Below are positions 1 through 64,000 of a stretch of 64,000 nucleotides of DNA, piece after piece. Each line of letters starts with the position of its first letter. Positions within the stretch are counted from its first letter, which is position 1. This stretch comes from Saprospiraceae bacterium. GTDB lineage: Bacteria; Bacteroidota; Bacteroidia; Chitinophagales; Saprospiraceae. The translations under genes and the position numbers were made by a program. The stretch is from positions 39,192 to 103,191 of the forward strand of contig JALHQW010000006.1 of NCBI GenBank assembly GCA_022841745.1. The letters run 5' to 3'. Under the pieces are notes generated by a model that ran no database searches, was not told the DNA's origin, and saw only the letters and a program-made list of their open reading frames with translations.

Positions 1-448
1 ATGCAATTGCTGCTGTTGCCACATGCATCAGTGGCCACCCAAGTGCGGATAATTGTAAACTCCTGCGGACAAATTCCGGCAGTGGTGGCGTCGGTAAAGC
101 CAACAATTGGAGCAGTATCACAATTGTCCGTTACGGTCGGTGTACCTGTGCCTGGCGGCAATGTGCTCCCATTGCAGTCCACCGATGCGTTGGCTGGGCA
201 TGTTAAAATTGGTGGGGTGTTGTCCGAAACGATAATGCTTTGCATGCAATTGCTGCTGTTGCCACATGCATCAGTGGCCACCCAAGTGCGGATAATTGTA
301 AACTCCTGCGGACAAATTCCGGCAGTGGTGGCGTCGGTAAAGCCAACAATTGGAGCAGTATCGCAATTGTCCGTTACGGTCGGTGTACCTGTGCCTGGCG
401 GCAATGTGCTCCCATTGCAGTCCACCGATGCGTTGGCTGGGCATGTTA
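1..448 (-). repeat. Near-identical 243-bp tandem repeat inside the DUF3494 gene
   Basis: Positions 1-205 and 244-448 are identical except at one base (120 versus 363). The period is 243 bp, or 81 codons, so the reading frame is kept. Older copies farther into the gene have diverged, so this pair was duplicated or converted recently. The array may continue past the window edge. Confidence 0.95.
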
Positions 449-2249
449 TAGTAGGTGGGTTGCTATCAATAATGGTAATGGTTTGTGTGCAGCTTACGCT
501 GTTCCCATTGGCATCCGTGGCGGTCCATGTCCGTGTGATTATTGACGACTGCGGGCAAATTCCCACCACAATAATATCCGTATATGCAAGCATAGGAGGA
601 GCTTGGTCACAGTTGTCAGTAGCGGTAGCAGTGCCCGTGTTCAATGGGAGGGGGCTTGCATCACACTGAATCGTCAAATCCGCTGGGCATGTGATTGTTG
701 GAGGGGTGGTGTCCTCAATGACATTGACCGTGATGCTGCACATGCTGGTGCAGCCATTTGCGCCCGTGATGGTCACGGAATAAATGCCCGGCGTGCTTAC
801 GGTGATGCAATTGGTGGTGCCACCGTTGCTCCATAGGTAACCAGCAGCGCCCGCTGTAGCACATAATTCAGTGGTCTGCCCTTCGCAGGGGATATCGCCG
901 CCCGTGATGTTGCAGATTGGCGGTGGGCCAATGGCCACGATGATGCTACAAACGCTGGTGCAGCCGTTTGCGCCCGTGACGGTCACGGAATAGGTGCCAG
1001 CCATGCTCACGGTGATACAATTGGTGGTGCTTCCGTTGCTCCAAAGATAGCCAGCAGCGCCAGCTGGGGCGCATAGCTCAGTATTTTCGGCCCCGCAAGG
1101 GATATCGCCGCCCGTGATGGTGCAGATTGGTGGTGGGCCAATGGCCACGGTGGTGCTGCAAACGCTGGTGCAGCCGTTTGCGCCCGTGACGGTCACGGAA
1201 TAGGTGCCAGCCATGCTCACGGTGATGCAATTGGTGGTGGCCCCGTTGCTCCATAGATAGCCAGCAGCGCCCGATGGGACGCAGAGTTCTGTGGTCTGCC
1301 CCTCGCATGGGATGTCGCCGCCCGTGATGCTGCAATCCGGCAACTGGCCAGATGCTACCGTGATGCTACAAACGCTGGTACAGCCGTTTGCGCCCGTGAC
1401 AGTGACGGAATAGACGCCCGGCGTGCCCACGGTGATGCAATTGGTGTTGGCACCATTGCTCCACAGATAACCAGCAGCGCCCGCTGGCGTACATAATTCA
1501 GTGGTTTCAGCCCCACAAGGGATGTCGCCGCCCGTGATGGTGCAATCCGGCGACTGGCCACCGGCTGCCATGATATCCATATCAACCATGTTGAAGTGCA
1601 TGTCTATTGCTCCCTCTCGGGAAAGCGCCCTTCCATGAAGCATCGCACCCTGCAACATGCTAATGGCCCCATTCACAAGCATGGTTCCCTGAAAATTAGA
1701 ATTCTCGCCCAAGGAAACTGCGCCATTTATTTGCCAGTAAATATTGCACATTGACGATGAATTGGTCACAATAATATTTGATAAAGAAGTGGTTGACAAT
1801 GCTCCATCTATCTTAAAAATAAAAACCCCATCTGGGTCGCATCCACAATCCAAAATTAAATTGCCAGTTAAGGTTGATGCCCCGCCCAAGCAGTACACTG
1901 CTGGAGTAAGCACTTGATTGTTGCCCAATGTGGTACCTAGGACAAAGTCGCAAGAAATGCCGCCGAAAAAACCATAAGCAATCTCGACATCGGCGGCTGC
2001 TTGTGCGGTAACGGGGTCAGCCACGTGGATGGTGCCATTCACAATACCCGGAGGAAACCCCGAAAACGCACCTACATTGGTGCCAATATCGCCCGTAACG
2101 ACCGTTAATCCATCGTTGCTGAATGCACCCGCAGCGGTAAACATCGCAAAACTTGCAGCAGAACCCAAGGGGGGCGCTTGTGCATAAATTGCGATAGGCA
2201 CCAACAACAGCAGGGCTGCCACTAGTGCGTTTTGTAAAATAGTCCTCAT
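1..2249 (-). CDS. DUF3494 (ice-binding-like) secreted protein with Ig-like and HYR-like repeats, 3' end outside window
   Basis: The frame is open from an ATG at 2249 to the window edge (749 residues, no stop). Residues 1-23 are a signal peptide ending around IYAQA. Residues 26-225 match the DUF3494 ice-binding-like fold (GSAASFAMFTAAGAFSNDG near the start; the YWQINGAVSLG and FQGTMLVNGAISM region near its end). Four repeats of 70 residues follow (about 231-512; ITGGDIPC, GYLWSNG, SVTVTGANGCTSVCS), resembling PKD/Ig-like adhesin modules. Repeats of about 81 residues follow (PPTITCPA, ATDNCD, RTWVATDACGNS), resembling HYR domains. Family members bind ice or act as adhesins; the role here is inferred. 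A T9SS tail would lie beyond the window. A regulon promoter lies directly upstream (2288-2353). Confidence 0.85.
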   Translation of the reverse strand, partial: MRTILQNALVAALLLLVPIAIYAQAPPLGSAASFAMFTAAGAFSNDGLTVVTGDIGTNVGAFSGFPPGIVNGTIHVADPVTAQAAADVEIAYGFFGGISCDFVLGTTLGNNQVLTPAVYCLGGASTLTGNLILDCGCDPDGVFIFKIDGALSTTSLSNIIVTNSSSMCNIYWQINGAVSLGENSNFQGTMLVNGAISMLQGAMLHGRALSREGAIDMHFNMVDMDIMAAGGQSPDCTITGGDIPCGAETTELCTPAGAAGYLWSNGANTNCITVGTPGVYSVTVTGANGCTSVCSITVASGQLPDCSITGGDIPCEGQTTELCVPSGAAGYLWSNGATTNCITVSMAGTYSVTVTGANGCTSVCSTTVAIGPPPICTITGGDIPCGAENTELCAPAGAAGYLWSNGSTTNCITVSMAGTYSVTVTGANGCTSVCSIIVAIGPPPICNITGGDIPCEGQTTELCATAGAAGYLWSNGGTTNCITVSTPGIYSVTITGANGCTSMCSITVNVIEDTTPPTITCPADLTIQCDASPLPLNTGTATATDNCDQAPPMLAYTDIIVVGICPQSSIITRTWTATDANGNSVSCTQTITIIDSNPPTITCPANASVDCNGSTLPPGTGTPTVTDNCDTAPIVGFTDATTAGICPQEFTIIRTWVATDACGNSSNCMQSIIVSDNTPPILTCPANASVDCNGSTLPPGTGTPTVTDNCDTAPIVGFTDATTAGICPQEFTIIRTWVATDACGNSSNC

Positions 2250-2287
2250 TTTTTATGAATCTAATTCGTGAAATAATTTTCACGGCT

Positions 2288-2353
2288 CAAAGGTGAGGTA
2301 TTACACTGCTCAGAGGCTTATACAGTTATTGGGAATGCTTGCATAATTCACAT
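2288..2353 (-). promoter_or_regulatory. Shared two-box promoter (copy 1), upstream of the DUF3494 gene
   Basis: Read on the minus strand: TGTGAATTATGCAA, 15 nt, GTATAA (2323-2318), 26 nt, TTTG (2291-2288). The start codon lies 38 nt farther on. It has the same fixed spacings as eight other copies in the window. Confidence 0.8.
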
Positions 2354-2391
2354 ATTGTCGAAAATCGCTTCAGTCAGAGCGTTTGATGGTG

Positions 2392-2814
2392 CTAACGGTG
2401 AACGGCTTCGTAGTTGGCTTCCCGGATAGCTTTAAGCTCGGCACGAATCAATTTCCCAAGCTCCTTCGAGGTCAGCCCGAATTCGTCGCTTACCTGGCGG
2501 ATGGCCTTGCTCTCAAAAAATATTTGGTGCAAAAATGGGTATTGTTGAAAGGGGCTTGATGGCGTATCACTGCGTTTGGATTGGCTGCCCAGTAGATGGT
2601 GTGCTGTTTCCAGGGTGAGCCTGATGAGCGTCGCCAAAATGCAATGCTTCTTGTTTTCAACTATTTCCTGTTCATGTGCTTTTTCAAATGTGATGAGCAG
2701 GATTTGGGCTGCCGCATTATCTGTAGGGGCATTTTCCAACGCAATCCCATAAAGTATTGCGCCGTATTGGTCGTATAAATGGATAAGTGGTTGCGTGTAA
2801 TGGTCTGGTATCAT
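2392..2814 (-). CDS. Small sigma-like protein downstream of an ECF sigma factor
   Basis: 140 residues. The N-terminal half (LYDQYGAILYGIALENA, then a helix with ITFEKAHEQ) has the look of sigma-70 region 2. The C-terminus (about 108-133, AIRQVSDEFGLTSKELGKLI) resembles a region-4 helix-turn-helix. The family is not recognised firmly. It starts 23 nt after the ECF gene at 2838-3359, so the two are probably co-transcribed. It could be a degenerate sigma factor, a sigma partner or a regulator. The interaction is inferred from position and from the resemblance only. Confidence 0.6.
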   Translation of the reverse strand: MIPDHYTQPLIHLYDQYGAILYGIALENAPTDNAAAQILLITFEKAHEQEIVENKKHCILATLIRLTLETAHHLLGSQSKRSDTPSSPFQQYPFLHQIFFESKAIRQVSDEFGLTSKELGKLIRAELKAIREANYEAVHR

Positions 2815-2837
2815 TTATTTGTTTATTGAACGCCATA

Positions 2838-3359
2838 CTAAGCGTATTGGACGTGCTCGCCATAATGCCTCTGAATGACAGCCTTCAATTTTTTTCGGGC
2901 AAGAAAGATGCGGCTCTTGACGGTGCCCAATGGAACGTCGAGCTGCTCGGCGATTTCCTGGTAGCCAAAGCCGTCGAAGTGCATCTCGAAAGGGATGCGG
3001 GTTGCCTCTGACAAGGTGTTTAATATACTCCGAAGTTCCTTCATCATGATGACCGTACTGCCCAAGTTTTTGACTGGCTGCTCCAGCACACCCTTCATAT
3101 TTTCCTCCATCCAAAATACTACCTTGCCCCGTGACCGCTGCTTGCGGTATTCGTTGATATAGCAATTCTGCATGATGGTGTAAAGCCATCCCTTGAAGTT
3201 GGTGCCCTCCGTGAACTTGTGGCAATTGGCAAAGGCGCGGAGTATTGTCTCTTGCACCAGGTCTTTGGCGTTTTGCTTGTTGATTGTAAAGCGAAATGCG
3301 ACGCTAAAGATGCTGCCGTTCAATGCTAAAAGCTGTTTGTTGAATTCCTCGGTAGTCAT
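2838..3359 (-). CDS. ECF-type RNA polymerase sigma factor (first of two)
   Basis: 173 residues, normal ECF length. Region 2 covers roughly residues 10-80, with NAKDLVQETILRAF, FKGWLYTIMQNCYINEYRK and basic residues behind it. Region 4 (about 113-160) has GYQEIAEQLDVPLGTVKSR, a typical HTH. No anti-sigma gene follows; a small sigma-like protein does. It is the probable end of a unit running 5096 to 2392 (small acidic/basic protein, SDR, flavin reductase, sigma, sigma-like protein) and lies downstream of promoter copy 5136-5201. It is a paralogue of the gene at 8435-8986, sharing the INEYRK and GTVKSRIF segments and the HYG near the C-terminus. Confidence 0.9.
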   Translation of the reverse strand: MTTEEFNKQLLALNGSIFSVAFRFTINKQNAKDLVQETILRAFANCHKFTEGTNFKGWLYTIMQNCYINEYRKQRSRGKVVFWMEENMKGVLEQPVKNLGSTVIMMKELRSILNTLSEATRIPFEMHFDGFGYQEIAEQLDVPLGTVKSRIFLARKKLKAVIQRHYGEHVQYA

Positions 3360-3423
3360 GCTGAAAAATTTTGTTGCTACGGCAAGGTGTCGTGCTGTAA
3401 ATTGAAATTAGATAGTAAGGCCC

Positions 3424-3987
3424 TCAGTCTTCAGGTTTTTTGTTTGATGCCACGCTTTCCAACAATTTCTTCAGGAAGACATGGGCCAATTTGTCGGTGG
3501 CAGCCTTGTCGGCAGGTGCGCCATTTTCTTCAAAAGCCTTTTGCACCCTCGGTATCGGGAATATACTGGTTACCGTCCACGCCCCGATTTTCCATAGTAT
3601 AAATTGCAACTGCACCAACACTTGGGAGCCACCAAAATCCCCTGCCGAAGCCGTGCAAATGGAGATGGGCTTGCCGTGCCACTCCTCGTACAATAGGTCA
3701 ATGGCGTTTTTCAGGCTGGCAGGGTAGCCGCCGTTGTACTCGGGCGTCACGATGATGATACCGTCCGACTTTTTGATTTTATCGGCAAAGTCGAGCACCT
3801 GTATTGAAGGGTCTTTTTGTGCCTTCAGCTTGTCCTCAAAAATTGGAAAGTTGTATACTTTCAGGTCAAGGATTTCAGCTTCCGCCAGTTTACCTTCCGT
3901 CAAGTAATTTTGGAAATACAAGGCGGCACGATGACTGTTCCGGCCCGTTCTTACGCTGGCTGAAATGATTGAAATACGTGGCATCAT
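3424..3987 (-). CDS. NADPH-dependent FMN reductase family protein
   Basis: 187 residues with a flavodoxin-like fold: the N-terminal strand ISIISASVRTGRNS begins the FMN phosphate loop, and TPEYNGGYPASLKNAID (81-97) is the family's signature segment. Members reduce FMN, quinones, azo dyes or chromate with NAD(P)H in the cytoplasm; the substrate here cannot be read. It lies 23 nt downstream of the SDR gene, so co-transcription and a joint redox-stress role are likely. Two adjacent ATGs (3987 and 3984) could serve as start. Confidence 0.88.
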   Translation of the reverse strand: MMPRISIISASVRTGRNSHRAALYFQNYLTEGKLAEAEILDLKVYNFPIFEDKLKAQKDPSIQVLDFADKIKKSDGIIIVTPEYNGGYPASLKNAIDLLYEEWHGKPISICTASAGDFGGSQVLVQLQFILWKIGAWTVTSIFPIPRVQKAFEENGAPADKAATDKLAHVFLKKLLESVASNKKPED

Positions 3988-4010
3988 GGTGTTTGTTTTT
4001 TATAAAAAAA

Positions 4011-4772
4011 TCACAGCGCCAAATACCCACCATCTATTTCGATGGCAGTACCCGACACGAAGGAGCTGTCGCCACAAGCCAAGAAGATAAAACCGCTGGC
4101 GATTTCCTCGGCCCTGCCCAGCCGTTTCATAGGGTGCAGTTCAATAATGTGCTGCTTTACATCCGTATGGTCGCTGATGCCTCCTTTCGCCAGCAGGGGC
4201 GTATCAATAAAGCCCGGACAAATGGCGTTCACCCGAATCCCTTCCGTCGCATACTCCAGGGCGGCGGTCTGCGTCAGCCCGATGACGCCGTGCTTTGCCG
4301 CCACATAGTGCGAGGAAGTGGCGAAGCCGACTCTTCCCAATATGGAAGCCATGTTCACGATGACGCCGTTATGTTGTTTCGCCATCTGCGCCAGCTCGTG
4401 CCTCATGCAGTTGAACACGCCGTTCAGGTTGACGCCGATGACCTTTAGCCATGCCTGTTCCGTCATGTCGCCGACCTTGTTAGGCTCGCCGCCGATGCCC
4501 GCATTGTTCAGCGCAACGTCGAGGGAGCCGAAGGTACTGACGGTTTTCTCGATGGCGGATTCCACTTGGGCAAAAACGGAAACATCGCATTCGATGAAAA
4601 TGGCTTTGTTGTTCTCCTGCAGGATGTCCTGCATGGCCTCTTCGACATCAACTGGCTTCATATCTGCAACGGCAATATTGGCGCCTTCTCTTGCTGCTGC
4701 GATGGCGCATGCCTTGCCAATGCCAGACAACCCTCCCGTGATGAACACAGTCTTATGTTCTAACTTTTTCAT
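4011..4772 (-). CDS. Short-chain dehydrogenase/reductase (classical SDR)
   Basis: 253 residues, the usual length. The cofactor motif TGGLSGIG sits at 12-19, NNAG at 89-92, and the catalytic Ser/Tyr/Lys at about S143, Y156 and K160 (YVAAK). The C-terminal DGGYLAL ending is typical of the 3-oxoacyl-ACP reductase/glucose 1-dehydrogenase-like group. An acidic D37 after the second strand suggests NAD(H) rather than NADP(H), which is inference. It is the second gene of the unit starting at 5096; the substrate is unknown. Confidence 0.92.
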   Translation of the reverse strand: MKKLEHKTVFITGGLSGIGKACAIAAAREGANIAVADMKPVDVEEAMQDILQENNKAIFIECDVSVFAQVESAIEKTVSTFGSLDVALNNAGIGGEPNKVGDMTEQAWLKVIGVNLNGVFNCMRHELAQMAKQHNGVIVNMASILGRVGFATSSHYVAAKHGVIGLTQTAALEYATEGIRVNAICPGFIDTPLLAKGGISDHTDVKQHIIELHPMKRLGRAEEIASGFIFLACGDSSFVSGTAIEIDGGYLAL

Positions 4773-4793
4773 ACTGGACTCTTTGAGCGGTAC

Positions 4794-5096
4794 TTAATTG
4801 TCTGTGATTGCATGCTTGCTACTTGCTGGCACTTCCCATGAATCGGAACTATCAATCGGCGTTATGCTGCCAGCGGGATTTTTTGCTTGGTTCCAACCGC
4901 CTTCATCGTTAGCCGGGGGGTGTAATAATCTTATCACTGCGTCAGTTTTTTTAACTGGTGTTTCCATCGGGGGCAATTCCTTATTGGTTAAATTGGCTTT
5001 CAGTTTGGGGTCATAAAGCCTGAAGATTTTCCCTTCAAAATCTTCGTTGATTTTCTTGTCGTCCTTTGGTTCGCTGTCTTTTTTATCCTTTTTCAT
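4794..5096 (-). CDS. Hypothetical small charged protein
   Basis: 100 residues, not recognised. The N-terminus is Lys/Asp-rich (KKDKKDSEPKDDKK), followed by a Pro- and Asp-rich stretch with no signal peptide or membrane segment, so it is probably disordered and cytoplasmic. The gene is supported by its place as first gene of the unit, its 21-nt gap to the SDR gene, and a regulon promoter whose TTTG lies 39 nt before the ATG. Confidence 0.6.
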   Translation of the reverse strand: MKKDKKDSEPKDDKKINEDFEGKIFRLYDPKLKANLTNKELPPMETPVKKTDAVIRLLHPPANDEGGWNQAKNPAGSITPIDSSDSWEVPASSKHAITDN

Positions 5097-5135
5097 AGGT
5101 TAGTTATTAAATTTGGTGAAAACATTTTCACCCGA

Positions 5136-5201
5136 CAAAAATCCTTAGATATACCTGTCAAAGCATTGTATAAAGTTTGAAATAAATTGCATCATTCCCA
5201 C
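5136..5201 (-). promoter_or_regulatory. Shared two-box promoter (copy 2), upstream of the 100-residue protein/SDR/flavin reductase/ECF unit
   Basis: Minus strand: TGGGAATGATGCAA, 15 nt, ATACAA (5171-5166), 26 nt, TTTG (5139-5136). The start codon of the first gene is 39 nt downstream. Confidence 0.75.
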
Positions 5202-5218
5202 ATTTATGCTTAAGCGCA

Positions 5219-6637
5219 TCAAATCTGCTCCATTTCCACCCTCACCTGTGCCTTCACGATGACCAGTGCAGCGATGCCAGCTGGGCGCACCCATATTCTT
5301 TGCGGCTGGAAATCCCATTCTTCGACAATGAAATCCAGTTTCTCCCCCACCCTGCCCCGCTCTATTCCCCGCATGAGTGCCTCCGGTATTCTTGCCATCT
5401 TATCCTCCAACGGGATGTTGAGGGCAGCTTTCATCTGCTCTTTGAAAGTGCTGTGCAGCAACCAATCGGCGCTCGCCAGCAGCACCTCCTCCGTTCTCAC
5501 GTCAAAATCAAAATCATGGACGACGATGCGCATTGAATCCGGTTCATAACGGGGAGTGCCCTGGAAATAAACATCGCCCCGCACCCCTCCCCGCACCTTG
5601 AGATGAAGCACGAGTTTGGCGCCACAGCCCTGTATTTCAGCTTGCTCGATTTTGAGCCGATGCCCCTTCACCTTGAACACCTTGCCCGCCAATCGTCGGT
5701 CGAGGATTTCATTGAGGTCTTTGTACGGGATTTCGGCCAGTAGGTAGGCGGATGCTTCGTTGGGCAATGAGCGGCGTATTATCAGTGGTGGGAGCGTGGA
5801 ATCAATGGTGTAGGCGGGGTCATTCCCCACAAGTGTCTCGGTGATGGCGGAGAGGCGGCCCTGTATCATCAGGTTGCCCGGTTCGGTCGTTATGGTGCCC
5901 ATTTCAAAACCAATCGGATGGATTTTCAGCCAAACCAATTCTTCCTTCCGATTGATGATGATGGGCTTTTGGATATTTCGCCATATCCTGGTCATCACCC
6001 GGTCCAAGCGTACTTTACTGCGAATGGTATTGTCCATATTCGCCAATAGCTGCGGCATCTGGAGGTATAGTTTCCGCTCGACCGTCTTTTTCAAATCAAT
6101 CAGCCCACTCATGGTTTTGGCTTCGCTCATCCATTCAAGGGAGCGGAATTTGGTGTCGGGCTGTAGCTTCCAATCCTCGCCGACTTGGATGGTGGTTACA
6201 AAAACCACCTGGAGGCTGAACTCGGATTTGAGCGAAACGGATTCCGACAGGGGAAGCACTTTGTTGCCCACCAATTGGCGCTCCAGCAGTACCCGAAGGG
6301 GTGCGCTGCAAGTTGCCACGTTGCCCTTCCAACTGACCCGGATATCGCCCAGCCTTGTCACCTTTAGCTTTAGCTTGTCCTTTTTACCTTCTATGTTCAG
6401 GTTGTCGAAATCAATATCATTAATGATATATTTCCCGATGCTGTTATTGAGCTTTTCCTCGATGATTTGGGTAGGAATGACGAGCGGTGTGCTCAGATAC
6501 GAAGTGTCCTGTGGGATAGCGACGGTTTCGGTGTCGCAAGGCGGGCGCACAGTGGTTATTTTCTTGCAGGCAAAAAAACAAATAGGCAACAGGCTAAGCG
6601 CAAGTATGCAGAGTTTCATGCGGAATTTATTTTCCAT
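5219..6637 (-). CDS. DUF4403 family lipoprotein
   Basis: 472 residues. A lipoprotein signal peptide ends at Cys24 (CFFAC), so the product is a probable envelope lipoprotein. The body is beta-rich with alternating strands and repeated IN/LD patterns, matching DUF4403, a Bacteroidota/Proteobacteria family of about 450-500 residues with no settled function. The C-terminal strand IWVRPAGIAALVIVKAQVRV is typical. The next gene downstream on the same strand ends a separate unit at 5096. No good copy of the shared promoter precedes it: a GTGTAA-like box at 6659-6664 lacks the partner box. Confidence 0.75.
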   Translation of the reverse strand: MENKFRMKLCILALSLLPICFFACKKITTVRPPCDTETVAIPQDTSYLSTPLVIPTQIIEEKLNNSIGKYIINDIDFDNLNIEGKKDKLKLKVTRLGDIRVSWKGNVATCSAPLRVLLERQLVGNKVLPLSESVSLKSEFSLQVVFVTTIQVGEDWKLQPDTKFRSLEWMSEAKTMSGLIDLKKTVERKLYLQMPQLLANMDNTIRSKVRLDRVMTRIWRNIQKPIIINRKEELVWLKIHPIGFEMGTITTEPGNLMIQGRLSAITETLVGNDPAYTIDSTLPPLIIRRSLPNEASAYLLAEIPYKDLNEILDRRLAGKVFKVKGHRLKIEQAEIQGCGAKLVLHLKVRGGVRGDVYFQGTPRYEPDSMRIVVHDFDFDVRTEEVLLASADWLLHSTFKEQMKAALNIPLEDKMARIPEALMRGIERGRVGEKLDFIVEEWDFQPQRIWVRPAGIAALVIVKAQVRVEMEQI

Positions 6638-6721
6638 TTGACCATTAAAAAATCGCTCTTACACCATATTGGGTAAAAGCGATTATCAAATTTCAATTCT
6701 CTAAAATATCCAAAATATACT

Positions 6722-7318
6722 TTAAAACTTAAACCCCAACGACACCTGGCCGACGGCGCTTTTCCCTTCGCCCAAGAACGGCCGACCCTTGTCGTTGGTA
6801 ATGTCCACCAAGCCTTGGTTGTACCGGATGCCAACCGTGATGGGTGCGAAATTGTAGCTCAACCCAGCGGTAAGCCCAACGTCAGTCTTCTTAAAAGCGT
6901 CCACAACGACCTCCGTAGTGTCAAATAACTTATAATCCGGTTTGGAAATCAAGTAGGAAGCGAAGGGCCCCACCTGCACGTCAATGCTGCCAAGCCGGAA
7001 CGCCACCGGCAAGAGGAAGTCAATGTATTTCAGGTCCAGCGTCTTGCGGTCGCCAAGGAACTCAAAGGCAGCGCCTTTCAGCGAGTAGCTCAATTCGGGC
7101 TGCAGGTAAATAAAATCAAGCATAATTGGGATGTCCGCAAATATGCCAACGTGATAACCAAACCTTTCGCCCCGGTCAGGCAGCTTGTCGAAGGAAATAT
7201 TGGTGACGTTCAAGCCACCACGTATGCCGAATTTGGCTTGCGCCTGGATGCTGGCAGCAGGCAAAAAAATCAGAATAAATGCCGTCAAAATTGCGGCGTT
7301 GAAATATTTGAGTTTCAT
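6722..7318 (-). CDS. Outer-membrane beta-barrel (porin-family) protein
   Basis: 198 residues from the ATG at 7318; a TTG at 7324 would add two residues. The signal peptide ends near SIQAQA. The mature part begins KFGIRGGLNVTNISFD and alternates amphipathic strands up to a C-terminal VSLGFKF, the terminal phenylalanine expected for BAM insertion. This fits the small eight-stranded OMP_b-brl_2/PorT-like group of Bacteroidota. The ligand is unknown. It lies after OmpA-family gene 7508-8203, with two hairpins between them. Confidence 0.82.
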   Translation of the reverse strand: MKLKYFNAAILTAFILIFLPAASIQAQAKFGIRGGLNVTNISFDKLPDRGERFGYHVGIFADIPIMLDFIYLQPELSYSLKGAAFEFLGDRKTLDLKYIDFLLPVAFRLGSIDVQVGPFASYLISKPDYKLFDTTEVVVDAFKKTDVGLTAGLSYNFAPITVGIRYNQGLVDITNDKGRPFLGEGKSAVGQVSLGFKF

Positions 7319-7346
7319 AAACAATTAGATTTAAAATGTTGAAAAA

Positions 7347-7396
7347 TGCACCACCTCGAAAGCACTAATAATTATAGTGCTTATGGAGGAGGTGCA
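7347..7396. terminator. Nested hairpin upstream of the beta-barrel gene
   Basis: The outer arms 7347-7357 and 7386-7396 pair over 11 bp with one mismatch. The inner arms 7361-7367 and 7375-7381 pair perfectly over 7 bp. It sits 29 nt before the beta-barrel start, so it could be a terminator, an attenuator or a 5'-UTR structure. Confidence 0.5.
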
Positions 7397-7469
7397 GCCT
7401 AAAAACCAAATGAAAACTTGGACACTAAATGGGAATATAATTTTTGCTGTTTTACGAAATGGGGGATAA

Positions 7470-7500
7470 TTTAGGCGGTAATTTGAAGTTGCCGCCTAAA
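7470..7500. terminator. Hairpin just after the OmpA-family gene
   Basis: The arms TTTAGGCGGTAA (7470-7481) and TTGCCGCCTAAA (7489-7500) form a 12-bp stem with one mismatch and a 7-nt loop, 7 nt past the stop codon. It is a likely terminator, though without a strong U-run. Confidence 0.6.
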
Positions 7501-7507
7501 TTCACCA

Positions 7508-8203
7508 TCAATTCCCCAGCTCTGCCTTCGCCTCCGCCTTCATTTTATCATTTGCATAGATGGCGATTTCAACCCGCCGGTTTTGTGAGCGGCTAATTTC
7601 GCTATCGTTGGAAACGGCAGGCTGGCTTTCGCCCTTGCCTACGGTGCTCAGGCGGCTGTTTTTGACGCCGGCATCGGAAAGCTGGGAAGACACCGCCGCC
7701 GCCCGTTTCCGGGACAGGGTTTTATTGAAGGAATTGGAGCCTGTGTTGTCCGTATGCCCGACGATGAGCAGCTCCGTTTCCGGGTAATCAATCAATGTTT
7801 GCGCCAATTTGCGCAGGTCATCCTTGTTGCCTTGCTTTAAGTCTGACTTGCCGAAATCGAACAACAATTGGCTGTCGAAGGTCAGTTTGATGCCTTCGCC
7901 GACCCGCTCCACGGTAGCCGTATTCCCCAAATCCTCCTCCATTCTTTGGGCCTGCTTGTCCATCCTATTACCGATGACCGCCCCAACTGCACCGCCCGCC
8001 ACTGCGCCAAAAATGGCACCAAGGGCAGTGTTGTTTTTTTTGTTGCCAATCATTCCACCTACCACGGCACCGGATGCAGCACCAACGACAGCGCCTTTTT
8101 CGGTCTTGTTCATACCGGATTTATCGCCTGTTTTTTGCGCGCTTTTGCAAGCACCCAATAAAGCGATGGAGACCATCATCAAGAGAATTATTCTGTTCCT
8201 CAT
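7508..8203 (-). CDS. OmpA-family lipoprotein with glycine-zipper region
   Basis: 231 residues. The lipoprotein signal ends at Cys19 (LLGAC). Residues 36-83 are a Gly/Ala-rich zipper (VVGAASGAVVGGMIGN and GAVAGGAVGAVIGNRMD), as in YiaD/YMGG proteins. Residues 105-215 are an OmpA C-terminal peptidoglycan-binding domain: FDFGKSDL, VGHTDNTGSN, LSRKRAAAV, RSQNRRVEI. It probably anchors the outer membrane to peptidoglycan. It stands behind promoter copy 8234-8299, with a hairpin directly after the stop. Confidence 0.92.
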   Translation of the reverse strand: MRNRIILLMMVSIALLGACKSAQKTGDKSGMNKTEKGAVVGAASGAVVGGMIGNKKNNTALGAIFGAVAGGAVGAVIGNRMDKQAQRMEEDLGNTATVERVGEGIKLTFDSQLLFDFGKSDLKQGNKDDLRKLAQTLIDYPETELLIVGHTDNTGSNSFNKTLSRKRAAAVSSQLSDAGVKNSRLSTVGKGESQPAVSNDSEISRSQNRRVEIAIYANDKMKAEAKAELGN

Positions 8204-8233
8204 TATTTTGATTTTGCGTACATTTTTAAAAGA

Positions 8234-8299
8234 TAAAGGTCAGCCCTATTGCTGAGTCAGACGTTATACCGTTTTTAAAATAGTTTGCATTATTCCCAG
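8234..8299 (-). promoter_or_regulatory. Shared two-box promoter (copy 3), upstream of the OmpA-family gene
   Basis: Minus strand: TGGGAATAATGCAA, 15 nt, GTATAA (8269-8264), 26 nt, TTTA (8237-8234) where the other copies have TTTG. The start codon is 30 nt downstream. Confidence 0.72.
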
Positions 8300-8434
8300 T
8301 AAAGTAGTTTTGAGCTATGAGCTGGGAGTTGACACAAAACATTGGCAATCAATTTTTTGTCAAGAATTGAGATCCACACTAATTCCGTTGGATTGCCACT
8401 CGGCATATTGCCGTATTAATTGCTAAAACAGTTA

Positions 8435-8986
8435 CTAAGCAAACATGGCTTGGTGGCCATAATGCCCTTGCACTATGTTTTGCAGTTTTTTACGGGCAAA
8501 AAAGATGCGGCTCTTTACGGTTCCCAACGGGATGTCGAGCTGCTCCGCTATTTCCAGGTAGCCAAAGCCATTGAAGTGCAGCTCGAACGGGATACGGTTT
8601 GCAGCGCTCATGTTGTTGAGCATGATGCGCAGTTCCTTCATCATGATGATGGTACCAGCATCGTTGCGCACGGCCTGCTTCACGGCAACCTCGGAATTGT
8701 CTTCCAGCGGCTGCTCCACTTGGTTGCGGGTGCGGCGCTTGCGGTATTCGTTGATAAAACAGTTGCGCATGATAGTGGAGGTCCAAGCCTTGAAATTGGT
8801 GCCCTCTTCGAAACGCTCCATGCTGGCGAAAGCCCGCATGACGGTTTCTTGGTAAAGGTCATTTGCGTCTTCACGATTATTGTTGTTCAATTTCATAGCG
8901 AAGGCAAAAAGAAGACCCTGGATTTGTGTGAGGCTGTGATTGAATTTCAACGTTGTCATGCTATCGTTTTTAATTGTTATTTTCAT
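8435..8986 (-). CDS. ECF-type RNA polymerase sigma factor (second of two)
   Basis: 183 residues from the ATG at 8986; an internal ATG at 8959 (MTTLKFNHS) matches the paralogue's start better and may be the true one. Region 2 has EDANDLYQETVMRAF and FKAWTSTIMRNCFINEYRK; region 4 has GYLEIAEQLDIPLGTVKSR. No anti-sigma gene is adjacent. The leader from the promoter copy 9154-9219 is long (about 160 nt). It is a paralogue of 2838-3359. Confidence 0.9.
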   Translation of the reverse strand: MKITIKNDSMTTLKFNHSLTQIQGLLFAFAMKLNNNNREDANDLYQETVMRAFASMERFEEGTNFKAWTSTIMRNCFINEYRKRRTRNQVEQPLEDNSEVAVKQAVRNDAGTIIMMKELRIMLNNMSAANRIPFELHFNGFGYLEIAEQLDIPLGTVKSRIFFARKKLQNIVQGHYGHQAMFA

Positions 8987-9153
8987 GCAAGAACCCTCTT
9001 AAAACGCCATATTGATACAGCGTTTTTGAGGGATGTTGAGCAAATTCGAGCGTGAGTTTGGATAAGTATTAGAATAATTCAGGAGGCAATCTGAACGGCC
9101 TACTGAATTATAAGCCAATATCCAATCCGTTGTTTTTTTGGTATTATCAAAAG

Positions 9154-9219
9154 CAAAGGTCGGTATCGTTGCTGGGCTGGCCGTTACAAGGATTTTAAAA
9201 ATAATTGCATTATTCTCAC
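9154..9219 (-). promoter_or_regulatory. Shared two-box promoter (copy 4), upstream of the second ECF gene
   Basis: Minus strand: TGAGAATAATGCAA, 15 nt, TTGTAA (9189-9184), 26 nt, TTTG (9157-9154). The upstream end overlaps the stop region of the receiver gene. The nearest start codon is 167 nt downstream. Confidence 0.7.
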
Positions 9220-9584
9220 ATAATTTCCGTCCATTTTTTGGCGACTTCCAACAGTTTGCTCAAATCAAACGGCTTGACGAGATAATCGTCAGCACCCAAC
9301 GAAAGTGCTTCCGTCTTGTCAATCTTCTCCGACAATGAAGTGCTGAAAACAAAGGGGATTTCCGTCGTTTTGTCCGAACTCCTTATCAATTTCAATACCT
9401 CGAAGCCATCCATATCCGCCATCAAAGCATCGCAAATAATTAAATCAGGGCTGATTTCAATGGCAAGCGATACCCCACCCTTCCCGTTGTCGGCGGCGTG
9501 AACCTCGTAGCCCTGCATTTCCAAATACTCCGTGAAATTTTCAAGAATCTCCGGGGTGTCTTCAATCAGCAGTATTTTTTTCAT
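9216..9584 (-). CDS. Stand-alone response-regulator receiver (CheY-like)
   Basis: 122 residues, one REC domain and nothing else. The acidic pair is E8/D9, the phosphoacceptor is D52 (IICDALMADMDG), the switch Thr/Ser is near T82, and Lys104 lies in LVKPF. With no output domain it must act through a partner such as a kinase, phosphorelay or sigma regulator. No histidine kinase is in the window. It sits between promoter copies 9711-9776 (upstream) and 9154-9219 (downstream, driving ECF), which invites but does not prove a signalling link to that sigma factor. Confidence 0.93.
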   Translation of the reverse strand: MKKILLIEDTPEILENFTEYLEMQGYEVHAADNGKGGVSLAIEISPDLIICDALMADMDGFEVLKLIRSSDKTTEIPFVFSTSLSEKIDKTEALSLGADDYLVKPFDLSKLLEVAKKWTEIM

Positions 9585-9710
9585 GGCGGTTGCTTTACAT
9601 GTTGCTCATGGCCTTTTAGAGAAAATTGTACTTACTGAACTAAATTGGGGGAATTGTTAGAGCGACGGCTTTCGGAAAATTTGCCGGAAAAGCCTCCCAT
9701 CGGACTACTG

Positions 9711-9776
9711 CAAAATTGGGTTGCTTTACGGAATGGGATATTACACCATTCTTGGAAATGATTGCATAATTAGCAT
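9711..9776 (-). promoter_or_regulatory. Shared two-box promoter (copy 5), upstream of the receiver gene
   Basis: Minus strand: a degenerate first box ATGCTAATTATGCAA, 15 nt, GTGTAA (9746-9741), 26 nt, TTTG (9714-9711). The receiver ATG is 126 nt downstream. Confidence 0.65.
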
Positions 9777-9791
9777 ATTCCTGCGCTTATT

Positions 9792-10949
9792 TTAAAACGC
9801 CTTCCCATGGGTCAGCCCAATGAGTTTCTGGGTTAATGCCGGGAAATAATGCAGCGTTTTTAATGCCAAGTGGGTACTTGTTTTCCTGCCCAAAAGATGC
9901 TGGATGTATTGCCCTGCTTGGATGCGGCGGTTGAAAGATAACGCCCAAGCACGCCCATATTGGCTTTTAAGCGCTTTTTGGGTACATTTCCCCTCGAAAT
10001 ACAACTGCAATAAATCAGCTAAAAGCTTGGAAGCCCGCATTGCCATGCTCATTCCGTTGCCGCAAAGTGGCGTAATCGCTCCTGCTGCATCACCGACCAT
10101 TAGCATACCGTTAAAGGAGGTGCCTTTGGGGTAAAAATAGATATTGCTTATCACCAGCGGTTTTTCAAATAGAAACGTGGATTGGGTCAAATATTTTTTT
10201 AGAAAGGGATTTTCACACAATATGGTATGCTCCATCGCTTTTATATCATTCCCCGATTGCTTCAAATTGGAGGCTTTTGACAAATAACACAAGCAATAAC
10301 GCTCGTTGTCCACTTTTAAAATACCACAATAGCCATCCTTGAAATTGTGCAATTCAATGCGATTTGGAACAAGGTCGGTTTGAATATGGTATTTCACACC
10401 GATATAGTTGGGATGCTTTGTCGGCGTTTCAACAGGGGAAGTGGCAAAATTAGGCGTGTATTTTCCATAGCTGCCACAGACGATTTGCGCTTGGTACGGG
10501 CCTTGTGCTGTCGTAATTTCGCTCAGCTTTTCTTCGATATTTTGAACATCCAACACCTTGCAATTTTCAAGTACGACAACACCTTTTGCACGGGCCATTT
10601 GACACAGTAGATGGTCCAAACTATGCCGACTGATGCCGAACCCGCCCAAAGGCAAACGACTGTTGAGCATGAACCCATTTTCAGAGGAAATGCCCAATTC
10701 CGTGATTTTTGGCAATTGGAGGTCATGCAATGGGACGCCTAACCCGGTTAAAAAGTCCCAACTTTCCATTGAAATATACTCTCCACAGACCTTGTGTTGC
10801 GGGTACCTATTCTTTTCAAATAAAATGACTTCAACGCCTTGTTCCGCCAATTGAATGGCGAGGCACAAGCCGCCCAAACCACCACCCACAATGGCGCATT
10901 GGAATATTTTATTCGATGACGTGGGTATCCCCATAGATGATGATTTCAT
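9792..10949 (-). CDS. FAD-dependent oxidoreductase of the polyketide cluster (geranylgeranyl-reductase/monooxygenase type)
   Basis: About 385 residues from the ATG at 10949. A GTG at 10991 and an ATG at 10934 are alternatives, and the Rossmann motif VGGGLGGLCLAIQLAEQG lies close enough for the shortest. GDAAGAITPLCGNGMSMAM near the C-terminus is the second FAD contact of this class. Its 5' end overlaps the methyltransferase stop (10909), so it is in the same operon. It probably oxidises or reduces the polyketide product; the substrate is unknown. It is the last gene before the receiver gene. Confidence 0.85.
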   Translation of the reverse strand: MKSSSMGIPTSSNKIFQCAIVGGGLGGLCLAIQLAEQGVEVILFEKNRYPQHKVCGEYISMESWDFLTGLGVPLHDLQLPKITELGISSENGFMLNSRLPLGGFGISRHSLDHLLCQMARAKGVVVLENCKVLDVQNIEEKLSEITTAQGPYQAQIVCGSYGKYTPNFATSPVETPTKHPNYIGVKYHIQTDLVPNRIELHNFKDGYCGILKVDNERYCLCYLSKASNLKQSGNDIKAMEHTILCENPFLKKYLTQSTFLFEKPLVISNIYFYPKGTSFNGMLMVGDAAGAITPLCGNGMSMAMRASKLLADLLQLYFEGKCTQKALKSQYGRAWALSFNRRIQAGQYIQHLLGRKTSTHLALKTLHYFPALTQKLIGLTHGKAF

Positions 10950-11613
10950 GTCTAAATGCCCATTTGTTTTTAATGGTGAAATGTGTCGCACCTGCCTTGT
11001 TGATGATAGCTACCCATTCTTTTTTCTTAAACCCACGGGCAACCGAAAGCGGAGCGTCGTTTTTCACCAAATGGGATTTTGAAAAAAGGGCAGTCAAGGT
11101 TTTAATGGAATAGTACGCAATCGGATTTCGTTCCAAATCGTTTATAATCAATATGATACGATTCTTTAAGGAGAACTCAATGAGTTCAATGAGTTGATTT
11201 TCGGTCAAGTGGTGACAAAACAAACAGGCGTGAATAATGTCAATATCTTGCACATGAAGAAACATGTTGCGGTAATCATCGCAGATATATTGGATGTCCT
11301 TTACAGGGTTTTGTTGTTTGGCATATTCGATGCAGACGGGCTTCAGGTCAATCCCGATGAGGTTCAAGCTAAGATTCTTGCGGATTTGCCATTTTTTGAT
11401 GTGCTTTAAAGTATCGCCACCGCCACAGCCAATGTCAATCAGGGTATAGGATTTTTTGGGCTGAATGATTTTCTTCAACGCTGAAAAAGTGATGTCGTAA
11501 CCGCCCAGGAGGGTATTTATCCGGTCCAATTCTTTGAGGGTCTGGAACAAATCAGCCGGCGGAATATCATCGGCATCTAAGTACTCTTTTTGATGGCTTC
11601 GGTATTTTAGCAT
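10909..11613 (-). CDS. Class I SAM-dependent methyltransferase
   Basis: 234 residues. The SAM-binding motif I is LIDIGCGGGDTLKHI, followed by the acidic end of the second strand in LIGIDLKP. The order in the operon (T3PKS, methyltransferase, FAD enzyme) matches many bacterial type III PKS clusters, in which such enzymes O- or C-methylate the phenolic or pyrone product. There are 13 nt between the PKS stop and this ATG. Confidence 0.88.
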   Translation of the reverse strand: MLKYRSHQKEYLDADDIPPADLFQTLKELDRINTLLGGYDITFSALKKIIQPKKSYTLIDIGCGGGDTLKHIKKWQIRKNLSLNLIGIDLKPVCIEYAKQQNPVKDIQYICDDYRNMFLHVQDIDIIHACLFCHHLTENQLIELIEFSLKNRIILIINDLERNPIAYYSIKTLTALFSKSHLVKNDAPLSVARGFKKKEWVAIINKAGATHFTIKNKWAFRHEIIIYGDTHVIE

Positions 11614-11626
11614 GGTTTATATGGGA

Positions 11627-12787
11627 TTAGACGTAATCGAGAATGTTATTTCCCGCTAATCTATTTAACCGCAAATTTTTCTCGGGCAGGACCAGCTTGC
11701 CGACTACGTTTAACTGCATCGTTTCAACGGTTAGCCCTGGGCCAAAAGCGACAGCAAACACGTTTTTATTGGTGGCATCTGGGCTTAAATCATCCAATAT
11801 TTGTTTCAAAACAAAAAGAACGGTAGGAGACGACATATTGCCATAATCTTTCAGGACTTTATAGGAAGCCTCCAAATCTGAGGGCAAAAGCCCCATTGCT
11901 GTGCTAAAATTCTCCACAATTTTTTTTCCGCCCGGGTGGACTGCCCAGTAGTCAATTTCAGTTTTATCCAAGCCCATATTGTCAAACATTTGCTTGATAT
12001 TGCCTTTAATCAAATCGGCAACGTAGGAAGTTAGGTGCATAATAAACCCTGTTTCGGACAGTTGCCATGCCATCTCGTTGTGGCTGTCGGGGATACAAAA
12101 CGAATCGAAACCCGTTATTTCCGTGTTTTTACCAAGCGGGGCTTTATCGGGAACACTACTTACCAAAACAGCGGCGCTTCCGTCGGCGAAAAGAAGGTTG
12201 GACAGTAAATAATCCTCGCTATAATTGGTTTGAAAATGGAGGGTGCAAAGTTCTGTACACACCACCAAAACTTTGGCATTTTCGTGGCTGTTGCATATAT
12301 CATCGGCTTGTTTCAAGGCAATTATGGCGGCGTTGCAGCCTAAAAAATTGACGCTGCTCCTGTGTGTCGAGGGGGACAGGTCCAGGGCGTGTATCAACTC
12401 AATATCCAAGCCGGGCGCAAACAAACCTGTGCAGGTGACGGTGATGATATGTGTGATGCTGTCTTTTTCTTTCTCAAAATTGGGCAGGTTGCCAATGGCT
12501 TTTAAAGACAATTTCAGCGCTTCTTTTTTGAAGACAACCATGCGCTCAGACAGCGAGGGCGTTGGCAGAAGGGTTTTGTTTTTCGGAAAAAACGTAAAGT
12601 CTTCCAATGTCAATCCATAATCTTTTAGCACCGAATACCGGGTGGAAATACCTGATTTCGAAGCCAACAGCTTGATTTTTCGCTTGGCAGTTTCATCATC
12701 GGTGGTGTCGCTGTAAAACTGCATGAGTGCGCCTTGGTCATACGCATAATCGGGTACGGCAGTGGCTATTTTAACGATAAAGCTCAT
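11627..12787 (-). CDS. Type III polyketide synthase (chalcone/stilbene synthase family)
   Basis: 386 residues, family length. The catalytic triad can be placed: Cys119 in VTCTGLFAPGLD, His284 in WAVHPGG and Asn317 in YGNMSSPTV. GFDSF at about 226-230 is also conserved. Such enzymes condense malonyl-CoA on an acyl-CoA starter to give resorcinols, pyrones or naphthols. The starter and number of extensions cannot be read. Its start overlaps the UbiA stop by 4 nt (ATGA), so the two are translationally coupled. Confidence 0.95.
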   Translation of the reverse strand: MSFIVKIATAVPDYAYDQGALMQFYSDTTDDETAKRKIKLLASKSGISTRYSVLKDYGLTLEDFTFFPKNKTLLPTPSLSERMVVFKKEALKLSLKAIGNLPNFEKEKDSITHIITVTCTGLFAPGLDIELIHALDLSPSTHRSSVNFLGCNAAIIALKQADDICNSHENAKVLVVCTELCTLHFQTNYSEDYLLSNLLFADGSAAVLVSSVPDKAPLGKNTEITGFDSFCIPDSHNEMAWQLSETGFIMHLTSYVADLIKGNIKQMFDNMGLDKTEIDYWAVHPGGKKIVENFSTAMGLLPSDLEASYKVLKDYGNMSSPTVLFVLKQILDDLSPDATNKNVFAVAFGPGLTVETMQLNVVGKLVLPEKNLRLNRLAGNNILDYV

Positions 12788-13659
12788 TGGTAACTATTTT
12801 TTAGCAGTAAAACAGCAAAGCATGCATTCATGCAAAATGCAGCAATCAGGTTCAACAGCATGGTATTTTTGAAATTGGCATTTACCTCGTTTTTTAAGAC
12901 CAATGAAAACCAATAGACAAAGAACACAAGAATCGGAATAAAGAAAAGCTGAAGAATATAGAAGCTATTGAGTTGATTAATCTTGTCAAAATACAGGAAG
13001 TAGCAGACATTGCACAAAAGAAACATTGCGCCCGAAAATAGGAATGTGCCGTTGTATCCCAATTTATAGCTTATCGTGACCACCCCATCCGCCAAATCTT
13101 GTTGGTGCTGATAAATTTGCGTCAAAGGATACACGCCTCCAATTTGGAAAGAACAAGCTGCCAATATCCAAATCGTTGTGCCATTTACGTCCAAAAACGC
13201 CTTTGCGATGCCCAAATGGGATATATAATAAGTAAAAGCTCCCTGAAAAAATATGACCACCAGAAACCCGATTATGGGATATTTTTTCAACCGAATTTGC
13301 CTTGAACTATACGCCCTCGATGCCAAAATATATGGCACCAAACAAAGCGAAAAGGGGATGCTGACCAAGAATGCACCGCCAATAATAGCGGCGAAATCCA
13401 TCACCAAAGTCAAATAAAACAGCTGTTCAGTCGGCATTGGCGGCCTTTCCAAAATACCAATGCTGTGCTCGTCCCTATCCACATAACTGTTGTAACCATT
13501 GCTGGCAGGATAAACCAAAAGATGAATGATGAGGAATGGGTATAAAACATCAAGCCATGTGAAAGGCGTATTTATTTGACTCAATGCCAGCAGAAAAATG
13601 GGCATCAACAGCAATGAAAATGGCAAACGGAGCAACTTTATTGTGTTTTTGTCCAGCAT
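12784..13659 (-). CDS. UbiA-family membrane prenyltransferase
   Basis: 291 residues with about eight or nine membrane segments. The first Asp-rich motif is in NGYNSYVDRDEHSIG; the second is weaker, QHQQDLADG. UbiA enzymes transfer prenyl groups to aromatic acceptors, so a prenylated T3PKS product (meroterpenoid) is a reasonable inference. The region between the motifs has the usual YSSRQIRLKKYP loop. It overlaps the PKS gene and lies 55 nt downstream of the hydrolase. Confidence 0.85.
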   Translation of the reverse strand: MLDKNTIKLLRLPFSLLLMPIFLLALSQINTPFTWLDVLYPFLIIHLLVYPASNGYNSYVDRDEHSIGILERPPMPTEQLFYLTLVMDFAAIIGGAFLVSIPFSLCLVPYILASRAYSSRQIRLKKYPIIGFLVVIFFQGAFTYYISHLGIAKAFLDVNGTTIWILAACSFQIGGVYPLTQIYQHQQDLADGVVTISYKLGYNGTFLFSGAMFLLCNVCYFLYFDKINQLNSFYILQLFFIPILVFFVYWFSLVLKNEVNANFKNTMLLNLIAAFCMNACFAVLLLKNSYQ

Positions 13660-13714
13660 ATTTCCTATCGTTTATTGCTTTGATTTGACAATTCGTCCAG
13701 CGTTTGATTTACTA

Positions 13715-14536
13715 TTAAATCAGCGCTATAAAATTTAAAACCAGCCTGTTAAATTCATCGGGTTGTTCCAGGTTCGGCAAGTGACCCGCATTCTCGATTA
13801 TGTGCAAGGAGGAATTCGCAATTTCACGGTGAAGATGCTCTGATTGCGCAACCGGCGTCACTTTATCTTCGCTGCCACAAAGGATAAGCGTTGGGATATC
13901 AATTGCAGGTAGCGAAGCGCAGGTTTCGGAGCGTTCCGCCAGGGCGGTTAAAGTGTCGATAACTGTTTCGACCGGCGTGGAAATGATGATGTTTTTTATC
14001 GCTGCCACCCATTTGTTTTTATTTTCCAAAGCTGCCTGCGAAAAAATATTTTGTGCGAAACCTTCTGCGAAGGGCGATAGTCCGGTCTTACTTATGTCCA
14101 GAACGGTTTGTTTGCGCTTGGCTTTACCGGCTTCCGAATCGGCAATACATTGGGTGTCGCTCAAAATGATGACTTCAAATCGCTGGGGATAACGCTGCAC
14201 TGCATTCAGTAAAATATAGCCGCCCATGGACAAGCCGCATACTATTGCTTTATCTATTTCTAAGGCATCCATGAATTTCACTAAATCATCGGCAAATAGC
14301 GAAATACTTACCTTTTCGTTTCCGGCGCTGGATGTTCCAAACCCCCGTATATCATAAGCAATGGCTCGGTGAGTTTCTTGGAAAAAAGCCATTTGGGGCT
14401 GCCACGATGATTTATCAAAAGGAAAGCCGTGAATGAAAATGATGGGCATTTGAGCTTTCCCAACATCCTCAAAACTGGTGCTTATGCCGTTGACGTTGAT
14501 TTGTTGTGTGCTTGATTTTACGGTCGTTAATTCCAT
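13715..14536 (-). CDS. Alpha/beta-hydrolase
   Basis: 273 residues from the ATG at 14536 (MELTTVK); the open frame continues upstream to 14698 but that part overlaps a hairpin and the copper-storage gene. The oxyanion segment is IIFIHGFPFDKSSW, the nucleophile elbow GLSMGG, the acid in GSEDKVTP and the His in ENAGHLPNLEQP. It may hydrolyse an ester or thioester of the polyketide pathway, judged by position only, since such enzymes also serve in general metabolism. Confidence 0.88.
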   Translation of the reverse strand: MELTTVKSSTQQINVNGISTSFEDVGKAQMPIIFIHGFPFDKSSWQPQMAFFQETHRAIAYDIRGFGTSSAGNEKVSISLFADDLVKFMDALEIDKAIVCGLSMGGYILLNAVQRYPQRFEVIILSDTQCIADSEAGKAKRKQTVLDISKTGLSPFAEGFAQNIFSQAALENKNKWVAAIKNIIISTPVETVIDTLTALAERSETCASLPAIDIPTLILCGSEDKVTPVAQSEHLHREIANSSLHIIENAGHLPNLEQPDEFNRLVLNFIALI

Positions 14537-14554
14537 ATTCGTTTGATTTATTAG

Positions 14555-14591
14555 CAGTAGGCATGTTCGCCTTTGGCGAACATGCCTACTG
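14555..14591. terminator. Perfect 17-bp hairpin between copper-storage and hydrolase genes
   Basis: The arms CAGTAGGCATGTTCGCC (14555-14571) and its exact complement (14575-14591) enclose TTT. There is no U-run on either side. It lies 18 nt before the hydrolase ATG, so it may terminate, attenuate or protect the upstream transcript. Confidence 0.7.
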
Positions 14592-14603
14592 AAAAACGGC
14601 CTC

Positions 14604-14915
14604 TTACATTTTACAAGCCTCCGCACATTTCCGGCACGCCTCGGCGCAGGTCTTGCAGCAGTCGGAATGTTCGGCGTGCTTGCCACATTCGGTGGCACAT
14701 GCTTCGCAGCATTTCACGCAGAGGGCGCACAGCGCATCGGCGAACTGCGAATCCCGTGCGCACAACCTGGCGCAGAGCGCACAGATGTCGGCGCAGTCAC
14801 GGCAGGTTTTCACGCAGGCTTCGTGCCCGCTCATGGTCAGGCACTCGGTGGTGCATCTTTCGCATTCGATGACACAAGCGAGGCAGGCATCTATGCAGTC
14901 TTGGCGGTCTTTCAT
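14604..14915 (-). CDS. Four-helix-bundle copper-storage protein (Csp family)
   Basis: 103 residues with 24 cysteines spaced as CxxxC and CxxC along four helices (for example CLACVIECERC and CALCVKCCEAC), plus His residues near 80-83. This is the Csp/DUF326 signature; members bind many Cu(I) ions in the bundle core. It has no signal peptide, so it is cytosolic like Csp3. It stands behind promoter copy 14954-15019 and next to a multicopper oxidase, supporting a copper-handling role. Confidence 0.93.
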   Translation of the reverse strand: MKDRQDCIDACLACVIECERCTTECLTMSGHEACVKTCRDCADICALCARLCARDSQFADALCALCVKCCEACATECGKHAEHSDCCKTCAEACRKCAEACKM

Positions 14916-14953
14916 GTTTTTGAACTTTAAAGTGTGAAGGAATTTTCACCTTG

Positions 14954-15019
14954 CAAAGGAGCGGGATTAGGCAGTGGAAAGTGTTGCAAAAAGGCGGGGA
15001 ATATTTGCATCATTCCCAT
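14954..15019 (-). promoter_or_regulatory. Shared two-box promoter (copy 6), upstream of the copper-storage gene
   Basis: Minus strand: TGGGAATGATGCAA, 15 nt, TTGCAA (14989-14984), 26 nt, TTTG (14957-14954). The start codon is 38 nt downstream. If the hairpin at 14555 is read through, this promoter could also drive the polyketide genes. Confidence 0.75.
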
Positions 15020-15030
15020 ATTTGCCTACT

Positions 15031-17313
15031 TTAAAAGCGGATACTAAGCCCGCCATTCATATTTTTATAACGGGTGTCGTAATTGGCAAAAAGGGAGAAG
15101 TTCCTGCTCAAGACATAATTCAAGCCGAGGTTCAGGCGGGTATAGCCCCGGAGCAGCCATTGCGCCTCAAAATCAAGGCCCAAGCGCCGGGTAAGCCGCT
15201 GTTCTCCCGACAGTTGAAAGCGGATATTTCCCTTTGAATCAAGTTTCGCTTCCGATTCGATTAAAAATGGGAGCAGGTAACGGATGCCAATGACTGGTCG
15301 GATAATTTTGGAGTCAGCATCATTGTCCCCATCGCTGCCCCCGCTTGGTTTCCGCAGGAACAACTCGTTCCCGGCATCAATGCCTCCAAATACCCGAAAA
15401 TATTGGGTCAAATAGCGTTCATAGTCCAGGTCGAACTCAAAATCCCCCTTCCAATTGGCGTCCCCTTCAAAAATAAAGGCATTTTTATTGTTCGAGCTGT
15501 TCAAATGAAGGTAATTATTGCTGACGCCGAGGTGGGCTTCGCCCCAGAAAAAGAAGGCGTTGTCGTTCATGGAAGCCATAAACAGGTGGTGCATCGGCGC
15601 AAGGTCGGCATCGGGCATATCGCCCTCGTAGCTGACGACCCTTGCCATGCCGGCAGCCATGTGGTAGAGCAGGTGGCAATGGAACATCCAGCCTTTTTCG
15701 TCGTCCGCCAAAAACTCGATGGTAACAGTTTCCATGGGCGCCAGGCTGACGGTATGTTTCAGCGGAGCGTATTCTCCCTGCCCATTGAGCACCCTGAAGA
15801 AATGCCCGTGCAGGTGCATCGGGTGGAACATCATGGTTGTGTTGACCAATATGAAGCGCACGATTTCACCCCGTTCTATTGCTATTTCGTCTTCCTGGGA
15901 CATCGGCTTGCCGTTGATACCCCAGATATATCGCCGCATGTCCCCGGTCAGTTCAAGCCTGATTTCACGCACGGGGCGTTCATTGGGGAAAACGCTTGGT
16001 TTCGTTGCTTTCAGGATGCCATAATTGGGCTGGTTGTACTCGCCCAAGCCCATGTCCATTGCTCCCATATCGTGCCCCATTTTTATATGCTCTATACTAT
16101 CCCTTGACCCCATATCATGCTCCATACTGCCCATTGACGCCATGGCGCTGGTCATTTCAAATAAATTGGGCTTGGGTATTGCCGGGGCTTCCATTTTCAT
16201 TCCTTTTCCCAAATAATAGGAAGCATATCCCGACCCATCCTGTGCGGTAGCCCTGAATTCATAAGCCATTTCATCGGGGATGGTGAGCACGAAATCATAA
16301 GTTTCCCCCATGCCAAGCAACCCATGATTTACCTGCACGGGCTGAACGTCCACGCCGTCGGCAGCTACCACCTGCATTTCGCCACCCGCGTAATTGACGT
16401 GAAAAAAAGTGGAAGCCCCGGCATTGATGACCCTGACCCTGACCTTTTCGCCGGGCTTGAGGTCTTCCAAACTGCTGGTTTCCAGCCCGTTGATGAAAAA
16501 TTTGTCGTAGGCAATATCCGATATGTCCATGGGGGGCATCCTTTGGAGCGACTGCTTCAGGTATGCGCCCAGCGCTTTATTTGCCAATATCTTGTCGAGG
16601 CTCTGCACATTGTTTTTTCGGATGGCGTACCATTCGTTCCCGCGCTTTAGGTTCCGCAGCACGCTCGTTGGGGCTTCGTCCGTCCAGTCCGTCACCATTA
16701 TCACAATATCTTTATCTGCTTGAATTACCGGGATTTGTGGCTGTATGACGATTGCCCCGTGCATCCCTATCTGTTCCTGAAGGCTGTGGGCATGGTACCA
16801 ATAAGTGCCGGACTGCACGATTGGGAACTGAAAAACATAGGATTCGCCCGCCAGAATAGGCGGCGTGTTGAGGTAGGTCACGCCGTCCTGCCGGTTCGGA
16901 ACCAATATGCCGTGCCAATGAAAAGAAGTCGGGATTTTCAATTGGTTGTGAAACCTGATGACGGCGGTATCGCCTTCCGTAAACCACAGGGTAGGCCCGG
17001 TTATTCCATCGTTTATGGCAATGGCGTTGGCTTTTTTCCCGGTAAAGTTCACCACCGTGTCCTTTACGAACAAATCGTAAACCATCGTTTTGCCCGTGGG
17101 CTTTACCGCTTTCAGGGCAATAATCCTTGAAAGCGGCAGCGGCCCGTTTTGGGAATCGCTGCCCGGATGATGCCCGGCATGGCTTGTTGTTGGGGTTTCG
17201 GTTTTTTTTTGCTTTTTGCTCTCCTTTTTCTTTTCGGGCATGGGCATATCATGTACCTGGGCTGATGCGCTGCCAAACGCCATTGCCGCCAAGAGGAAAA
17301 TCGTCTTTTTCAT
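15031..17313 (-). CDS. Multicopper oxidase fused to a CopB-like outer-membrane domain
   Basis: 760 residues from the ATG at 17313 ([19 protein letters not shown] signal peptide). Three cupredoxin domains carry the copper ligands: FHWHG and YWYHAHS (domain 1), then HPMHLHGHF and [10 protein letters not shown] (domain 3). A Met/His-rich stretch ([17 protein letters not shown]) lies between. About 185 residues from [10 protein letters not shown] to the terminal SIRF match CopB, a beta-barrel copper-resistance domain, so CopA and CopB appear joined in one chain. The start overlaps the ATPase stop (ATGA). It probably oxidises Cu(I) at or outside the outer membrane. The barrel orientation is inference. 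Confidence 0.88.
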
Positions 17314-19910
17314 AGCTTTTTGATTTTTGATGAATGAATCCTTTTCGTCCGCACCCAGCCCCGCACCAGCTTCTCCGCCTCCACCGCATGGAACACCACC
17401 AGCGATACAAGGATGCAGCCGCCAAGCTCCTTTAAACTCAATGCCTGCGTGGAAAATATTCCCTGCAAAGCCGGGACGTAAATCAGGGCGAGCTGCAGCC
17501 CAAACGTGAGCAGCACGGCCCATACCAGCATCGGATTGCTGAAAATGCCCATTTTGAACAGGAAAAAATGCGGGCTTCTAATGGCCATTACGTGCGCCAT
17601 TTGCGTAAAGCACAGCACGGTGAAAACATAGGTCTGCCACTTGGGGTCGTCGTGCTGTATCGCCCAGGCCTGCACACCGAGGCAGACCGCACCGATGAGC
17701 AGGCCCACCCATAGGATATGCCAACCCAGCCCGTCGGCAAAAATGCTCTCGTCGGGCTTGCGGGGCGGCAGTTGCATGATGTCCTTTTCGGCAGGTTCGG
17801 CAGCGATGGCGAGCGCTGGCAGCCCGTCGGTCACAAGGTTGACCCAGAGAATGTGGATGGGCAGCAGCGGCACGGGCAGCCCAATGAGTGGGGCAAGGAA
17901 AATTGTCCAAATCTCCCCCGTGTTTCCCGTCAGGATGTACTTGATGAACTTTCGGATATTGTCGAAAATGCGCCTGCCTTCCCGCACGGCTTTCAGGATG
18001 GTGGCAAAATTGTCGTCCAGCAGAATCATGTCGGCGGCCTCCTTCGACACGTCGGTGCCAGTGATGCCCATCGCCACACCGATGTTCGCCCGGCGCAGGG
18101 CGGGGGCATCGTTCACGCCATCACCGGTCATGGCGACGTAGTGGTGCTTGCTTTGCAAAGTTTTGACAATCAGCAGTTTCTGCTGTGGTGAAACCCTTGC
18201 ATAGACTTTTATCCGTTCGATTTTATGGGCAAATTCATGCTCCGGCATTTGCTCCAATTCAGCGCCCGTGAGCATCAAATCGGTCGGCTCGCCCAAGATG
18301 CCTATCTGCCGGGCGATGGCCGCTGCCGTTTCGGGATGGTCGCCCGTTATCATCACGGGCACGATGCCCGCCTTTCGGCAATCGGCCACGGCACGGGCGG
18401 CTTCCTTGCGGGGCGGGTCCATCATGCCCGCCAAGCCGACGCATTGCAGTTGTTTTTCGAGGTTTTCAAAATTGAGTTCAGCGGGCAATTCGTCCATTAT
18501 CCGGTATCCGTAAGCCAGCACCCGCAGGCCGTTTTGCCCCATTTTTGCCGCTTCGGCGGTCATGGCGGCTTCGTCTGCATCTTCGCAGGCTTGCAGCACG
18601 GCTTCGAGGGCGCCTTTGGTGACGACCAAGAATTTACCATCCTTCCAAGCGTGGGCCGTGGTCATCATTTTCCGCTCCGCATCAAAGGGGAGTTCCGCCT
18701 TCCTGGGGTAGTCCTTGGGCTTGGCCGCCGTTAGGTTTTCTTTGGCAAAAATGGCCAATGCCAGCTCGGTGGGGTCGCCCGTGGGGTCGCCGTCCTTGTT
18801 CTTTTTCACGTCGTGGTTGAGCGCCATGCAGAGCAGCAGGGCATCTTTTGGGGAAAGCGCCAAGTCGGTGGGCGGGCTTTCTGGCATCCAAATCTCGGTG
18901 ACGGTCATGCGGTTTTGCGTCAGCGTGCCCGTTTTGTCCGTACAAATAAAAGTGACGGAACCGAGCGTCTCCACGGCAGGCAGCTTGCGGATGAGGGCGT
19001 GTTTTTTCACCATGCGCCGAGCGCCGAGGGCAAGTGCGATGGTGACAACGGCAGGCAGCGCCTCCGGGATGCCCGCCACGGCGACGGAGATGGCGGTGAG
19101 CAGCATCTGCACTGGGTCTTCGCCCCGCAGCAGGCCCACGCCATAGATGACGATGCAGATGCCGACGACGGCGAAGGAGAGTTTTTTGGAAAAATCGGCG
19201 AGCCGCTGCTGCAAGGGCGTCGTCACGGTGTCCTCCTGCAAGAGTTGGGCAATTTTCCCGATTTCGGTCTGCATCCCCGTTTCAACGACCAGCCCTTTGC
19301 CCCGCCCATAGGCAACAATGGTGGTTTTGTAGGCCATATTGGTGCGGTCGCCGAGCGTCATTTCCTCGCTGTCCAATTTCTCGGTTTGCTTTTCCACCGC
19401 CGAGGACTCCCCGGTGAGCGATGCCTCCTCGATGCGAAGAGAGTGGGATTCCAATAGGCGAAGGTCGGCGGGCACCATGTTGCCGGTTTCGAGCACGACC
19501 ACGTCGCCGGGCACGAGTTCGGCGGCGTTTATTTCAACGGGCAAACCCTCCCGCAGCACGGTCGCCGAGGGAAGGGTCATTTTTTTCAGGGCGGCCATTG
19601 CCTTCTCCGCCCGGTACTCCTGCCAGAAGCCGACGACGGCATTCAGCACCACGATAATGAGGATGACGATGGTGTCGTTCACGTCGCCCACCACCCCCGA
19701 AATGACGGCGGCGGCCAGTAGTATCAAAATCATCGTGTCCTTGAACTGGAGGAAAAACAGGAGCCAGGTTGGTCGCTTCTTTTTTTCAATCAATTCGTTG
19801 CGACCGTGCTTCAGCAACGCCGCTGCCGATTGTGCGGCGGATAGCCCAGTGGGCTTGCTATCGGTGTTCCGAAGGGCTTCTTCTGTGGTGGTGGTATGCC
19901 AGTTTTTCAT
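17310..19910 (-). CDS. P2-type cation-transporting ATPase (calcium-pump-like)
   Basis: 866 residues. The N-terminal cation-ATPase domain is followed by an actuator with [10 protein letters not shown], the M4 motif [11 protein letters not shown], the phosphorylation site in CTDKTGTLT and the hinge [16 protein letters not shown] instead of CPC, and no N-terminal metal-binding domain, argue against a P1B copper pump. Ca2+ or Mn2+ is the expected cargo from the family. Yet it is translationally coupled to the multicopper oxidase, so an Mn2+ link is conceivable. The substrate is not determinable here. Confidence 0.92.
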
Positions 19911-19940
19911 TGTGATTTTGGGTAAAACGCATTTCCAAAA

Positions 19941-20750
19941 CTATTTTTTTATCCAGTCATATTTAATGGTTTTTACCTTGAATTTTGCATAACAAAAATC
20001 ACCTTTTTCCAGCAGCCACGATACTTTCCCCAGTATCGGTATCACCATCCCATCCCTGTTATGGTATTCCGAAAATTGGCAAAGCCATGCTTCCCGCTTG
20101 CCTTCGCTCATAAACCGCTGCGTCTCCATCTGCACAATCTCGCCGATTTCGTTGAACAAGACGGTAAATGAAAACGACACGTCTTTATAGTTAAAATTCA
20201 GTTTTGCGGTCTTTTCACCCATTGCCGACCAAGCCAGCCATTGGTTGGGCAGCAGGTTAGTCGGGAACCACACGCTTTCGGCCAGCCAACGTTGCAGCTC
20301 GCCTTCGTTGAAGTTTTCGCCCTTGCTGTCCGCCACTTTGAAGAATGAGAAAATCCAGGCCACCAACCGCCCCGATTCATTTATATAGCTGTCGAAAGCG
20401 GTGAAAAACCTGGTCGAGCCTTTCCAGATAAAACCGGGCTTTGGGGTGGTGAAATACTGCTCGCCCTCAATGTCAAGCCATGCTTTGTCAGGCCCCATTT
20501 TGAACTGCCCTCCGTGGGTCAGGCCGACTTGGTTGATATATTTTTGCCCGATTTTCAAAACATGTTTGAAGTAGCGCTGGACGGGTTCGGGCAAGCCATC
20601 CAATTGGCGGAGGTTGAATATTCGACTCCTGTCGGGGTTCGGCTGGGCAAGGAGTGTTTTAGCTTCCTTGTTAAAATGGTTGGACAGGTAAATTCTTCCA
20701 ATGATGAATATGAGCGCAATTGTTCCAAGAATGGCGAGAAGGATGAACAT
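19941..20750 (-). CDS. DUF6544-like membrane-anchored protein
   Basis: 269 residues. One N-terminal membrane helix (about 2-22) is followed by a soluble beta-rich domain. LPEPVQRYFKHVLKIGQ at about 53-69 is the segment that led me to the DUF6920/DUF6544 group, recognised from memory and not certain. No catalytic residues are evident. It ends 30 nt before the ATPase gene and starts 36 nt after the YceI-like gene, so all may be one transcript. Confidence 0.65.
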   Translation of the reverse strand: MFILLAILGTIALIFIIGRIYLSNHFNKEAKTLLAQPNPDRSRIFNLRQLDGLPEPVQRYFKHVLKIGQKYINQVGLTHGGQFKMGPDKAWLDIEGEQYFTTPKPGFIWKGSTRFFTAFDSYINESGRLVAWIFSFFKVADSKGENFNEGELQRWLAESVWFPTNLLPNQWLAWSAMGEKTAKLNFNYKDVSFSFTVLFNEIGEIVQMETQRFMSEGKREAWLCQFSEYHNRDGMVIPILGKVSWLLEKGDFCYAKFKVKTIKYDWIKK

Positions 20751-20786
20751 AGGATTTGATGATTGTTTGCAGATATTGGAGTATGG

Positions 20787-21737
20787 CTATTTCGTTTTAT
20801 CCAGTACGAAATCGAATTTCACCGTTATCTCGTCCCCTACTTTTATGGTGCCCAACATCATGACAGGCGGCTTCATGTTGAAGTCGGTCATCTTTAGTTT
20901 CTTGGAAACCGACAACTGCAAATCGCCATTGGGCAGCTCGATGCCGATTGCAGAAAGCGACACGGGTTGGGTGATGCCCGCCATGGCCAGTTGACCGGAT
21001 GCTTCAATGGTGACTGCATGAGATGGTTCTATTTTCACTACCGCATTGCTAAAAGTATAGACGATATTGGGGTGCTTGTCCGACTTGAATGTTTCATAGG
21101 TTTTGTCGTCCATTTTTTTCCCTTCTTTGCTCTTAATCCCTTTTACGGCAATTTTTATTTCCACGTCTTTAATCGAAACAAGCTCATTGTTTTTGGTATT
21201 AAAAGCGCCTTTCCCTTCCATTTTGGTGACCTTCGATTCCCAATCATGCAGCGATGATGTGCCATGTACCACGGCCTTTGCCGATTTTAATGAAAACTCT
21301 GCCGACTTTGTGTGTGCAGCAGCAGTTGGCACCTTTTCGGCAGTCGGTGTCGGCAACTTTTCAGCAGCAGCAGTTGGCACCTTTTCGGCAGTCGGTGTCG
21401 GCAACTTTTCAGCAGCAGCAGTTGGCGGTGGCTTGGGGGTTGATTTGGGTTTTGTCGAAGTTGCCTTTGCAGCGGCTTTGGTTTTCTGTGCCTTGCTGGA
21501 AGGTGCTTTTGGTTTAGGTGCGGCTGTTTTATCGGCGATAGATGGTTCCTTTATCGCTGATGTATCCAATGCCATGGCAATTGTATCCAAGCTCGGCACA
21601 GTCGAAGTTGTTTCAATGGGAATATCAGGCGCATTAGTTGCAATTTTATTATTGCTACCATCGGAGGTGCATTTCGCAAGCGCTAAAAAGCAAAAAAGCA
21701 CACCTGCCAGGGCATAAAAAAGACATTCTTTTTTCAT
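20787..21737 (-). CDS. YceI-family lipoprotein with Ala/Pro/Lys-rich linker
   Basis: 316 residues. A lipoprotein signal ends near Cys23 (LALAKC). A low-complexity linker (about 70-145) of Lys, Ala and Pro includes two 16-residue repeats (TAAAEKLPTPTAEKVP). The C-terminal half is a YceI lipid-binding domain (VVHGTSSLHDWESKVTKMEG, YTFSNAVVKIE, AGITQPVSLS). YceI proteins bind isoprenoid-type lipids in the periplasm; the linker may span periplasmic distance. A second, linker-free YceI protein lies at 24040-24636. Confidence 0.88.
   Translation of the reverse strand: MKKECLFYALAGVLFCFLALAKCTSDGSNNKIATNAPDIPIETTSTVPSLDTIAMALDTSAIKEPSIADKTAAPKPKAPSSKAQKTKAAAKATSTKPKSTPKPPPTAAAEKLPTPTAEKVPTAAAEKLPTPTAEKVPTAAAHTKSAEFSLKSAKAVVHGTSSLHDWESKVTKMEGKGAFNTKNNELVSIKDVEIKIAVKGIKSKEGKKMDDKTYETFKSDKHPNIVYTFSNAVVKIEPSHAVTIEASGQLAMAGITQPVSLSAIGIELPNGDLQLSVSKKLKMTDFNMKPPVMMLGTIKVGDEITVKFDFVLDKTK
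21310..21425 (-). repeat. 48-bp in-frame tandem repeat in the YceI linker
   Basis: A unit of 48 bp (16 codons, TAAAEKLPTPTAEKVP) occurs twice in a row and part of a third time. Copy-number change would keep the frame and only alter linker length. Confidence 0.85.
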
Positions 21738-21833
21738 TGCGTATTTGTCTTTAAATTTTAGATGTTACATAGTGCTGAAAGTCCATCTCCTTCTGGATTA
21801 GTAGGTGTGATTGCCGAAGCCACAAGCTAATAA

Positions 21834-21873
21834 AGCCATTGGCCAACGCGTTTTGGGGCGTTGACCAGTGGCT
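21834..21873. terminator. Hairpin after the helical lipoprotein gene
   Basis: The arms 21834-21849 and 21858-21873 pair over 16 bp with two G-U-compatible mismatches. It begins 10 nt beyond the stop codon of the gene at 21883-22545. Confidence 0.65.
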
Positions 21874-21882
21874 CATAAGCCC

Positions 21883-22545
21883 CTAAAATTTATCTGGAAA
21901 CTGTAGGGCAATCCCTTCGGAAAGCATGTCTGACATCATCATCAACTCATCGTAAACCTTATCGTAGGCAACTACATCAGCGGCATAGTCCCCCGATAAA
22001 CGGGCAGTCGCTTCTTCCAAGGTCAAGTCCAAATGTGTCTTCATCATGGCCTTCCAGTCTGCAAGTTTCCAATTATCTGGATTGGCATCATTCAGGAAGG
22101 CGGCTATTTCGTCACCGTTCACGTACCAACTGACAAGGGCTGCATTGTATGCTGGTGTATTATCGTCCTTGGCGGCTGTAAGCAATTCAGCGGCAAGGAC
22201 AATATGTTCTTTGAGCAACACGGTCAGGGTGTCGCCGGCAGCATTGCCATAATAAGGTTTGATGGCTTCGCCCAAGTCCACTTGATTTTTCAGGAGGCGA
22301 TTGACGGCTTCCGTTGTTCCGGGCGCCCCATCCACGATGTTGATAATCACGTTGCGGGTCCATAGCGCATGGTCGCTCCACAATACGCGCATCTCAGCGT
22401 TTAGGGCCTGAAACTTTGCGCTGTCGAGCGGCGCATCGTCGTCTTTGTCGCAGCCCTGCATGGTGAAAAGCGCTACTGCCATTGCCAGCAGCAAGGTGGT
22501 TGTTTTCAGGATGCTTCGTTTTAGCATCTTTAATTTGTTCGACAT
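21883..22545 (-). CDS. Conserved helical lipoprotein of unknown function
   Basis: 220 residues with a lipoprotein signal ending at Cys32 (TMQGC). The rest is mainly helical, with WSDHALWTRNVIINIVDG, LKNQVDLGEAIKPYYG and EHIVLAAELLTAAK followed by a C-terminal SDMLSEGIALQFPDKF. I recall similar uncharacterised proteins in other phyla but no function. The regular helices and His/Glu/Asp pattern could form a four-helix bundle, which is inference. It has a regulon promoter 58 nt upstream and a hairpin after its stop. Confidence 0.7.
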   Translation of the reverse strand: MSNKLKMLKRSILKTTTLLLAMAVALFTMQGCDKDDDAPLDSAKFQALNAEMRVLWSDHALWTRNVIINIVDGAPGTTEAVNRLLKNQVDLGEAIKPYYGNAAGDTLTVLLKEHIVLAAELLTAAKDDNTPAYNAALVSWYVNGDEIAAFLNDANPDNWKLADWKAMMKTHLDLTLEEATARLSGDYAADVVAYDKVYDELMMMSDMLSEGIALQFPDKF

Positions 22546-22603
22546 TCTTTTGATTTTATTTTCCGCACCTGGCGGAACAGGGATGAAAATTTTTCATCAA
22601 ATA

Positions 22604-22668
22604 CAAAGTTGGGTATGTTATAGCCTGAAAGCTTTATACTTTTCAGAAGGAGAATTACATCTTTCACA
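22604..22668 (-). promoter_or_regulatory. Shared two-box promoter (copy 7), upstream of the helical lipoprotein
   Basis: Minus strand: TGTGAAAGATGTAA, 15 nt, GTATAA (22639-22634), 26 nt, TTTG (22607-22604). The start codon is 58 nt downstream. Confidence 0.72.
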
Positions 22669-22690
22669 CGACACGGAGTGCAGTGAAAAA

Positions 22691-23128
22691 TCATATTTTT
22701 TCCACCGCAAACCCGGCCATCCTGGCCAGCACATAAGACCCAATCAAGCTGACCATAAGCCCCTCCGCCAGGATAAAAAGGCTGGCAGAATAAGGGTTTA
22801 GGTATTCCGTCATTTGGGAGTTTTGGAGGATGGTTTCCATCAACGCAGGATTGAGCAACAGGAAAATGGTCATAAACAAGGCGAACACTCCTACACCAAT
22901 GGCAGAAGCCCACATACCTTGTATCACGCCCAGCATATAGTTTTCGATGCTTTCCGGGTGTTGCGCATAATATGCCCTGATAGCTATATGCAGGAACCCA
23001 AGCTGGATGATGCCGTTGAAAACACGGAATTCGGTGAGGTGCCCATAGCCCAGGGCATAAAGCGCCAAAAAATAAGCAATAAACCCGGCTGCCATCAACA
23101 GCCCCATTTTGATTGAATTCGTGCGCAT
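22691..23128 (-). CDS. DUF4199-like membrane protein
   Basis: 145 residues from the ATG at 23128 (MRTNSIKMGLLMAAGF); the frame is open farther upstream, but that part overlaps the Dps 3' end. Four hydrophobic helices are visible. The N-terminal pattern and size fit the Bacteroidota DUF4199 family, with moderate confidence. Its function is unknown. It follows dps by 25 nt and may share its transcript. Confidence 0.6.
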   Translation of the reverse strand: MRTNSIKMGLLMAAGFIAYFLALYALGYGHLTEFRVFNGIIQLGFLHIAIRAYYAQHPESIENYMLGVIQGMWASAIGVGVFALFMTIFLLLNPALMETILQNSQMTEYLNPYSASLFILAEGLMVSLIGSYVLARMAGFAVEKI

Positions 23129-23153
23129 GGTGGGCGTATTTATTGAATGAAAA

Positions 23154-23627
23154 TCAGTTGAGGTACCTTCTGAGCACCCAAGCCGCAGTTTCGTGCTGTT
23201 GGAGAAATCCCGTGAGCAAGTCGGCGGTGCCTGCATCGTTGTTTTTATTGGCGCAGGTTTCTATGTCCTTCCGCAGTTCTACCGCCACCGATTCATGGTC
23301 GCCGAGCAGTTCCTTTAGCATGTCTTTTTGCGAAGGGTACTTGCCCGGAGACTCTTTCAGCCGGGCGAGGTCGGCAAATTCCTTCATGGTGCCGATGGTT
23401 TTGCTGCCCAATTTATTGATGCGCTCTGCCACCAAATCAATGGTTTCTTCCAGTTCGGTGTACTGGGCCTGGAACAGTTTGTGGAGTTCCATGAAGCTCT
23501 CGCCGGAGACGTTCCAATGGAATTTCCGGGTTTTGATGTAAAGGGTCATTTCATCGCCCAACAGGGCGGAAAGCAGCTTGGCGCTTTTATCCAAGTGCTT
23601 TTCTGTGATGCCGATGGCTGGTTTCAT
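23154..23627 (-). CDS. dps: Dps-family ferritin (DNA protection during starvation)
   Basis: 157 residues. The intersubunit ferroxidase ligands are H37 (KFHWNV), H49 (ELHKLF), D64 and E68 (ETIDLVAERI). Dps forms a 12-subunit shell that oxidises Fe(II) with peroxide and shields DNA. The start overlaps the stop of the upstream 134-residue gene by 4 nt (ATGA). It is the third gene of a YceI, 134-residue protein, Dps unit. Confidence 0.95.
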   Translation of the reverse strand: MKPAIGITEKHLDKSAKLLSALLGDEMTLYIKTRKFHWNVSGESFMELHKLFQAQYTELEETIDLVAERINKLGSKTIGTMKEFADLARLKESPGKYPSQKDMLKELLGDHESVAVELRKDIETCANKNNDAGTADLLTGFLQQHETAAWVLRRYLN

Positions 23628-24028
23628 GATTGTAATATGGGTTTTAATGTTTTTGAAAAATAGGCTTTTACAAAGGCATGCTGCTGGTTCTCCGTCATTT
23701 TATCGGCAGTCAGCACGTCGATTTTGACGCCCTCAAAGCGGTGGTCGGCACGGAGCAGGTTGAACAATTCCGTCTTCGCATCCGTCGGGCCGAAAAGCAG
23801 TACCGTTTCATAGCTGCGGATGACGTCGCCCAACTGGAGGTAGTAGCCATTTTGCAATTGCTGCTCCTTGTTGTGCATTAGGTTTTCGCTGTGGGATATG
23901 CGAAGTCGCTTTTCACGGTTCGTGAATTTGGATTCAATGCTTTTTGTCTCCATCGAATCAGGGGAGTACTCCATGATATGGGCGCTTGAATGGTCCATCC
24001 AAATGCCCAGGCAGGTTGATTTTGTCAT
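23624..24028 (-). CDS. Hypothetical protein with release-factor-like (baeRF-type) look
   Basis: 134 residues, no signal peptide. The N-terminal strand CLGIWMDHSSAHIMEY and the segment VLLFGPTDAKTELFNLL followed by GVKIDVLTADKMTENQ resemble the eRF1/pelota-like domains found in bacterial stress operons. I recognise the pattern, not a named family. It is coupled to dps by a 4-nt overlap and follows the YceI gene by 11 nt. Confidence 0.6.
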   Translation of the reverse strand: MTKSTCLGIWMDHSSAHIMEYSPDSMETKSIESKFTNREKRLRISHSENLMHNKEQQLQNGYYLQLGDVIRSYETVLLFGPTDAKTELFNLLRADHRFEGVKIDVLTADKMTENQQHAFVKAYFSKTLKPILQS

Positions 24029-24039
24029 TGTCTTTTTTT

Positions 24040-24636
24040 TTAGCTGCGTTCTACTGCGATATTGCCTTCCAGTTCCATTTTCAAGTCTTTAAAGCCGATA
24101 TTGATTAGTTCCACGTCACAAGAAATAGCCACTTCTTCGCTCACCAACAAGCCGCCAGCTTCGAGGACTTTGTTCCATTCCAGCCCCCAGTCCTTGCGGT
24201 TGATGGTGCCTTTTACGGTAAATCCGGCTCTTTCCTTTCCCGAAGGGTCGTTCGCCAAGCCACCGAAGTGCAATTCTAGTTTTATCCGCTTGGAAATGCC
24301 CATCATCGTCAGCTCACCCCATAGCTCATACATGCCAGGGCCGGGTACATCCGACTTGTCCATCGTGCTGGCCGTGAACCTTATTTGGGGATGGACTTCG
24401 GAATTGAAGAAATCCTCGCTTTTCAGGTGCTCGTCACGCCCGGCATCGCCCGTCGAAACGGAGGAGGTGTCCATCCAAACATCAATTTCGGCGTTGGTGA
24501 AATCCTTTCCCGTGGTATAAATGCTTGCGTCGAATACCTTGAAAACGCCCCTGATATGGGAAATCATCAAGTGCCTAACCTTGAAGGCAATCTCGCTGTG
24601 CGCTTGGTCAATTGACCATTTGATTTGTTCTGTCAT
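24040..24636 (-). CDS. YceI-family protein (cytoplasmic form)
   Basis: 198 residues, no signal peptide. It opens with WSIDQAHSEIAFKVRHLMIS, the YceI start; FDASIYTTGKDFTNAEIDV and the lipocalin-like barrel follow, ending in the VELINIGFKDL region. YceI proteins bind polyisoprenoid lipids; forms without a signal are found in stress operons. It is the first gene of the dps unit. Confidence 0.92.
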   Translation of the reverse strand: MTEQIKWSIDQAHSEIAFKVRHLMISHIRGVFKVFDASIYTTGKDFTNAEIDVWMDTSSVSTGDAGRDEHLKSEDFFNSEVHPQIRFTASTMDKSDVPGPGMYELWGELTMMGISKRIKLELHFGGLANDPSGKERAGFTVKGTINRKDWGLEWNKVLEAGGLLVSEEVAISCDVELINIGFKDLKMELEGNIAVERS

Positions 24637-24652
24637 GATTTGATTTTTAATT

Positions 24653-24772
24653 TTAATTGCATTGCCCCAATACCAACCAGATTATAATAAAAACGACGAT
24701 GGTGCCTATGCAGCCGCCGCCCTATTTACTGGCACCGTAACCGGAGATTAAGCCTCTGAACAGGTTGTTCAT
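24653..24772 (-). pseudogene. Tiny membrane protein with one in-frame TAG
   Basis: From the ATG at 24772 the frame reads MNNLFRGLISGYGASK, then TAG at codon 17 (24724-24722), then GGGCIGTIVVFIIIWLVLGQ up to a TAA at 24653. The whole resembles the 40-residue Gly/Cys-plus-one-helix proteins common in Bacteroidota, where the stop position is usually a residue such as Leu. One base change explains the stop. Otherwise the gene looks intact, so the mutation is recent, a sequencing error or recoded. Confidence 0.55.
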
Positions 24773-24819
24773 ACCTCAGTTTTTTTATCAGGATTCATTA
24801 GGATTGCTGAGCGAAGTAG

Positions 24820-24853
24820 CCGTTGGCACAATGCGAAAACCAAGTGCCAACGG
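24820..24853. terminator. 10-bp hairpin downstream of the 230-residue secreted protein
   Basis: The arms CCGTTGGCAC (24820-24829) and GTGCCAACGG (24844-24853) are exact complements with a 14-nt loop. They lie 26 nt past the stop at 24880. Confidence 0.65.
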
Positions 24854-24879
24854 ACTCAACACCAGTAAGTTAGCACATT

Positions 24880-25572
24880 TTACTTGATTTTGGCTTTCTC
24901 TTTCTTCATCTTCATGCCGACATGGCCGGGCATTTTAGCCTCAACATCACTGTCCGCCGTATTGGTCATTTTGCCAAAGCCAATTTTTTTCATGTAAGGA
25001 GAAACCTTCCCGGCCATGCTGTCCATGTGGGTCTTTGCAAAGAAACTGCGTGCCTGTTCTGGGGTACGAACGTTCTTGATGACGTCGTGCGCCAGGTTGC
25101 AGGCCAGAAAGTTGTTTGCCTCGCTATTGCATGTGGCAGTCATGGTACCCATGGTGCGGTTCAAAGAGATGCTGCCGTCAAACCTGGCGATGTCGTCAAA
25201 TTTGCTGGTAGGTACCTTGTAATAGAGCACCGATTCCATCACGTCCACGTGCGGCATGGGGAAATCGTGGGGTAAGGCGACGGCATACACGATGATTTGC
25301 TTCCAAGGCCCTTTGTTGTGCCAAATCATCCTGGTTGCAGTGGTTTCATCCGGTTCGCCATATTTGCCTTTCGTTTCCGCAATGGCTTTTTGAGAGTCCT
25401 CCGACCATTCCACAGGGGCTGTTGCCGTATTTGGGATGCCGCTGGTAGCATTGCTCATAAAGGGCACAACGGTTTGGGCCTTTACCTCAAGCGCATCCTG
25501 CGCTAAAGAACTCAGCGTAAAAGATGAAACCAGGACAAAGGCCATGGCCAGTTTAAATGTGAGATTTTTCAT
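24880..25572 (-). CDS. Secreted protein of unknown function
   Basis: 230 residues. The signal peptide ends near SSLAQD. The mature protein contains TRMIWHNKGPWKQIIVYAV and PHDFPMPHVDVMESVLYYKVP, then a helical part and a Lys-rich C-terminus (GMKMKKEKAKIK). I do not recognise a family. The several Met/His-containing segments (PMPHVD, MPGHVGMKM) are compatible with metal contact but not specific. It has a hairpin after the stop and a poor match to the shared promoter upstream. Confidence 0.7.
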   Translation of the reverse strand: MKNLTFKLAMAFVLVSSFTLSSLAQDALEVKAQTVVPFMSNATSGIPNTATAPVEWSEDSQKAIAETKGKYGEPDETTATRMIWHNKGPWKQIIVYAVALPHDFPMPHVDVMESVLYYKVPTSKFDDIARFDGSISLNRTMGTMTATCNSEANNFLACNLAHDVIKNVRTPEQARSFFAKTHMDSMAGKVSPYMKKIGFGKMTNTADSDVEAKMPGHVGMKMKKEKAKIK

Positions 25573-25661
25573 GATTTATTTTAAAAAAGTTTAAAAGGAA
25601 AATGCTTTGATGGCATTATGAGGTCATTTATATCAGCTGCCCACAGGTTTTTAATCATCCC

Positions 25662-27668
25662 TTATTTTGCTGGGATAATATCAATCACCACCGTGCGGTT
25701 ATAAAAGCGTTCTTCGGGATATACATTATCAAAAGGCGACAGCATTTGGTCTTCGCCGAAGCCATAAACCTCAAAGCTCACGTCGGTTCTGCCCGCTGTT
25801 GCGAGGCTTTTCCGAAGGATGCCCAAAACATCGTCGGCACGGGCAAGGGACAATTTTTGGTTGCTGGCCTCGTCCCCGATGATGTCGGTATAGCCATGGA
25901 TGATAACCGTTCCGAACTGCGGGATTTTTGGCGCTACCACCTCGCTGAGGTATTTTTCGTTGGCAGCAATTGACTTCGATTCGTTGAATTCAAAAAGGAC
26001 ACTGAACCGCATCCCTTCATGGGTTTTAGGCGGCGTCCAAAGTACCATGCGCACGGTTGCGTCTTTTTCCACCACATAGCCTTGGTCCGAAATACCCTTC
26101 ATGGTTATGTCGTAATACCCTTCTGGGCGGCTGCCCAAAATGGACTTACTAGGAATAGCTACCCGGTCTTGGGTGTAAGGGCCGAAAGTTTGCACCTTGC
26201 CCATGTCGTCTTTTATTTCCATTGACCACGACAGGAACGCCGCACTGGCACCTTCATTGACGAAGGAAACATAGCTATCGGGCGGGGCGGTCTGTGTGGC
26301 AGTGAATTCAACGGGCCGCAGTTGGGCGTCTGGCCCATGCTGTAACTCGGAAAGTAGGTCCAACGAATTGCTCTCGATGGACACCCGGCGGTCGCCCTGC
26401 CGAAGCAACTCAAGTTCTTGTGTGGCACCGGGTTGTTCTGATGGGATTTCCGGTTTGTCCCTACCTATGGTGGTAATCCTCGACGCATCAATTCCGAAAC
26501 TGTTCACCAGATAGCGCTGTACGGAAGTCGCCATCGCCATGCCGTCATCGAAGCCTGCTGCCGATGAACCGACCATTCGGATAGTGGTTGATGGACTTTT
26601 GCTCAAGCGTTCGCCAAGAATATTCAGCACGTTGTAATAAACCAGCATTTGCCGCTGCGAACGGCTGGCAGCGTATTTGGGCGGGAACAATTCCAGTTGG
26701 TCTTCCCTGAAATCCCTTGCTTGCTCTCGTTGGAGCAGGACGTAGCGTTCGGGGATTTCGGTGGAGCCAAGGTCGAAAAAAACGTAATTGCGAAGCGGAA
26801 AAATCTCCCTCACTACGCGCTCGGCGGGGATATTGGCAGGGGCGCTCACATAAAAACGGACGTTAGGCTCTGGCGAAATGACTTCTGGGAAAGTTTCCAA
26901 TTTGCGGCCCTGCCCAAACTTCAGTGCTGCACCCACCCGTAACGTTGACAGGCCCCAAGACTCAGTGGAGCGGGGGGGTTGCCCAAAAGACGGGTGATAG
27001 GCGATGAATGGGGAAAACACTAACTGCGTCTTGGTGAGCTGCGATGAAATCGGGATATCGTACCCGGCCCCGATTTGCAAGGAGGCACGCATTTTCTCAA
27101 TATTGTCAAAATCGCCCTTCACGGCCGAGCCGGGTGTTTGTTCCGGGGTAGCGGGATTGATTCCTTGTTGGAAGCTGAACGATTTGTCCAAGTTGAATGC
27201 CAGGCGTGGGCCGGCGTAAAAGTAGAAGTTGAGCTTGGTCAAAATGGGCGAAAAGCGCAGGCTCGGCTCTATCGAAATATAGCTCAGGGCGGTGCTCAAA
27301 TCAGCCGGGCAATTGCAGCTCGAAACGGTTTCCTCGAAAGCGCCTTGCCGATTGTCGTAGCCTGCTTGCAGCATAAAGCCCCATTTTGAGTATGGGTGAT
27401 GGTACTCCAACAGGGGCGCAAGGTATAGCCCTACCCCATTGCCTTTTCCAAAAGCGACGGGCGTGGCATAAGCCGTGTTCAACTGTTGGTTGGTTCCGTT
27501 GTGGAGGCTGAAATTGGCACCACTGGCCACGCCAAACCACCATGACGGCACCGCATAGAGCGGTTCTTGGGCTTGCGCTGGCAAGCATTTAATAATTAGC
27601 ATAAAAATGCCGATAATGGGCAACCACGACTTGCGTAGTGCCTTTTTGGCGTAAATGAGGAATTTCAT
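25662..27668 (-). CDS. OmpA-family protein with two OmpA-like domains and an N-terminal barrel
   Basis: 668 residues. A signal peptide (to about 33, CLPAQAQE) and a beta-barrel-like N-terminal half (PEPNVRFYVSAP marks its end) come first. A first OmpA-like module follows at about 340-440 (NILGERLSKSP, MVGSSAAGFDDG, RQGDRRVSIES). A linker with Ig-like strands follows. A second OmpA C-terminal domain is at about 550-668 (FEFNESKSI, IHGYTDIIGDEASN, LSLARADDV). It is probably an outer-membrane protein with peptidoglycan contact. Confidence 0.85.
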   Translation of the reverse strand: MKFLIYAKKALRKSWLPIIGIFMLIIKCLPAQAQEPLYAVPSWWFGVASGANFSLHNGTNQQLNTAYATPVAFGKGNGVGLYLAPLLEYHHPYSKWGFMLQAGYDNRQGAFEETVSSCNCPADLSTALSYISIEPSLRFSPILTKLNFYFYAGPRLAFNLDKSFSFQQGINPATPEQTPGSAVKGDFDNIEKMRASLQIGAGYDIPISSQLTKTQLVFSPFIAYHPSFGQPPRSTESWGLSTLRVGAALKFGQGRKLETFPEVISPEPNVRFYVSAPANIPAERVVREIFPLRNYVFFDLGSTEIPERYVLLQREQARDFREDQLELFPPKYAASRSQRQMLVYYNVLNILGERLSKSPSTTIRMVGSSAAGFDDGMAMATSVQRYLVNSFGIDASRITTIGRDKPEIPSEQPGATQELELLRQGDRRVSIESNSLDLLSELQHGPDAQLRPVEFTATQTAPPDSYVSFVNEGASAAFLSWSMEIKDDMGKVQTFGPYTQDRVAIPSKSILGSRPEGYYDITMKGISDQGYVVEKDATVRMVLWTPPKTHEGMRFSVLFEFNESKSIAANEKYLSEVVAPKIPQFGTVIIHGYTDIIGDEASNQKLSLARADDVLGILRKSLATAGRTDVSFEVYGFGEDQMLSPFDNVYPEERFYNRTVVIDIIPAK

Positions 27669-27793
27669 GATGATTGATTTAAAATGGTATTGATGCCAGC
27701 TGGGGCAAGGTTTTCAAGGTTATTTAACCAATTAAAAGCCATAGAATTAATCGCTGATAATTTAAGATATTGGCATCAAGTAACAGCGCTTTT

Positions 27794-28354
27794 TCACTCC
27801 ATGGTTTTCTGCCTCAGCTTGTCCAATTTCAGGTTTATCTCTTTTAGTAAATTGAACTGCTTTTCCTGTGTTTCAAACAAGGTCTTTATCTGCTCTTCGA
27901 GCAACAAGTCCATTTTTTGCTGCAAGCTGCGGATTTGCATTTCTGCTTTTAGGTTTATCAGGTAGTCGTTTTCGCTGCGCATCCGGTCCTTCTCCTCTTG
28001 CCTGTTTTGGCTCATCATAATAATGGGCGCTTGCAGGGCTGCGATAGTGGAAAGTATCAGGTTCAGCAGGATAAATGGGTAGGGGTCAAATTTGTAAATG
28101 ACGATGGCTACTGCATTGAAAGTTATCCAAAGCGCCAAAATGACACCGAACGAGATGATGAACCGCCAACTGCCGCCAAACCGTGCGACCTTGTCGGAGA
28201 TTTTTTGGCCTTGGCTAAGTATCTCCAACGGAGGGTTCAAAAGGTTGTGGACAATGAGCTTCTCTGCCTTGATGGTATCCTCGACTATATGATGGAGCTT
28301 GACGAGGTGCCCGGTTTCATCAGATAATTGCTGGTCTATTTCCTTGTTGTCCAT
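27794..28354 (-). CDS. DUF1003 membrane protein
   Basis: 186 residues. Two helices (about 66-112) carry the DUF1003 core FDPYPFILLNLILSTIAALQ, followed by APIIMMSQNRQEEKDR. The C-terminus is a coiled coil (about 125-183). Function is unknown in general. It follows the Thivi_2564-type gene by 13 nt. A leader-like 125-nt A+T-rich gap separates it from the OmpA gene. Confidence 0.9.
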   Translation of the reverse strand: MDNKEIDQQLSDETGHLVKLHHIVEDTIKAEKLIVHNLLNPPLEILSQGQKISDKVARFGGSWRFIISFGVILALWITFNAVAIVIYKFDPYPFILLNLILSTIAALQAPIIMMSQNRQEEKDRMRSENDYLINLKAEMQIRSLQQKMDLLLEEQIKTLFETQEKQFNLLKEINLKLDKLRQKTME

Positions 28355-28367
28355 TTAAAGATGGATT

Positions 28368-28553
28368 TTATATTTTTATCCGCTTCAAATAATCCATCAA
28401 ACCGAATACTTGTAACAGCCAAACGACAAGTATAATCACCACAACGGCATTGAGGATGTTCTTTATCTTGCGATCCATCGGGATATAGGTGTTCACCAGC
28501 CAAAGCAGGACGCCTACCACGATTAATACGATGATGATATTTAATAAAGGCAT
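28368..28553 (-). CDS. Thivi_2564-family small membrane protein
   Basis: 61 residues. Two hydrophobic helices flank the conserved NTYIPMDRKIKNILN centre, as in the Thivi_2564 family of short inner-membrane proteins, often found with DUF1003, YtxH and Lmo0937-type genes. No function is known. It runs into the DUF1003 gene (13 nt). Confidence 0.85.
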   Translation of the reverse strand: MPLLNIIIVLIVVGVLLWLVNTYIPMDRKIKNILNAVVVIILVVWLLQVFGLMDYLKRIKI

Positions 28554-28602
28554 GGATTTTTATTTAAGAAGCATTAATGGTTTGGAAAGATGGGGAAGGG
28601 GT

Positions 28603-28637
28603 GAGTTTCCGGTTTGTCATAGACAAGCCGGAAACTC
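28603..28637. terminator. 16-bp hairpin after the broken Lmo0937-like gene
   Basis: The arms 28603-28618 and 28622-28637 pair with one G-T mismatch around a 3-nt loop. It lies 25 nt past the end of the pseudogene and 50 nt before the Thivi_2564-like gene. Confidence 0.7.
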
Positions 28638-28662
28638 AATGCCAAAGTTTTGGCAATTATTT

Positions 28663-28818
28663 TCAAATGGGCTTTTTCCCTTGAATGACCCGCAGCAATA
28701 CAACGACTATCGCTATAACGAGCAGGAGATGGATAAGCCCTCCGGTGCCGAAACCGAAAAACCCAATGAGTCAACCAATGACGAGTATTACTGCAACGAT
28801 GTATAGTAAATTTCCCAT
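28663..28818 (-). pseudogene. Lmo0937-family small membrane protein broken by one TGA
   Basis: From the ATG at 28818 the frame reads MGNLLYIVAVILVIG, then TGA at codon 16 (28773-28771), then LIGFFGFGTGGLIHLLLVIA, then VVVLLRVIQGKKPI and TGA. Lmo0937 proteins have Trp at this position (TGG), so one G-to-A change makes the stop. All other residues fit the family. TGA is used as the normal stop elsewhere (for example the ATPase/oxidase ATGA overlap), so recoding is unlikely. A sequencing error is possible. Confidence 0.75.
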
Positions 28819-28881
28819 AATGAATCAATTATAATTGTGATAAATGATGGTACTTAGAGCTTAAAGGAATTTGCCCAAGAT

Positions 28882-29208
28882 TCAGAGCAAAATGACCAAT
28901 AAGATGATGATCAGCAGCAAAGTCCCCACCGAAATATAAACGCCTCCGTTGTTAATCGCATTAAGTTGTTTATTTATAGAGCGAACTTCCCTTCTCATTT
29001 CCCTGCGCTCCGCTGGGCGCAACGATGCCTTGTCTATCAAGGATAATTCGTCCAGCCTTGCCGTTAGGGTATTGACTACAGCTGTCTCAGCGATGGTTAT
29101 TGAGTCGGCTGCAACAGGATTTATGTCCAATGTTGCTGCATTTAACTGCACAGGAACAGCCAACAAAAGCAGGCTGAATGACATTAAGCAAATTGTTAGT
29201 TTTTTCAT
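28882..29208 (-). CDS. Secreted or inner-membrane small protein with C-terminal anchor
   Basis: 108 residues from the ATG at 29208. The signal peptide (MKKLTICLMSFSLLLLAVPV) is followed by a basic helical part (ERREMRREVRSINKQLNAIN) and a C-terminal hydrophobic helix (VGTLLLIIILLVILL). No family name is recognised, though this Gly-Val-Tyr-Ile-Ser plus helix ending is common in Bacteroidota. It has a regulon promoter 35 nt upstream. Confidence 0.65.
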   Translation of the reverse strand: MKKLTICLMSFSLLLLAVPVQLNAATLDINPVAADSITIAETAVVNTLTARLDELSLIDKASLRPAERREMRREVRSINKQLNAINNGGVYISVGTLLLIIILLVILL

Positions 29209-29243
29209 TTTTACATGTTTTTTGTGGGAACATTTCCACGGTA

Positions 29244-29308
29244 CAAATATGGGTATCATTGAAGCCCCCTATGTTATAAAAACCTTGGAATGGTTTGCAT
29301 ATTTCACA
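29244..29308 (-). promoter_or_regulatory. Shared two-box promoter (copy 8), upstream of the 108-residue protein
   Basis: Minus strand: TGTGAAATATGCAA, 15 nt, TTATAA (29279-29274), 26 nt, TTTG (29247-29244). The start codon is 35 nt downstream; the upstream end overlaps the stop of the permease-like gene. Confidence 0.72.
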
Positions 29309-29696
29309 GGTTCTTGGCCGCTTCTTCGGCCTGCCCTTCCAGTTCGGCGTATTCCCTCGACAGTATGTTAAGTTCGTGCTCGGTTTTGGACTCCACATTC
29401 AGTACCGCATTGCTGGCGGGTTCGTGGGAGGATACCAATTCATTTACCTTCAAACTCAACAGTGCTGAGAAGCGGCTGAAGGATTTTTGGATGATGAACA
29501 GGCTCAAAAACGTGACGCCGTGTATAATATCCCGAATGATGTCCCGGATATCCTGCGCATAAAAGTCCTTGTTCAGCACCCAATACAAGACCATACCCAT
29601 GGCGAGCAGGAACGTGATGGAATTGCCGAGCACTAAGGTGGCTGCAGTGGTGAGTTTTTCAAACCCCGTTTCTGCATGGCGGTATATTTTCTTCAT
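29304..29696 (-). CDS. Low-affinity iron permease-family protein
   Basis: 130 residues from the ATG at 29696, which overlaps the AI-2E stop (ATGA); a start at 29726 would add ten. Two membrane helices (GNSITFLLAMGMVLYWVL and IIHGVTFLSLFIIQKS) are followed by LSLKVNELVSSHEPASNAVL and a coiled C-terminus. The order matches the low-affinity Fe/Cu permease family. Transport has not been shown for most bacterial members. Confidence 0.75.
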   Translation of the reverse strand: MKKIYRHAETGFEKLTTAATLVLGNSITFLLAMGMVLYWVLNKDFYAQDIRDIIRDIIHGVTFLSLFIIQKSFSRFSALLSLKVNELVSSHEPASNAVLNVESKTEHELNILSREYAELEGQAEEAAKNL

Positions 29697-30829
29697 TTTT
29701 TTAGATTTTTTAGTGGATTTGTCCAAGGTATTTTTTTAGAAATTTCTTCGAAGTCCAATTTCAGTTCTACCAATGGGGGCATGGTGTCGCCCAATAAAAA
29801 ACCCCACGGCTTCAGGGGTTCGATGCGGTCAAGTAAAAGCTTGACGACAGCTGTAAGCGGTATGGCGAGGAACATGCCTGGAATGCCCCACAAGGCCGCT
29901 CCCGCTATGACTGTGATAAGCGATACCAAGGCATTTAGCTTTACTTTTGACCCGACTATTTTAGGTACAATATAGTTGTTGTCAATGAATTGAATAAAAG
30001 TGTACATCGCCAATACATAAAGCACATAAACCGGCGATTTTGTGACCAAGGCGATAATGGCGAACAAAAACATGGTGATGGCACCGCCGAGGTATGGTAT
30101 GACATTTAGGAAAGCACCGAGTATGCCAAGCAAGATGGCGTATTCAATGCGGAGTATCAATAGTCCGACGGAGTTCAGCACTGCAACGATGGCAATTTCT
30201 GCAAAAAGCCCGACGAGGTATCGCTGGATAATCGCCTTGGTTTCCGTCAGTATTTCATTTATTTTATGGTCATTTTTAGCGCCAAAAACCTGATGTATAA
30301 ACCCGATCAAATGGGGTTGGTAATAAGACAACATAAAGATATAAACCGGGGTTAAAAAAATGGTGGCCAATAAGCCGCCCATCGTGCTGAACGTCGTGCC
30401 GATGGCAGCACCGCTATTATTGATTAACTCCCCTTTTGTTTTTGCAATCCATTCATTAATAAGCTTTGTACTGATATTGGTAAACCCTGAAAACCAAGCG
30501 ATGGCTTGGTTGAACAAGGCTTGGATTCTATCCGCCAATTGCGGCAGCGCCGCTCCGAAACGGTCAGCCTGAAAGGAAACCAATGCAACGAGTATGAACA
30601 CAACCACAAAAGCGCCAACTAAAATGCCTAAGATGGCAATCCCACGGTTTACTTTCTTTTTCACCAAAAAACTAACCAATGGACTAATTAAAATGGCGAT
30701 GATCCCCGCATAAATCAATGGAAGGATAATGTCCTGCGCAATGGACAACATGCTGATGAAATAATACATGCCGATGAGCAGGAGGGAAGCCTTTACATAG
30801 AAAGGCAAGTGAATAGGCGGCTTGTTCAT
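29693..30829 (-). CDS. AI-2E-family transporter
   Basis: 378 residues with about eight membrane segments in the AI-2E arrangement: the N-terminal pair (SMLSIAQDIILPLIYAGIIA), a large loop with LINEWIAKTKGELIN, and the C-terminal block LGIPGMFLAIPLTAVVKLL. The family exports small molecules or sodium; the substrate is unknown. It is coupled to the downstream permease-like gene by ATGA. Confidence 0.9.
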   Translation of the reverse strand: MNKPPIHLPFYVKASLLLIGMYYFISMLSIAQDIILPLIYAGIIAILISPLVSFLVKKKVNRGIAILGILVGAFVVVFILVALVSFQADRFGAALPQLADRIQALFNQAIAWFSGFTNISTKLINEWIAKTKGELINNSGAAIGTTFSTMGGLLATIFLTPVYIFMLSYYQPHLIGFIHQVFGAKNDHKINEILTETKAIIQRYLVGLFAEIAIVAVLNSVGLLILRIEYAILLGILGAFLNVIPYLGGAITMFLFAIIALVTKSPVYVLYVLAMYTFIQFIDNNYIVPKIVGSKVKLNALVSLITVIAGAALWGIPGMFLAIPLTAVVKLLLDRIEPLKPWGFLLGDTMPPLVELKLDFEEISKKIPWTNPLKNLKK

Positions 30830-30864
30830 GTCAATGGTTAGAATCGCTTTTTTCTAATTGGTTT

Positions 30865-31173
30865 TTACCGGCCCAATGGATGCCCCTGATTAGGTTCAAA
30901 ACGCCAAACCGCCACTAATAAATAAAATGCTGCCACGATAAAAAAAACATAGTGGCTTTTGCCGAGCAAATCTCCCAGCAGCAGCGCAATACCGATATTG
31001 AAAACAAGTGCAAACATGGAACCCGCCAAGATGACGCTCAAGCGTGTTATCAACGAAGTCGCCACGATGGTAGTAGTCTCCAAAGCTTTGAGCTTCTCAA
31101 GTTCGAAGGCCGTTTTGCCGTACGGCGCTGCGCTGTCCAATAGGGTTTCCATCAAATTGGTTGGAGTTTCCAT
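30865..31173 (-). CDS. Holin-III-like small membrane protein
   Basis: 102 residues. A short N-terminal helix (LLDSAAPYGKTAFELEKLKAL) precedes two membrane helices (about 47-68 and 72-90). This resembles Phage_holin_3_6 domain proteins common beside YtxH genes in non-phage settings. No phage genes are near, so a holin function is not implied. It starts 29 nt after the YtxH gene. Confidence 0.7.
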   Translation of the reverse strand: METPTNLMETLLDSAAPYGKTAFELEKLKALETTTIVATSLITRLSVILAGSMFALVFNIGIALLLGDLLGKSHYVFFIVAAFYLLVAVWRFEPNQGHPLGR

Positions 31174-31202
31174 ATTTACAGTTATTTTTTCGGCTATGCC
31201 GT

Positions 31203-31502
31203 TCAGTTCAGGGGAAGTGTCTCCTTATTGGTGGTACTTGTCAATTTGGCTTGTACTTCTTCCACCTTTGCTTTGCCATTCTCCGCCATAAGTACAGCCT
31301 CCTTTTTCATTTTTTCGAACTTGCTGCTTACGCTGTCAATGAAGTCGTTGAATTTTTCGCCCAAGTCATCCACGTAGTCATTTCCTTTTCTGGAAATTTT
31401 ATGGCGGGTTTTAGCACCCTTGTAAGGAGCGAACAAAATGCCCAATGTAGCGCCGGCGGCAGCGCCAGCCATTATGGCTAGAAATACTTTTCCTGCATTC
31501 AT
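31203..31502 (-). CDS. YtxH-domain protein
   Basis: 99 residues from the ATG at 31502. The Gly/Ala helix VFLAIMAGAAAGATLGILFAP and YKGAKTRHKI are the YtxH signature; the remainder is a charged amphipathic helix. YtxH proteins are general-stress proteins in Firmicutes, with unclear function. It is the first gene of the unit, with a regulon promoter 42 nt upstream. Confidence 0.88.
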   Translation of the reverse strand: MNAGKVFLAIMAGAAAGATLGILFAPYKGAKTRHKISRKGNDYVDDLGEKFNDFIDSVSSKFEKMKKEAVLMAENGKAKVEEVQAKLTSTTNKETLPLN

Positions 31503-31544
31503 GATTATTGCTTTTTGATTGTGATTTGGAAAATTTCCAGAATG

Positions 31545-31610
31545 CAAAGGTGGGTGTTTCGACTGCGGCGAGCGTTATACGGTTATGGCAAAAGGTTGCA
31601 TGATTCACAC
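31545..31610 (-). promoter_or_regulatory. Shared two-box promoter (copy 9), upstream of YtxH
   Basis: Minus strand: TGTGAATCATGCAA, 15 nt, GTATAA (31580-31575), 26 nt, TTTG (31548-31545). The start codon is 42 nt downstream. This is one of the best copies. Confidence 0.8.
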
Positions 31611-31898
31611 ATTGCGGCTTGCGTTGTGCGGGCGGGAGGGTCTAACTTGATCTCAGCTAGCCAAACCCGGACGAGCGAAAAAGCAAGGACGGCGTCCCCG
31701 GATGCCGCTGCTTTGGCGGTGCGTTGGGGGGGGGTAGCAGAATGCACCGCTGAAAACGGGCACACCCATTTTTTTTCCCTTATTAAAGACCTTTTTTGAA
31801 GATGGTCTTTAAAGCGAAAATGTTAGCTTCATTTAATCAAGAAAACTGGCCCACTGTGTGTCCGGAAAAAAAAGACTTCTTCACTGTGCCAACGTTTG
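31611..31898. other. Gene-free spacer of 288 bp
   Basis: No convincing gene. It contains a weak 7-bp stem (31785-31791 with 31804-31810) downstream of the ABC-transporter ATPase, which could be its terminator. The border marks the end of the stress island. Confidence 0.5.
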
Positions 31899-32984
31899 TC
31901 ATACCTCATCACCCTCAAAAAACCGCCCCCTCCCCACCTCCGCAAACAGCCTTACCGCTTCCCCCGCTGCTACCTCCACCTCCGGTGCCAATCTCGCCAC
32001 CACCTGCTGCCCGCCAAGGCTTGCAAAGGCGAAGCTCTCGTGACCGAGCCGCTCCACCAACTGCACTTGTGCGGTGAAGGCGGCGTAGTGCTGCTCGCCT
32101 TTTGCCGGCTGTGTGTGCAGGTGCTCCGGTCGGATGGCAAAGGTCAGTGGTTGTCCGGCTTGGGCGCTGGGGCCAGGGCGGTCAGGTAGGGGCACGACGA
32201 GCTGCCCCGTAGGGTCGGAGAATGCCAGCCCGCCCTGCGATTGCTCGATTTTCCCTTCAATAAAATTCATGGGAGGCGAGCCGATGAAGCCCGCCACAAA
32301 GCGGTTGACGGGGTGGTCGTAAAGTTGCCTTGGCGTGTCAATCTGCTGGATTTTGCCCTTGTTCACCACTGCGATGCGGTCGCCGAGGGTCATGGCTTCC
32401 ACCTGGTCGTGGGTGACATAGACGACCGTGGTTTTCAACTGCTTGTGCAGCCGAGCGATTTCGAGGCGCATTTGTCCACGGAGCTTGGCGTCGAGGTTGC
32501 TCAGCGGCTCGTCGAAGAGGAAGACCTTGGGGTTGCGCACGATGGCCCGTCCGATGGCCACCCGCTGCCGCTGCCCACCCGACATGGCCTTTGGCTTCCG
32601 CTCCAGCAGCGGTTCGATTTCGAGTATTCGGGCGGCTTCCATCACTTTTTCACGAATCTCAGTTTTACTAAACCCTCTGATTTTCAGGCCAAAAGCGAGG
32701 TTCTCATAAGCCGTCATGTGTGGGTAGAGGGCATAGTTTTGGAACACGATGGCGATGTCCCGGTCTTTCGGCGGAAGGTCGTTCACCACTTTTCCATCAA
32801 TATAGAGCTTACCCTCGCTGATTTCCTCCAGGCCCGCTATCATGCGCAGCAGCGTGGACTTGCCGCAGCCCGATGGGCCGACCAGCACCATGAACTCGCC
32901 CTCGTTTACCTCGAAGCTCACGTTGTCAACGGCAGTGACCTTGTCAAAGCGTTTCGATACTTGTTCAAATCGGATGGTTGCCAT
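31899..32984 (-). CDS. Sugar ABC transporter ATPase (MsmK/UgpC type)
   Basis: 361 residues from the ATG at 32984. Walker A GPSGCGKST, Q-loop, signature MSGGQRQR, Walker B VFLFDEP and H-loop VTHDQ are all present. The C-terminal TOBE domain (residues about 240-360) is typical of ATPases serving carbohydrate importers. It is the last gene of the operon starting at 39253, separated by 171 bp from the preceding gene, and probably energises permeases 35858-37691. Confidence 0.95.
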   Translation of the reverse strand: MATIRFEQVSKRFDKVTAVDNVSFEVNEGEFMVLVGPSGCGKSTLLRMIAGLEEISEGKLYIDGKVVNDLPPKDRDIAIVFQNYALYPHMTAYENLAFGLKIRGFSKTEIREKVMEAARILEIEPLLERKPKAMSGGQRQRVAIGRAIVRNPKVFLFDEPLSNLDAKLRGQMRLEIARLHKQLKTTVVYVTHDQVEAMTLGDRIAVVNKGKIQQIDTPRQLYDHPVNRFVAGFIGSPPMNFIEGKIEQSQGGLAFSDPTGQLVVPLPDRPGPSAQAGQPLTFAIRPEHLHTQPAKGEQHYAAFTAQVQLVERLGHESFAFASLGGQQVVARLAPEVEVAAGEAVRLFAEVGRGRFFEGDEV

Positions 32985-33084
32985 AATTGAAACAATTTTT
33001 GCGGTTACATCGCTCCAAACCCTTAATAGGGAGGGAGTCACCATCTGCTAACTTCCACATTTTGAGCAATTTAGCACGGAACTA

Positions 33085-33119
33085 ATTCCCCCTTTGAAGG
33101 GGGGCAGGGGGGATTTCGG
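33085..33119. repeat. Short G/C-palindromic element
   Basis: CCCCCTTTGAAGGGGGGCAG followed by GGGGGAT forms a hairpin-prone motif resembling the small dispersed repeats of Bacteroidota intergenic DNA (recognised from memory). It lies between the ATPase and the lipoprotein gene. Confidence 0.45.
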
Positions 33120-33155
33120 TCTGGGCAGGCACTATAAATTGCCCATCGTTTTAAA

Positions 33156-34400
33156 TCATTTTCCAACAGCCTCCAACGCCTGCAACGCCAACAGCGCCTC
33201 AATAGTGGATTCCGCCCCAGCATTCCTATTCACCTCCGTTGCTGAGCCGATGCCATCGAAGCAGCGGCCTGTGGCGGGGTCATACATGACTTGCTTAGCG
33301 GGGTTGTTCCCAGAAAACCAAGCTGCCAACTGCATCGCAGTTTCCCCAAAAACCTTCTCGCCCGTGATGCGGTGCGCCTCGGCGGCTGCCAGTACCATCG
33401 GGCTGAGGTCGTAGGCGATGTGCGGGAAGGGCTTTTCGTCCTGCATCACCAACTTGCCGCCGTCCTGTGCCAGCTTGAACTCGTGCAAGATGCCTTTTTT
33501 CAACAAATAAGGGTAAAAATGCCGAACCTCGTTCAGCCCTGCCTCGATGAACGGCTGGTGCTGGATGGCTTTGCCCACCCGCAGCAGGGCATACGCCTGT
33601 GTGTTGCCCCAGGCATGCCAGTAGTTTTGCCAACTAAAAAAAGCATGGTGCGGCAGCGTTTGCGCATCGCCGAACTGGTCACGTAGGAGCAGGTCACCGA
33701 AGGTCAAGATGAGGTTTTCCAACGTATCGGAAGGGGCGGCTTGGTAAAGGTTGCCCAGGCCGAGCAGTACCACGCTGGCTTGGTCGGCGCCCAGTTCGGC
33801 GAGGCATTTCGGAAGGGCGATGCCGCCGAATTGGGCAGTGTCGGTAGGGTTTGGACAAAGGGCTGGCAGCTTTCCCACCAGTTCGTCGAGGGTAGGTTTT
33901 GTTGCGTTTTTCAGGTCGGCAAGCGGCTCGGCTTTGAGCAGTTGCAGTTCCGACAGCGCCCAGAACGCCCGCCATGTCCAAAAGCTCGACCTCGCCACGC
34001 TGTTCTGGTGGGTGGTGTTGATTTGCCCACCGGGCAGCATGAAATTGTAAAAAAAGCCGTTCTCCGCCCGCATGTGCAGCACGAAAGCCGTCAGCGAACG
34101 GATTTTCCTCTGTACTGTCTCCGACGGCTGGCGCTGGTACTCCCGGCAGTAAAAAACCAGTGCCCTTGCTACGTCGTCAACGCAGGTGAAGCCCTCATCC
34201 TCGTCCCCGACGTGGTGGTAGTCAGGTGCTTCGCAATAAATCCAAATAGTGCCAAGCATGGCATCCCCGACCTTTATTTCCTCAAAAAGGTGGTCGAGGT
34301 GGGCAGGATTGACCTGTGGGTACACCGCCGTTTTTTCCGAAGGTGAACACCTCGCCAGTACCAAGATTATCGAACCAAACAGCAGCGCTCTATTCATCAT
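33156..34400 (-). CDS. (Alpha/alpha)6-barrel glycosidase-like protein, probable lipoprotein
   Basis: 414 residues. A hydrophobic N-terminus ends in ARCS (Cys18), a non-ideal lipobox. GDEDEGFTCVDDVARAL and ending motif RNAGAESTIEALLALQAL recall toroid domains that accompany GH130 loci. A Trp/His-rich middle (FSWQNYWHAWGNTQAY) could be the substrate groove. Catalytic residues cannot be named. It starts 3 nt after the GH130 stop; the junction is a run of ATGAATGATAAATGA words. Confidence 0.65.
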   Translation of the reverse strand: MMNRALLFGSIILVLARCSPSEKTAVYPQVNPAHLDHLFEEIKVGDAMLGTIWIYCEAPDYHHVGDEDEGFTCVDDVARALVFYCREYQRQPSETVQRKIRSLTAFVLHMRAENGFFYNFMLPGGQINTTHQNSVARSSFWTWRAFWALSELQLLKAEPLADLKNATKPTLDELVGKLPALCPNPTDTAQFGGIALPKCLAELGADQASVVLLGLGNLYQAAPSDTLENLILTFGDLLLRDQFGDAQTLPHHAFFSWQNYWHAWGNTQAYALLRVGKAIQHQPFIEAGLNEVRHFYPYLLKKGILHEFKLAQDGGKLVMQDEKPFPHIAYDLSPMVLAAAEAHRITGEKVFGETAMQLAAWFSGNNPAKQVMYDPATGRCFDGIGSATEVNRNAGAESTIEALLALQALEAVGK

Positions 34401-34403
34401 TCA

Positions 34404-35813
34404 TCATTTATCATTCATCATTTCAAAGAGCACCTCCTCCAGTTCCACCGTCGCAAAGCTGATAGCATTGTCCGACATGGCGTATGGAATTACAAGCTGC
34501 CCATTGTGCAGCAGCATCCCGCAGGTGTAGAGCACGTTGGGCACATAGCCCTCCCGCTCCTCCTCGTTGGGACTGAGCAGCGGCTGCTCCAAGCTGCTGA
34601 TGACCCGGTCAGGGTTTTCGAGGTCGAGCAGGGTAAGGCTGAGCACATATTTGCGCATGGGGCCTACGGCGTGGGTGAGCAGCAGCCAGCCTTGCGGCGT
34701 CTCGATGGGGCTGCCGCAATTTCCCATCTGGAGCATTTCCCAGTCCCGCTGCGGATGCTGCAAGGGTTGGTATTCGTTCCAGCAATAAAGGTCGTTGGAG
34801 TACATGATGGACAGGCTTCGGCCACCTTGCCGCCCAATCATGGCGTACTGGCCCTTGATTTTTCGGGGGAAGAGCGCCATGCCCTTGTCGGAGGCGGCTG
34901 CGCCGTGGAGCGGTCGGATTTTGAAGAACTGAAAGTCCTGTGTTTCAATGAGTTGAGGACAAATCACCTTGCCGTTGTAGGCTGTATAGGTACCGATATA
35001 GGTTTTGGCGTCACCCTCCTCAAACAACACGAAACGGGCGTCTTCCATGCCGTTCGATTCGGCACCAGAGGCTGGGAAAAGTACCCGGCTGTCAATTGGC
35101 GACGAGGTAGAGAAGCGCAGGTCGTAGTTCTCATCGAAGATTTTGAGGATTTGCTCGCGGAGCAATGGCTGGTCGGCGATGAGTTCCAACACCTGTTTTT
35201 CATTGAATGATTCTGGGAGCAGGCCTGCCAGCAGTGCCTTGTATTCCTCGTTAAGAAGGAGACGGTCCAAGAGGAATTTTTTTTCAAAATGGAGGTCCGT
35301 AAGGCGCTTCCCAGTGGTCAGTTTTTGGCTGGAAGCTTCGAGCATTATCTCACCATTTTCGCCCAAAACGCCCGTCAGGAAAGCGATGGAGGAAATATGC
35401 CCCTCGCCCGTTGCCCGCAGGCTAAGGATGAAACGGTTTTGGCCGGGCGCAATGCCTGTTTGGTCGGGGTGCAGCACGATGGAGGGGTTGAACAGCGCCG
35501 CCGCCTGAAAGCTGTACTCATGGGTAAAATAGGCCCCGATGAGCATTTTCTTGGTAGGAGAAATATCGCTGACCGCCGCATAATGTGCCAGCCGCTCGTA
35601 GTTTCCAAGAAAAGCACCGGGCAGGTCAAAATGGCGATGCTCAAATTCGGCCAAAATGCCTTTCAACTGCAACTCGGCAGTGGCTTCGTCCTTGCCCAGC
35701 ACTGCGTCCACCACGGGCTGAAAACGGGAAGGGTTTGCAAAGTCCAGGAACTTTAAAATGACTTTCCTGGGGGCTGCCTTCAATCGAATATCTGTTCTTT
35801 TTACTTGAATCAT
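34404..35813 (-). CDS. Glycoside hydrolase family 130 phosphorylase/hydrolase
   Basis: 469 residues. The five-blade propeller features FNPSIVLHPDQ, FILSLRATGEGH, GMEDARFVLF, GGRSLSIMYSNDLYCW, GNCGSPIETPQGWLLLTHAV and EREGYVPNVLYTCG are the GH130 set. GH130 enzymes phosphorolyse or hydrolyse beta-1,2/1,4-mannosides; the subfamily and substrate cannot be set. An extended N-terminal region (1-120) precedes the blades. Encoded beside an ABC importer, it probably acts on the imported disaccharide in the cytoplasm. Confidence 0.88.
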   Translation of the reverse strand: MIQVKRTDIRLKAAPRKVILKFLDFANPSRFQPVVDAVLGKDEATAELQLKGILAEFEHRHFDLPGAFLGNYERLAHYAAVSDISPTKKMLIGAYFTHEYSFQAAALFNPSIVLHPDQTGIAPGQNRFILSLRATGEGHISSIAFLTGVLGENGEIMLEASSQKLTTGKRLTDLHFEKKFLLDRLLLNEEYKALLAGLLPESFNEKQVLELIADQPLLREQILKIFDENYDLRFSTSSPIDSRVLFPASGAESNGMEDARFVLFEEGDAKTYIGTYTAYNGKVICPQLIETQDFQFFKIRPLHGAAASDKGMALFPRKIKGQYAMIGRQGGRSLSIMYSNDLYCWNEYQPLQHPQRDWEMLQMGNCGSPIETPQGWLLLTHAVGPMRKYVLSLTLLDLENPDRVISSLEQPLLSPNEEEREGYVPNVLYTCGMLLHNGQLVIPYAMSDNAISFATVELEEVLFEMMNDK

Positions 35814-35857
35814 GTCGGATAATTTGCCACGAAAACCGCCGTGGCTGGGCGTTTTAT

Positions 35858-36664
35858 TTATTTTAAACCAGAAGACGCCATGCTCTGGATGAAATGCCTT
35901 TGGAAAACGACATATGCCACGATGACGGGCAGTGCGAGCAGCACGGCAGCAGCGAGCTTAACGCCCAATTGCGCCTCGGCACGCCCCCCAACAGCGAAGA
36001 GCGTCACGAGTTGCGGCATGGTCATCAGGCTTTCCTCCCGTATGACGATGAGGGGCCAGAGCACATCGTTCCAGGAGCTCATGAAGGTCAGGATGCCAAC
36101 GGTGATGATGGTCGGCAGGATATTGGGGCAAAGGATTTGGAACACGATGCGCAAGTCGCCGCAGCCGTCCATGCGGGCGGCGTCAATGAGGTCGTCCGGG
36201 ATGGTCATGAACGCCTTGCGGAACATGAGGATGGCGAAGGCGCTGTTCATCGCCGGCACGACGAGCGCCGCCAGCGTGTCCACCCATTGCAGTTTTACCA
36301 TGAGGATATAATTGGGAATGAGCGTGATTTGGAACGGGAGCGTCATGGTGAAAATGATGACGAAAAACAGCAGGTTGCGGCCTTTGAAGCGCAGTTTGGC
36401 CAAGGCATAGCCCGTCATTGCCCCGAAAACCAGCACCCCCAGCGTGGACAGCAGGGCGACGATGGTGCTGTTGAGCAGGGAGCGCCAAATGGGTATCTTG
36501 GCGAACATCTGCGTGTAGTTGTCGGTGGTCAGGTTTTTGGGCACCATGCTGAATTCCCCTATTTGCGCCTCCGGCGTTAGCGAAGCCACCATCATCCAGT
36601 AAAATGGATAAAGGAAGGACAGGGCAGCGAGGGTCAGGAGGATGTATTTTATGGGTTTTGACAA
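35858..36664 (-). CDS. Sugar ABC transporter permease (MalG-like)
   Basis: 268 residues with six membrane helices. The ATPase-contact loop is in DDLIDAARMDGCGDLRIVFQ, followed by ILCPNILP (the EAA loop of binding-protein-dependent permeases). It begins SKPIKYILLTLAALSFLYPF, typical of the second permease of CUT1 systems. It sits 160 bp after permease 36825-37691. Confidence 0.92.
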   Translation of the reverse strand: MSKPIKYILLTLAALSFLYPFYWMMVASLTPEAQIGEFSMVPKNLTTDNYTQMFAKIPIWRSLLNSTIVALLSTLGVLVFGAMTGYALAKLRFKGRNLLFFVIIFTMTLPFQITLIPNYILMVKLQWVDTLAALVVPAMNSAFAILMFRKAFMTIPDDLIDAARMDGCGDLRIVFQILCPNILPTIITVGILTFMSSWNDVLWPLIVIREESLMTMPQLVTLFAVGGRAEAQLGVKLAAAVLLALPVIVAYVVFQRHFIQSMASSGLK

Positions 36665-36824
36665 GGGTGATTTTTTTGATTTTTTTGATTTTAGATTTAA
36701 GATAGACGATATAAGATTTTAGATTTTTTGCAAGGCATTCATTTGAATTAATTATAGTGAAACACCAGTTTTTATAGATGTTTTCGCAATCCGAAATCCG
36801 CAATCCGAAATCCGCAATAATTTG
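36665..36824. other. A+T-rich spacer with short repeats between the two permease genes
   Basis: Contains T-rich stretches (GATTTTTTTGATTTT) and a tandem AATCCGAAATCCGC word near 36786-36815. No gene. It may be a transcript-processing or low-complexity site. Confidence 0.5.
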
Positions 36825-37691
36825 TCATTCATCATTTTCAATAAACCTTTTTTGCAGTGCCACCACCGCCATAATCAACATGGCGAAGAACAGCCCGAGC
36901 GTAGCGGAATAGCCCATGTGGTAGTAGCCGAAAGCCTGCTTGTAAATATAAAGCATGGCCGACAGCGTGTTGTTCAGCGGCCCGCCGTCGGTCATAATAT
37001 AGGGTTCGATGAAAAGACTGAAACCGCCAATCGTCGAGAGGATGACGACCATGAAGATGGTGGGGTTGATGGCGGGCAGCGTGATGTACCGGAACTGCTG
37101 CCAATTGCTGGCCCCTTCCACTTCTGCTGCCTCGTAGTAGCTCCTCGGCACGGTCTGCAACCCAACGAGGAAGAGGATGACGTACAGCCCAATGTTCTTC
37201 CAGGTGGCCATGACGGCGATGGAAACCATGGCCACCCTGGGGTTCGAGAGCCACTCTACCCTACCCAGGCCGAAGGTGGTGAGCAGGCGGTTGAACAGCC
37301 CCGTTTCCAAGCCAAAAAGCTGCTGCCAAAGGATGGTGACCACCACGCCGGATATGACGACGGGCAGGAAAAACGAGGCCCGGAAGAAAGCCCTCAGCAC
37401 CAATTTTTGGTTCAGGAAATAAGCCAGTACCAGCGCCCCCACTATTTGCAATGGGATATGGATGAGCAGGAATTGCAGGGTATTCCCTATTGATTTCCAG
37501 AAGAGGCGGTCTTGGAACAGGTGCAGGTAATTGTCCACGCCGACGAATTCCATCGGGGCGATGATGTTCCATTTGTGAAAAGTAAGCACCACCGTGAAAA
37601 CCACCGGAAACAGCACAAATAACGCCAGGTGCGCCAGGTAGGGAGATACCATGGCGTAAGGCAAAAGTCGTTTCTTTAATGGTTGTGGCAT
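36825..37691 (-). CDS. Sugar ABC transporter permease (MalF-like)
   Basis: 288 residues. Six membrane helices and the EAA loop YYEAAEVEGASNWQQFRYIT, followed by LPAINPT. It is the first permease of a CUT1-type importer. It follows the binding-protein gene after a 257-bp gap containing a perfect hairpin. Confidence 0.92.
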   Translation of the reverse strand: MPQPLKKRLLPYAMVSPYLAHLALFVLFPVVFTVVLTFHKWNIIAPMEFVGVDNYLHLFQDRLFWKSIGNTLQFLLIHIPLQIVGALVLAYFLNQKLVLRAFFRASFFLPVVISGVVVTILWQQLFGLETGLFNRLLTTFGLGRVEWLSNPRVAMVSIAVMATWKNIGLYVILFLVGLQTVPRSYYEAAEVEGASNWQQFRYITLPAINPTIFMVVILSTIGGFSLFIEPYIMTDGGPLNNTLSAMLYIYKQAFGYYHMGYSATLGLFFAMLIMAVVALQKRFIENDE

Positions 37692-37792
37692 TAAATGGAA
37701 ATTGGAAATTTATTGAAATAGGAAATTACTTAAAGCTTTGAAAATCACGATTTTGTAGATGAACCCATTTTAAATTGACAGCAGTCATTTTC

Positions 37793-37853
37793 GAGAGGAG
37801 GGGTTATCAAACCCCGGCGTTCCGAACACCGGGGTTTGATAACCCCTCCTCTC
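37793..37853. terminator. Perfect 25-bp hairpin between binding-protein and permease genes
   Basis: Arms 37793-37817 and 37829-37853 are exact complements (outer sequence GAGAGGAGGGGTTATC) with an 11-nt loop. It is inside one operon, so it probably protects the binding-protein mRNA or partly stops transcription, raising binding protein over permease. Confidence 0.85.
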
Positions 37854-37948
37854 TAATAGGGCTGCTAAATTGCCCAGTTCGAGCATCAATTTCAAATGAG
37901 ACTATCTTTAATTTCCAATTTCTCAATTTCAATTAATTTCTGAAATTA

Positions 37949-39253
37949 TCACTTCTCATTCGCCCGCAGCAGCACGTTCACCGCCTGCTCCGCATCGGCA
38001 ATGGCCGCCTCGGGCGACTTCATGCCATACAGCACACAGGCTTCGTACTCCTGTGAAATGATGTCGAACACCTCAATCAGGTACTCGCAATTATCGGCAC
38101 CCTTCACATGGGCAGCTTGTTCGGCAAAGGCTTGCATTTTGGGGTTCTTATTGAAAAAAGCCTGAAAACCGGGCAGTTCCGTCATGTTTTTTCGGCGTGG
38201 CAATTGGTTGGTAGTTTCCAAAAATTGCAGGTCGCCCTCCTCGCTCATCATGGTTTTGATGAACTCGAAGGCCAGTTTGGGATTCTTGCAGGTATTGAAC
38301 ACCACCATGCTTTTCGGGTCACAATAGGTATAAATCGGCCCCGTGTGGCCATCGGGCACGGGCATCGGTCGGAAATTGTACTCGAAACCCTCCCGCTTGA
38401 ACTTTTCGAGGTACTCGATTTCCCAAGGCCCCGTCCATTTGGTGGCATATTGCCCCGAAATGAACATGTCCTGCGCTGCCGATTCCGATTGGCGGGAGAA
38501 GTAATTGTTGCGGTACAGTTCCTGCAAAAACCGGAAGACGCCCACGGCATGTTCGTTGTTAAAATTGGCCTTGTTATCCTTTATGATGGGCATTCCACCA
38601 GAGGCGGCGAGGTAAAGCGGGTAAAAATTGAACAGGCGCTGGTACCAGGCCAACTTAACGGAAGTGTTGCCGAACCACTGGTCCACATAGCCGTCGCCGT
38701 TGGTGTCCTTTTTGAATTTTTCGGCGGCCGCCAAATAGCTGGAATAGGTGCTGGGGAAAGAGTCGAGGCCCAATTCCCGCAAAATCCGCTCATTGTAGAT
38801 GGTCATGAATGGGTTGATTTTCCAAGGCACCTGGTAGATATGGCCGTCGGTGGAGGTGATTTCCGCAATGGTCAGCGAATCGCAGCGGCTCCGCATAAAA
38901 TCCATGAACCCGTCCAGCGTGTCCAACGGCACGAGGATGCCCGATTTGCCATAAAACTCCACCAATCCCTGCCAGATATTGGAATAAATATCGGGGGTCG
39001 TTTTGGCCACCACCGCCGCCAAGATGATTTCCTCGCTGGATTGGCCTTCCGGCACGGGCTGGTATTTCACAGGGCTATCGAGGTGGGCCTGGTTCCATCG
39101 GTCAACGGCCCATTTCGAGAACTTGATTTCGCCGCCGTTGTTGCTCGACCAGTACTCAATGGCATGGGCTTGCCGACTGGCATGGTCACTTGTGCATGCA
39201 CCAAGCAGCAGCAAGAAAAGCAGTAAAATATTCGATGAAATTTGGCGGTGCAT
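37949..39253 (-). CDS. Extracellular sugar-binding lipoprotein (family 1)
   Basis: 434 residues. The lipobox LLLLGAC puts the acylated Cys at 20. IEYWSSNNGGEIKFSKWAVD, PDIYSNIWQGLVEFYGKSG and YATKWTGPWEIEYLEKFK are class 1 solute-binding protein features. It is probably anchored at the periplasmic face of the inner membrane, or at the outer membrane, and supplies the two permeases. It is the first gene of the operon. Confidence 0.92.
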   Translation of the reverse strand: MHRQISSNILLLFLLLLGACTSDHASRQAHAIEYWSSNNGGEIKFSKWAVDRWNQAHLDSPVKYQPVPEGQSSEEIILAAVVAKTTPDIYSNIWQGLVEFYGKSGILVPLDTLDGFMDFMRSRCDSLTIAEITSTDGHIYQVPWKINPFMTIYNERILRELGLDSFPSTYSSYLAAAEKFKKDTNGDGYVDQWFGNTSVKLAWYQRLFNFYPLYLAASGGMPIIKDNKANFNNEHAVGVFRFLQELYRNNYFSRQSESAAQDMFISGQYATKWTGPWEIEYLEKFKREGFEYNFRPMPVPDGHTGPIYTYCDPKSMVVFNTCKNPKLAFEFIKTMMSEEGDLQFLETTNQLPRRKNMTELPGFQAFFNKNPKMQAFAEQAAHVKGADNCEYLIEVFDIISQEYEACVLYGMKSPEAAIADAEQAVNVLLRANEK

Positions 39254-39737
39254 GGAAAATAGGACGGCTTGTTTTTTTAACGCATAAATGTAAAAATGAA
39301 TGGTGAAAGGAAGGGCTTATCTGCAATTTAAAGTAGGAATGAATCGCAGGAAAGTATTAGGAGCGGAGGGGCAACCCCTTCTTCCTATGCCTAAATTGGT
39401 CAGGAAAATGGTAGGCTGGCGTTGGTAGCTAGGCTGGCGAGTCACGGGGAGGCGCAGGTTTTGGGCAGCATGTTCGGCAGTTTGGGCATTAATTGATTGG
39501 GCGTTTTTGATGGATGAACTGGTGAATGGGGTGAAGTTTAAGGGGGTGGTGAAAGGGGCTTTTTGAGTTGCGCACTTGTTTTTTGGACTACAAATAAAAT
39601 CGGTGTAACTTGCTCATTTTCAGGGTGATTTGTTTTAGGTTTATGATGTGTAGGGCTGGATTAGCGCAATGCGGTAAGACAGGTGTTCGTGGCAAGCATA
39701 AACGACAGACACGTAAAATAGAAACTAAAGAGGAAAA
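39254..39737. other. Gene-free switch region, 484 bp
   Basis: No gene found. It separates the minus-strand sugar operon from an A+T-rich plus-strand gene. G-rich up to about 39560, then a sharp shift of composition. The stretch CAATGCGGTAAGACAGGTG (39668-39686) just before the next gene looks foreign to the surroundings. Confidence 0.5.
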
Positions 39738-40445
39738 ATGAAAATTGACATAACATTTAACGTTTATACAGACGCAAATGGTGGCGACCCGGATAGCACA
39801 AGTCCGACACTTCGATACTACCATAAAATGTTATGGAGTAAGAAATTACCAAACGGAGAAAACTTTGAATTGACCGATAAAAAAAGTGGAGCATATTTAC
39901 ATCATATTTCTCGACGTGGAGAATATTTTTTAGGAAGTGACGCAATTACTCATTCGTATAGAAATCACAAACGCAAAACTTGGCTGACACAACAAATTCA
40001 GGACGAAGTAAAAGAACTATTTGACGCAGGTTCGACAATTGGAGCTTACACACTTTTTCCTAACAATCGAGTTGACAAACAACACACAATAAATCAAGCT
40101 CGTGGAGTAAATAGCTTAATTGACGACAGGTTTGACCTGACTTTGGAATGTATCAGACTTTTTTACGCAGGACAACAAAGCCCACTTTTCGACACATTTA
40201 AGCGTTACAAAAACTTCTTCGACTTGTTTGACAACTTTAAAGGTTACATTGACTTCTTTTTACTCAACGACCTAGTTGACGAGAATGAAAATATAAAGTT
40301 TTACTTACCATTTGACAATTTTAAAACAAGACCAGCTTTTGCAGACATTGAAGAATATTCGACATACAAAAAGGGAGTAATGGAGTTCATAAAAGCACGT
40401 AACAAACGAATTGACAATTATGCTAACAAACAGACGACAGAATAG
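39738..40445 (+). CDS. DUF6994-like protein, probably acquired
   Basis: 235 residues, no signal peptide. NVYTDANGGDPDSTSPTLR and YYHKMLWSKKLPNGENFEL match a family I recall as DUF6994. The function is unknown. Base use is strikingly A-rich (AAAAAT, GACAAC, ACAAA codons) compared with neighbours, and the gene is inverted relative to both flanking units. The stop codon is followed by GCTAGCCACTAACAGCGG. It is probably a cassette-like insertion. Confidence 0.65.
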   Translation: MKIDITFNVYTDANGGDPDSTSPTLRYYHKMLWSKKLPNGENFELTDKKSGAYLHHISRRGEYFLGSDAITHSYRNHKRKTWLTQQIQDEVKELFDAGSTIGAYTLFPNNRVDKQHTINQARGVNSLIDDRFDLTLECIRLFYAGQQSPLFDTFKRYKNFFDLFDNFKGYIDFFLLNDLVDENENIKFYLPFDNFKTRPAFADIEEYSTYKKGVMEFIKARNKRIDNYANKQTTE

Positions 40446-40534
40446 AATGCTAGCCACTAACAGCGGTTGAACTCCCACCCAAACAACGCTCCATCGCCAT
40501 GCCCTAAACTCACGCCTCCCCACTCCTAAAACAA

Positions 40535-40566
40535 GCGAAAACACCTAATAGACTAGGTGTTTTCGC
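40535..40566. terminator. Bidirectional 13-bp terminator hairpin
   Basis: The arms GCGAAAACACCTA (40535-40547) and TAGGTGTTTTCGC (40554-40566) are perfect. The A-rich and T-rich halves give U-runs in both directions, and the hairpin sits between convergent genes. Confidence 0.85.
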
Positions 40567-40578
40567 CAATATTCATCC

Positions 40579-43065
40579 CTAAAAATAAACCCTATACATC
40601 AAGTTTGGAAAGAAGCCAAACTGCGTCATATACCCCACCTTCCCTGGTTCATTTTCATCGTAAAACTCCATGATGCGGCCCTTGTTGTTCGTCAGGTTGT
40701 CGAGGTTGAGGAACAGCTCGTGGGTCGCACGGGGCTTGTTCCACTTGTAACTGGCCGACACTTGGATTTGGTAGGCATCCTCCAAGCTGTTTTCAAATGC
40801 TTTTGAATAATCCCAGACCTGCCCTTTTGCGGGGTCAACGGCGAGGTTGCCTTGGGCGTCCCGCAGCAGGGGGATGATTTTTCGGCCACCAGCCAGGTAC
40901 GCTTTGAAATTCAGACCGAGCGTCTGGTTCTTTTTGCGGCCAAGGCCGGGAAACTCCTTACCGCCGAGCAGGTTCACGAGGTAGTTGCCGTTGAAAGGCG
41001 TATTGCGTTCCTTGCCGTCAAGGGCGGTGTATTTCGACTCGTAGAGCGAGGCGTTCAGCATGAAATAATAGTTGCGGCTGAAGAATTTTTCGAGCGTTAG
41101 CTCTACGCCGTAGTTGCGGCCCTTGCCCTTGTTCACGAGGTCAACATAGCGGAAATCAAGCCCTTCCACCACCGTGGCAAAGTAGCTGGTATCGAGGTTT
41201 TCCACGGGCAGGTCGTAGAGGCGCTGGTAATAGGCTTCCAGCTTTGCCCGCAGGTTCTTCCCTATTTTTTGCTCAAAACCAACCACGAAATGGTCGGCTT
41301 TGAGCATGCCCAAGTCACGGTTCACCGCTGCGAAACTGCCGTCGGCTTGTTTCACTTTTGTAAAATAATGGTGGATGCTCTCCATCGTGCTGTGCATGCC
41401 GTAGCCAAGGCGGAGTGTGCTTTGCGGTGCCGCCTGCCATTCCACAGCGAGACGGGGTTCGAGGGTGCTTTGCGAGTTGAGCAGCAGGTTCATGTTGTGC
41501 AGGCCAGCCACCACTGAGAGGCGCTCGCTGGCCCGCCATTTCCACGAAGCGAAATTGCGGAGCGTACCCACGTTTTCATCGAAATCCACCAAACTGACCT
41601 GCTCACTACCTTCGCTTGGCCATTGGTTTTGTTGGAAATCGAAGGCAAAAAGCGTGTATTTCACGCCCACCTGCAATTTGTGGCGAGCGTTGAACTTGTG
41701 GTTGTAAGTCGTTGACAGCCTGTAAGTTGGCTTGCGTAAATCCCCCTCGAACTGTTGCCGGCGGCTGATGACCGAGTCACGCAGGTGCTCGTTGTTTTCA
41801 TCGTAAATTTTCACGATGCCCGCCTCGCTGATGTCGTCTTGGATGCGCTCATTGGAGTAGGTCAGGGAGGAGTTGAGCAGGCCCTTTTTGCCAAGGTTGA
41901 TGCTGTGCTTTAGTCCCGTGTTGAGCAGGTGCGATTTTTTGTCAAAATCATTGCGAAGCGTCGCCTCTACCGCATTGTCCCCGGGGATGACCCAGAGGGC
42001 GGGCGTCACATCCTCGAAACCAAAACTGCTCAGGCCGCCCATGCCATAGAGCGTGAACACGCCCATTTTTTGAGTCGGAAAAACCAGTTTGAAAGTCGCA
42101 TCCTGGAATTTCAGCACCCCTGAAAAATCGCCGAGCAGCCCCAATTGACTGAGCAGCCCTGCCGTCGAATAGCGATAATTTAGCAGAAATGACGGCCTAC
42201 CCACACCCCGACTGCCAACTGCCGACTGCCGACTGCCAACTCCAAGCGGCCCCTCCACCGTCAGCTCAGTCCCCAGCAGCCCGAAGCCGAAGACGCTTTC
42301 TACCTGTTCGTTGTTGCCATTGCGCAAGCGCACGTCGTACACCCCGGACAGCACATCGCCGAACTCAGCGGTGAAGGCCCCTGTGTGGAAGTCGCTGGCT
42401 GCCAACAGGTTGTTGTTGAGAATGCTGACCGAGCCGCCCACGGCGCTCTGGTCGCCGAAGTGGTTGGGATTGGTGATTTGCTCGCCTTCGAACCTCCACT
42501 GCACGTACTTGGGCGAGTTGCCCCGCACGATGATGTCGTTGGAGCCGTCCTGCGTGCTGGTGATGCCCGCAAAATTCGAGAGGATTCGACTGGGGTCGTT
42601 GAAGCCACCTGCATAGCGGTTGGTCTCTTCTGGAGAAATACTGCGGGCGCTGAGCATGGCCATTTCGTTCAGTGCATCGCCCTTGTTGCGGGTAGCGGTC
42701 ACAGTCACTTCGGCCATCTTCACAGCGGATTCTTGCATGAGCAGGTTCAATACTACCTCTTTGCCGCTGTTCACGACGATGTTCGGCACTTGAAGGTTTT
42801 CGTAGCCAACGTAGGATAACGCCAAGTCCGCCCTACCCACAGGCACGTTTTCGAGGCGGAAATTGCCGTTTTCATCCGTAACAGTGCCTGAAATCCCCTC
42901 TCCTCCAGGAGAAGGGCCGGGGGCGAGGTAGATGGTAGCCCCAATGAGCGGCAAGCGACTGTCCGCATCGAGCACACTGCCACGGATGGTCTGGGTGAGG
43001 GTCTGTGCGTAGGAAAGGGTAGTAAAAAGTAGAAGGATAAAAACTAAGCCGGATGATTTCTTCAT
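40579..43065 (-). CDS. TonB-dependent outer-membrane receptor with CarboxypepD_reg-like domain
   Basis: 828 residues. The signal peptide ends at SYAQ. A carboxypeptidase-regulatory-like domain (about 25-110) is followed by a plug (VTVTATRNKGDALNEMAM at about 120; DIIVRGNSPKYVQWRFEG) and the 22-strand barrel ending YRVYF. It is a TBDT of the type importing chelates or oligosaccharides; no SusD partner is next to it. Two repeat-derived insertions (residues 48-60 and about 275-290) lie in the frame. Confidence 0.93.
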   Translation of the reverse strand: MKKSSGLVFILLLFTTLSYAQTLTQTIRGSVLDADSRLPLIGATIYLAPGPSPGGEGISGTVTDENGNFRLENVPVGRADLALSYVGYENLQVPNIVVNSGKEVVLNLLMQESAVKMAEVTVTATRNKGDALNEMAMLSARSISPEETNRYAGGFNDPSRILSNFAGITSTQDGSNDIIVRGNSPKYVQWRFEGEQITNPNHFGDQSAVGGSVSILNNNLLAASDFHTGAFTAEFGDVLSGVYDVRLRNGNNEQVESVFGFGLLGTELTVEGPLGVGSRQSAVGSRGVGRPSFLLNYRYSTAGLLSQLGLLGDFSGVLKFQDATFKLVFPTQKMGVFTLYGMGGLSSFGFEDVTPALWVIPGDNAVEATLRNDFDKKSHLLNTGLKHSINLGKKGLLNSSLTYSNERIQDDISEAGIVKIYDENNEHLRDSVISRRQQFEGDLRKPTYRLSTTYNHKFNARHKLQVGVKYTLFAFDFQQNQWPSEGSEQVSLVDFDENVGTLRNFASWKWRASERLSVVAGLHNMNLLLNSQSTLEPRLAVEWQAAPQSTLRLGYGMHSTMESIHHYFTKVKQADGSFAAVNRDLGMLKADHFVVGFEQKIGKNLRAKLEAYYQRLYDLPVENLDTSYFATVVEGLDFRYVDLVNKGKGRNYGVELTLEKFFSRNYYFMLNASLYESKYTALDGKERNTPFNGNYLVNLLGGKEFPGLGRKKNQTLGLNFKAYLAGGRKIIPLLRDAQGNLAVDPAKGQVWDYSKAFENSLEDAYQIQVSASYKWNKPRATHELFLNLDNLTNNKGRIMEFYDENEPGKVGYMTQFGFFPNLMYRVYF
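42210..42244. repeat. Heptanucleotide tandem repeat inside the receptor gene
   Basis: The 7-bp units GACTGCC, AACTGCC, GACTGCC, GACTGCC and a partial AACTCC run in tandem. Because 7 is not divisible by three, gain or loss of one unit would shift the frame of the TonB-dependent receptor. Confidence 0.85.
42895..42928. repeat. Small G/C-rich palindromic repeat within the receptor's N-terminal domain
   Basis: CCCCTCTCCTCCAGGAGAAG continues into GGCCGGGGGCGAGG. It encodes the PGPSPGGEG insertion and resembles a dispersed intergenic element of this phylum (from memory), so an insertion event has been tolerated in frame. Confidence 0.5.
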
Positions 43066-43270
43066 TTCAATTAGGTTTTGAGTTTGAAAATTTCCGGCAA
43101 AGGTGAGGGGGCGGGGAGGTGGGGTTCATTGACTTTAGGTAAGAAATGATTTTCGATTGGATACAATTTGGGTTTGAACCATCGTGGAAAAGTATCACCT
43201 TTGTAAAATAATGATAGCTTAATCGATTAATGGTATTATCGGTTTGTTATCGTAACATAATTTATCCCAC

Positions 43271-43477
43271 ATGGCTTCAACAACCAAATTTGACAGTTTT
43301 AATGATTTAAAACTTAGCGAGGAGTCAAGGCTTGACGAGCCTTTAACTTCAAAGCGGAGACATGAGGAGTTTGAAGAATTTATAGCCATTTTACGGCAAA
43401 ATTATATCAGCAAGCCGAGTGAAAAATCATTACGCTTTGTAAAAAATGGACAGCAACTTAGCCAAAAACATACTTAG
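43271..43477 (+). CDS. Small protein upstream of a nucleotidyltransferase-like gene
   Basis: 68 residues, hydrophilic (RRHEEFEEFIAILRQNYIS), no signal peptide or known family. It overlaps the following gene by 32 bp. The overlap and pairing resemble toxin-antitoxin or nucleotidyltransferase/HEPN-type arrangements, but no such domain is identified. Confidence 0.6.
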   Translation: MASTTKFDSFNDLKLSEESRLDEPLTSKRRHEEFEEFIAILRQNYISKPSEKSLRFVKNGQQLSQKHT

Positions 43478-43955
43478 CGTTTGTAAAGTCTTCAACGCAC
43501 ATGAAGTTAAATGCATGATTGTTGGAGGAACAGCCGTAGCGCTGCATGGCTATTTTAGATACTCAATGAATCGGTTTGACGAATTGACAGACAAGCCAGA
43601 TATTGATTTCTGGTATCACCCTACCTATGAGAATTATTTCAGCTTGTTAAATGCCCTTAGTGAGTTGGGGCGAGATGTTCAGGCATATAAAAATGCAAAG
43701 TCGCCCAATCCGAAAAAATCTTTCTTCAAATTTGATTTTGTTGATTTCACGCTCGATTTGTTGCCAGAAATCAAGGCTCCGCTGAAATTCAGGGATTCTT
43801 ACAAGAAAAGAGAGTTTGTTAATCTAAATGGCATTGAGATTTCATTCATCTGTCTAGCAGATTTGATCCAAGACAAAGAAGCCGCTTCAAGGGCCAAAGA
43901 CTTGAATGATATCGAGCAGCTTAAGAAAATTAACAATGACGATTCCCCTTCCTAA
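43446..43955 (+). CDS. Nucleotidyltransferase-fold protein
   Basis: 169 residues. VGGTAVALHGYFRYS, KPDIDFWYHPTYENY and DFTLDLLPEIKAP give the GG...DxD...D pattern of minimal nucleotidyltransferases. It probably modifies a protein or RNA with nucleotides; such genes sit in abortive-infection or toxin-antitoxin pairs. The upstream 68-residue gene overlaps it. The glycosyltransferase starts 17 nt downstream. Confidence 0.75.
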   Translation: MDSNLAKNILSVCKVFNAHEVKCMIVGGTAVALHGYFRYSMNRFDELTDKPDIDFWYHPTYENYFSLLNALSELGRDVQAYKNAKSPNPKKSFFKFDFVDFTLDLLPEIKAPLKFRDSYKKREFVNLNGIEISFICLADLIQDKEAASRAKDLNDIEQLKKINNDDSPS

Positions 43956-43972
43956 ATCCGATTGATTCATCC

Positions 43973-45193
43973 ATGAAAATAGCAATTCTGACAATGGGCA
44001 CTCGTGGCGACGTGCAGCCTTACGCAGTATTAGGGCAGGCCCTCCAAGCACGGGGGCATCAGGTCACGCTGGCCACCGCCAAGAATTTTGAAGCATTGGT
44101 GAAATCCTACGGCATCGGGTTTGTGCCTGTGGAGGCCGATTTTCAGGCGGTGTTGGAGTCGGAGGAAGGCAAAAAAATGATGAAGGCGAACCCCTTTGCC
44201 ATCTGGCGCAACCTGAACACTTGGATTTATCCGTTGATTTTCAATTCGTTGTGCGAGTTTTATGCGCTGGCAAAAAACAGCGACAAAGTCATTTACCATG
44301 TGAAAACCTTGGCCGATAGCTTCGCCGACCAGTTCCCTGAGAAAATGGTCAGGGCCTCGGTGTTGCCCATCAACGAACCGACAAGCGAGTTTGCCAACCC
44401 CGCCCTCAGCGGCCTGCCCATCCCCCGATTTTTCAACCGAATCAGCTACACCCTCGCCAACCGCAGCATGGGCCTGCTGTCCAAGCCCATCGGTCAGTTC
44501 AGAGAACAATTTGGAATGGTGAATAGGTTTCAAGTGCCTGCAATCAGGAACATATACGGCATCAGCCCCAGTTTTCTACCTACACCAAAGGACTACCCAA
44601 GTGGCTCCAAGTTCACGGGTTTTTGGTTTGGGAAAAAGGAGGAAACCCTTTCTACGGATTTGCTGGACTTCCTCCAAGCTGGCGAACCGCCCTTGCTGCT
44701 CACCTTTGGCAGTATGCCCTTCAAGAGTAGGTTCGATTTGCAAGCCGCCATCCTGAAACTGACCCACACATCTGGCATTAGGATTATCGTCGTGAAAGGC
44801 TGGGGGCTTGAGCAAACGGAGCGACTTGAAGGCCATCCGGCCATAAAAGTGCTGACTGGCGCACCCTACGATGTGCTTTTCCCAAAAGTAAAAGCCATTA
44901 TCCACCACGGCGGCATCGGCACGACCGCAGAATGCTTGCGGGCGGGCAAGCCTTTCTTTATTTGCCCCATACTCTATCCGGTCGGCGACCAATGGTTTTG
45001 GGGGCAAGTGGCCCATCGTCAAGGTCTTGGCATCAAACCAATCCCCTTGAAAAAGATGACAGAAGCGCATTTTTTGCGGAGCGTGGAGCAATTGATTTCC
45101 AATCAAGCGCTTTATGAAAATGCAGCAATATTGGCAAAAAAAATAAATCTGGAAAACGGCGTGGAGGAAGCAGTGCATGTCATTGAAATTTGA
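43973..45193 (+). CDS. Glycosyltransferase family 1 (UGT/sterol-glucosyltransferase-like)
   Basis: 406 residues. The N-terminal domain starts KIAILTMGTRGDVQPYAVLG; the C-terminal nucleotide-sugar-binding region has PLLLTFGSMPFK and IHHGGIGTTAECLRAGKPF. The acceptor is probably a lipid, terpenoid or phenolic; no cluster partner defines it. It may share a transcript with the nucleotidyltransferase gene. Confidence 0.92.
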   Translation: MKIAILTMGTRGDVQPYAVLGQALQARGHQVTLATAKNFEALVKSYGIGFVPVEADFQAVLESEEGKKMMKANPFAIWRNLNTWIYPLIFNSLCEFYALAKNSDKVIYHVKTLADSFADQFPEKMVRASVLPINEPTSEFANPALSGLPIPRFFNRISYTLANRSMGLLSKPIGQFREQFGMVNRFQVPAIRNIYGISPSFLPTPKDYPSGSKFTGFWFGKKEETLSTDLLDFLQAGEPPLLLTFGSMPFKSRFDLQAAILKLTHTSGIRIIVVKGWGLEQTERLEGHPAIKVLTGAPYDVLFPKVKAIIHHGGIGTTAECLRAGKPFFICPILYPVGDQWFWGQVAHRQGLGIKPIPLKKMTEAHFLRSVEQLISNQALYENAAILAKKINLENGVEEAVHVIEI

Positions 45194-45249
45194 CGGAGTG
45201 GTTGTTCGGCCTGACCCGTATTTGTGAACTTTGATTCATTTGCCAATCC

Positions 45250-45257
45250 TACCTTTG
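45250..45257 (+). promoter_or_regulatory. Candidate Bacteroidota -7 element
   Basis: TACCTTTG is an exact TAnnTTTG match 16 nt before the start of the SH3-domain gene. A TTTG at about 45230 could be the -33 element, but the spacing is not ideal. Confidence 0.45.
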
Positions 45258-45273
45258 CCAAAATTACATTTCA

Positions 45274-46149
45274 ATGAAATCAATCTTCTTCCTTCTTGCC
45301 TTTTGCTTCGCAACACTCCCCCTCACCGCCCAGTACATCCCCGACCCTTGGATGCGATACGAAGGCACCCTCGAAGGCTTTGTCATTGACAGTCAATACT
45401 TTACGATGGTGACAGATGCCAATTTGCGGGACAAACCCGGCACCGATTCCAAGGTGCTGACCAAGCTGCCCATTGGCACCAAACTGACCATGCTCGAAGT
45501 TGCGGAGCAGACCTACTCGCAGCGGGGCGTCACTTTGCCTTGGGTAAAAGTGAAGGCTCACCTTTCGGCTGGCGCAACGGAAGGCTACCTCTGGGGCGGC
45601 TTCCTCGCCCTTGCCCACATCCAGACGCCGGACGAGGAGTACATGCCCAACCGGGGCGTGCTCTACCTGACCGGGCCATCCGCCTACGACAGTACCAAGC
45701 ACCAACTGACCGTGCAGGTGCGTGCCGCAAAGGATGGCAAGGAACTGGCCAAAGCGGAGTTCAACACCACTGGAGACCTCAGCTACTACCCCAGCTTCGG
45801 GGTGGATTATTCGCCGTTTCAGGGCGTGAAGGCGCTGCTCTACGTCAACTATTACTATCCCGCCTGCGGCTACCCATCTGGCGACAACTTGCTTTTTTGG
45901 AAAGAAAACGGGGAACTAACCAAAGTGCTGGAAACTTCCTCTGTTTCAGATGGTGGCGTTTTTTACAGTTCCGAGCAATACGTCCTGCCCACCGATAAGG
46001 GTGGCATTGGCAACCATGTAATGGTCGTGAAGGACGAGGCGGAGTTCGAGGAGAAGGGCAATGACTTGGTGGTGAGCAAGCAGACCTACCAAGTGACGCT
46101 GTACAAATGGACGGGGAAGAAATTGGCGAAAGTGAAGTCGCTGAAATAG
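45274..46149 (+). CDS. Secreted SH3-like-domain protein
   Basis: 291 residues. The signal peptide ends near LTAQY. A bacterial SH3 domain lies at about 48-110 (VTDANLRDKPGTDSKVLTKL and LPWVKVKAHL). The C-terminal 180 residues form a beta-rich domain without a recognised family. SH3b domains bind cell-wall peptides; the role is unknown. It converges on the Crp/Fnr gene 6 nt away. Confidence 0.8.
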   Translation: MKSIFFLLAFCFATLPLTAQYIPDPWMRYEGTLEGFVIDSQYFTMVTDANLRDKPGTDSKVLTKLPIGTKLTMLEVAEQTYSQRGVTLPWVKVKAHLSAGATEGYLWGGFLALAHIQTPDEEYMPNRGVLYLTGPSAYDSTKHQLTVQVRAAKDGKELAKAEFNTTGDLSYYPSFGVDYSPFQGVKALLYVNYYYPACGYPSGDNLLFWKENGELTKVLETSSVSDGGVFYSSEQYVLPTDKGGIGNHVMVVKDEAEFEEKGNDLVVSKQTYQVTLYKWTGKKLAKVKSLK

Positions 46150-46155
46150 GCGGCG

Positions 46156-46788
46156 TCACTTCTGCATAATCCTTTTCCTAATCCTGCTTAGCGACTCCGG
46201 CGTGACGCCGAGGAAGCTCGCCAACTGGTATTGCGGTACCCGGTCGAGCAGGTCGGGGCGGGTCTGAAGGAGGTTCAGGTAGCGCTCCTCTGGGCTGGAT
46301 GTGATGTAGTCGGCCAGCACCTCTTGGCTTTTCTGCAATTCCTTTTCCACACCCATCCGACTAAGGGTTTCCATGCGGGGCATTTGCTGAAAAAAATTTT
46401 GTTCGTCCTCTGGCCGTCCCTCTACCATGGTGCAGTCCTCGTTACAGACAAGGTAGAATTTGACGGGCTTGTTATCAAAGGAAGAGGTGGAACTCACAGG
46501 CATTCCTTCGGTGAAGAAATGGGTCGTTTTTTCTTCGCCATCCATCAAGAAATACTGCCGGACACAGCCTTTCAACACAAAAAAACAAGTGTTGCTGATT
46601 TGCCCCTCCTTCACCAATATCTTACCTTTTTCATAGGTTTTTACTTTCACCAATTCAATTATCGTTTGAATTTCCTCATCAGTCAGGGGAGCTATTTGTT
46701 TGACGAAGTCAATGAGCACTTGGTAGGCAGGGGTGATGCTTTTTTTAGCGGGCAGTTTCGATGGATTGGGCAGTACAGTTTCTATCAT
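46156..46788 (-). CDS. Crp/Fnr-family transcriptional regulator
   Basis: 210 residues. The cyclic-nucleotide-binding fold (about 40-140, with GKILVKEGQISNTCFFVLKG) is followed by an HTH (VPQYQLASFLGVTPESLSRIR). The residues that contact cAMP in CRP are not conserved, so the effector is unknown, as for many Bacteroidota members of this family. It is not adjacent to the regulon's promoters. Confidence 0.9.
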   Translation of the reverse strand: MIETVLPNPSKLPAKKSITPAYQVLIDFVKQIAPLTDEEIQTIIELVKVKTYEKGKILVKEGQISNTCFFVLKGCVRQYFLMDGEEKTTHFFTEGMPVSSTSSFDNKPVKFYLVCNEDCTMVEGRPEDEQNFFQQMPRMETLSRMGVEKELQKSQEVLADYITSSPEERYLNLLQTRPDLLDRVPQYQLASFLGVTPESLSRIRKRIMQK

Positions 46789-46890
46789 GGCTCAGATGGA
46801 TTTTTAAGTGTGCAAATTTAGGCTTGCCACAACGGGTCGTTTCAAATATTCGACTAAATTGGTGGAAATGCGCATAATCAGGCTTTGGGG

Positions 46891-48318
46891 TCATCCTTCA
46901 AGGAACTGCCGAAGCTCGATTTCCACGTCCACGATTTCCTGTGAATAGGCATTGGGGGTTATTCCGTGGTTGGTAATAAAAGTCAAGAACACTTGCTTTT
47001 TTGTTCCGGTCATTTCGATGAAGCGCTGCCGCAATGCCAACAGATGCTGGTACTCCTCCTTGCCGATGGTGTAGGCCGAGGCGTGAAACTTGATTTCACA
47101 AAGGTTGATGCAGTTGTCCTTTCGGTCAATCAGGAGGTCAACCTGAAAACCAGGGCTGACGGGGGTGGCTGGCATCCGAAGGCTGGAATATTCGGTGTAA
47201 ACTGCTGCAATTCCCATTGCTTTTTTAATGTCATCAATATGCTTGTGGCAAAGCGTTTCAAAAGCGTAGCCTGACCAAACCTTATAGGATTGGCTTTCAG
47301 CTAATTGCTGCCAAATGCCCGGCGAATACTTCCTGTTCTGTTTTAAAAAAGCGTGGTAAAAAATGCAGAACTCATCCACCAAGCGAAAGTTGGAGCCCCT
47401 TTTTAGCCTGCCAAAAGCCGTGTTTTCCTCAACGAAATCGGAAACCAATAGCTCCGACATAGCCCGGCCATAGCTGCCATTCTGCTGCTTTAACCCAAGC
47501 TGTTTCAGTATATCGGCATGGCTAAGCCCATGTTGCCTTCCTGCCAGTACTTCAACGATGGCAAGATGCAAAGCAGCATTGCTGAACAGCGCCTGAAAAA
47601 GGTTGTTGTATTCGTTGTGTAGGACGCCCGTTGGCGCAAAGCAGATGCGCTCGATTGCAGTAGGGAAACTCTCGCCCCGGCGCAAGTTTTCAAGGTAGTA
47701 CGGAATACCTCCAAGGGCCATGTAAACTTTTGCCAAATCTTGTTGGGTGAAATTGAGGCCCATGCTGACCAAAAAGGCATTGGTTTCCGCTATTGTGAAG
47801 GGTTTCAAGTGAATGTTCTCCGTAATACGGTTGTGCAGGCCCCCTGGGTCGTTCACCACTTTATTGATGACCCAAGAAGTTGCCGAGCCGCATATTACGA
47901 GGATAAAATTGGATTCTTTTGAAAGGTAGTCGTTCCAAAAATGTGCGAGTAGCTGAACGAAGCCCGATCTTGGAGTGTCCACCCAAGGCAATTCATCAAT
48001 AAAAATGACGTGCTTCCTTTCCTTTCCCAAAGTTTTCAGGTGGGATTTCAATTGTAAGAAAGCATCCTGCCAATTAGCTGAAACCTTCGGCAAATTTGAC
48101 CCATTGTACTCCGCTAGCTTGCTGCTGAAATTAACCAATTGGGCTTCCATGCTGCCTTTTTGGATGCCTGTCATGCTAAAGCAATACCTTTCCTTTAAAA
48201 GGCTGTCAATCAGGTACGTTTTGCCGACCCGTCTCCTGCCAGTTACTGCTAAGAACTCCGATCGCCCAGACGACAGCAAACGTTCAATCTTCTGTTTTTC
48301 AATTTTTCTGCCAACCAT
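46891..48318 (-). CDS. AAA ATPase with C-terminal PD-(D/E)XK-like domain (DUF234 type)
   Basis: 475 residues from the ATG at 48318 (MVGRKIEKQ); the longer frame is the translated operator region. Walker A GRRRVGKT, Walker B HVIFIDELPW and sensor CGSATSWV are present. The C-terminus (DLLIDRKDNCINLCEIKFH) has the D...ExK pattern of a restriction-like nuclease fold. These archaeal-type ATPases are mobile and often of unknown function. Two tandem dyads precede the gene. Confidence 0.88.
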   Translation of the reverse strand: MVGRKIEKQKIERLLSSGRSEFLAVTGRRRVGKTYLIDSLLKERYCFSMTGIQKGSMEAQLVNFSSKLAEYNGSNLPKVSANWQDAFLQLKSHLKTLGKERKHVIFIDELPWVDTPRSGFVQLLAHFWNDYLSKESNFILVICGSATSWVINKVVNDPGGLHNRITENIHLKPFTIAETNAFLVSMGLNFTQQDLAKVYMALGGIPYYLENLRRGESFPTAIERICFAPTGVLHNEYNNLFQALFSNAALHLAIVEVLAGRQHGLSHADILKQLGLKQQNGSYGRAMSELLVSDFVEENTAFGRLKRGSNFRLVDEFCIFYHAFLKQNRKYSPGIWQQLAESQSYKVWSGYAFETLCHKHIDDIKKAMGIAAVYTEYSSLRMPATPVSPGFQVDLLIDRKDNCINLCEIKFHASAYTIGKEEYQHLLALRQRFIEMTGTKKQVFLTFITNHGITPNAYSQEIVDVEIELRQFLEG

Positions 48319-48326
48319 TTTTGGGT

Positions 48327-48424
48327 TATATTTGGTAATAAGTAGCAAAATTAACCACTTAACACCAAATATAGGCTTATATTTGGTAATAAGTGCCAAA
48401 AAAAATGACTTAATACCAAGTATA
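48327..48424. promoter_or_regulatory. Two tandem dyad-symmetric operators upstream of the AAA ATPase gene
   Basis: Copy 1: TATATTTGGTAATAAGT (48327-48343) and ACTTAACACCAAATATA (48357-48373), 15 of 17 complementary. Copy 2: the same left arm (48378-48394) and ACTTAATACCAAGTATA (48408-48424). Period 51 bp. They lie directly before the ATG and probably bind a dimeric regulator. Confidence 0.75.
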
Positions 48425-48689
48425 AGGCGTTTAGAGGCCAAAATTTATCACCCCCGCTCGTTTCAACGCCGCATTTTCATAAAACTCGCCATCCAGTCAA
48501 ATGTCAAAAATATAACCTATGACACTATCTTGGTGTCGTTTTTCGATAAAAACTGACAAAATCCTCTTTTTGATTAAAAATTTTTGTTTTAAAATTTGTT
48601 TATTTCAAACAAGTCAAACATCTTTGTGCCAAGTTTTGATAGTAAATGAACATTCTACCACATAAACACATTTTATTAATGTGTTATGA

Positions 48690-49580
48690 ATGGCTACAAC
48701 ATCAAAACGAGCGCCAACTGAAGTCAAATTGTTTTCATCATCTAATTCTGTTGCGATGGAACTACAAATCTTGGTTAGCAAAAAAGGCACAAAAGTCGTT
48801 TTGGCGTCAAGCCTGCACGCTGCACTCGGTTTGCCGAACAAGCAGTACGCCGCCAACATCCGCCATTGGCTGAGCGACATTTATCAATTCCATGATGGCA
48901 TCCGCAAGGCTGAGCATTTCAAGGATTTCGCTCGGCGGCAAAGCAAGGAAGTGGTGGTGGATGACTACTACCTCTCCATAGAATTTGCGAAGCTCATCAC
49001 CCTCGGCTCCAAGAGCAAGGTTAAGCTGAAATACGCCACTTGGCTGCTCGGCCACGAAGACCCCAATGAAAAAAGCGATCTTTTCTCGGTGGAGCAGGTG
49101 CTTGCCGTCATGGAGCTATCAAAAGTAATGGGTCTCGTCTCTTGTCAGACCGCTTGCGAGCAAAAGCACTTGGAAACCTACGAGGAGCGCAACAATGGCA
49201 GCGCAGCCAACTGGTGGAACTTCCGTTCGAAATTGCTCGGTTATTCCACCGAGAAGCTAAAAGAGGCCATGCTTGCCCAAGGCAAAAAGCCTGAGGGAAA
49301 GTCGCAACGCCAAATGCTGATGCAGGTTGACAAGCACGAGATGGTGCGCACGGCAGTCATTGACCTTTTCATGGCGCTCGGCAAACCTGAACACTATGCT
49401 CAACACCTCGGCCAGTTGGCAAAAGCCTTCGCAAAGGAAATGAACGTGGAAATTTTTGACGATAGAAATACTTCGCCTGCTTTTTTGCCCAAATTGAACG
49501 GTGAACTGGCGGAGGAGGTAAAGGATATAAGCAAGATGCGCTACCTCCAAAGGTGGGAGGGGCTGAAAATGGCAAGTTAA
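48690..49580 (+). CDS. Phage-antirepressor-like protein
   Basis: 296 residues, no signal peptide. ASSLHAALGLPNKQYAANIR and HWLSDIYQFHDGIRKAEHFK resemble AntA/AntB N-terminal domains of phage antirepressors; the C-terminal region (SKMRYLQRWEGLKMAS) is unassigned. No phage structural genes are near, so it may be a remnant or a domesticated regulator. A 29-bp hairpin follows the stop. Confidence 0.55.
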   Translation: MATTSKRAPTEVKLFSSSNSVAMELQILVSKKGTKVVLASSLHAALGLPNKQYAANIRHWLSDIYQFHDGIRKAEHFKDFARRQSKEVVVDDYYLSIEFAKLITLGSKSKVKLKYATWLLGHEDPNEKSDLFSVEQVLAVMELSKVMGLVSCQTACEQKHLETYEERNNGSAANWWNFRSKLLGYSTEKLKEAMLAQGKKPEGKSQRQMLMQVDKHEMVRTAVIDLFMALGKPEHYAQHLGQLAKAFAKEMNVEIFDDRNTSPAFLPKLNGELAEEVKDISKMRYLQRWEGLKMAS

Positions 49581-49585
49581 ATTCA

Positions 49586-49658
49586 GGGATGAGGCATTAG
49601 GAATGAGGGATGATAGGCGCAGTTCCAATATCATCCCTCATTCATCATTCCTCATCCC
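49586..49658. terminator. Repeat-word hairpin between convergent genes
   Basis: The left arm 49586-49614 and right arm 49630-49658 pair over 29 bp with three mismatches. They are built of the word GGGATGAGG/GAATGAGG. The hairpin fills the space between the stops at 49580 and 49661. Confidence 0.8.
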
Positions 49659-49660
49659 TC

Positions 49661-50329
49661 TTACCAATCTATCCCAATCTCTTTCCTGTTTTTTGGGATG
49701 AACAATAGATTAATCAATTTGGCGGTGATGCTTGGGGTATGGTAGCGCTCGGTTCCTGTCCAAACCATTACATCTTCTGACTTGGCGATTTGCATCTTCC
49801 ACTCCCGGTCATCACCGATAAGCGGTGCGTCACAGTGGACTGTACCCGCTTTGCCGTCAATGCTCCAAGCTCCAGTTCCAATCTTGTTCTGCATATAGCC
49901 ATAGTCATAGCTGCCATCGGGCTTGAACTTGAACCATGCGCCGGGGTTTGCACGTGATGCATCTCCGTCATTGATGCGACGAAGACCCTGTACGACCCAA
50001 TAATTGCTGCAAAGCACCCGAACGATACGTTCCTGTTGGGGCGTCTCTGGTTTTGGCGGAACGGGCACGGGCTTGTTCGGGTCTTCCTTGATGATGGGAT
50101 TCGGGCCAATGGCAGCACTGAGCGACGCAACGGGCTTATTGGCAATAGTCACTTCGCCAGTCAAGGAGTCAACTACTTGAACCTTGGTATTAATGCCATC
50201 TTCGTCAGGCTTTAGGTCGGTTGGCGGGGCCAATTCAGGAGATCCACCGATCTGCTCGATGGGCTTTTCATCTCTACACGAAAACAATAGCAGGCCCAAG
50301 GCCAAAAGCAAAAACAGGATTTTTTTCAT
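49661..50329 (-). CDS. Lipoprotein of unknown function
   Basis: 222 residues from the ATG at 50329. Lipobox LLLFSC puts the modified Cys at 18. A Pro/Lys-rich segment (PNKPVPVPPKPETPQQER) precedes a domain with CSNYWVVQGLRRIND and AWFKFKPDGSYDYGYMQNKI, reminiscent of lipocalin-like DUF families in Bacteroidota. The gene is flanked downstream by a hairpin. Confidence 0.7.
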   Translation of the reverse strand: MKKILFLLLALGLLLFSCRDEKPIEQIGGSPELAPPTDLKPDEDGINTKVQVVDSLTGEVTIANKPVASLSAAIGPNPIIKEDPNKPVPVPPKPETPQQERIVRVLCSNYWVVQGLRRINDGDASRANPGAWFKFKPDGSYDYGYMQNKIGTGAWSIDGKAGTVHCDAPLIGDDREWKMQIAKSEDVMVWTGTERYHTPSITAKLINLLFIPKNRKEIGIDW

Positions 50330-50724
50330 AACTCGGAATAAGTGAATGATGAATTTTAAATTTGCGAAACACTGGTATACAGCCATTAGCAAACCAAATG
50401 GGCTTAATTAATTTTAAATTTCACTAAAGGTTTACGCTTCAGTTTGCGCCGCAAAAATAGGTATGCCGTAAGTTTGACACATTACTGATTTTCCGCATTT
50501 ACAAAAATTAGGCCGGGATTATCATGGTTTCATTGTTTCATGGCTTCATGGTCAGTGGTCAGACATTAGAATTTAGGCATTATTTGACCCATAGGTGATT
50601 AATCAACATGTGTTTGCTAAAATCTAATGCCTATTTTCCTTTGTCCACTTACTTTTCATGGATGGAGGTGCATTCAACAATGAAACAATGAAGCCCTGAA
50701 ACAATGAAGCCATGAATCAATGAC
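50330..50724. other. Gene-free spacer with repeated TTCATGGC words
   Basis: About 395 bp with no gene. It contains CATTGTTTCATGGCTTCATG (50531-50550) and, 150 bp away, AACAATGAAGCCATGAATC, which are partly complementary, plus a repeated TTAGAATTTAGGCATTA/AATCTAATGCCTATT pair. It belongs to the repeat-word class seen at other junctions. Confidence 0.6.
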
Positions 50725-51417
50725 TCAATGCAACAACTGCGGCAACAGGTCGGTCACATTTTCCAACTGCATAAACCTTGGGTTGTCAATCGAAACTTCA
50801 ATATGCTCATGTGCCCATGTGGTATGGTAGGGAATATGGACGCCCCAACCTCCTATTTCCAGCACGGGCAACACATCTGATTTCAAGGAATTTCCAATCA
50901 TCAGGAACTCCGCAGGCTGGATGTCCAAATGCCTAAGGAGTTTTTGGTAATCTTTCACCTTTTTATCGCTCATGATTTCGATGTGGTGGAAAAAATGCTC
51001 CAGCCCTGATTTCAAAAGCTTGCGCTCTTGATCGAGCAGGTCACCTTTTGTCGCCACCACCAAACGGTATTTACCCTTCAAGGCTTCCAGTACGGCTGCT
51101 ACTCCTTCAAGCAGTTCAATGGGCTGGTTGAGCAATTCCTTGCCGTATTCGATGGTCTTCTCAATGATGATGGGGTTTGCCGTATTGTCTGAGACTCGCA
51201 GGACGGTCTCTATCATTGAAAGCATGAAGGCTTTGGCACCGTAGCCATAGAGTGCGAGATTTTGCATTTCCACCTTGAAAAGCTCCTGGGATACGGTATG
51301 GTGGGGCAGGTAGTCTTCCAAAAGCGCACAAAATTTTTGTTCAGTTGCCTGATAATGAGGCTCATTCACCCAAAGCGTATCATCAGCATCGAAGGCAATC
51401 ACTTTTAGGTTTTCCAT
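50725..51417 (-). CDS. HAD-family hydrolase
   Basis: 230 residues. DADDTLW (D10 and D12) is the nucleophile/acid motif I, VVATKG the motif II and GNSLKSDVLPVLEIGG the motif III/IV region. The cap (about 20-95) is a small helical bundle, as in YjjG/phosphoglycolate-type phosphatases. The substrate is unknown. Confidence 0.9.
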   Translation of the reverse strand: MENLKVIAFDADDTLWVNEPHYQATEQKFCALLEDYLPHHTVSQELFKVEMQNLALYGYGAKAFMLSMIETVLRVSDNTANPIIIEKTIEYGKELLNQPIELLEGVAAVLEALKGKYRLVVATKGDLLDQERKLLKSGLEHFFHHIEIMSDKKVKDYQKLLRHLDIQPAEFLMIGNSLKSDVLPVLEIGGWGVHIPYHTTWAHEHIEVSIDNPRFMQLENVTDLLPQLLH

Positions 51418-51618
51418 ATCACAATAAATAGGTTAAGCAACGGGCGTAAAACAAGGTAGCTGAATTTTTACCCACGTTTCATATTTACTAAATCACGAGT
51501 AACACTGAGATTTCTCAATACATTTCGCTTATGCGGCGATTAGATTTGAGGAAATTCAAACTGAGGCGCAAACATACCGCAAACCGTTTTTATCATTGTG
51601 CCACAAACCAACCTTGTC

Positions 51619-52410
51619 ATGAGTTATTTTGCTAACAAAACCGTTTGGGTAACCGGTGCTTCTTCTGGCATAGGTGAAGCATTGGCCTACGAACTCGCCA
51701 AAGCAGGTGCCCGGCTAATCCTATCTGCGAGGAACGAAGCTGAGTTACAAAGAGTAGCCCAAGCTTGTGGCCGTCCCGACACCCTCATCCAAACGCTCGA
51801 CCTCGGTAATCACGAGTCGTTACGAGGCGTCGTGGAACAGGTGCTATCCAAAGTCGGGCAAGTGGATATTTTGGTCAACAACGGCGGAATCTCCCAGCGT
51901 TCATTGGCCAAGGACACCAATTTTGAGGTGGACAAAAAACTGATAAACGTCAACCTGCTCGGCACTATCTGCATGACCAAAGCTTTGCTCCCACACTTCT
52001 TGCAGCGGAAAGCGGGGCATTTTGTAGTGATAACCAGCCTGACGGGAAAATTTGGTACCCCGCTGCGGTCTTCGTACGCTGCTGCAAAACACGGCTTGCA
52101 TGGCTTCTTCGATTCACTCCGGGCTGAGGTTTGGCGGGAGAACGTTCAGGTAACGCTGGTTTGCCCAGGCTTCATCACTACTCATGTCAGCATAAACGCA
52201 CTAACAGGGGATGGTTCTCCACAAGGAGCCATGGACAATGCGACCCGTGCCGGAAAAAGCCCCGCTGAATTGGCGAAAGCCATCCTGAAAGCAGTGGAAA
52301 GTGGGAAATATGAATTGGCGTTCGGTGGCAGGGAGTTGTTGGGGCTTTATGTAAAGCGTTTCTTCCCAAGGATTTTTACGAATATGCTAAAAACAGCCAA
52401 GGTTACCTAA
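51619..52410 (+). CDS. Short-chain dehydrogenase/reductase
   Basis: 263 residues from the ATG at 51619; a GTG at 51598 is a less likely start. TGASSGIG at 12-19, NNGG in place of NNAG, the catalytic Ser in TSLTGKFG and YAAAK give a full active site. The domain order suggests the DHRS7-like/fatty-acid-type subfamily. It converges on the coiled-coil gene with a palindromic junction. Confidence 0.92.
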   Translation: MSYFANKTVWVTGASSGIGEALAYELAKAGARLILSARNEAELQRVAQACGRPDTLIQTLDLGNHESLRGVVEQVLSKVGQVDILVNNGGISQRSLAKDTNFEVDKKLINVNLLGTICMTKALLPHFLQRKAGHFVVITSLTGKFGTPLRSSYAAAKHGLHGFFDSLRAEVWRENVQVTLVCPGFITTHVSINALTGDGSPQGAMDNATRAGKSPAELAKAILKAVESGKYELAFGGRELLGLYVKRFFPRIFTNMLKTAKVT

Positions 52411-52486
52411 GGTATGGAGGTATGAGGTATGGAGGTATGGAGGTATGACGGTGCCAACATACCTCCATACCTCATACCTCCACACC
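52411..52486. terminator. 29-bp repeat-word hairpin at a convergent junction
   Basis: The arms 52411-52439 and 52458-52486 are complementary with one mismatch, and are themselves tandem GGTATGGAGG words. It ends directly at the stop codon of the minus-strand gene. The SDR stop is immediately before. Confidence 0.85.
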
Positions 52487-55400
52487 TCAATTCCCTCCTT
52501 TCTTTTTGGCCAGATCTTCTTCCAATTTCTTGATTTGTGCTTCGAGTTCAACCTTGCGTTGCTCAAGCGCAGCAACCTGCTTTTTTTCGGCTTCCAAAAG
52601 CTTTTTTTCAGCGTCAATTTGAACAGCTACATCTTCTTTCACTTTCGTGATTTGCTCGGTGGCCTGCTGCTTGGCAGCAAAAGTGGCATCAGCAGCATCT
52701 TGTTTGGCCTTGCTTATTTCATCTAATGATTGTTTCCTTGCTTGTTCTGCTTCAGCGTTGTACTGGGCCCTCTTACCATTTGTCTCTTTTAGAATCGCAG
52801 CAATATCGTCCTTGGCTTGCTGTCGGGCAGCATCTATATCAGCTTTGTTTTTTGCGTCGGACTCAGCCACTTGCTTGGATTGTTGCTGAATCATAGCGTT
52901 TGCTTGTTGCTGGGCCTGGGTAATCTGTTTTTGAGCAGTTGCCTCAGCCTCTGCAATCTGAGCGTTCAGTTCATTCAATTTTTGTTGTTTTTCTTGCTGT
53001 GCTTGGGCAATAGCTTCTTGCGCTTGCTTTTGCGTAGCAGCCACCTCTTTGGCGGCGGTCTCTTTGGCAGTGGCAATCCGTTCAGCAGCATCCTTGCGGG
53101 CGTTGAGCACTTCAAGGGCAGATGCTTCTTTTTGTTTGGCCGATGCTTCCCTTGCGGTTTTAACTTCATTGGCCGACTGCTCCTTGGCAAAGGCGATTTC
53201 CCGTGCCGATGCCTCCCTTGCAGTTGAAACTTCACCAGCCAATTTTTGGCGCTCGGTGGCGGCGTTTTCACGAGCCAAGCGCACCGCCTCCGCCTCTTCT
53301 TGCCTTATCTTGGAGATATTTTCAGTTGCATTCCGCTTGGCTTCTGCCACCTCGTTGGCCGATTTTTGCTGGGCCAGCGCTGTCTGTTCTTTGGCAGTGG
53401 CTATGTCCTTTGCAGCCTTTTCCTGAGCAGCAGCGACTTCCGCAGCCGCTTTGTCACGGGCGGCACCTACTTCTGCGGCGGTCATTTGTTTTGCCTGTTT
53501 TTCCCGCTCTTTGGCATCTTGCACCGACTTGGCCGCTTCTTCCTGGATTTGCTTGATGCGGTCTTGGGCAGTGGTTTGCGCCGAAGCTACATCGCTAGCA
53601 TAGTCTTTTTTGGCGTCATCAGAGCGTTTTTGGGCGTCCTGTACTTGTTGAGCTGCTGTTTTTTGGGCATTGTTGATTTCCGAAGAGGCCCGTTCCTTTG
53701 CAGCGGCTACCTCTTGTGCAGCCTGTTGCTTGATCTTATCCTCATTCGCCTTTGCAGCTTCTATGGCGGCAGCCACTTCTTGCTGAATCTTGGCAAGTTC
53801 TGCTTCTGCTATCTTTCGGGCAGCCGCTATTTCATCGGCAATCTTTTGCTTTTCTGCATTGGCCCTTGCATGGGCGGCAGCAACTTGTTCGGCCTCCTGT
53901 TTTGAAATTTCTTGCACCTTTCGGGCAGTTTCTTCCTTGGCCAATTTGATGGCTTCTGCCGATTTTTGCTTTTCTACCGCCGCAACTTCCCTCGCTGCCG
54001 CAATCTCAACAGCAGCAGCTTGCTTCGTCTTGGCGATTTCTTCTGCGGAACGGGTCTTTTCCTCAGCTACCTGCATTTGGGTTTGTTGGATCTCGTCTGC
54101 CGCCTTCTTTTTTGCAGCCGAGACCTCCAAGGCTGCAGTTTCCTTTTGCCGGGCCATGTTCTCCTGCATATTGGCTAGGTCGGTGGCGTTTTGTTCCAAA
54201 ATTTTCGATTTCTCCTCAGCCGCTTTTCGCCTGCTTTCGGCTACTTCAAACGCTATTTTCTCCTTCTCAATCACGGCATTTTCACGAGCCCTTGCTACCT
54301 CGGCGGCGGCATTTTCCTTGGTCTTTAGAATCTCCTCGGAGGCCGTACGTTTTGTCGTGACGACATCATCGGTGGTTCGTTCCCGCTCTAACTTGGCTTG
54401 TGTCCTTGCAGTTTCCACCACCTTGGCATTTTCCTCCCGAATCCTCAGCATCTCTGCCGCTGAGGTTTCCTTGGCGGAGGCGATTTCATCTGCATATTGG
54501 AGCTTGGCCATTTCCATGGCCTCCTTAGTTTTGCGAATCTCCTCCGCAGCGGCAGCCCTTGCGGCGGCTACCTGCTCAGCAGCTTCTAATTTTGATTTTT
54601 GGATTTCTTCGCTGGCACGTTGGCGGGCCTGCACGACATCTGAGCTGATTTTCTCTATTTCTCCTGAAGCTTTTTCTCTTGTAGCCACAACTGCCGAGGC
54701 ACTTTCTTTTTGCGCAGCAGCAACCTCTTCCTGTGAGCGCCTTCTTGCTTCCAATACTTCTTGTGCGTATTTGGTTTTTTCAGCTTGTGCAATTTCACGG
54801 ACTTGCGCCATTTCACCCTGAATCTGTGACTTATACTTTTCGAGGCGGTCATTTTCAGCAGCAATTTCTTGCCTAATGCGTTCCTTGGTCCGACGAAGCT
54901 CCTCGTAAAGGTCTGCCAGTTCCTGGTCGTTCAAGAGGCTGATGTCAGTTACCCTTTTCACTTGACCACTTGCCCCTGTTTGGGAAATTGGGCCTCCAGT
55001 ATTTGTTTTACTGATGGGGTCGCCTCCTCCTACTTGGCGTTCATTTCCCATCAACGGCTTGTCATTGACAAGGTCCTTGTTCAATTTTTGATAAAAACAA
55101 CTTGCCAAGCCCTGAAATTCCGATTGCCGGTTGGTGATCACCGTAAACTTGAGCATTTGATTTTTCACATTGTTCTTGATGAACATGGTGGTTATTACGC
55201 TTTCAGAGAACCATTGGATAGAAGCCAGGTCAAGGGCAATGGTGTTTTGGTGGGTCGGCGTGCCGCCGTCTTTAGACATTTCCCCCATTTCGACAAAGCG
55301 GAAGCTGCGGCGGATGTTCTTGTCATCTATAAAAATAAGTTCGTCGTTTTGGTTGAAGATCTCGCCGCCCTTGGAATAAACACGTGCAAAAATGCCACTT

Positions 55401-55597
55401 CGTTCATTCCGAAAATCCAGGCTATAGGTATAAGTGCCACGGACAATGATCACTTCAGGAATCGTCTTGAGCAGTTGGGTTCCTGCCACTACTTTATCTT
55501 CTACTAATTTAGCCTCACAATTTTGCGCGTAGAGGAATGAAGCTGAAACTAGAAGGATTGCCGTTAATAGGGCGGCTTTGAAATGCTGCATAGTCAT
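52487..55597 (-). CDS. Large secreted protein with a hendecad coiled-coil
   Basis: 1036 residues from the ATG at 55597 (an ATG at 55591 is near). A signal peptide (to about SFLYAQ) precedes a globular domain (about 30-215) unlike any I recognise. Residues from about 235 to the end are Ala/Glu/Lys/Gln-rich helix with 11-residue periodicity (AAAKERASSEI, NNAQKTAAQQV, QDAQKRSDDAK). Hendecads give a straight or right-handed coil, as in LEA proteins. If one continuous helix, it would be over 100 nm long. It is probably a periplasmic or envelope-spanning fibre. Confidence 0.85.
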   Translation of the reverse strand: MTMQHFKAALLTAILLVSASFLYAQNCEAKLVEDKVVAGTQLLKTIPEVIIVRGTYTYSLDFRNERSGIFARVYSKGGEIFNQNDELIFIDDKNIRRSFRFVEMGEMSKDGGTPTHQNTIALDLASIQWFSESVITTMFIKNNVKNQMLKFTVITNRQSEFQGLASCFYQKLNKDLVNDKPLMGNERQVGGGDPISKTNTGGPISQTGASGQVKRVTDISLLNDQELADLYEELRRTKERIRQEIAAENDRLEKYKSQIQGEMAQVREIAQAEKTKYAQEVLEARRRSQEEVAAAQKESASAVVATREKASGEIEKISSDVVQARQRASEEIQKSKLEAAEQVAAARAAAAEEIRKTKEAMEMAKLQYADEIASAKETSAAEMLRIREENAKVVETARTQAKLERERTTDDVVTTKRTASEEILKTKENAAAEVARARENAVIEKEKIAFEVAESRRKAAEEKSKILEQNATDLANMQENMARQKETAALEVSAAKKKAADEIQQTQMQVAEEKTRSAEEIAKTKQAAAVEIAAAREVAAVEKQKSAEAIKLAKEETARKVQEISKQEAEQVAAAHARANAEKQKIADEIAAARKIAEAELAKIQQEVAAAIEAAKANEDKIKQQAAQEVAAAKERASSEINNAQKTAAQQVQDAQKRSDDAKKDYASDVASAQTTAQDRIKQIQEEAAKSVQDAKEREKQAKQMTAAEVGAARDKAAAEVAAAQEKAAKDIATAKEQTALAQQKSANEVAEAKRNATENISKIRQEEAEAVRLARENAATERQKLAGEVSTAREASAREIAFAKEQSANEVKTAREASAKQKEASALEVLNARKDAAERIATAKETAAKEVAATQKQAQEAIAQAQQEKQQKLNELNAQIAEAEATAQKQITQAQQQANAMIQQQSKQVAESDAKNKADIDAARQQAKDDIAAILKETNGKRAQYNAEAEQARKQSLDEISKAKQDAADATFAAKQQATEQITKVKEDVAVQIDAEKKLLEAEKKQVAALEQRKVELEAQIKKLEEDLAKKKGGN

Positions 55598-55855
55598 TTT
55601 ATTTACAAACCAAGGTAAACAAGTCATTGGAATTTAGAACGGAATCCCGCTTTTTTTTATTTGCCACCCTCAAAATCTGGGACAGTATCACCATAAACTG
55701 AAGCTGCAAGAATTCGGACAAGGTTATTTTTAAGGGGAAAATCACAACTCACCGTGAAAAACAACTCAAAAATCTGGGAGGAGGTAAGAAAATGAATTTC
55801 CCCACCCTCTTCCAATATCTTCCTAAAAAGTTGTGAAGCTGATGATCTGAAAACA

Positions 55856-56233
55856 TCAGCCTTGATTTTGATAGGCTACCAAACCAGCCAGCAGCATTTT
55901 GGCGGCTGCGGGATTGGTGGCGAGCGGCACGTTATAGACATCGCATAAGCGCATCAGCATCTGCACGTCTGGCTCGTGGGGATGTTTGCCCAAGGGGTCA
56001 CGAAAAAAAATGACCCCATCGAGCTTGCCTTCTGCTACCATTGCACCAATCTGCGCATCGCCTCCCCTTGGCCCGGATAGCAGCCGCTCCACGTCAATGC
56101 CAGCACTTTCAATATGGCCTCCAGTAGTGCCCGTGGCATATAGGGTGGCTCCGGCCAACACTTCCCTGTTCTGTAGCACAAAGGCGACCATTTCGGGTTT
56201 TTTCCCATCGTGTGCAATCAGTGCAAGTTTCAT
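55856..56233 (-). CDS. mgsA: Methylglyoxal synthase
   Basis: 125 residues. LIAHDGKK opens the protein; [12 protein letters not shown] (D59, the presumed base) and [17 protein letters not shown] with D79, H84 and H86 form the phosphate- and enediol-binding site. It converts dihydroxyacetone phosphate to methylglyoxal, a glycolytic overflow bypass, in the cytoplasm. It is shorter than E. coli MgsA (152), as is usual for this group. It stands alone. Confidence 0.95.
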
Positions 56234-56623
56234 TTACGTTGTATAAACTGAAGGCAGCTACTTTGTAGGACGGAGCCAAGAATGAAAAAATAATTTCCCC
56301 CTCCTCCAATACCCAACCAAATAGTTACAAATGAAGAATTTGAGAAAAATGGGCAAGTCTCCAAAACCTTTCTAAGGCGGTAGCAAAGAATTTTGTTCGA
56401 AGGCTTGACTCTTGATTTTTTTTGTTGCAACTTGCAGAGCAATAAGTTGAGACCAGCAAAGCTAATTTCTAAGCAATGATTTTGGTCACAATTACCAAAT
56501 TTTTCCTCCCTTTTTATCGAACATCCGTAACCCAATCCATGTTGGCACGTCTAAACATTCACTACAGGCAATCATTGTGAATTAGAATTCATGTGAACTG
56601 CCGAAAAACCATTGCGTAAGCCC
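56234..56623. other. Divergent-promoter spacer, about 390 bp
   Basis: It separates mgsA from a small plus-strand gene. A+T-rich, no gene or strong hairpin recognised, and no match to the shared promoter. Confidence 0.5.
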
Positions 56624-56803
56624 ATGAAGAAGTTTATAGAACTTATCCGGACGAAAGAGCGGGAAGAAAAATCCATTCCCAACAACAAAAAAACAAGCTT
56701 GAAAGAGGAAAAACCACCCATCCAGGTTCAAGCTCCTAACCACGCCAATCACCAGCAAAACGACCTGTTCTGGGACGATTACAGCGATATTGGCTATTGT
56801 TAA
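56624..56803 (+). CDS. Small hydrophilic protein
   Basis: 59 residues from the ATG at 56624 (MKKFIELIRTKEREEK). Lys/Glu-rich first half, Gln/Asn/His-rich second half ending DDYSDIGYC. No family. It is possible rather than certain as a gene; a hairpin (56838-56857) follows it. Confidence 0.45.
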   Translation: MKKFIELIRTKEREEKSIPNNKKTSLKEEKPPIQVQAPNHANHQQNDLFWDDYSDIGYC

Positions 56804-56837
56804 ACCGTTTTTTCATTTTTTTCGATCCTACACTTTT

Positions 56838-56857
56838 CGTCAGCCATGTTGCTGACG
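56838..56857. terminator. 7-bp hairpin between convergent genes
   Basis: CGTCAGC (56838-56844) and GCTGACG (56851-56857) with a 6-nt loop, just before the DUF4153 stop. T-rich stretches on its left could serve the minus strand. Confidence 0.55.
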
Positions 56858-56858
56858 C

Positions 56859-58652
56859 TCAGTCCTTATTTCGTAGCAATACTTGCCCGCTGTATTCCTT
56901 CAGTTGCATTGGCTCGCTATTTAGGTAAGAGAGGTTTGTTGGATGGAACAACGCTTCCCTACCCTGCCCACTGACCCGGTATAATGCCACCGAGTCTGGT
57001 TGTTCGCTGTAATTGCAAGCACCTCGGTCTTTCAACAGCTTCATAAACGGCTGAAAATCAAAGCTGTCTTTCGCCTCGCCAGCCACATAATACTGCATAC
57101 CATTGCCAGACTTTGAAATTGCAAACCCAGTAAAGGCAGCGTTGGGCTGGTCCCAACCCGAAGCATAAACCTGATATGCAAGCTCAAACCCTCTGGCATC
57201 CAGTTCCCTTTGGTTTTCCTCTCTAAACGTCACATAACATTGGTTTGCGCTTGCGGTGGCACTCACTGCACCTAACTGAGTGAGCAGCTTTTCGGTCGCC
57301 TGCCAGTCGGGCACCGAGTCTTTCGGGAGGCCAAGCATGGGTGCAATATCCTCAAAGCAGTCGTTCCTGCTTAGGTATTCAATACCGCCCCTTATCTGTT
57401 CCACTTCCATTAGTGAAATCGAATCAACAGTGGGTACGATTTTTCCGTCTTTCAGCATATTGTTCTTTTCCAAAACAGCTAATAGCCTGCTTTTTTGGCT
57501 GCGCTCCGAAGCCCTGAACGCACTAAATGGCCCAACCACCGTCAGCAAAGAAAATAGGGCCAGGCTGATTGGGATAAACTTGATATTGTCTTTTTTGGAA
57601 ATGATGAAATACAGAGACATAATAAGTAACCACACCCCTGAAATGGCTACTACATAGCGGGCCTCCGTAATGCCGTAGTCGCTGATGCGACGGCCAATGG
57701 CTACGAAAAGCAGCACCACCATCGGTAGCAGCACAAAGAAAAACCACTTCCTATAAGCCTTTACCAATTGACTGTCATCGTATTTAACGAGCTGGTAGTT
57801 GAGCAGGTATGTGAAAATGCCGGCCACCGAGAAGCCCAGCACCAACTTGCCGACCCAACCTTGCGGCAGTTCCCAAGTCACCAATATTTTGGTGGAAAAG
57901 GCATAAAGGATGAGGAAATAAATGATGGCAATGGGGATTAGGATGAACTTCGTTAGGTTCTTAAATGGGGTTGTGTAAGGCGTCCCCATCAACCCAACCG
58001 TTTGATTATCAACAGCTTCTGCTGAGAAATCAAACTGCTTGGGGAAATGTGACAAGAAATAGCTTGTGTTGAAGACCCCAGCAAGGAGGAAGAACAAATG
58101 CCCATATATCTTTTCGTCAATGTCAAGGTTGAAAAGCTCATCTACGGCTAAAATGGCAATGGAAAGCCCTGCAAAAATGACCCCACTGTAAAACGCCCCT
58201 ACCACAAAATTGCCGAATAGCCGTTTATTGTATTCCCAAAAATCCTCGACCGACGAGTTGTCCAAGTACGGGATGAAAGCCACACCGAGGTGGGCCGCAA
58301 GGTTCAGGCCGATAAAACGAACCGCCGTGTTCTCGTTGTCAAAATCCAGTGATTGCAAGGAAAAATAATACAGGATGACCAACCCAAGTGCTACGAAGTG
58401 GGGCACTATCAGCCTCGGCATCTTCAACTGCCATTTCTCTGCGACCAAGGCTGCACATAGGAAGCTCGAAAGGCCAAGCGAACAGGTTAGCGACAATTTG
58501 CCAAATTCTTCTTGTGCTAATTGATGATAGTCGGCTTCCAGGAGGACCATCATGGTAATCGTACCAAGGATGGCAGCCAACATGGCCAAGGGGAACCGCT
58601 TCAGCACATCCACCAATGCGCTTGCGAGGTAGGGAATGGATGGAAGTTTCAT
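56859..58652 (-). CDS. DUF4153 membrane protein
   Basis: 597 residues with about twelve membrane segments in the first 380, followed by a soluble C-terminal domain (about 420-590). DUF4153 is an uncharacterised Bacteroidota/Firmicutes family; the helix order and the large C-terminal soluble part fit. No catalytic motif is seen. Confidence 0.8.
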   Translation of the reverse strand: MKLPSIPYLASALVDVLKRFPLAMLAAILGTITMMVLLEADYHQLAQEEFGKLSLTCSLGLSSFLCAALVAEKWQLKMPRLIVPHFVALGLVILYYFSLQSLDFDNENTAVRFIGLNLAAHLGVAFIPYLDNSSVEDFWEYNKRLFGNFVVGAFYSGVIFAGLSIAILAVDELFNLDIDEKIYGHLFFLLAGVFNTSYFLSHFPKQFDFSAEAVDNQTVGLMGTPYTTPFKNLTKFILIPIAIIYFLILYAFSTKILVTWELPQGWVGKLVLGFSVAGIFTYLLNYQLVKYDDSQLVKAYRKWFFFVLLPMVVLLFVAIGRRISDYGITEARYVVAISGVWLLIMSLYFIISKKDNIKFIPISLALFSLLTVVGPFSAFRASERSQKSRLLAVLEKNNMLKDGKIVPTVDSISLMEVEQIRGGIEYLSRNDCFEDIAPMLGLPKDSVPDWQATEKLLTQLGAVSATASANQCYVTFREENQRELDARGFELAYQVYASGWDQPNAAFTGFAISKSGNGMQYYVAGEAKDSFDFQPFMKLLKDRGACNYSEQPDSVALYRVSGQGREALFHPTNLSYLNSEPMQLKEYSGQVLLRNKD

Positions 58653-58835
58653 TTGATGATTTTACGTAAACAGCTATTATGGGGCCGGAAAGTTACGCAG
58701 GTTTTGGACTTATCCTAAAGCAATGGTTTTCAAACACATGGAAAGCAACAGCAAGCAAATTGCCCGATATTGTACAGGAATGGTATTTTTGCGCCCATTG
58801 CCCCCGAATCATCCAAAAATCTGCCATAAACAAAC

Positions 58836-59915
58836 ATGAGACAACTTCTTACCAGCTTTTGCCTGTTTTCACTTGCCTTGGCCCTCGGCGCTCAAAGCGA
58901 CACCACCATTTATAAGATAGTGGATGAAGCTGCAAGGTTCCCCGGCTGCGAGTCGCTCGACACGACGATTGATGTGAAAAACCTTTGCGCACAACGGTCT
59001 TTGCTGCTTTTTTTCAACCAGAACATCAGCTACCCGCTCCAAGCCCGTGACCAGAACATTGAAGGCACGGTAGCCCTGTCCTTTGTGGTGGAAAAAGATG
59101 GCACCATTTCCAATCCAAAAGTCGTGAAAGACATAGGCGCCGGCTGCGGGGAGGAGGCCCTGCGGGTGGCTTCTGGCATGAACGAGGCCCTAAAACAAGC
59201 TAAGCTCGCTTGGACACCCGGCAAGATGAAAGGCAAACCCGTGCGTACCCAAGTGAACGTGCCCATCAAGTTCAAACTGACCGAACCCGATGATTTCGTG
59301 ATGATCGGCAGGGACTCGGTTTGGATTACCGTTGACGACTCGCTGACCTACACACCCGGTCAAGCTGCCCTGGAGCAATTTTTTACAAAGCACCTGAAAT
59401 ACCCTGAGCGCTTCAAGGATAGCTGCATCATCGGCACCATGGACATGACGCTGCTCGCCCGACCTGATGGCAGCGTATTTGTCCTCGACCTTAGCGACTA
59501 CTGGAACCTCGGCAATGATTTCCGCTGGGAAGCCGTCAAAACAGCCACGGCCACGTGGGGCCAATGGCAACCCGCCACCCGCAAAGGCCGCCAAGTGCCT
59601 TCCTCCGTGGAGTTAACCGTGAAATTCAGCCCAGAAGCGGGTAAATGCCCACAAGCTGTCGCCAAATATGAAAATGCCGTCAAGCTGGCCGAAGAAGGCA
59701 GCGCCCTTTACAACGAGGGCAAGCATGAAGCGGGTGTAGCAAAACTGACCGAGGCTTTGGCGCTTTTTCCCAGCAACGCCAATTTCCTTTACCTCCGAGG
59801 ACAGGCCTATATGAACATGGACCGCATGACCGAGGCTTGCGCCGACTTTAAGAAAGTTCAGACCACCGTTTACCTGGAAATTGTGGAAAAGCTTGTGCCG
59901 CTAATTTGTAAGTGA
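58836..59915 (+). CDS. TonB C-terminal-domain protein with TPR tail
   Basis: 359 residues. The signal peptide ends near ALGAQS. Two TonB_C-like domains are visible (about 63-145, NISYPLQARDQNIEG; about 190-280, HLKYPERFKDSCIIGTMD), then a TPR-type helical pair (about 292-350, ALYNEGKHEAGVAKLTEALA and NFLYLRGQAYMNMDRMTEAC). There is no transmembrane helix beyond the signal, so it is probably periplasmic rather than a TonB anchor. Confidence 0.85.
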   Translation: MRQLLTSFCLFSLALALGAQSDTTIYKIVDEAARFPGCESLDTTIDVKNLCAQRSLLLFFNQNISYPLQARDQNIEGTVALSFVVEKDGTISNPKVVKDIGAGCGEEALRVASGMNEALKQAKLAWTPGKMKGKPVRTQVNVPIKFKLTEPDDFVMIGRDSVWITVDDSLTYTPGQAALEQFFTKHLKYPERFKDSCIIGTMDMTLLARPDGSVFVLDLSDYWNLGNDFRWEAVKTATATWGQWQPATRKGRQVPSSVELTVKFSPEAGKCPQAVAKYENAVKLAEEGSALYNEGKHEAGVAKLTEALALFPSNANFLYLRGQAYMNMDRMTEACADFKKVQTTVYLEIVEKLVPLICK

Positions 59916-60016
59916 TTCATTGCTTCATGGCTTCATGGCTTCATGGTTACATGGTTACATGCATGAAGCCATGAAGCAATGTAACCAGGAAGCCATGAAA
60001 CCATGAAGCAATGAAT
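59915..60016. terminator. Repeat-word hairpin after the TonB-like gene
   Basis: The arms about 59915-59953 and 59978-60016 pair over 39 bp with two mismatches and consist of the word TTCATGGC/GCCATGAA. Plus-strand terminator-like region; the next gene starts at 60099. Confidence 0.8.
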
Positions 60017-60098
60017 TTATTCCCACCCCCACAAAACAAATACCCCTGCTCCTATCGTTTTGGGCATGACATTTCATTTTGAAACAAAATCTCATTTG

Positions 60099-60923
60099 AT
60101 GCACATCCGGTTATTGGCTTTTGGTCTTTTCTCCTTTTTCTTTTTAAATAAAATTGCGGCGCAACGAGACACGATACCCGTTGCGGACTTTACCATCAAA
60201 GGCGCTGCCATTGGCATCAGCGCACCGGAGATGATTGACCAGATGATGGTCACCATGCCCGGCCTCGGCAGCAATGCCAAGTCAATGATGAACGAACAGA
60301 GCATCAAAACCTACCTGATGCCACCTCGAAAAGTAGGCGAACGGGGCACCCTTACCAGCTATATCCTTTCGGCTTGCATGGAGTTTTACACCAATTTCAG
60401 GAAGAACTACAAGGTGAACCTCAGCCCAGACTTCATGGCGCTAAGCCTTGTAAGGGAAGGCAAGCCCGACATCAAGAACGGTCTTCGGTTCCTAGTAACA
60501 GATGGAACGGTGAGTGCCGACGCTGTCCCCTACGATTCTCCTAAAATACCCAGCACAGCAAGCAGCTCCGACCGTTTTCGCATTGCCAACTACCTTCAAG
60601 TTTTCAAAGAGACCCATCGGGAATCCCAAAAAGTGTTCGAGGTTCAGAAGGCATTAATGCGGGGCAATCCAGTCATCGTTGAAATGAACGTGCCGAGGTC
60701 GTTCGAGAAAGTGAGCAACACCCGTTTCTGGTCGTCCATTGGGGAAAAAGAAGAGCAGATCTTGTTGCCGTTCATGATTGTGGGCTACAACTTAGAGCTG
60801 GAAGCTTTTGAAGTGCTAAGTTCCTGGGGTACCGAGTGGGGCAGCAATGGTTACCTCTGGGTGGATTTTGACGATTTTGGGGAACTTGCGCAGAATGGAT
60901 ACGTCCTGGTTCCAACTCAGTAG
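60099..60923 (+). CDS. Papain-fold (C1) protein lacking the catalytic triad
   Basis: 274 residues from the ATG at 60099. The signal peptide ends around KIAAQ. The C1 fold is visible: VGERGTLTSYILSACMEFY aligns with the usual GSCxxWA segment, so the Cys position carries Leu or Thr. LLPFMIVGYN replaces the HAM.VVGYN block, so His is Phe. EVLSSWGTEWGSNGYLWV replaces NSWG, so Asn is Ser. All three triad positions are changed; the product is probably a non-catalytic binding protein. The alignment is manual. Confidence 0.75.
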   Translation: MHIRLLAFGLFSFFFLNKIAAQRDTIPVADFTIKGAAIGISAPEMIDQMMVTMPGLGSNAKSMMNEQSIKTYLMPPRKVGERGTLTSYILSACMEFYTNFRKNYKVNLSPDFMALSLVREGKPDIKNGLRFLVTDGTVSADAVPYDSPKIPSTASSSDRFRIANYLQVFKETHRESQKVFEVQKALMRGNPVIVEMNVPRSFEKVSNTRFWSSIGEKEEQILLPFMIVGYNLELEAFEVLSSWGTEWGSNGYLWVDFDDFGELAQNGYVLVPTQ

Positions 60924-61029
60924 TAGCTTTCCGGCAGGCTGTCGTCCGCAAGTCCAAAATTTGGTTTTGTTAAGGTGCACTTCGGAGAAGTTCTTCCGAG
61001 TTTTGTAAAAAATCTAAACTGCCTTTTCC

Positions 61030-63456
61030 ATGCATCAACCCGCTTCTTTTTTTAGGAAGAACTTACTTGCGCTCTGCCTACTCGCCTTCACGACCTGTCT
61101 ATTTTCCCAAAAACAACTCGAACTGATAGGGCGCTTGGAATTTCCGTCCCTCGCCAACGATGTTTGGGGCTACACCGCCCCGGATGGCACCGAATACGCC
61201 CTGGTCGGCTTGCGAAGCGGCGTCTCCATCGTCAGCCTTGCCGACCCTGCCAACCCACTGGAAATCCAGTTCATCCCCGGAGACAACTCCACATGGCGAG
61301 ACCTAAAGACTTGGGGGCATTTCGCATACGTGACAGCCGACCAGCCTGGCACGGATGAAGGGCTGTTGATTATTGATTTAAGTGGACTTCCAAATAATGT
61401 TACTTGGGAGAACTGGCGGCCCGTGCTGCCCAACCAAACGACGCCATTGCATACCTGCCACAACCTCTGGATTGATGAGTTCGGGTATTGTTACCTTTCC
61501 GGCTGCGACCAAAACAGCGGTGGCATCATCATACTTGATGTGTTCAGCACGCCCGGCACCCCGCAGTTTGTTTCTTACAATGCGCCGGTTTATGCCCACG
61601 ATTGCTTTACCCAAAACAACCAGCTCTATACGGCAGAAATCTATGCCGGCACCTTTAGTGTGTTCGATGTGACTGATAAACAAGCGATTGCGCAGTTGGC
61701 TACGCAGGAAACCCCTTTTGAGTTCTGCCATAATGTATGGGCCAATGAAGCAGGTACGGTCTTGTTCACCACCGACGAACGGGCCAATGCCCCTACCGCC
61801 TCCTTTGACATCAGCGATGTGGACAATATCAAGTTGCTGGACGAGTTCCGACCTGCGGCCACGCTCGGCACGGGCGTCATCCCGCACAATGCCCATGTGC
61901 GTGGAAACTACGTGGTCATATCGAACTATACCGACGGCTGCGTTGTGGTGGACGCCACCCGCCCCGACAACCTGATAGAAGTGGAAAGCTATGATACCAG
62001 TACCGACTTTGTCGAAGGGTTTCATGGCTGCTGGGGGGCTTACCCTTACTTTCCTTCGGGGTTGATAGCCGCTTCTGACATCGAAAATGGACTTTTTATT
62101 CTAAAGCCAAGTTACCCAAGCGTAGCTTACCTGGAAGGCATGGTGACGGACGCCGCTACTGGCCAAGCAATTTCGGGGGTCAAAGTGGAAATACAGTCTG
62201 ATGATGCCAATTTTACAACAACCAGTTTTGCAGGCAAGTATAAAACCGGACAAGCCAATAGCGGCAGTTTTATGGTTAATTTCAAGGCAAAAGGCTATTT
62301 TGAAACCACGTTGATTGCTGAATTGGTGGCAGGAGAAGTAACTATCTTGAATGCTCAATTAGAACCACTTCCGCCACACGACATGGGCGGGACAGTATTG
62401 GATGAATTCGATGGAAAGCCAATTGCTGGAGCGGCTGTCCGGTTCCAAAACGAGGATTTCAACTATGAAACCTTGACCGATGAAAATGGCCATTTTGACA
62501 TGGACGGTGTTTTAACAGGCGACTACGATGTGTTCATCGGGAAATGGGGTTACCGCAATCTGGCCAAAAGCATCAGTGTTATATCAGAAGGTGAAACCGT
62601 TTATAAATTGGCCCGAGGCTATGAGGATGACTTCAACAACGACCTCGGCTGGCAAGTGTACTCCACTGCCGATAACGGCATCTGGGTTCGTGACAAACCA
62701 CTTGGCACAAGGGCCGCAAACCAACAGTTCAACCCAGCTACCGACTCACCCGCCGATGCCGGGAACAGCGCCTACGTGACGGGCAACACAGGCATCAAAA
62801 TCCACGACGACCAAGTGGACAAAGGCTATACCCTCCTCGTATCGCCTCCAATGGATCTAGGAAGTAGGTATATCCGCCCCATGCTCAGTTTTGATTATTG
62901 GTGGTACAATGTCTGGTCGAACAACGCACCCGATGACTCACTGATAATAAAAATTGGGTTCGGAGACCAAGCGTTTACCTTACTTCGACTCGCCACTGAC
63001 ACCTCCAACGTACAGGACTGGACACAATCTGTCACCTTTGACCTCAAGCAACTCATGGGGGTATATGATGGCATGGTACTCTACCTAACCACTTCGGATT
63101 CCGAAGAAACACCTAATATTGTTGAGGCAGGGATTGACAATTTCAGGGTATTTGAAGGAACTGATGATGCTATTTTCATCACAGCAGATGACCTCTCCAA
63201 AATGCGGGTTTACCCTAATCCAAGTGCCGATTTGGTCACGGTTGACTACAAGGTGGAAGCCCCCTTCAATGAGTTGAGATTGGAAGTGGTCAATGTATGG
63301 GGACAAGTTTTGCGAAATTATTTATTGCAATCACCAATAGGCTCGGTCGAGTTGAATACCGAAGGCATGGTCGCAGCTCCCTATTTCATTTACTTAAGAG
63401 TAGATGGCAAAATCAGTAAGGCAACCAAACTGATAAAGGTGGTTTATGGGAAATAG
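61030..63456 (+). CDS. T9SS-targeted 'choice-of-anchor B' secreted protein
   Basis: 808 residues. The signal peptide ends near CLFSQ. LVIVD-type repeats (about 28-365, with LADPANPLEIQF and LLIIDLSGLPN) form a propeller-like first half; two carboxypeptidase-regulatory-like domains follow (YLEGMVTDAATGQAISG; MGGTVLDEFDGKPIAG), then a jelly-roll region and the C-terminal sorting domain MRVYPNPSADLVTVDY. It is exported by type IX secretion to the surface or medium. Confidence 0.92.
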   Translation: MHQPASFFRKNLLALCLLAFTTCLFSQKQLELIGRLEFPSLANDVWGYTAPDGTEYALVGLRSGVSIVSLADPANPLEIQFIPGDNSTWRDLKTWGHFAYVTADQPGTDEGLLIIDLSGLPNNVTWENWRPVLPNQTTPLHTCHNLWIDEFGYCYLSGCDQNSGGIIILDVFSTPGTPQFVSYNAPVYAHDCFTQNNQLYTAEIYAGTFSVFDVTDKQAIAQLATQETPFEFCHNVWANEAGTVLFTTDERANAPTASFDISDVDNIKLLDEFRPAATLGTGVIPHNAHVRGNYVVISNYTDGCVVVDATRPDNLIEVESYDTSTDFVEGFHGCWGAYPYFPSGLIAASDIENGLFILKPSYPSVAYLEGMVTDAATGQAISGVKVEIQSDDANFTTTSFAGKYKTGQANSGSFMVNFKAKGYFETTLIAELVAGEVTILNAQLEPLPPHDMGGTVLDEFDGKPIAGAAVRFQNEDFNYETLTDENGHFDMDGVLTGDYDVFIGKWGYRNLAKSISVISEGETVYKLARGYEDDFNNDLGWQVYSTADNGIWVRDKPLGTRAANQQFNPATDSPADAGNSAYVTGNTGIKIHDDQVDKGYTLLVSPPMDLGSRYIRPMLSFDYWWYNVWSNNAPDDSLIIKIGFGDQAFTLLRLATDTSNVQDWTQSVTFDLKQLMGVYDGMVLYLTTSDSEETPNIVEAGIDNFRVFEGTDDAIFITADDLSKMRVYPNPSADLVTVDYKVEAPFNELRLEVVNVWGQVLRNYLLQSPIGSVELNTEGMVAAPYFIYLRVDGKISKATKLIKVVYGK

Positions 63457-63505
63457 CAATGTGCAGGAAAAAGCTATCTCCTACACAACCTCGCTAAATC
63501 AGGCT

Positions 63506-64000
63506 TCACAACTTCCCGTCCTTCACCTGCTTATGCGCATAATCCACCGCCCGTGCCGTCAGCGCCATATACGTGATGCTGGGATTTTGCGTCCCTGAAC
63601 TCGTCATGCAAGCCCCGTCGGTGACGAAGACATTGGGCACTTCGTGCATTTGGTTCCAACTGTTCAAAACACTGGTTTTCGGGTCACGACCCATGCGGGC
63701 AGTGCCCATTTCGTGGATGCAGGCGCCCACGGCGGTAGGCTCGTTGCGGTGGGTGATATTGGTGCAGCCAGCGGCTTCCAGCATTTCGATGGCACAGGCG
63801 ACGCCGTCTTCTCGTAGCTTCAGTTCGTTCTCCCGCAGCTTGGCATCGAAGGTGATGGTCGGCATCCCGAACTTGTCCTTTTTGTCGAAATTGAGGAACA
63901 TCCGGTTGTCGTGGTACGGCAAGATTTCCCCAAAACACGACATGCTGATGCGGTAAGGGCCAGGCTTGAAAATGCCATTTTTCAGTTCCTCACCAATCAA
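63506..64000 (-). CDS. GMC-family oxidoreductase, C-terminal part
   Basis: 165 codons are visible up to the window edge; the 5' end lies outside. GACIHEMGTARMGRDP contains the family's HExGT/RMG region, and TDGACMTSSGTQNPSITYMA (Asn-Pro) is the C-terminal active-site block followed by LTARAVDYA. Members oxidise alcohols or sugars with FAD. The missing N-terminus prevents naming the substrate. Confidence 0.88.
   Translation of the reverse strand: MIGEELKNGIFKPGPYRISMSCFGEILPYHDNRMFLNFDKKDKFGMPTITFDAKLRENELKLREDGVACAIEMLEAAGCTNITHRNEPTAVGACIHEMGTARMGRDPKTSVLNSWNQMHEVPNVFVTDGACMTSSGTQNPSITYMALTARAVDYAHKQVKDGKL

What the first reader, a model, noticed from the sequence alone, without database searches (positions are those of the whole stretch)
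2288..31610. Nine copies of one rigid promoter architecture: an unnamed stress regulon
Nine minus-strand units share a box TGnGAATnATGCAA, exactly 15 nt, a second box of the form NTRYAA (usually GTATAA), exactly 26 nt, then TTTG (once TTTA). Copies: 2288-2353, 5136-5201, 8234-8299, 9154-9219, 9711-9776, 14954-15019, 22604-22668, 29244-29308, 31545-31610. The two boxes are direct repeats (NTRYAA) 21 bp, or two helical turns, apart, as for a dimeric or tandem activator; TTTG is the -7 end of a Bacteroidota housekeeping promoter, though its leading TA is CA/GA. Targets: DUF3494 protein, SDR/flavin reductase/ECF unit, OmpA lipoprotein, second ECF, receiver, copper storage and possibly the polyketide cluster, a helical lipoprotein, a 108-residue membrane protein, YtxH. 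The fixed spacings and co-location make chance unlikely; the regulator is not in the window.
Basis: seen in the sequence. Interest (0 to 1): 0.88.

Follow-up and report, generated by a model that had tools for sequence, protein, structure and literature searches.

The report
Stress-gene island run by HMA-AraC switch
The nine look-alike gene switches are real, belong to one 44-kilobase island of protective genes, and are very probably worked by a small regulator just outside the window whose sensing half descends from copper-carrying proteins; the same switch recurs across the Bacteroidota.

Summary
Nine copies match the two-box + TTTG pattern at 20-22 of 22 letters; nothing else in the window exceeds 16. 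The 8.43-Mb genome holds 12 such sites, all on one strand of one 44-kb stretch. The boxes are 21-bp direct repeats (GAATnaTGTAAC / AATTgTGTAAC), followed at 25-26 nt by a weak housekeeping -7 box, (C/G)AnnTTTG. The probable regulator lies 4.1 kb left of the window: a small AraC-family protein with a copy of the site before its own gene. Of 296 genomes of the phylum, 48 of 49 with the site have this AraC, against 94 of 247 without; in fetched loci a site abuts 85 of 124 AraC genes, reversed-matrix control 0. The N-terminal domain of the family is HMA-like (copper chaperone fold): CxxC members carry the site just after their gene, a few before HMA genes; the SxxC branch that includes this one carries it upstream, autoregulated, in islands rich in DUF3494, CsbD, YtxH and outer-membrane genes. 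Ten literature searches showed no description. Binding, activation and signal are inferred, not shown.

The parts
2288..2352 (-). site 1 (box1-15-box2-26-TTTG), before the DUF3494/HYR ice-binding-like surface protein (ORF from 2249 leftwards, runs off the window)
   Evidence: 22/22; R1 E 3.5e-10; Pfam Ice_binding 4.7e-44
5136..5200 (-). site 2, before 4794-5096 and the run SDR 4011-4772, FMN reductase 3424-3987, ECF sigma 2838-3359, ORF 2392-2814
   Evidence: 22/22; Pfam; co-transcription inferred from spacing
8234..8298 (-). site 3 (TTTA), before glycine-zipper OmpA lipoprotein 7508-8203 and beta-barrel protein 6722-7324
   Evidence: 21/22; Pfam
9154..9218 (-). site 4, before ECF sigma 8435-8986
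   Evidence: 21/22; Pfam
9711..9775 (-). site 5, before single-domain receiver 9216-9584
   Evidence: 21/22; Pfam Response_reg
14954..15018 (-). site 6, before cysteine-rich copper-storage-like protein 14604-14915
22604..22668 (-). site 7, before helical lipoprotein 21883-22545
   Evidence: 20/22; no Pfam match
29244..29308 (-). site 8, before small membrane protein 28882-29208
   Evidence: 20/22; a similar small protein follows a site in a relative (L050:248-589; by eye)
31545..31609 (-). site 9, before YtxH protein 31203-31502, ORF 30865-31173, AI-2E transporter-family protein 29693-30829
   Evidence: 22/22; best R1 score in the genome, 2.7e-12; Pfam
2268..2283 (-). inverted repeat GTGAAAATTATTTCAC starting at the predicted transcription start of site 1 (similar after sites 2, 6, 7, 8, 9)
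   Evidence: exact TTTGN4GTGAAAATN3TTCAC occurs 5 times in the genome, all at island sites

Best explanation
The nine copies are target promoters of one AraC-family transcription activator encoded 4.1 kb left of the window (G000:C6, stop at 34556, start at 35113 or, more likely, at a TTG 7 codons further up, 35134; 185 or 192 residues). A dimer, or two monomers, reads two direct-repeat half-sites (GAATnaTGTAAC ... AATTgTGTAAC) set 21 bp apart. If TTTG is the end of the -7 box (-8 to -5), the proximal half-site core lies at about -40 to -35 and the distal one at about -61 to -56, so the protein would touch housekeeping RNA polymerase in the class II manner. The core promoter is conserved but weak: the first T of TAnnTTTG is replaced by C or G and no -33 TTTG is seen, which would make it depend on the activator. 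The regulator has a site before its own gene (positive autoregulation) and is followed by a CheB/CheR-PAS histidine kinase and a receiver. Its N-terminal part derives from an HMA (CopZ/CopA metal-binding) domain in which the first Cys of CxxC is Ser and one Cys is kept; I propose that this Cys senses metal, redox or thiol stress. Output: a 44-kb island of envelope, surface, copper/redox and signalling genes. Shown by computation: sites, spacing, island confinement, linkage to the AraC family, HMA kinship of the family. Inferred: binding, activation, dimer, signal.
For: Sites: 12 in the genome, all in one 44-kb stretch and strand. Repeat: column self-similarity 3.82 at offset 21, next 1.13. Spacing: of 164 box-only sites in named loci not used to build the matrix, 146 have TTTR at 25 or 26 nt; 140 have AnnTTTR but only 14 TAnnTTTR. 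Regulator: AraC ORF, Pfam HTH_18 1.8e-17, own site 43 nt before the Met. 80 named loci chosen for the AraC: 178 sites in 871 kb, reversed-matrix control 0; 74 of 80 loci hold at least one, 40 of 80 within 400 nt upstream of AraC. Co-occurrence: 28 of 29 vs 27 of 121 (family), 48 of 49 vs 94 of 247 (phylum). The closer the AraC, the likelier the site: 18/22, 11/18, 9/28, 6/53, 4/21, and 1/154 without AraC. A site lies next to 85 of 124 AraC genes, control 0, and its position (before or after the gene) needs one change on the AraC tree over 84 rows. HMA: CxxC N-termini vs HMA genes, hhalign 97.0%, E 1e-10; Pfam HMA 23.1 bits on own paralog; Foldseek top hit CopA metal-binding domain, TM 0.68. 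Cys6 in 120 of 120 rows.
Against: No binding, expression or transcript-start data. Co-occurrence has exceptions: G126 (81% complete) and G337 (complete, no AraC even at E 1e-8) have sites; 4 of 22 genomes with a close AraC lack sites at E 1e-3, and G160/G165 have 8 sites each with only a distant AraC (E about 1e-39 to 1e-41). 31 of 97 SxxC and 8 of 27 CxxC AraC genes have no adjacent site. For the SxxC branch alone the HMA comparison is not significant (hhalign 3.1%, E 0.014), Pfam finds no HMA in this protein, CopZ scored only E 0.57, the full-length model matched only AraC DNA-binding domains among hits shown, and the N-terminal model is poor (pLDDT 63). The loci were chosen for the AraC, so site density there is not an unbiased count.
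Confidence: 0.85

Rival explanations
1. The boxes are -35/-10 elements of an ECF sigma factor (ATGYAA, 15 nt, GTRTAA), probably one of the two island ECFs, and TTTG is an untranslated-leader feature.
For: Two ECF genes in the island are themselves behind sites; 15-16 nt is an ECF-like spacer (recalled). ECF relatives are enriched in site genomes: 15 of 49, Fisher p 1e-4.
Against: 34 of 49 site genomes have no such ECF at E 1e-35, and of 17 genomes with 3 or more sites only 4 do (the threshold was my choice), while all 17 have the AraC. The two boxes are copies of one sequence at 21 bp, unlike -35/-10 pairs, and AnnTTTR is held at a fixed distance.
Confidence: 0.06
2. A different DNA-binding protein (e.g. 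a LytTR or OmpR-type response regulator working with the island's kinase) reads the sites, and the AraC is a fellow-traveller.
For: A CheB/CheR-PAS kinase and receiver follow the AraC gene; LytTR proteins also use 21-bp direct repeats (recalled).
Against: The receivers checked have no DNA-binding domain. Sites sit next to AraC genes in 85 of 124 cases with flanks that otherwise differ, and the position follows the AraC tree.
Confidence: 0.06
3. The copies are remnants of a recently multiplied mobile or repeat element.
For: Clustered and all on one strand.
Against: Only the boxes are alike; spacers differ. In a relative (G125) sites lie on both strands before other genes.
Confidence: 0.02

Closest known systems
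AraC/XylS-family activators (E. coli AraC at araI1-I2, recalled)
   Same: C-terminal double-HTH domain (Pfam HTH_18; PDB 6swi, 3lsg, 2k9s by sequence or fold); two direct-repeat half-sites 21 bp apart, the proximal one at the -35 region; gene next to its targets.
   Different: The N-terminal domain is HMA-like, not the arabinose-binding cupin; it works with a Bacteroidota -7 box; a whole island of separate promoters is covered.
HMA metal-binding domains (CopZ, CopA N/C-terminal domains; PF00403)
   Same: alpha-beta-beta-alpha order with M-x-(C/S)-x-x-C at the same place; an upstream strand (K-L-Y-I-K) conserved 7 codons before the Met; own CxxC paralogs lie directly before HMA genes.
   Different: Fused to an AraC DNA-binding domain; in this protein the first Cys is Ser, so classical two-Cys copper binding is not expected.
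General stress regulons (sigma-S, sigma-B; recalled)
   Same: Overlapping gene kinds: CsbD, YtxH, Dps/ferritin, OmpA, catalase in relatives.
   Different: An activator, not a sigma factor; in this genome confined to one island; signal unknown.
Flavobacterium psychrophilum promoter classes SM1-SM6 (PMC9723704, passages seen)
   Same: TAnnTTTG -7 box at -12 to -5.
   Different: The passages seen hold sigma-factor motifs only; the word AraC does not occur in that main text.

Membership tests
AraC/XylS family | C-terminal double helix-turn-helix domain | tested here: met
   PF12833 1.8e-17, PF00165 9.5e-9; Foldseek prob 1.00 to AraC-type domains
AraC/XylS family | direct-repeat half-sites about two turns apart overlapping the -35 region | tested here: met
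   offset 21, 25-26 nt to TTTR in 146 of 164; sequence only, no binding assay
AraC/XylS family | activates transcription | not testable with these tools
   needs a deletion or reporter
HMA domain (PF00403) | profile match over the family's cut-off | tested here: not met
   no match for this protein; paralog C41 23.1 bits against a cut-off of 24.8
HMA domain (PF00403) | homology by profile-profile comparison | tested here: inconclusive
   CxxC set 97.0%, all rows 94.0%, SxxC set alone 3.1%; template built by me from 11 HMA segments
HMA domain (PF00403) | CxxC metal ligand pair | tested here: not met
   this protein and 96 other SxxC rows of 126 lack the first Cys; 27 rows have both
General stress sigma regulon | controlled by a sigma factor and spread over the genome | tested here: not met
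   12 sites in one 44-kb island; ECF in only 15 of 49 site genomes
Bacteroidota housekeeping promoter | TAnnTTTG at -7 | tested here: inconclusive
   AnnTTTR in 140 of 164, full TAnnTTTR in 14 of 164

The most novel reading that the evidence does not exclude
A phylum-wide Bacteroidota stress switch: a copper-type HMA-AraC regulator lost one cysteine, turned its remaining single cysteine into a redox, thiol or metal gate, gained positive autoregulation when the site moved to its own promoter, and became master of protective gene islands (ice-binding-like adhesins, CsbD, YtxH, OmpA, Dps), doing in these bacteria part of the work that sigma-S or sigma-B do elsewhere.
Probability: 0.3. Interest if true: 0.88.

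Novelty: new variant of a known kind. Interest (0 to 1): 0.78.

Why it matters
It gives a named regulator family and a precise site model for a set of protective genes in many Bacteroidota whose control is, as far as my searches show, undescribed. The tree offers a concrete route from a local copper-type regulator to an autoregulated island regulator, with one residue (Cys to Ser at position 3) and one site move to test. It makes the question of how a phylum without the usual stress sigma factors (recalled) runs its stress genes directly testable.

Tried and rejected
ECF sigma as reader of the boxes: tested and disfavoured. RNA hairpin at the start of transcripts as a general feature: stems of 6 or more in 34% of 163 sites against 21% in shuffles; striking only in this genome (5 exact copies, all at island sites; with up to 3 mismatches 45 matches against 24 for the reversed control), so kept as a side note. 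HMA proof by sequence search of the PDB: CopZ only at E 0.57, fourth of six. Foldseek with the full model found AraC domains only among the 50 hits shown; VIA-align library absent. N-terminal model has low confidence (pLDDT 63.3) and no hit at E <= 0.001; its top hit CopA has E 0.043. Literature: (listings only); passages of PMC9723704 and PMC5806209 seen; no paper read whole.

Rows dropped: from 157 first genes behind sites (score >= 20, loci L053-L132) 37 AraC genes were left out, leaving 120 for Pfam; 9 further sites had no ORF. Alignment A3 holds 79 of 85 usable AraC stretches; translations with stops (L091, L113) were dropped. Tables were typed by hand from the outputs; one search used only the part of the lists that was printed, so its distances are lower bounds. 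Two AraC rows with A or T at position 3 are outside the SxxC/CxxC counts.
Full report
OBSERVATION. The nine units are present with exact spacings 15 and 26 and stand clear of chance: 20-22 of 22 letters against 16 for the next best place in the window and 17 at most in ten simulated windows. In the whole genome (8,428,107 bases, 178 contigs) 11 places match with up to 2 mismatches, none with exactly 3, all on the minus strand of contig C6 between 26644 and 70800; the reversed pattern gives 1. A profile built from 64 sites gives 12, adding C6:28484. So the regulon is an island: 12 promoters in 44 kb, none as good elsewhere.

ANATOMY. Relatives sharpen the sequence. In 150 genomes of the family a few carry many matches, above all G125, G107, G105 and G120. 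A matrix from 42 sites of G000, G125 and G107 reads AATGTGTGAATnATGTAACTtTT...AATTGTGTAACgCtt...CAcCTTTG. The two boxes are copies of one element: column self-similarity is 3.82 at offset 21 and at most 1.13 at others tested, 5 to 44. In the named loci, whose sites were not used for the matrix, 164 sites were found by the boxes alone; 119 have TTTR at 26 nt, 27 at 25, 1 at 27 and 17 none between 24 and 28. AnnTTTR occurs in 140 of 164 but TAnnTTTR in only 14; at spacing 26 the first base is C 77, G 28, T 11, A 3. PMC9723704 places TAnnTTTG at -12 to -5 (passage), which puts the start of transcription about 5 nt after TTTG and the proximal half-site at the -35 region.

REGULATOR. On C6, 4.1 kb left of the window, a copy of the site (C6:35157) precedes a gene for a small AraC-family protein (Met at C6:35113, stop at 34556), followed by a CheB/CheR-PAS histidine kinase with a receiver domain and a separate receiver. 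Relatives of it lie in or near the site clusters of G125 and G018. A scan of named genomes gave 80 loci, nearly all labelled Bacteroidota or its groups (one Ignavibacteria and one Limnohabitans bin). In these 871,464 bases the matrix finds 178 sites at 14 bits or more, reversed matrix 0; 74 of 80 loci have at least one. Because these loci were chosen for the AraC, I also asked the question from the site side: of 150 family genomes 29 have a site at E 1e-3 and 28 of these have the AraC at E 1e-25 (27 of the other 121 do; p 5e-14); of 296 phylum genomes 49 and 48 (94 of the other 247; p 1e-16). Exceptions are G126 and G337. Sites get rarer as the AraC gets more distant: 18 of 22, 11 of 18, 9 of 28, 6 of 53, 4 of 21 genomes, and 1 of 154 without it. 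Of 107 listed sites outside this genome, 49 lie within 50 kb of a listed AraC gene, a lower bound.

TWO LAYOUTS. Among 126 distinct AraC proteins from fetched loci, 97 have Ser and 27 Cys at position 3, with Cys6 in all 126 by the filter (unfiltered: 120 of 120 rows). CxxC genes have no site upstream (0 of 27) but one just after their stop in 19 of 27, often starting 12 nt before the stop codon; SxxC genes have one upstream in 41 of 97 and downstream in 26 of 97; reversed matrix 0. On the maximum-likelihood tree the before/after state changes once over 84 rows: a 63-row SxxC clade, which holds this genome's protein, has it before; a 35-row SxxC clade and the CxxC rows have it after. The bootstrap had not settled and the root is a midpoint, so the direction CxxC to SxxC is inferred. 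Several loci hold one gene of each SxxC clade in tandem (L054, L073, L098, L104, L107, L114).

SENSOR DOMAIN. The N-terminal 60 residues are HMA-like. Pfam HMA hits the N-terminus of own paralog C41:35092 at 23.1 bits, under the cut-off of 24.8, and HMA genes follow both own CxxC paralogs (C41:35788, C20:27999). Six of 25 CxxC genes with enough flank are followed by an HMA gene, 0 of 96 SxxC genes (regular expression; p 5e-5). hhalign against 11 HMA segments gives 94.0% for all rows, 97.0% (E 1e-10) for CxxC rows, but 3.1% (E 0.014) for SxxC rows alone. The best fold match of a low-confidence model is the CopA C-terminal metal-binding domain (TM 0.68, E 0.043). The family is thus HMA-AraC; for the SxxC branch this rests on its kinship with CxxC members.

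TARGETS. In this genome: DUF3494/HYR surface protein, SDR-flavin reductase-ECF run, OmpA, ECF, receiver, cysteine-rich protein, helical lipoprotein, small membrane protein, YtxH, and outside the window the regulator's own run, a 56-residue ORF and a lipoprotein. In G125 sites also precede YtxH, OmpA, catalase-like, Dps-like, copper ATPase-like and BON-like genes (names by eye). Among 120 first genes in named loci (AraC genes left out): Ice_binding 15, Big_5 10, CsbD 7, outer-membrane barrels 6 and 5, cupin 6, HisKA 4, YtxH 2, receiver 2, ferritin 1, OmpA 1. This is envelope and stress content; which stress is open.

RIVALS. ECF control: relatives of the island ECFs at E 1e-35 occur in 36 of 296 genomes and 15 of 49 site genomes (p 1e-4), in 4 of 17 site-rich ones; enriched but not sufficient. 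Receivers lack DNA-binding domains.

VERDICT. A real, phylum-wide, so far undescribed promoter class with a very likely regulator. AraC activators and HMA domains are both known; their union, the site layout and the island scope are the new variant.

Noticed in passing
just after TTTG at sites 2288, 5136, 14954, 22604, 29244, 31545, and at L037:6645 and 8485: Inverted repeats such as GTGAAAATTCATTCAC begin about where transcription should start. Exact copies occur 5 times in the genome, all at island sites; in relatives only mildly enriched. Second operator or 5' hairpin.
   Followed up: partly
L037:14557-15135 (C6:34556-35134): The AraC gene probably starts at a TTG 7 codons above the Met; the extra residues are conserved across the family.
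   Followed up: partly
G000:C20:27358-28088 and C41:35092-35949: Two own CxxC AraC paralogs, each directly before an HMA gene; a partial site (E 0.012) follows the C20 one.
   Followed up: partly
L037:8616-14485: CheB/CheR-PAS histidine kinase of about 1812 residues and a receiver behind the AraC gene; possible signal input.
   Followed up: no
window 1-2249 and L037:15373-19968: Very long DUF3494 protein with HYR repeats crossing the window's left edge.
   Followed up: no
9792-13659: Type III polyketide synthase (11627-12787), UbiA prenyltransferase (12784-13659), methyltransferase-like and oxidoreductase-like genes; whether the site at 14954 drives them is unknown (for the first two).
   Followed up: no
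2838-3359 and 8435-8986: Two ECF sigma genes 56% identical, a third close relative at C4:184217 (E 5e-90), no anti-sigma gene recognised by me beside them.
   Followed up: partly
L109: The AraC locus in a Limnohabitans bin (Pseudomonadota) groups with Flavobacterium rows; probably a misbinned contig.
   Followed up: no
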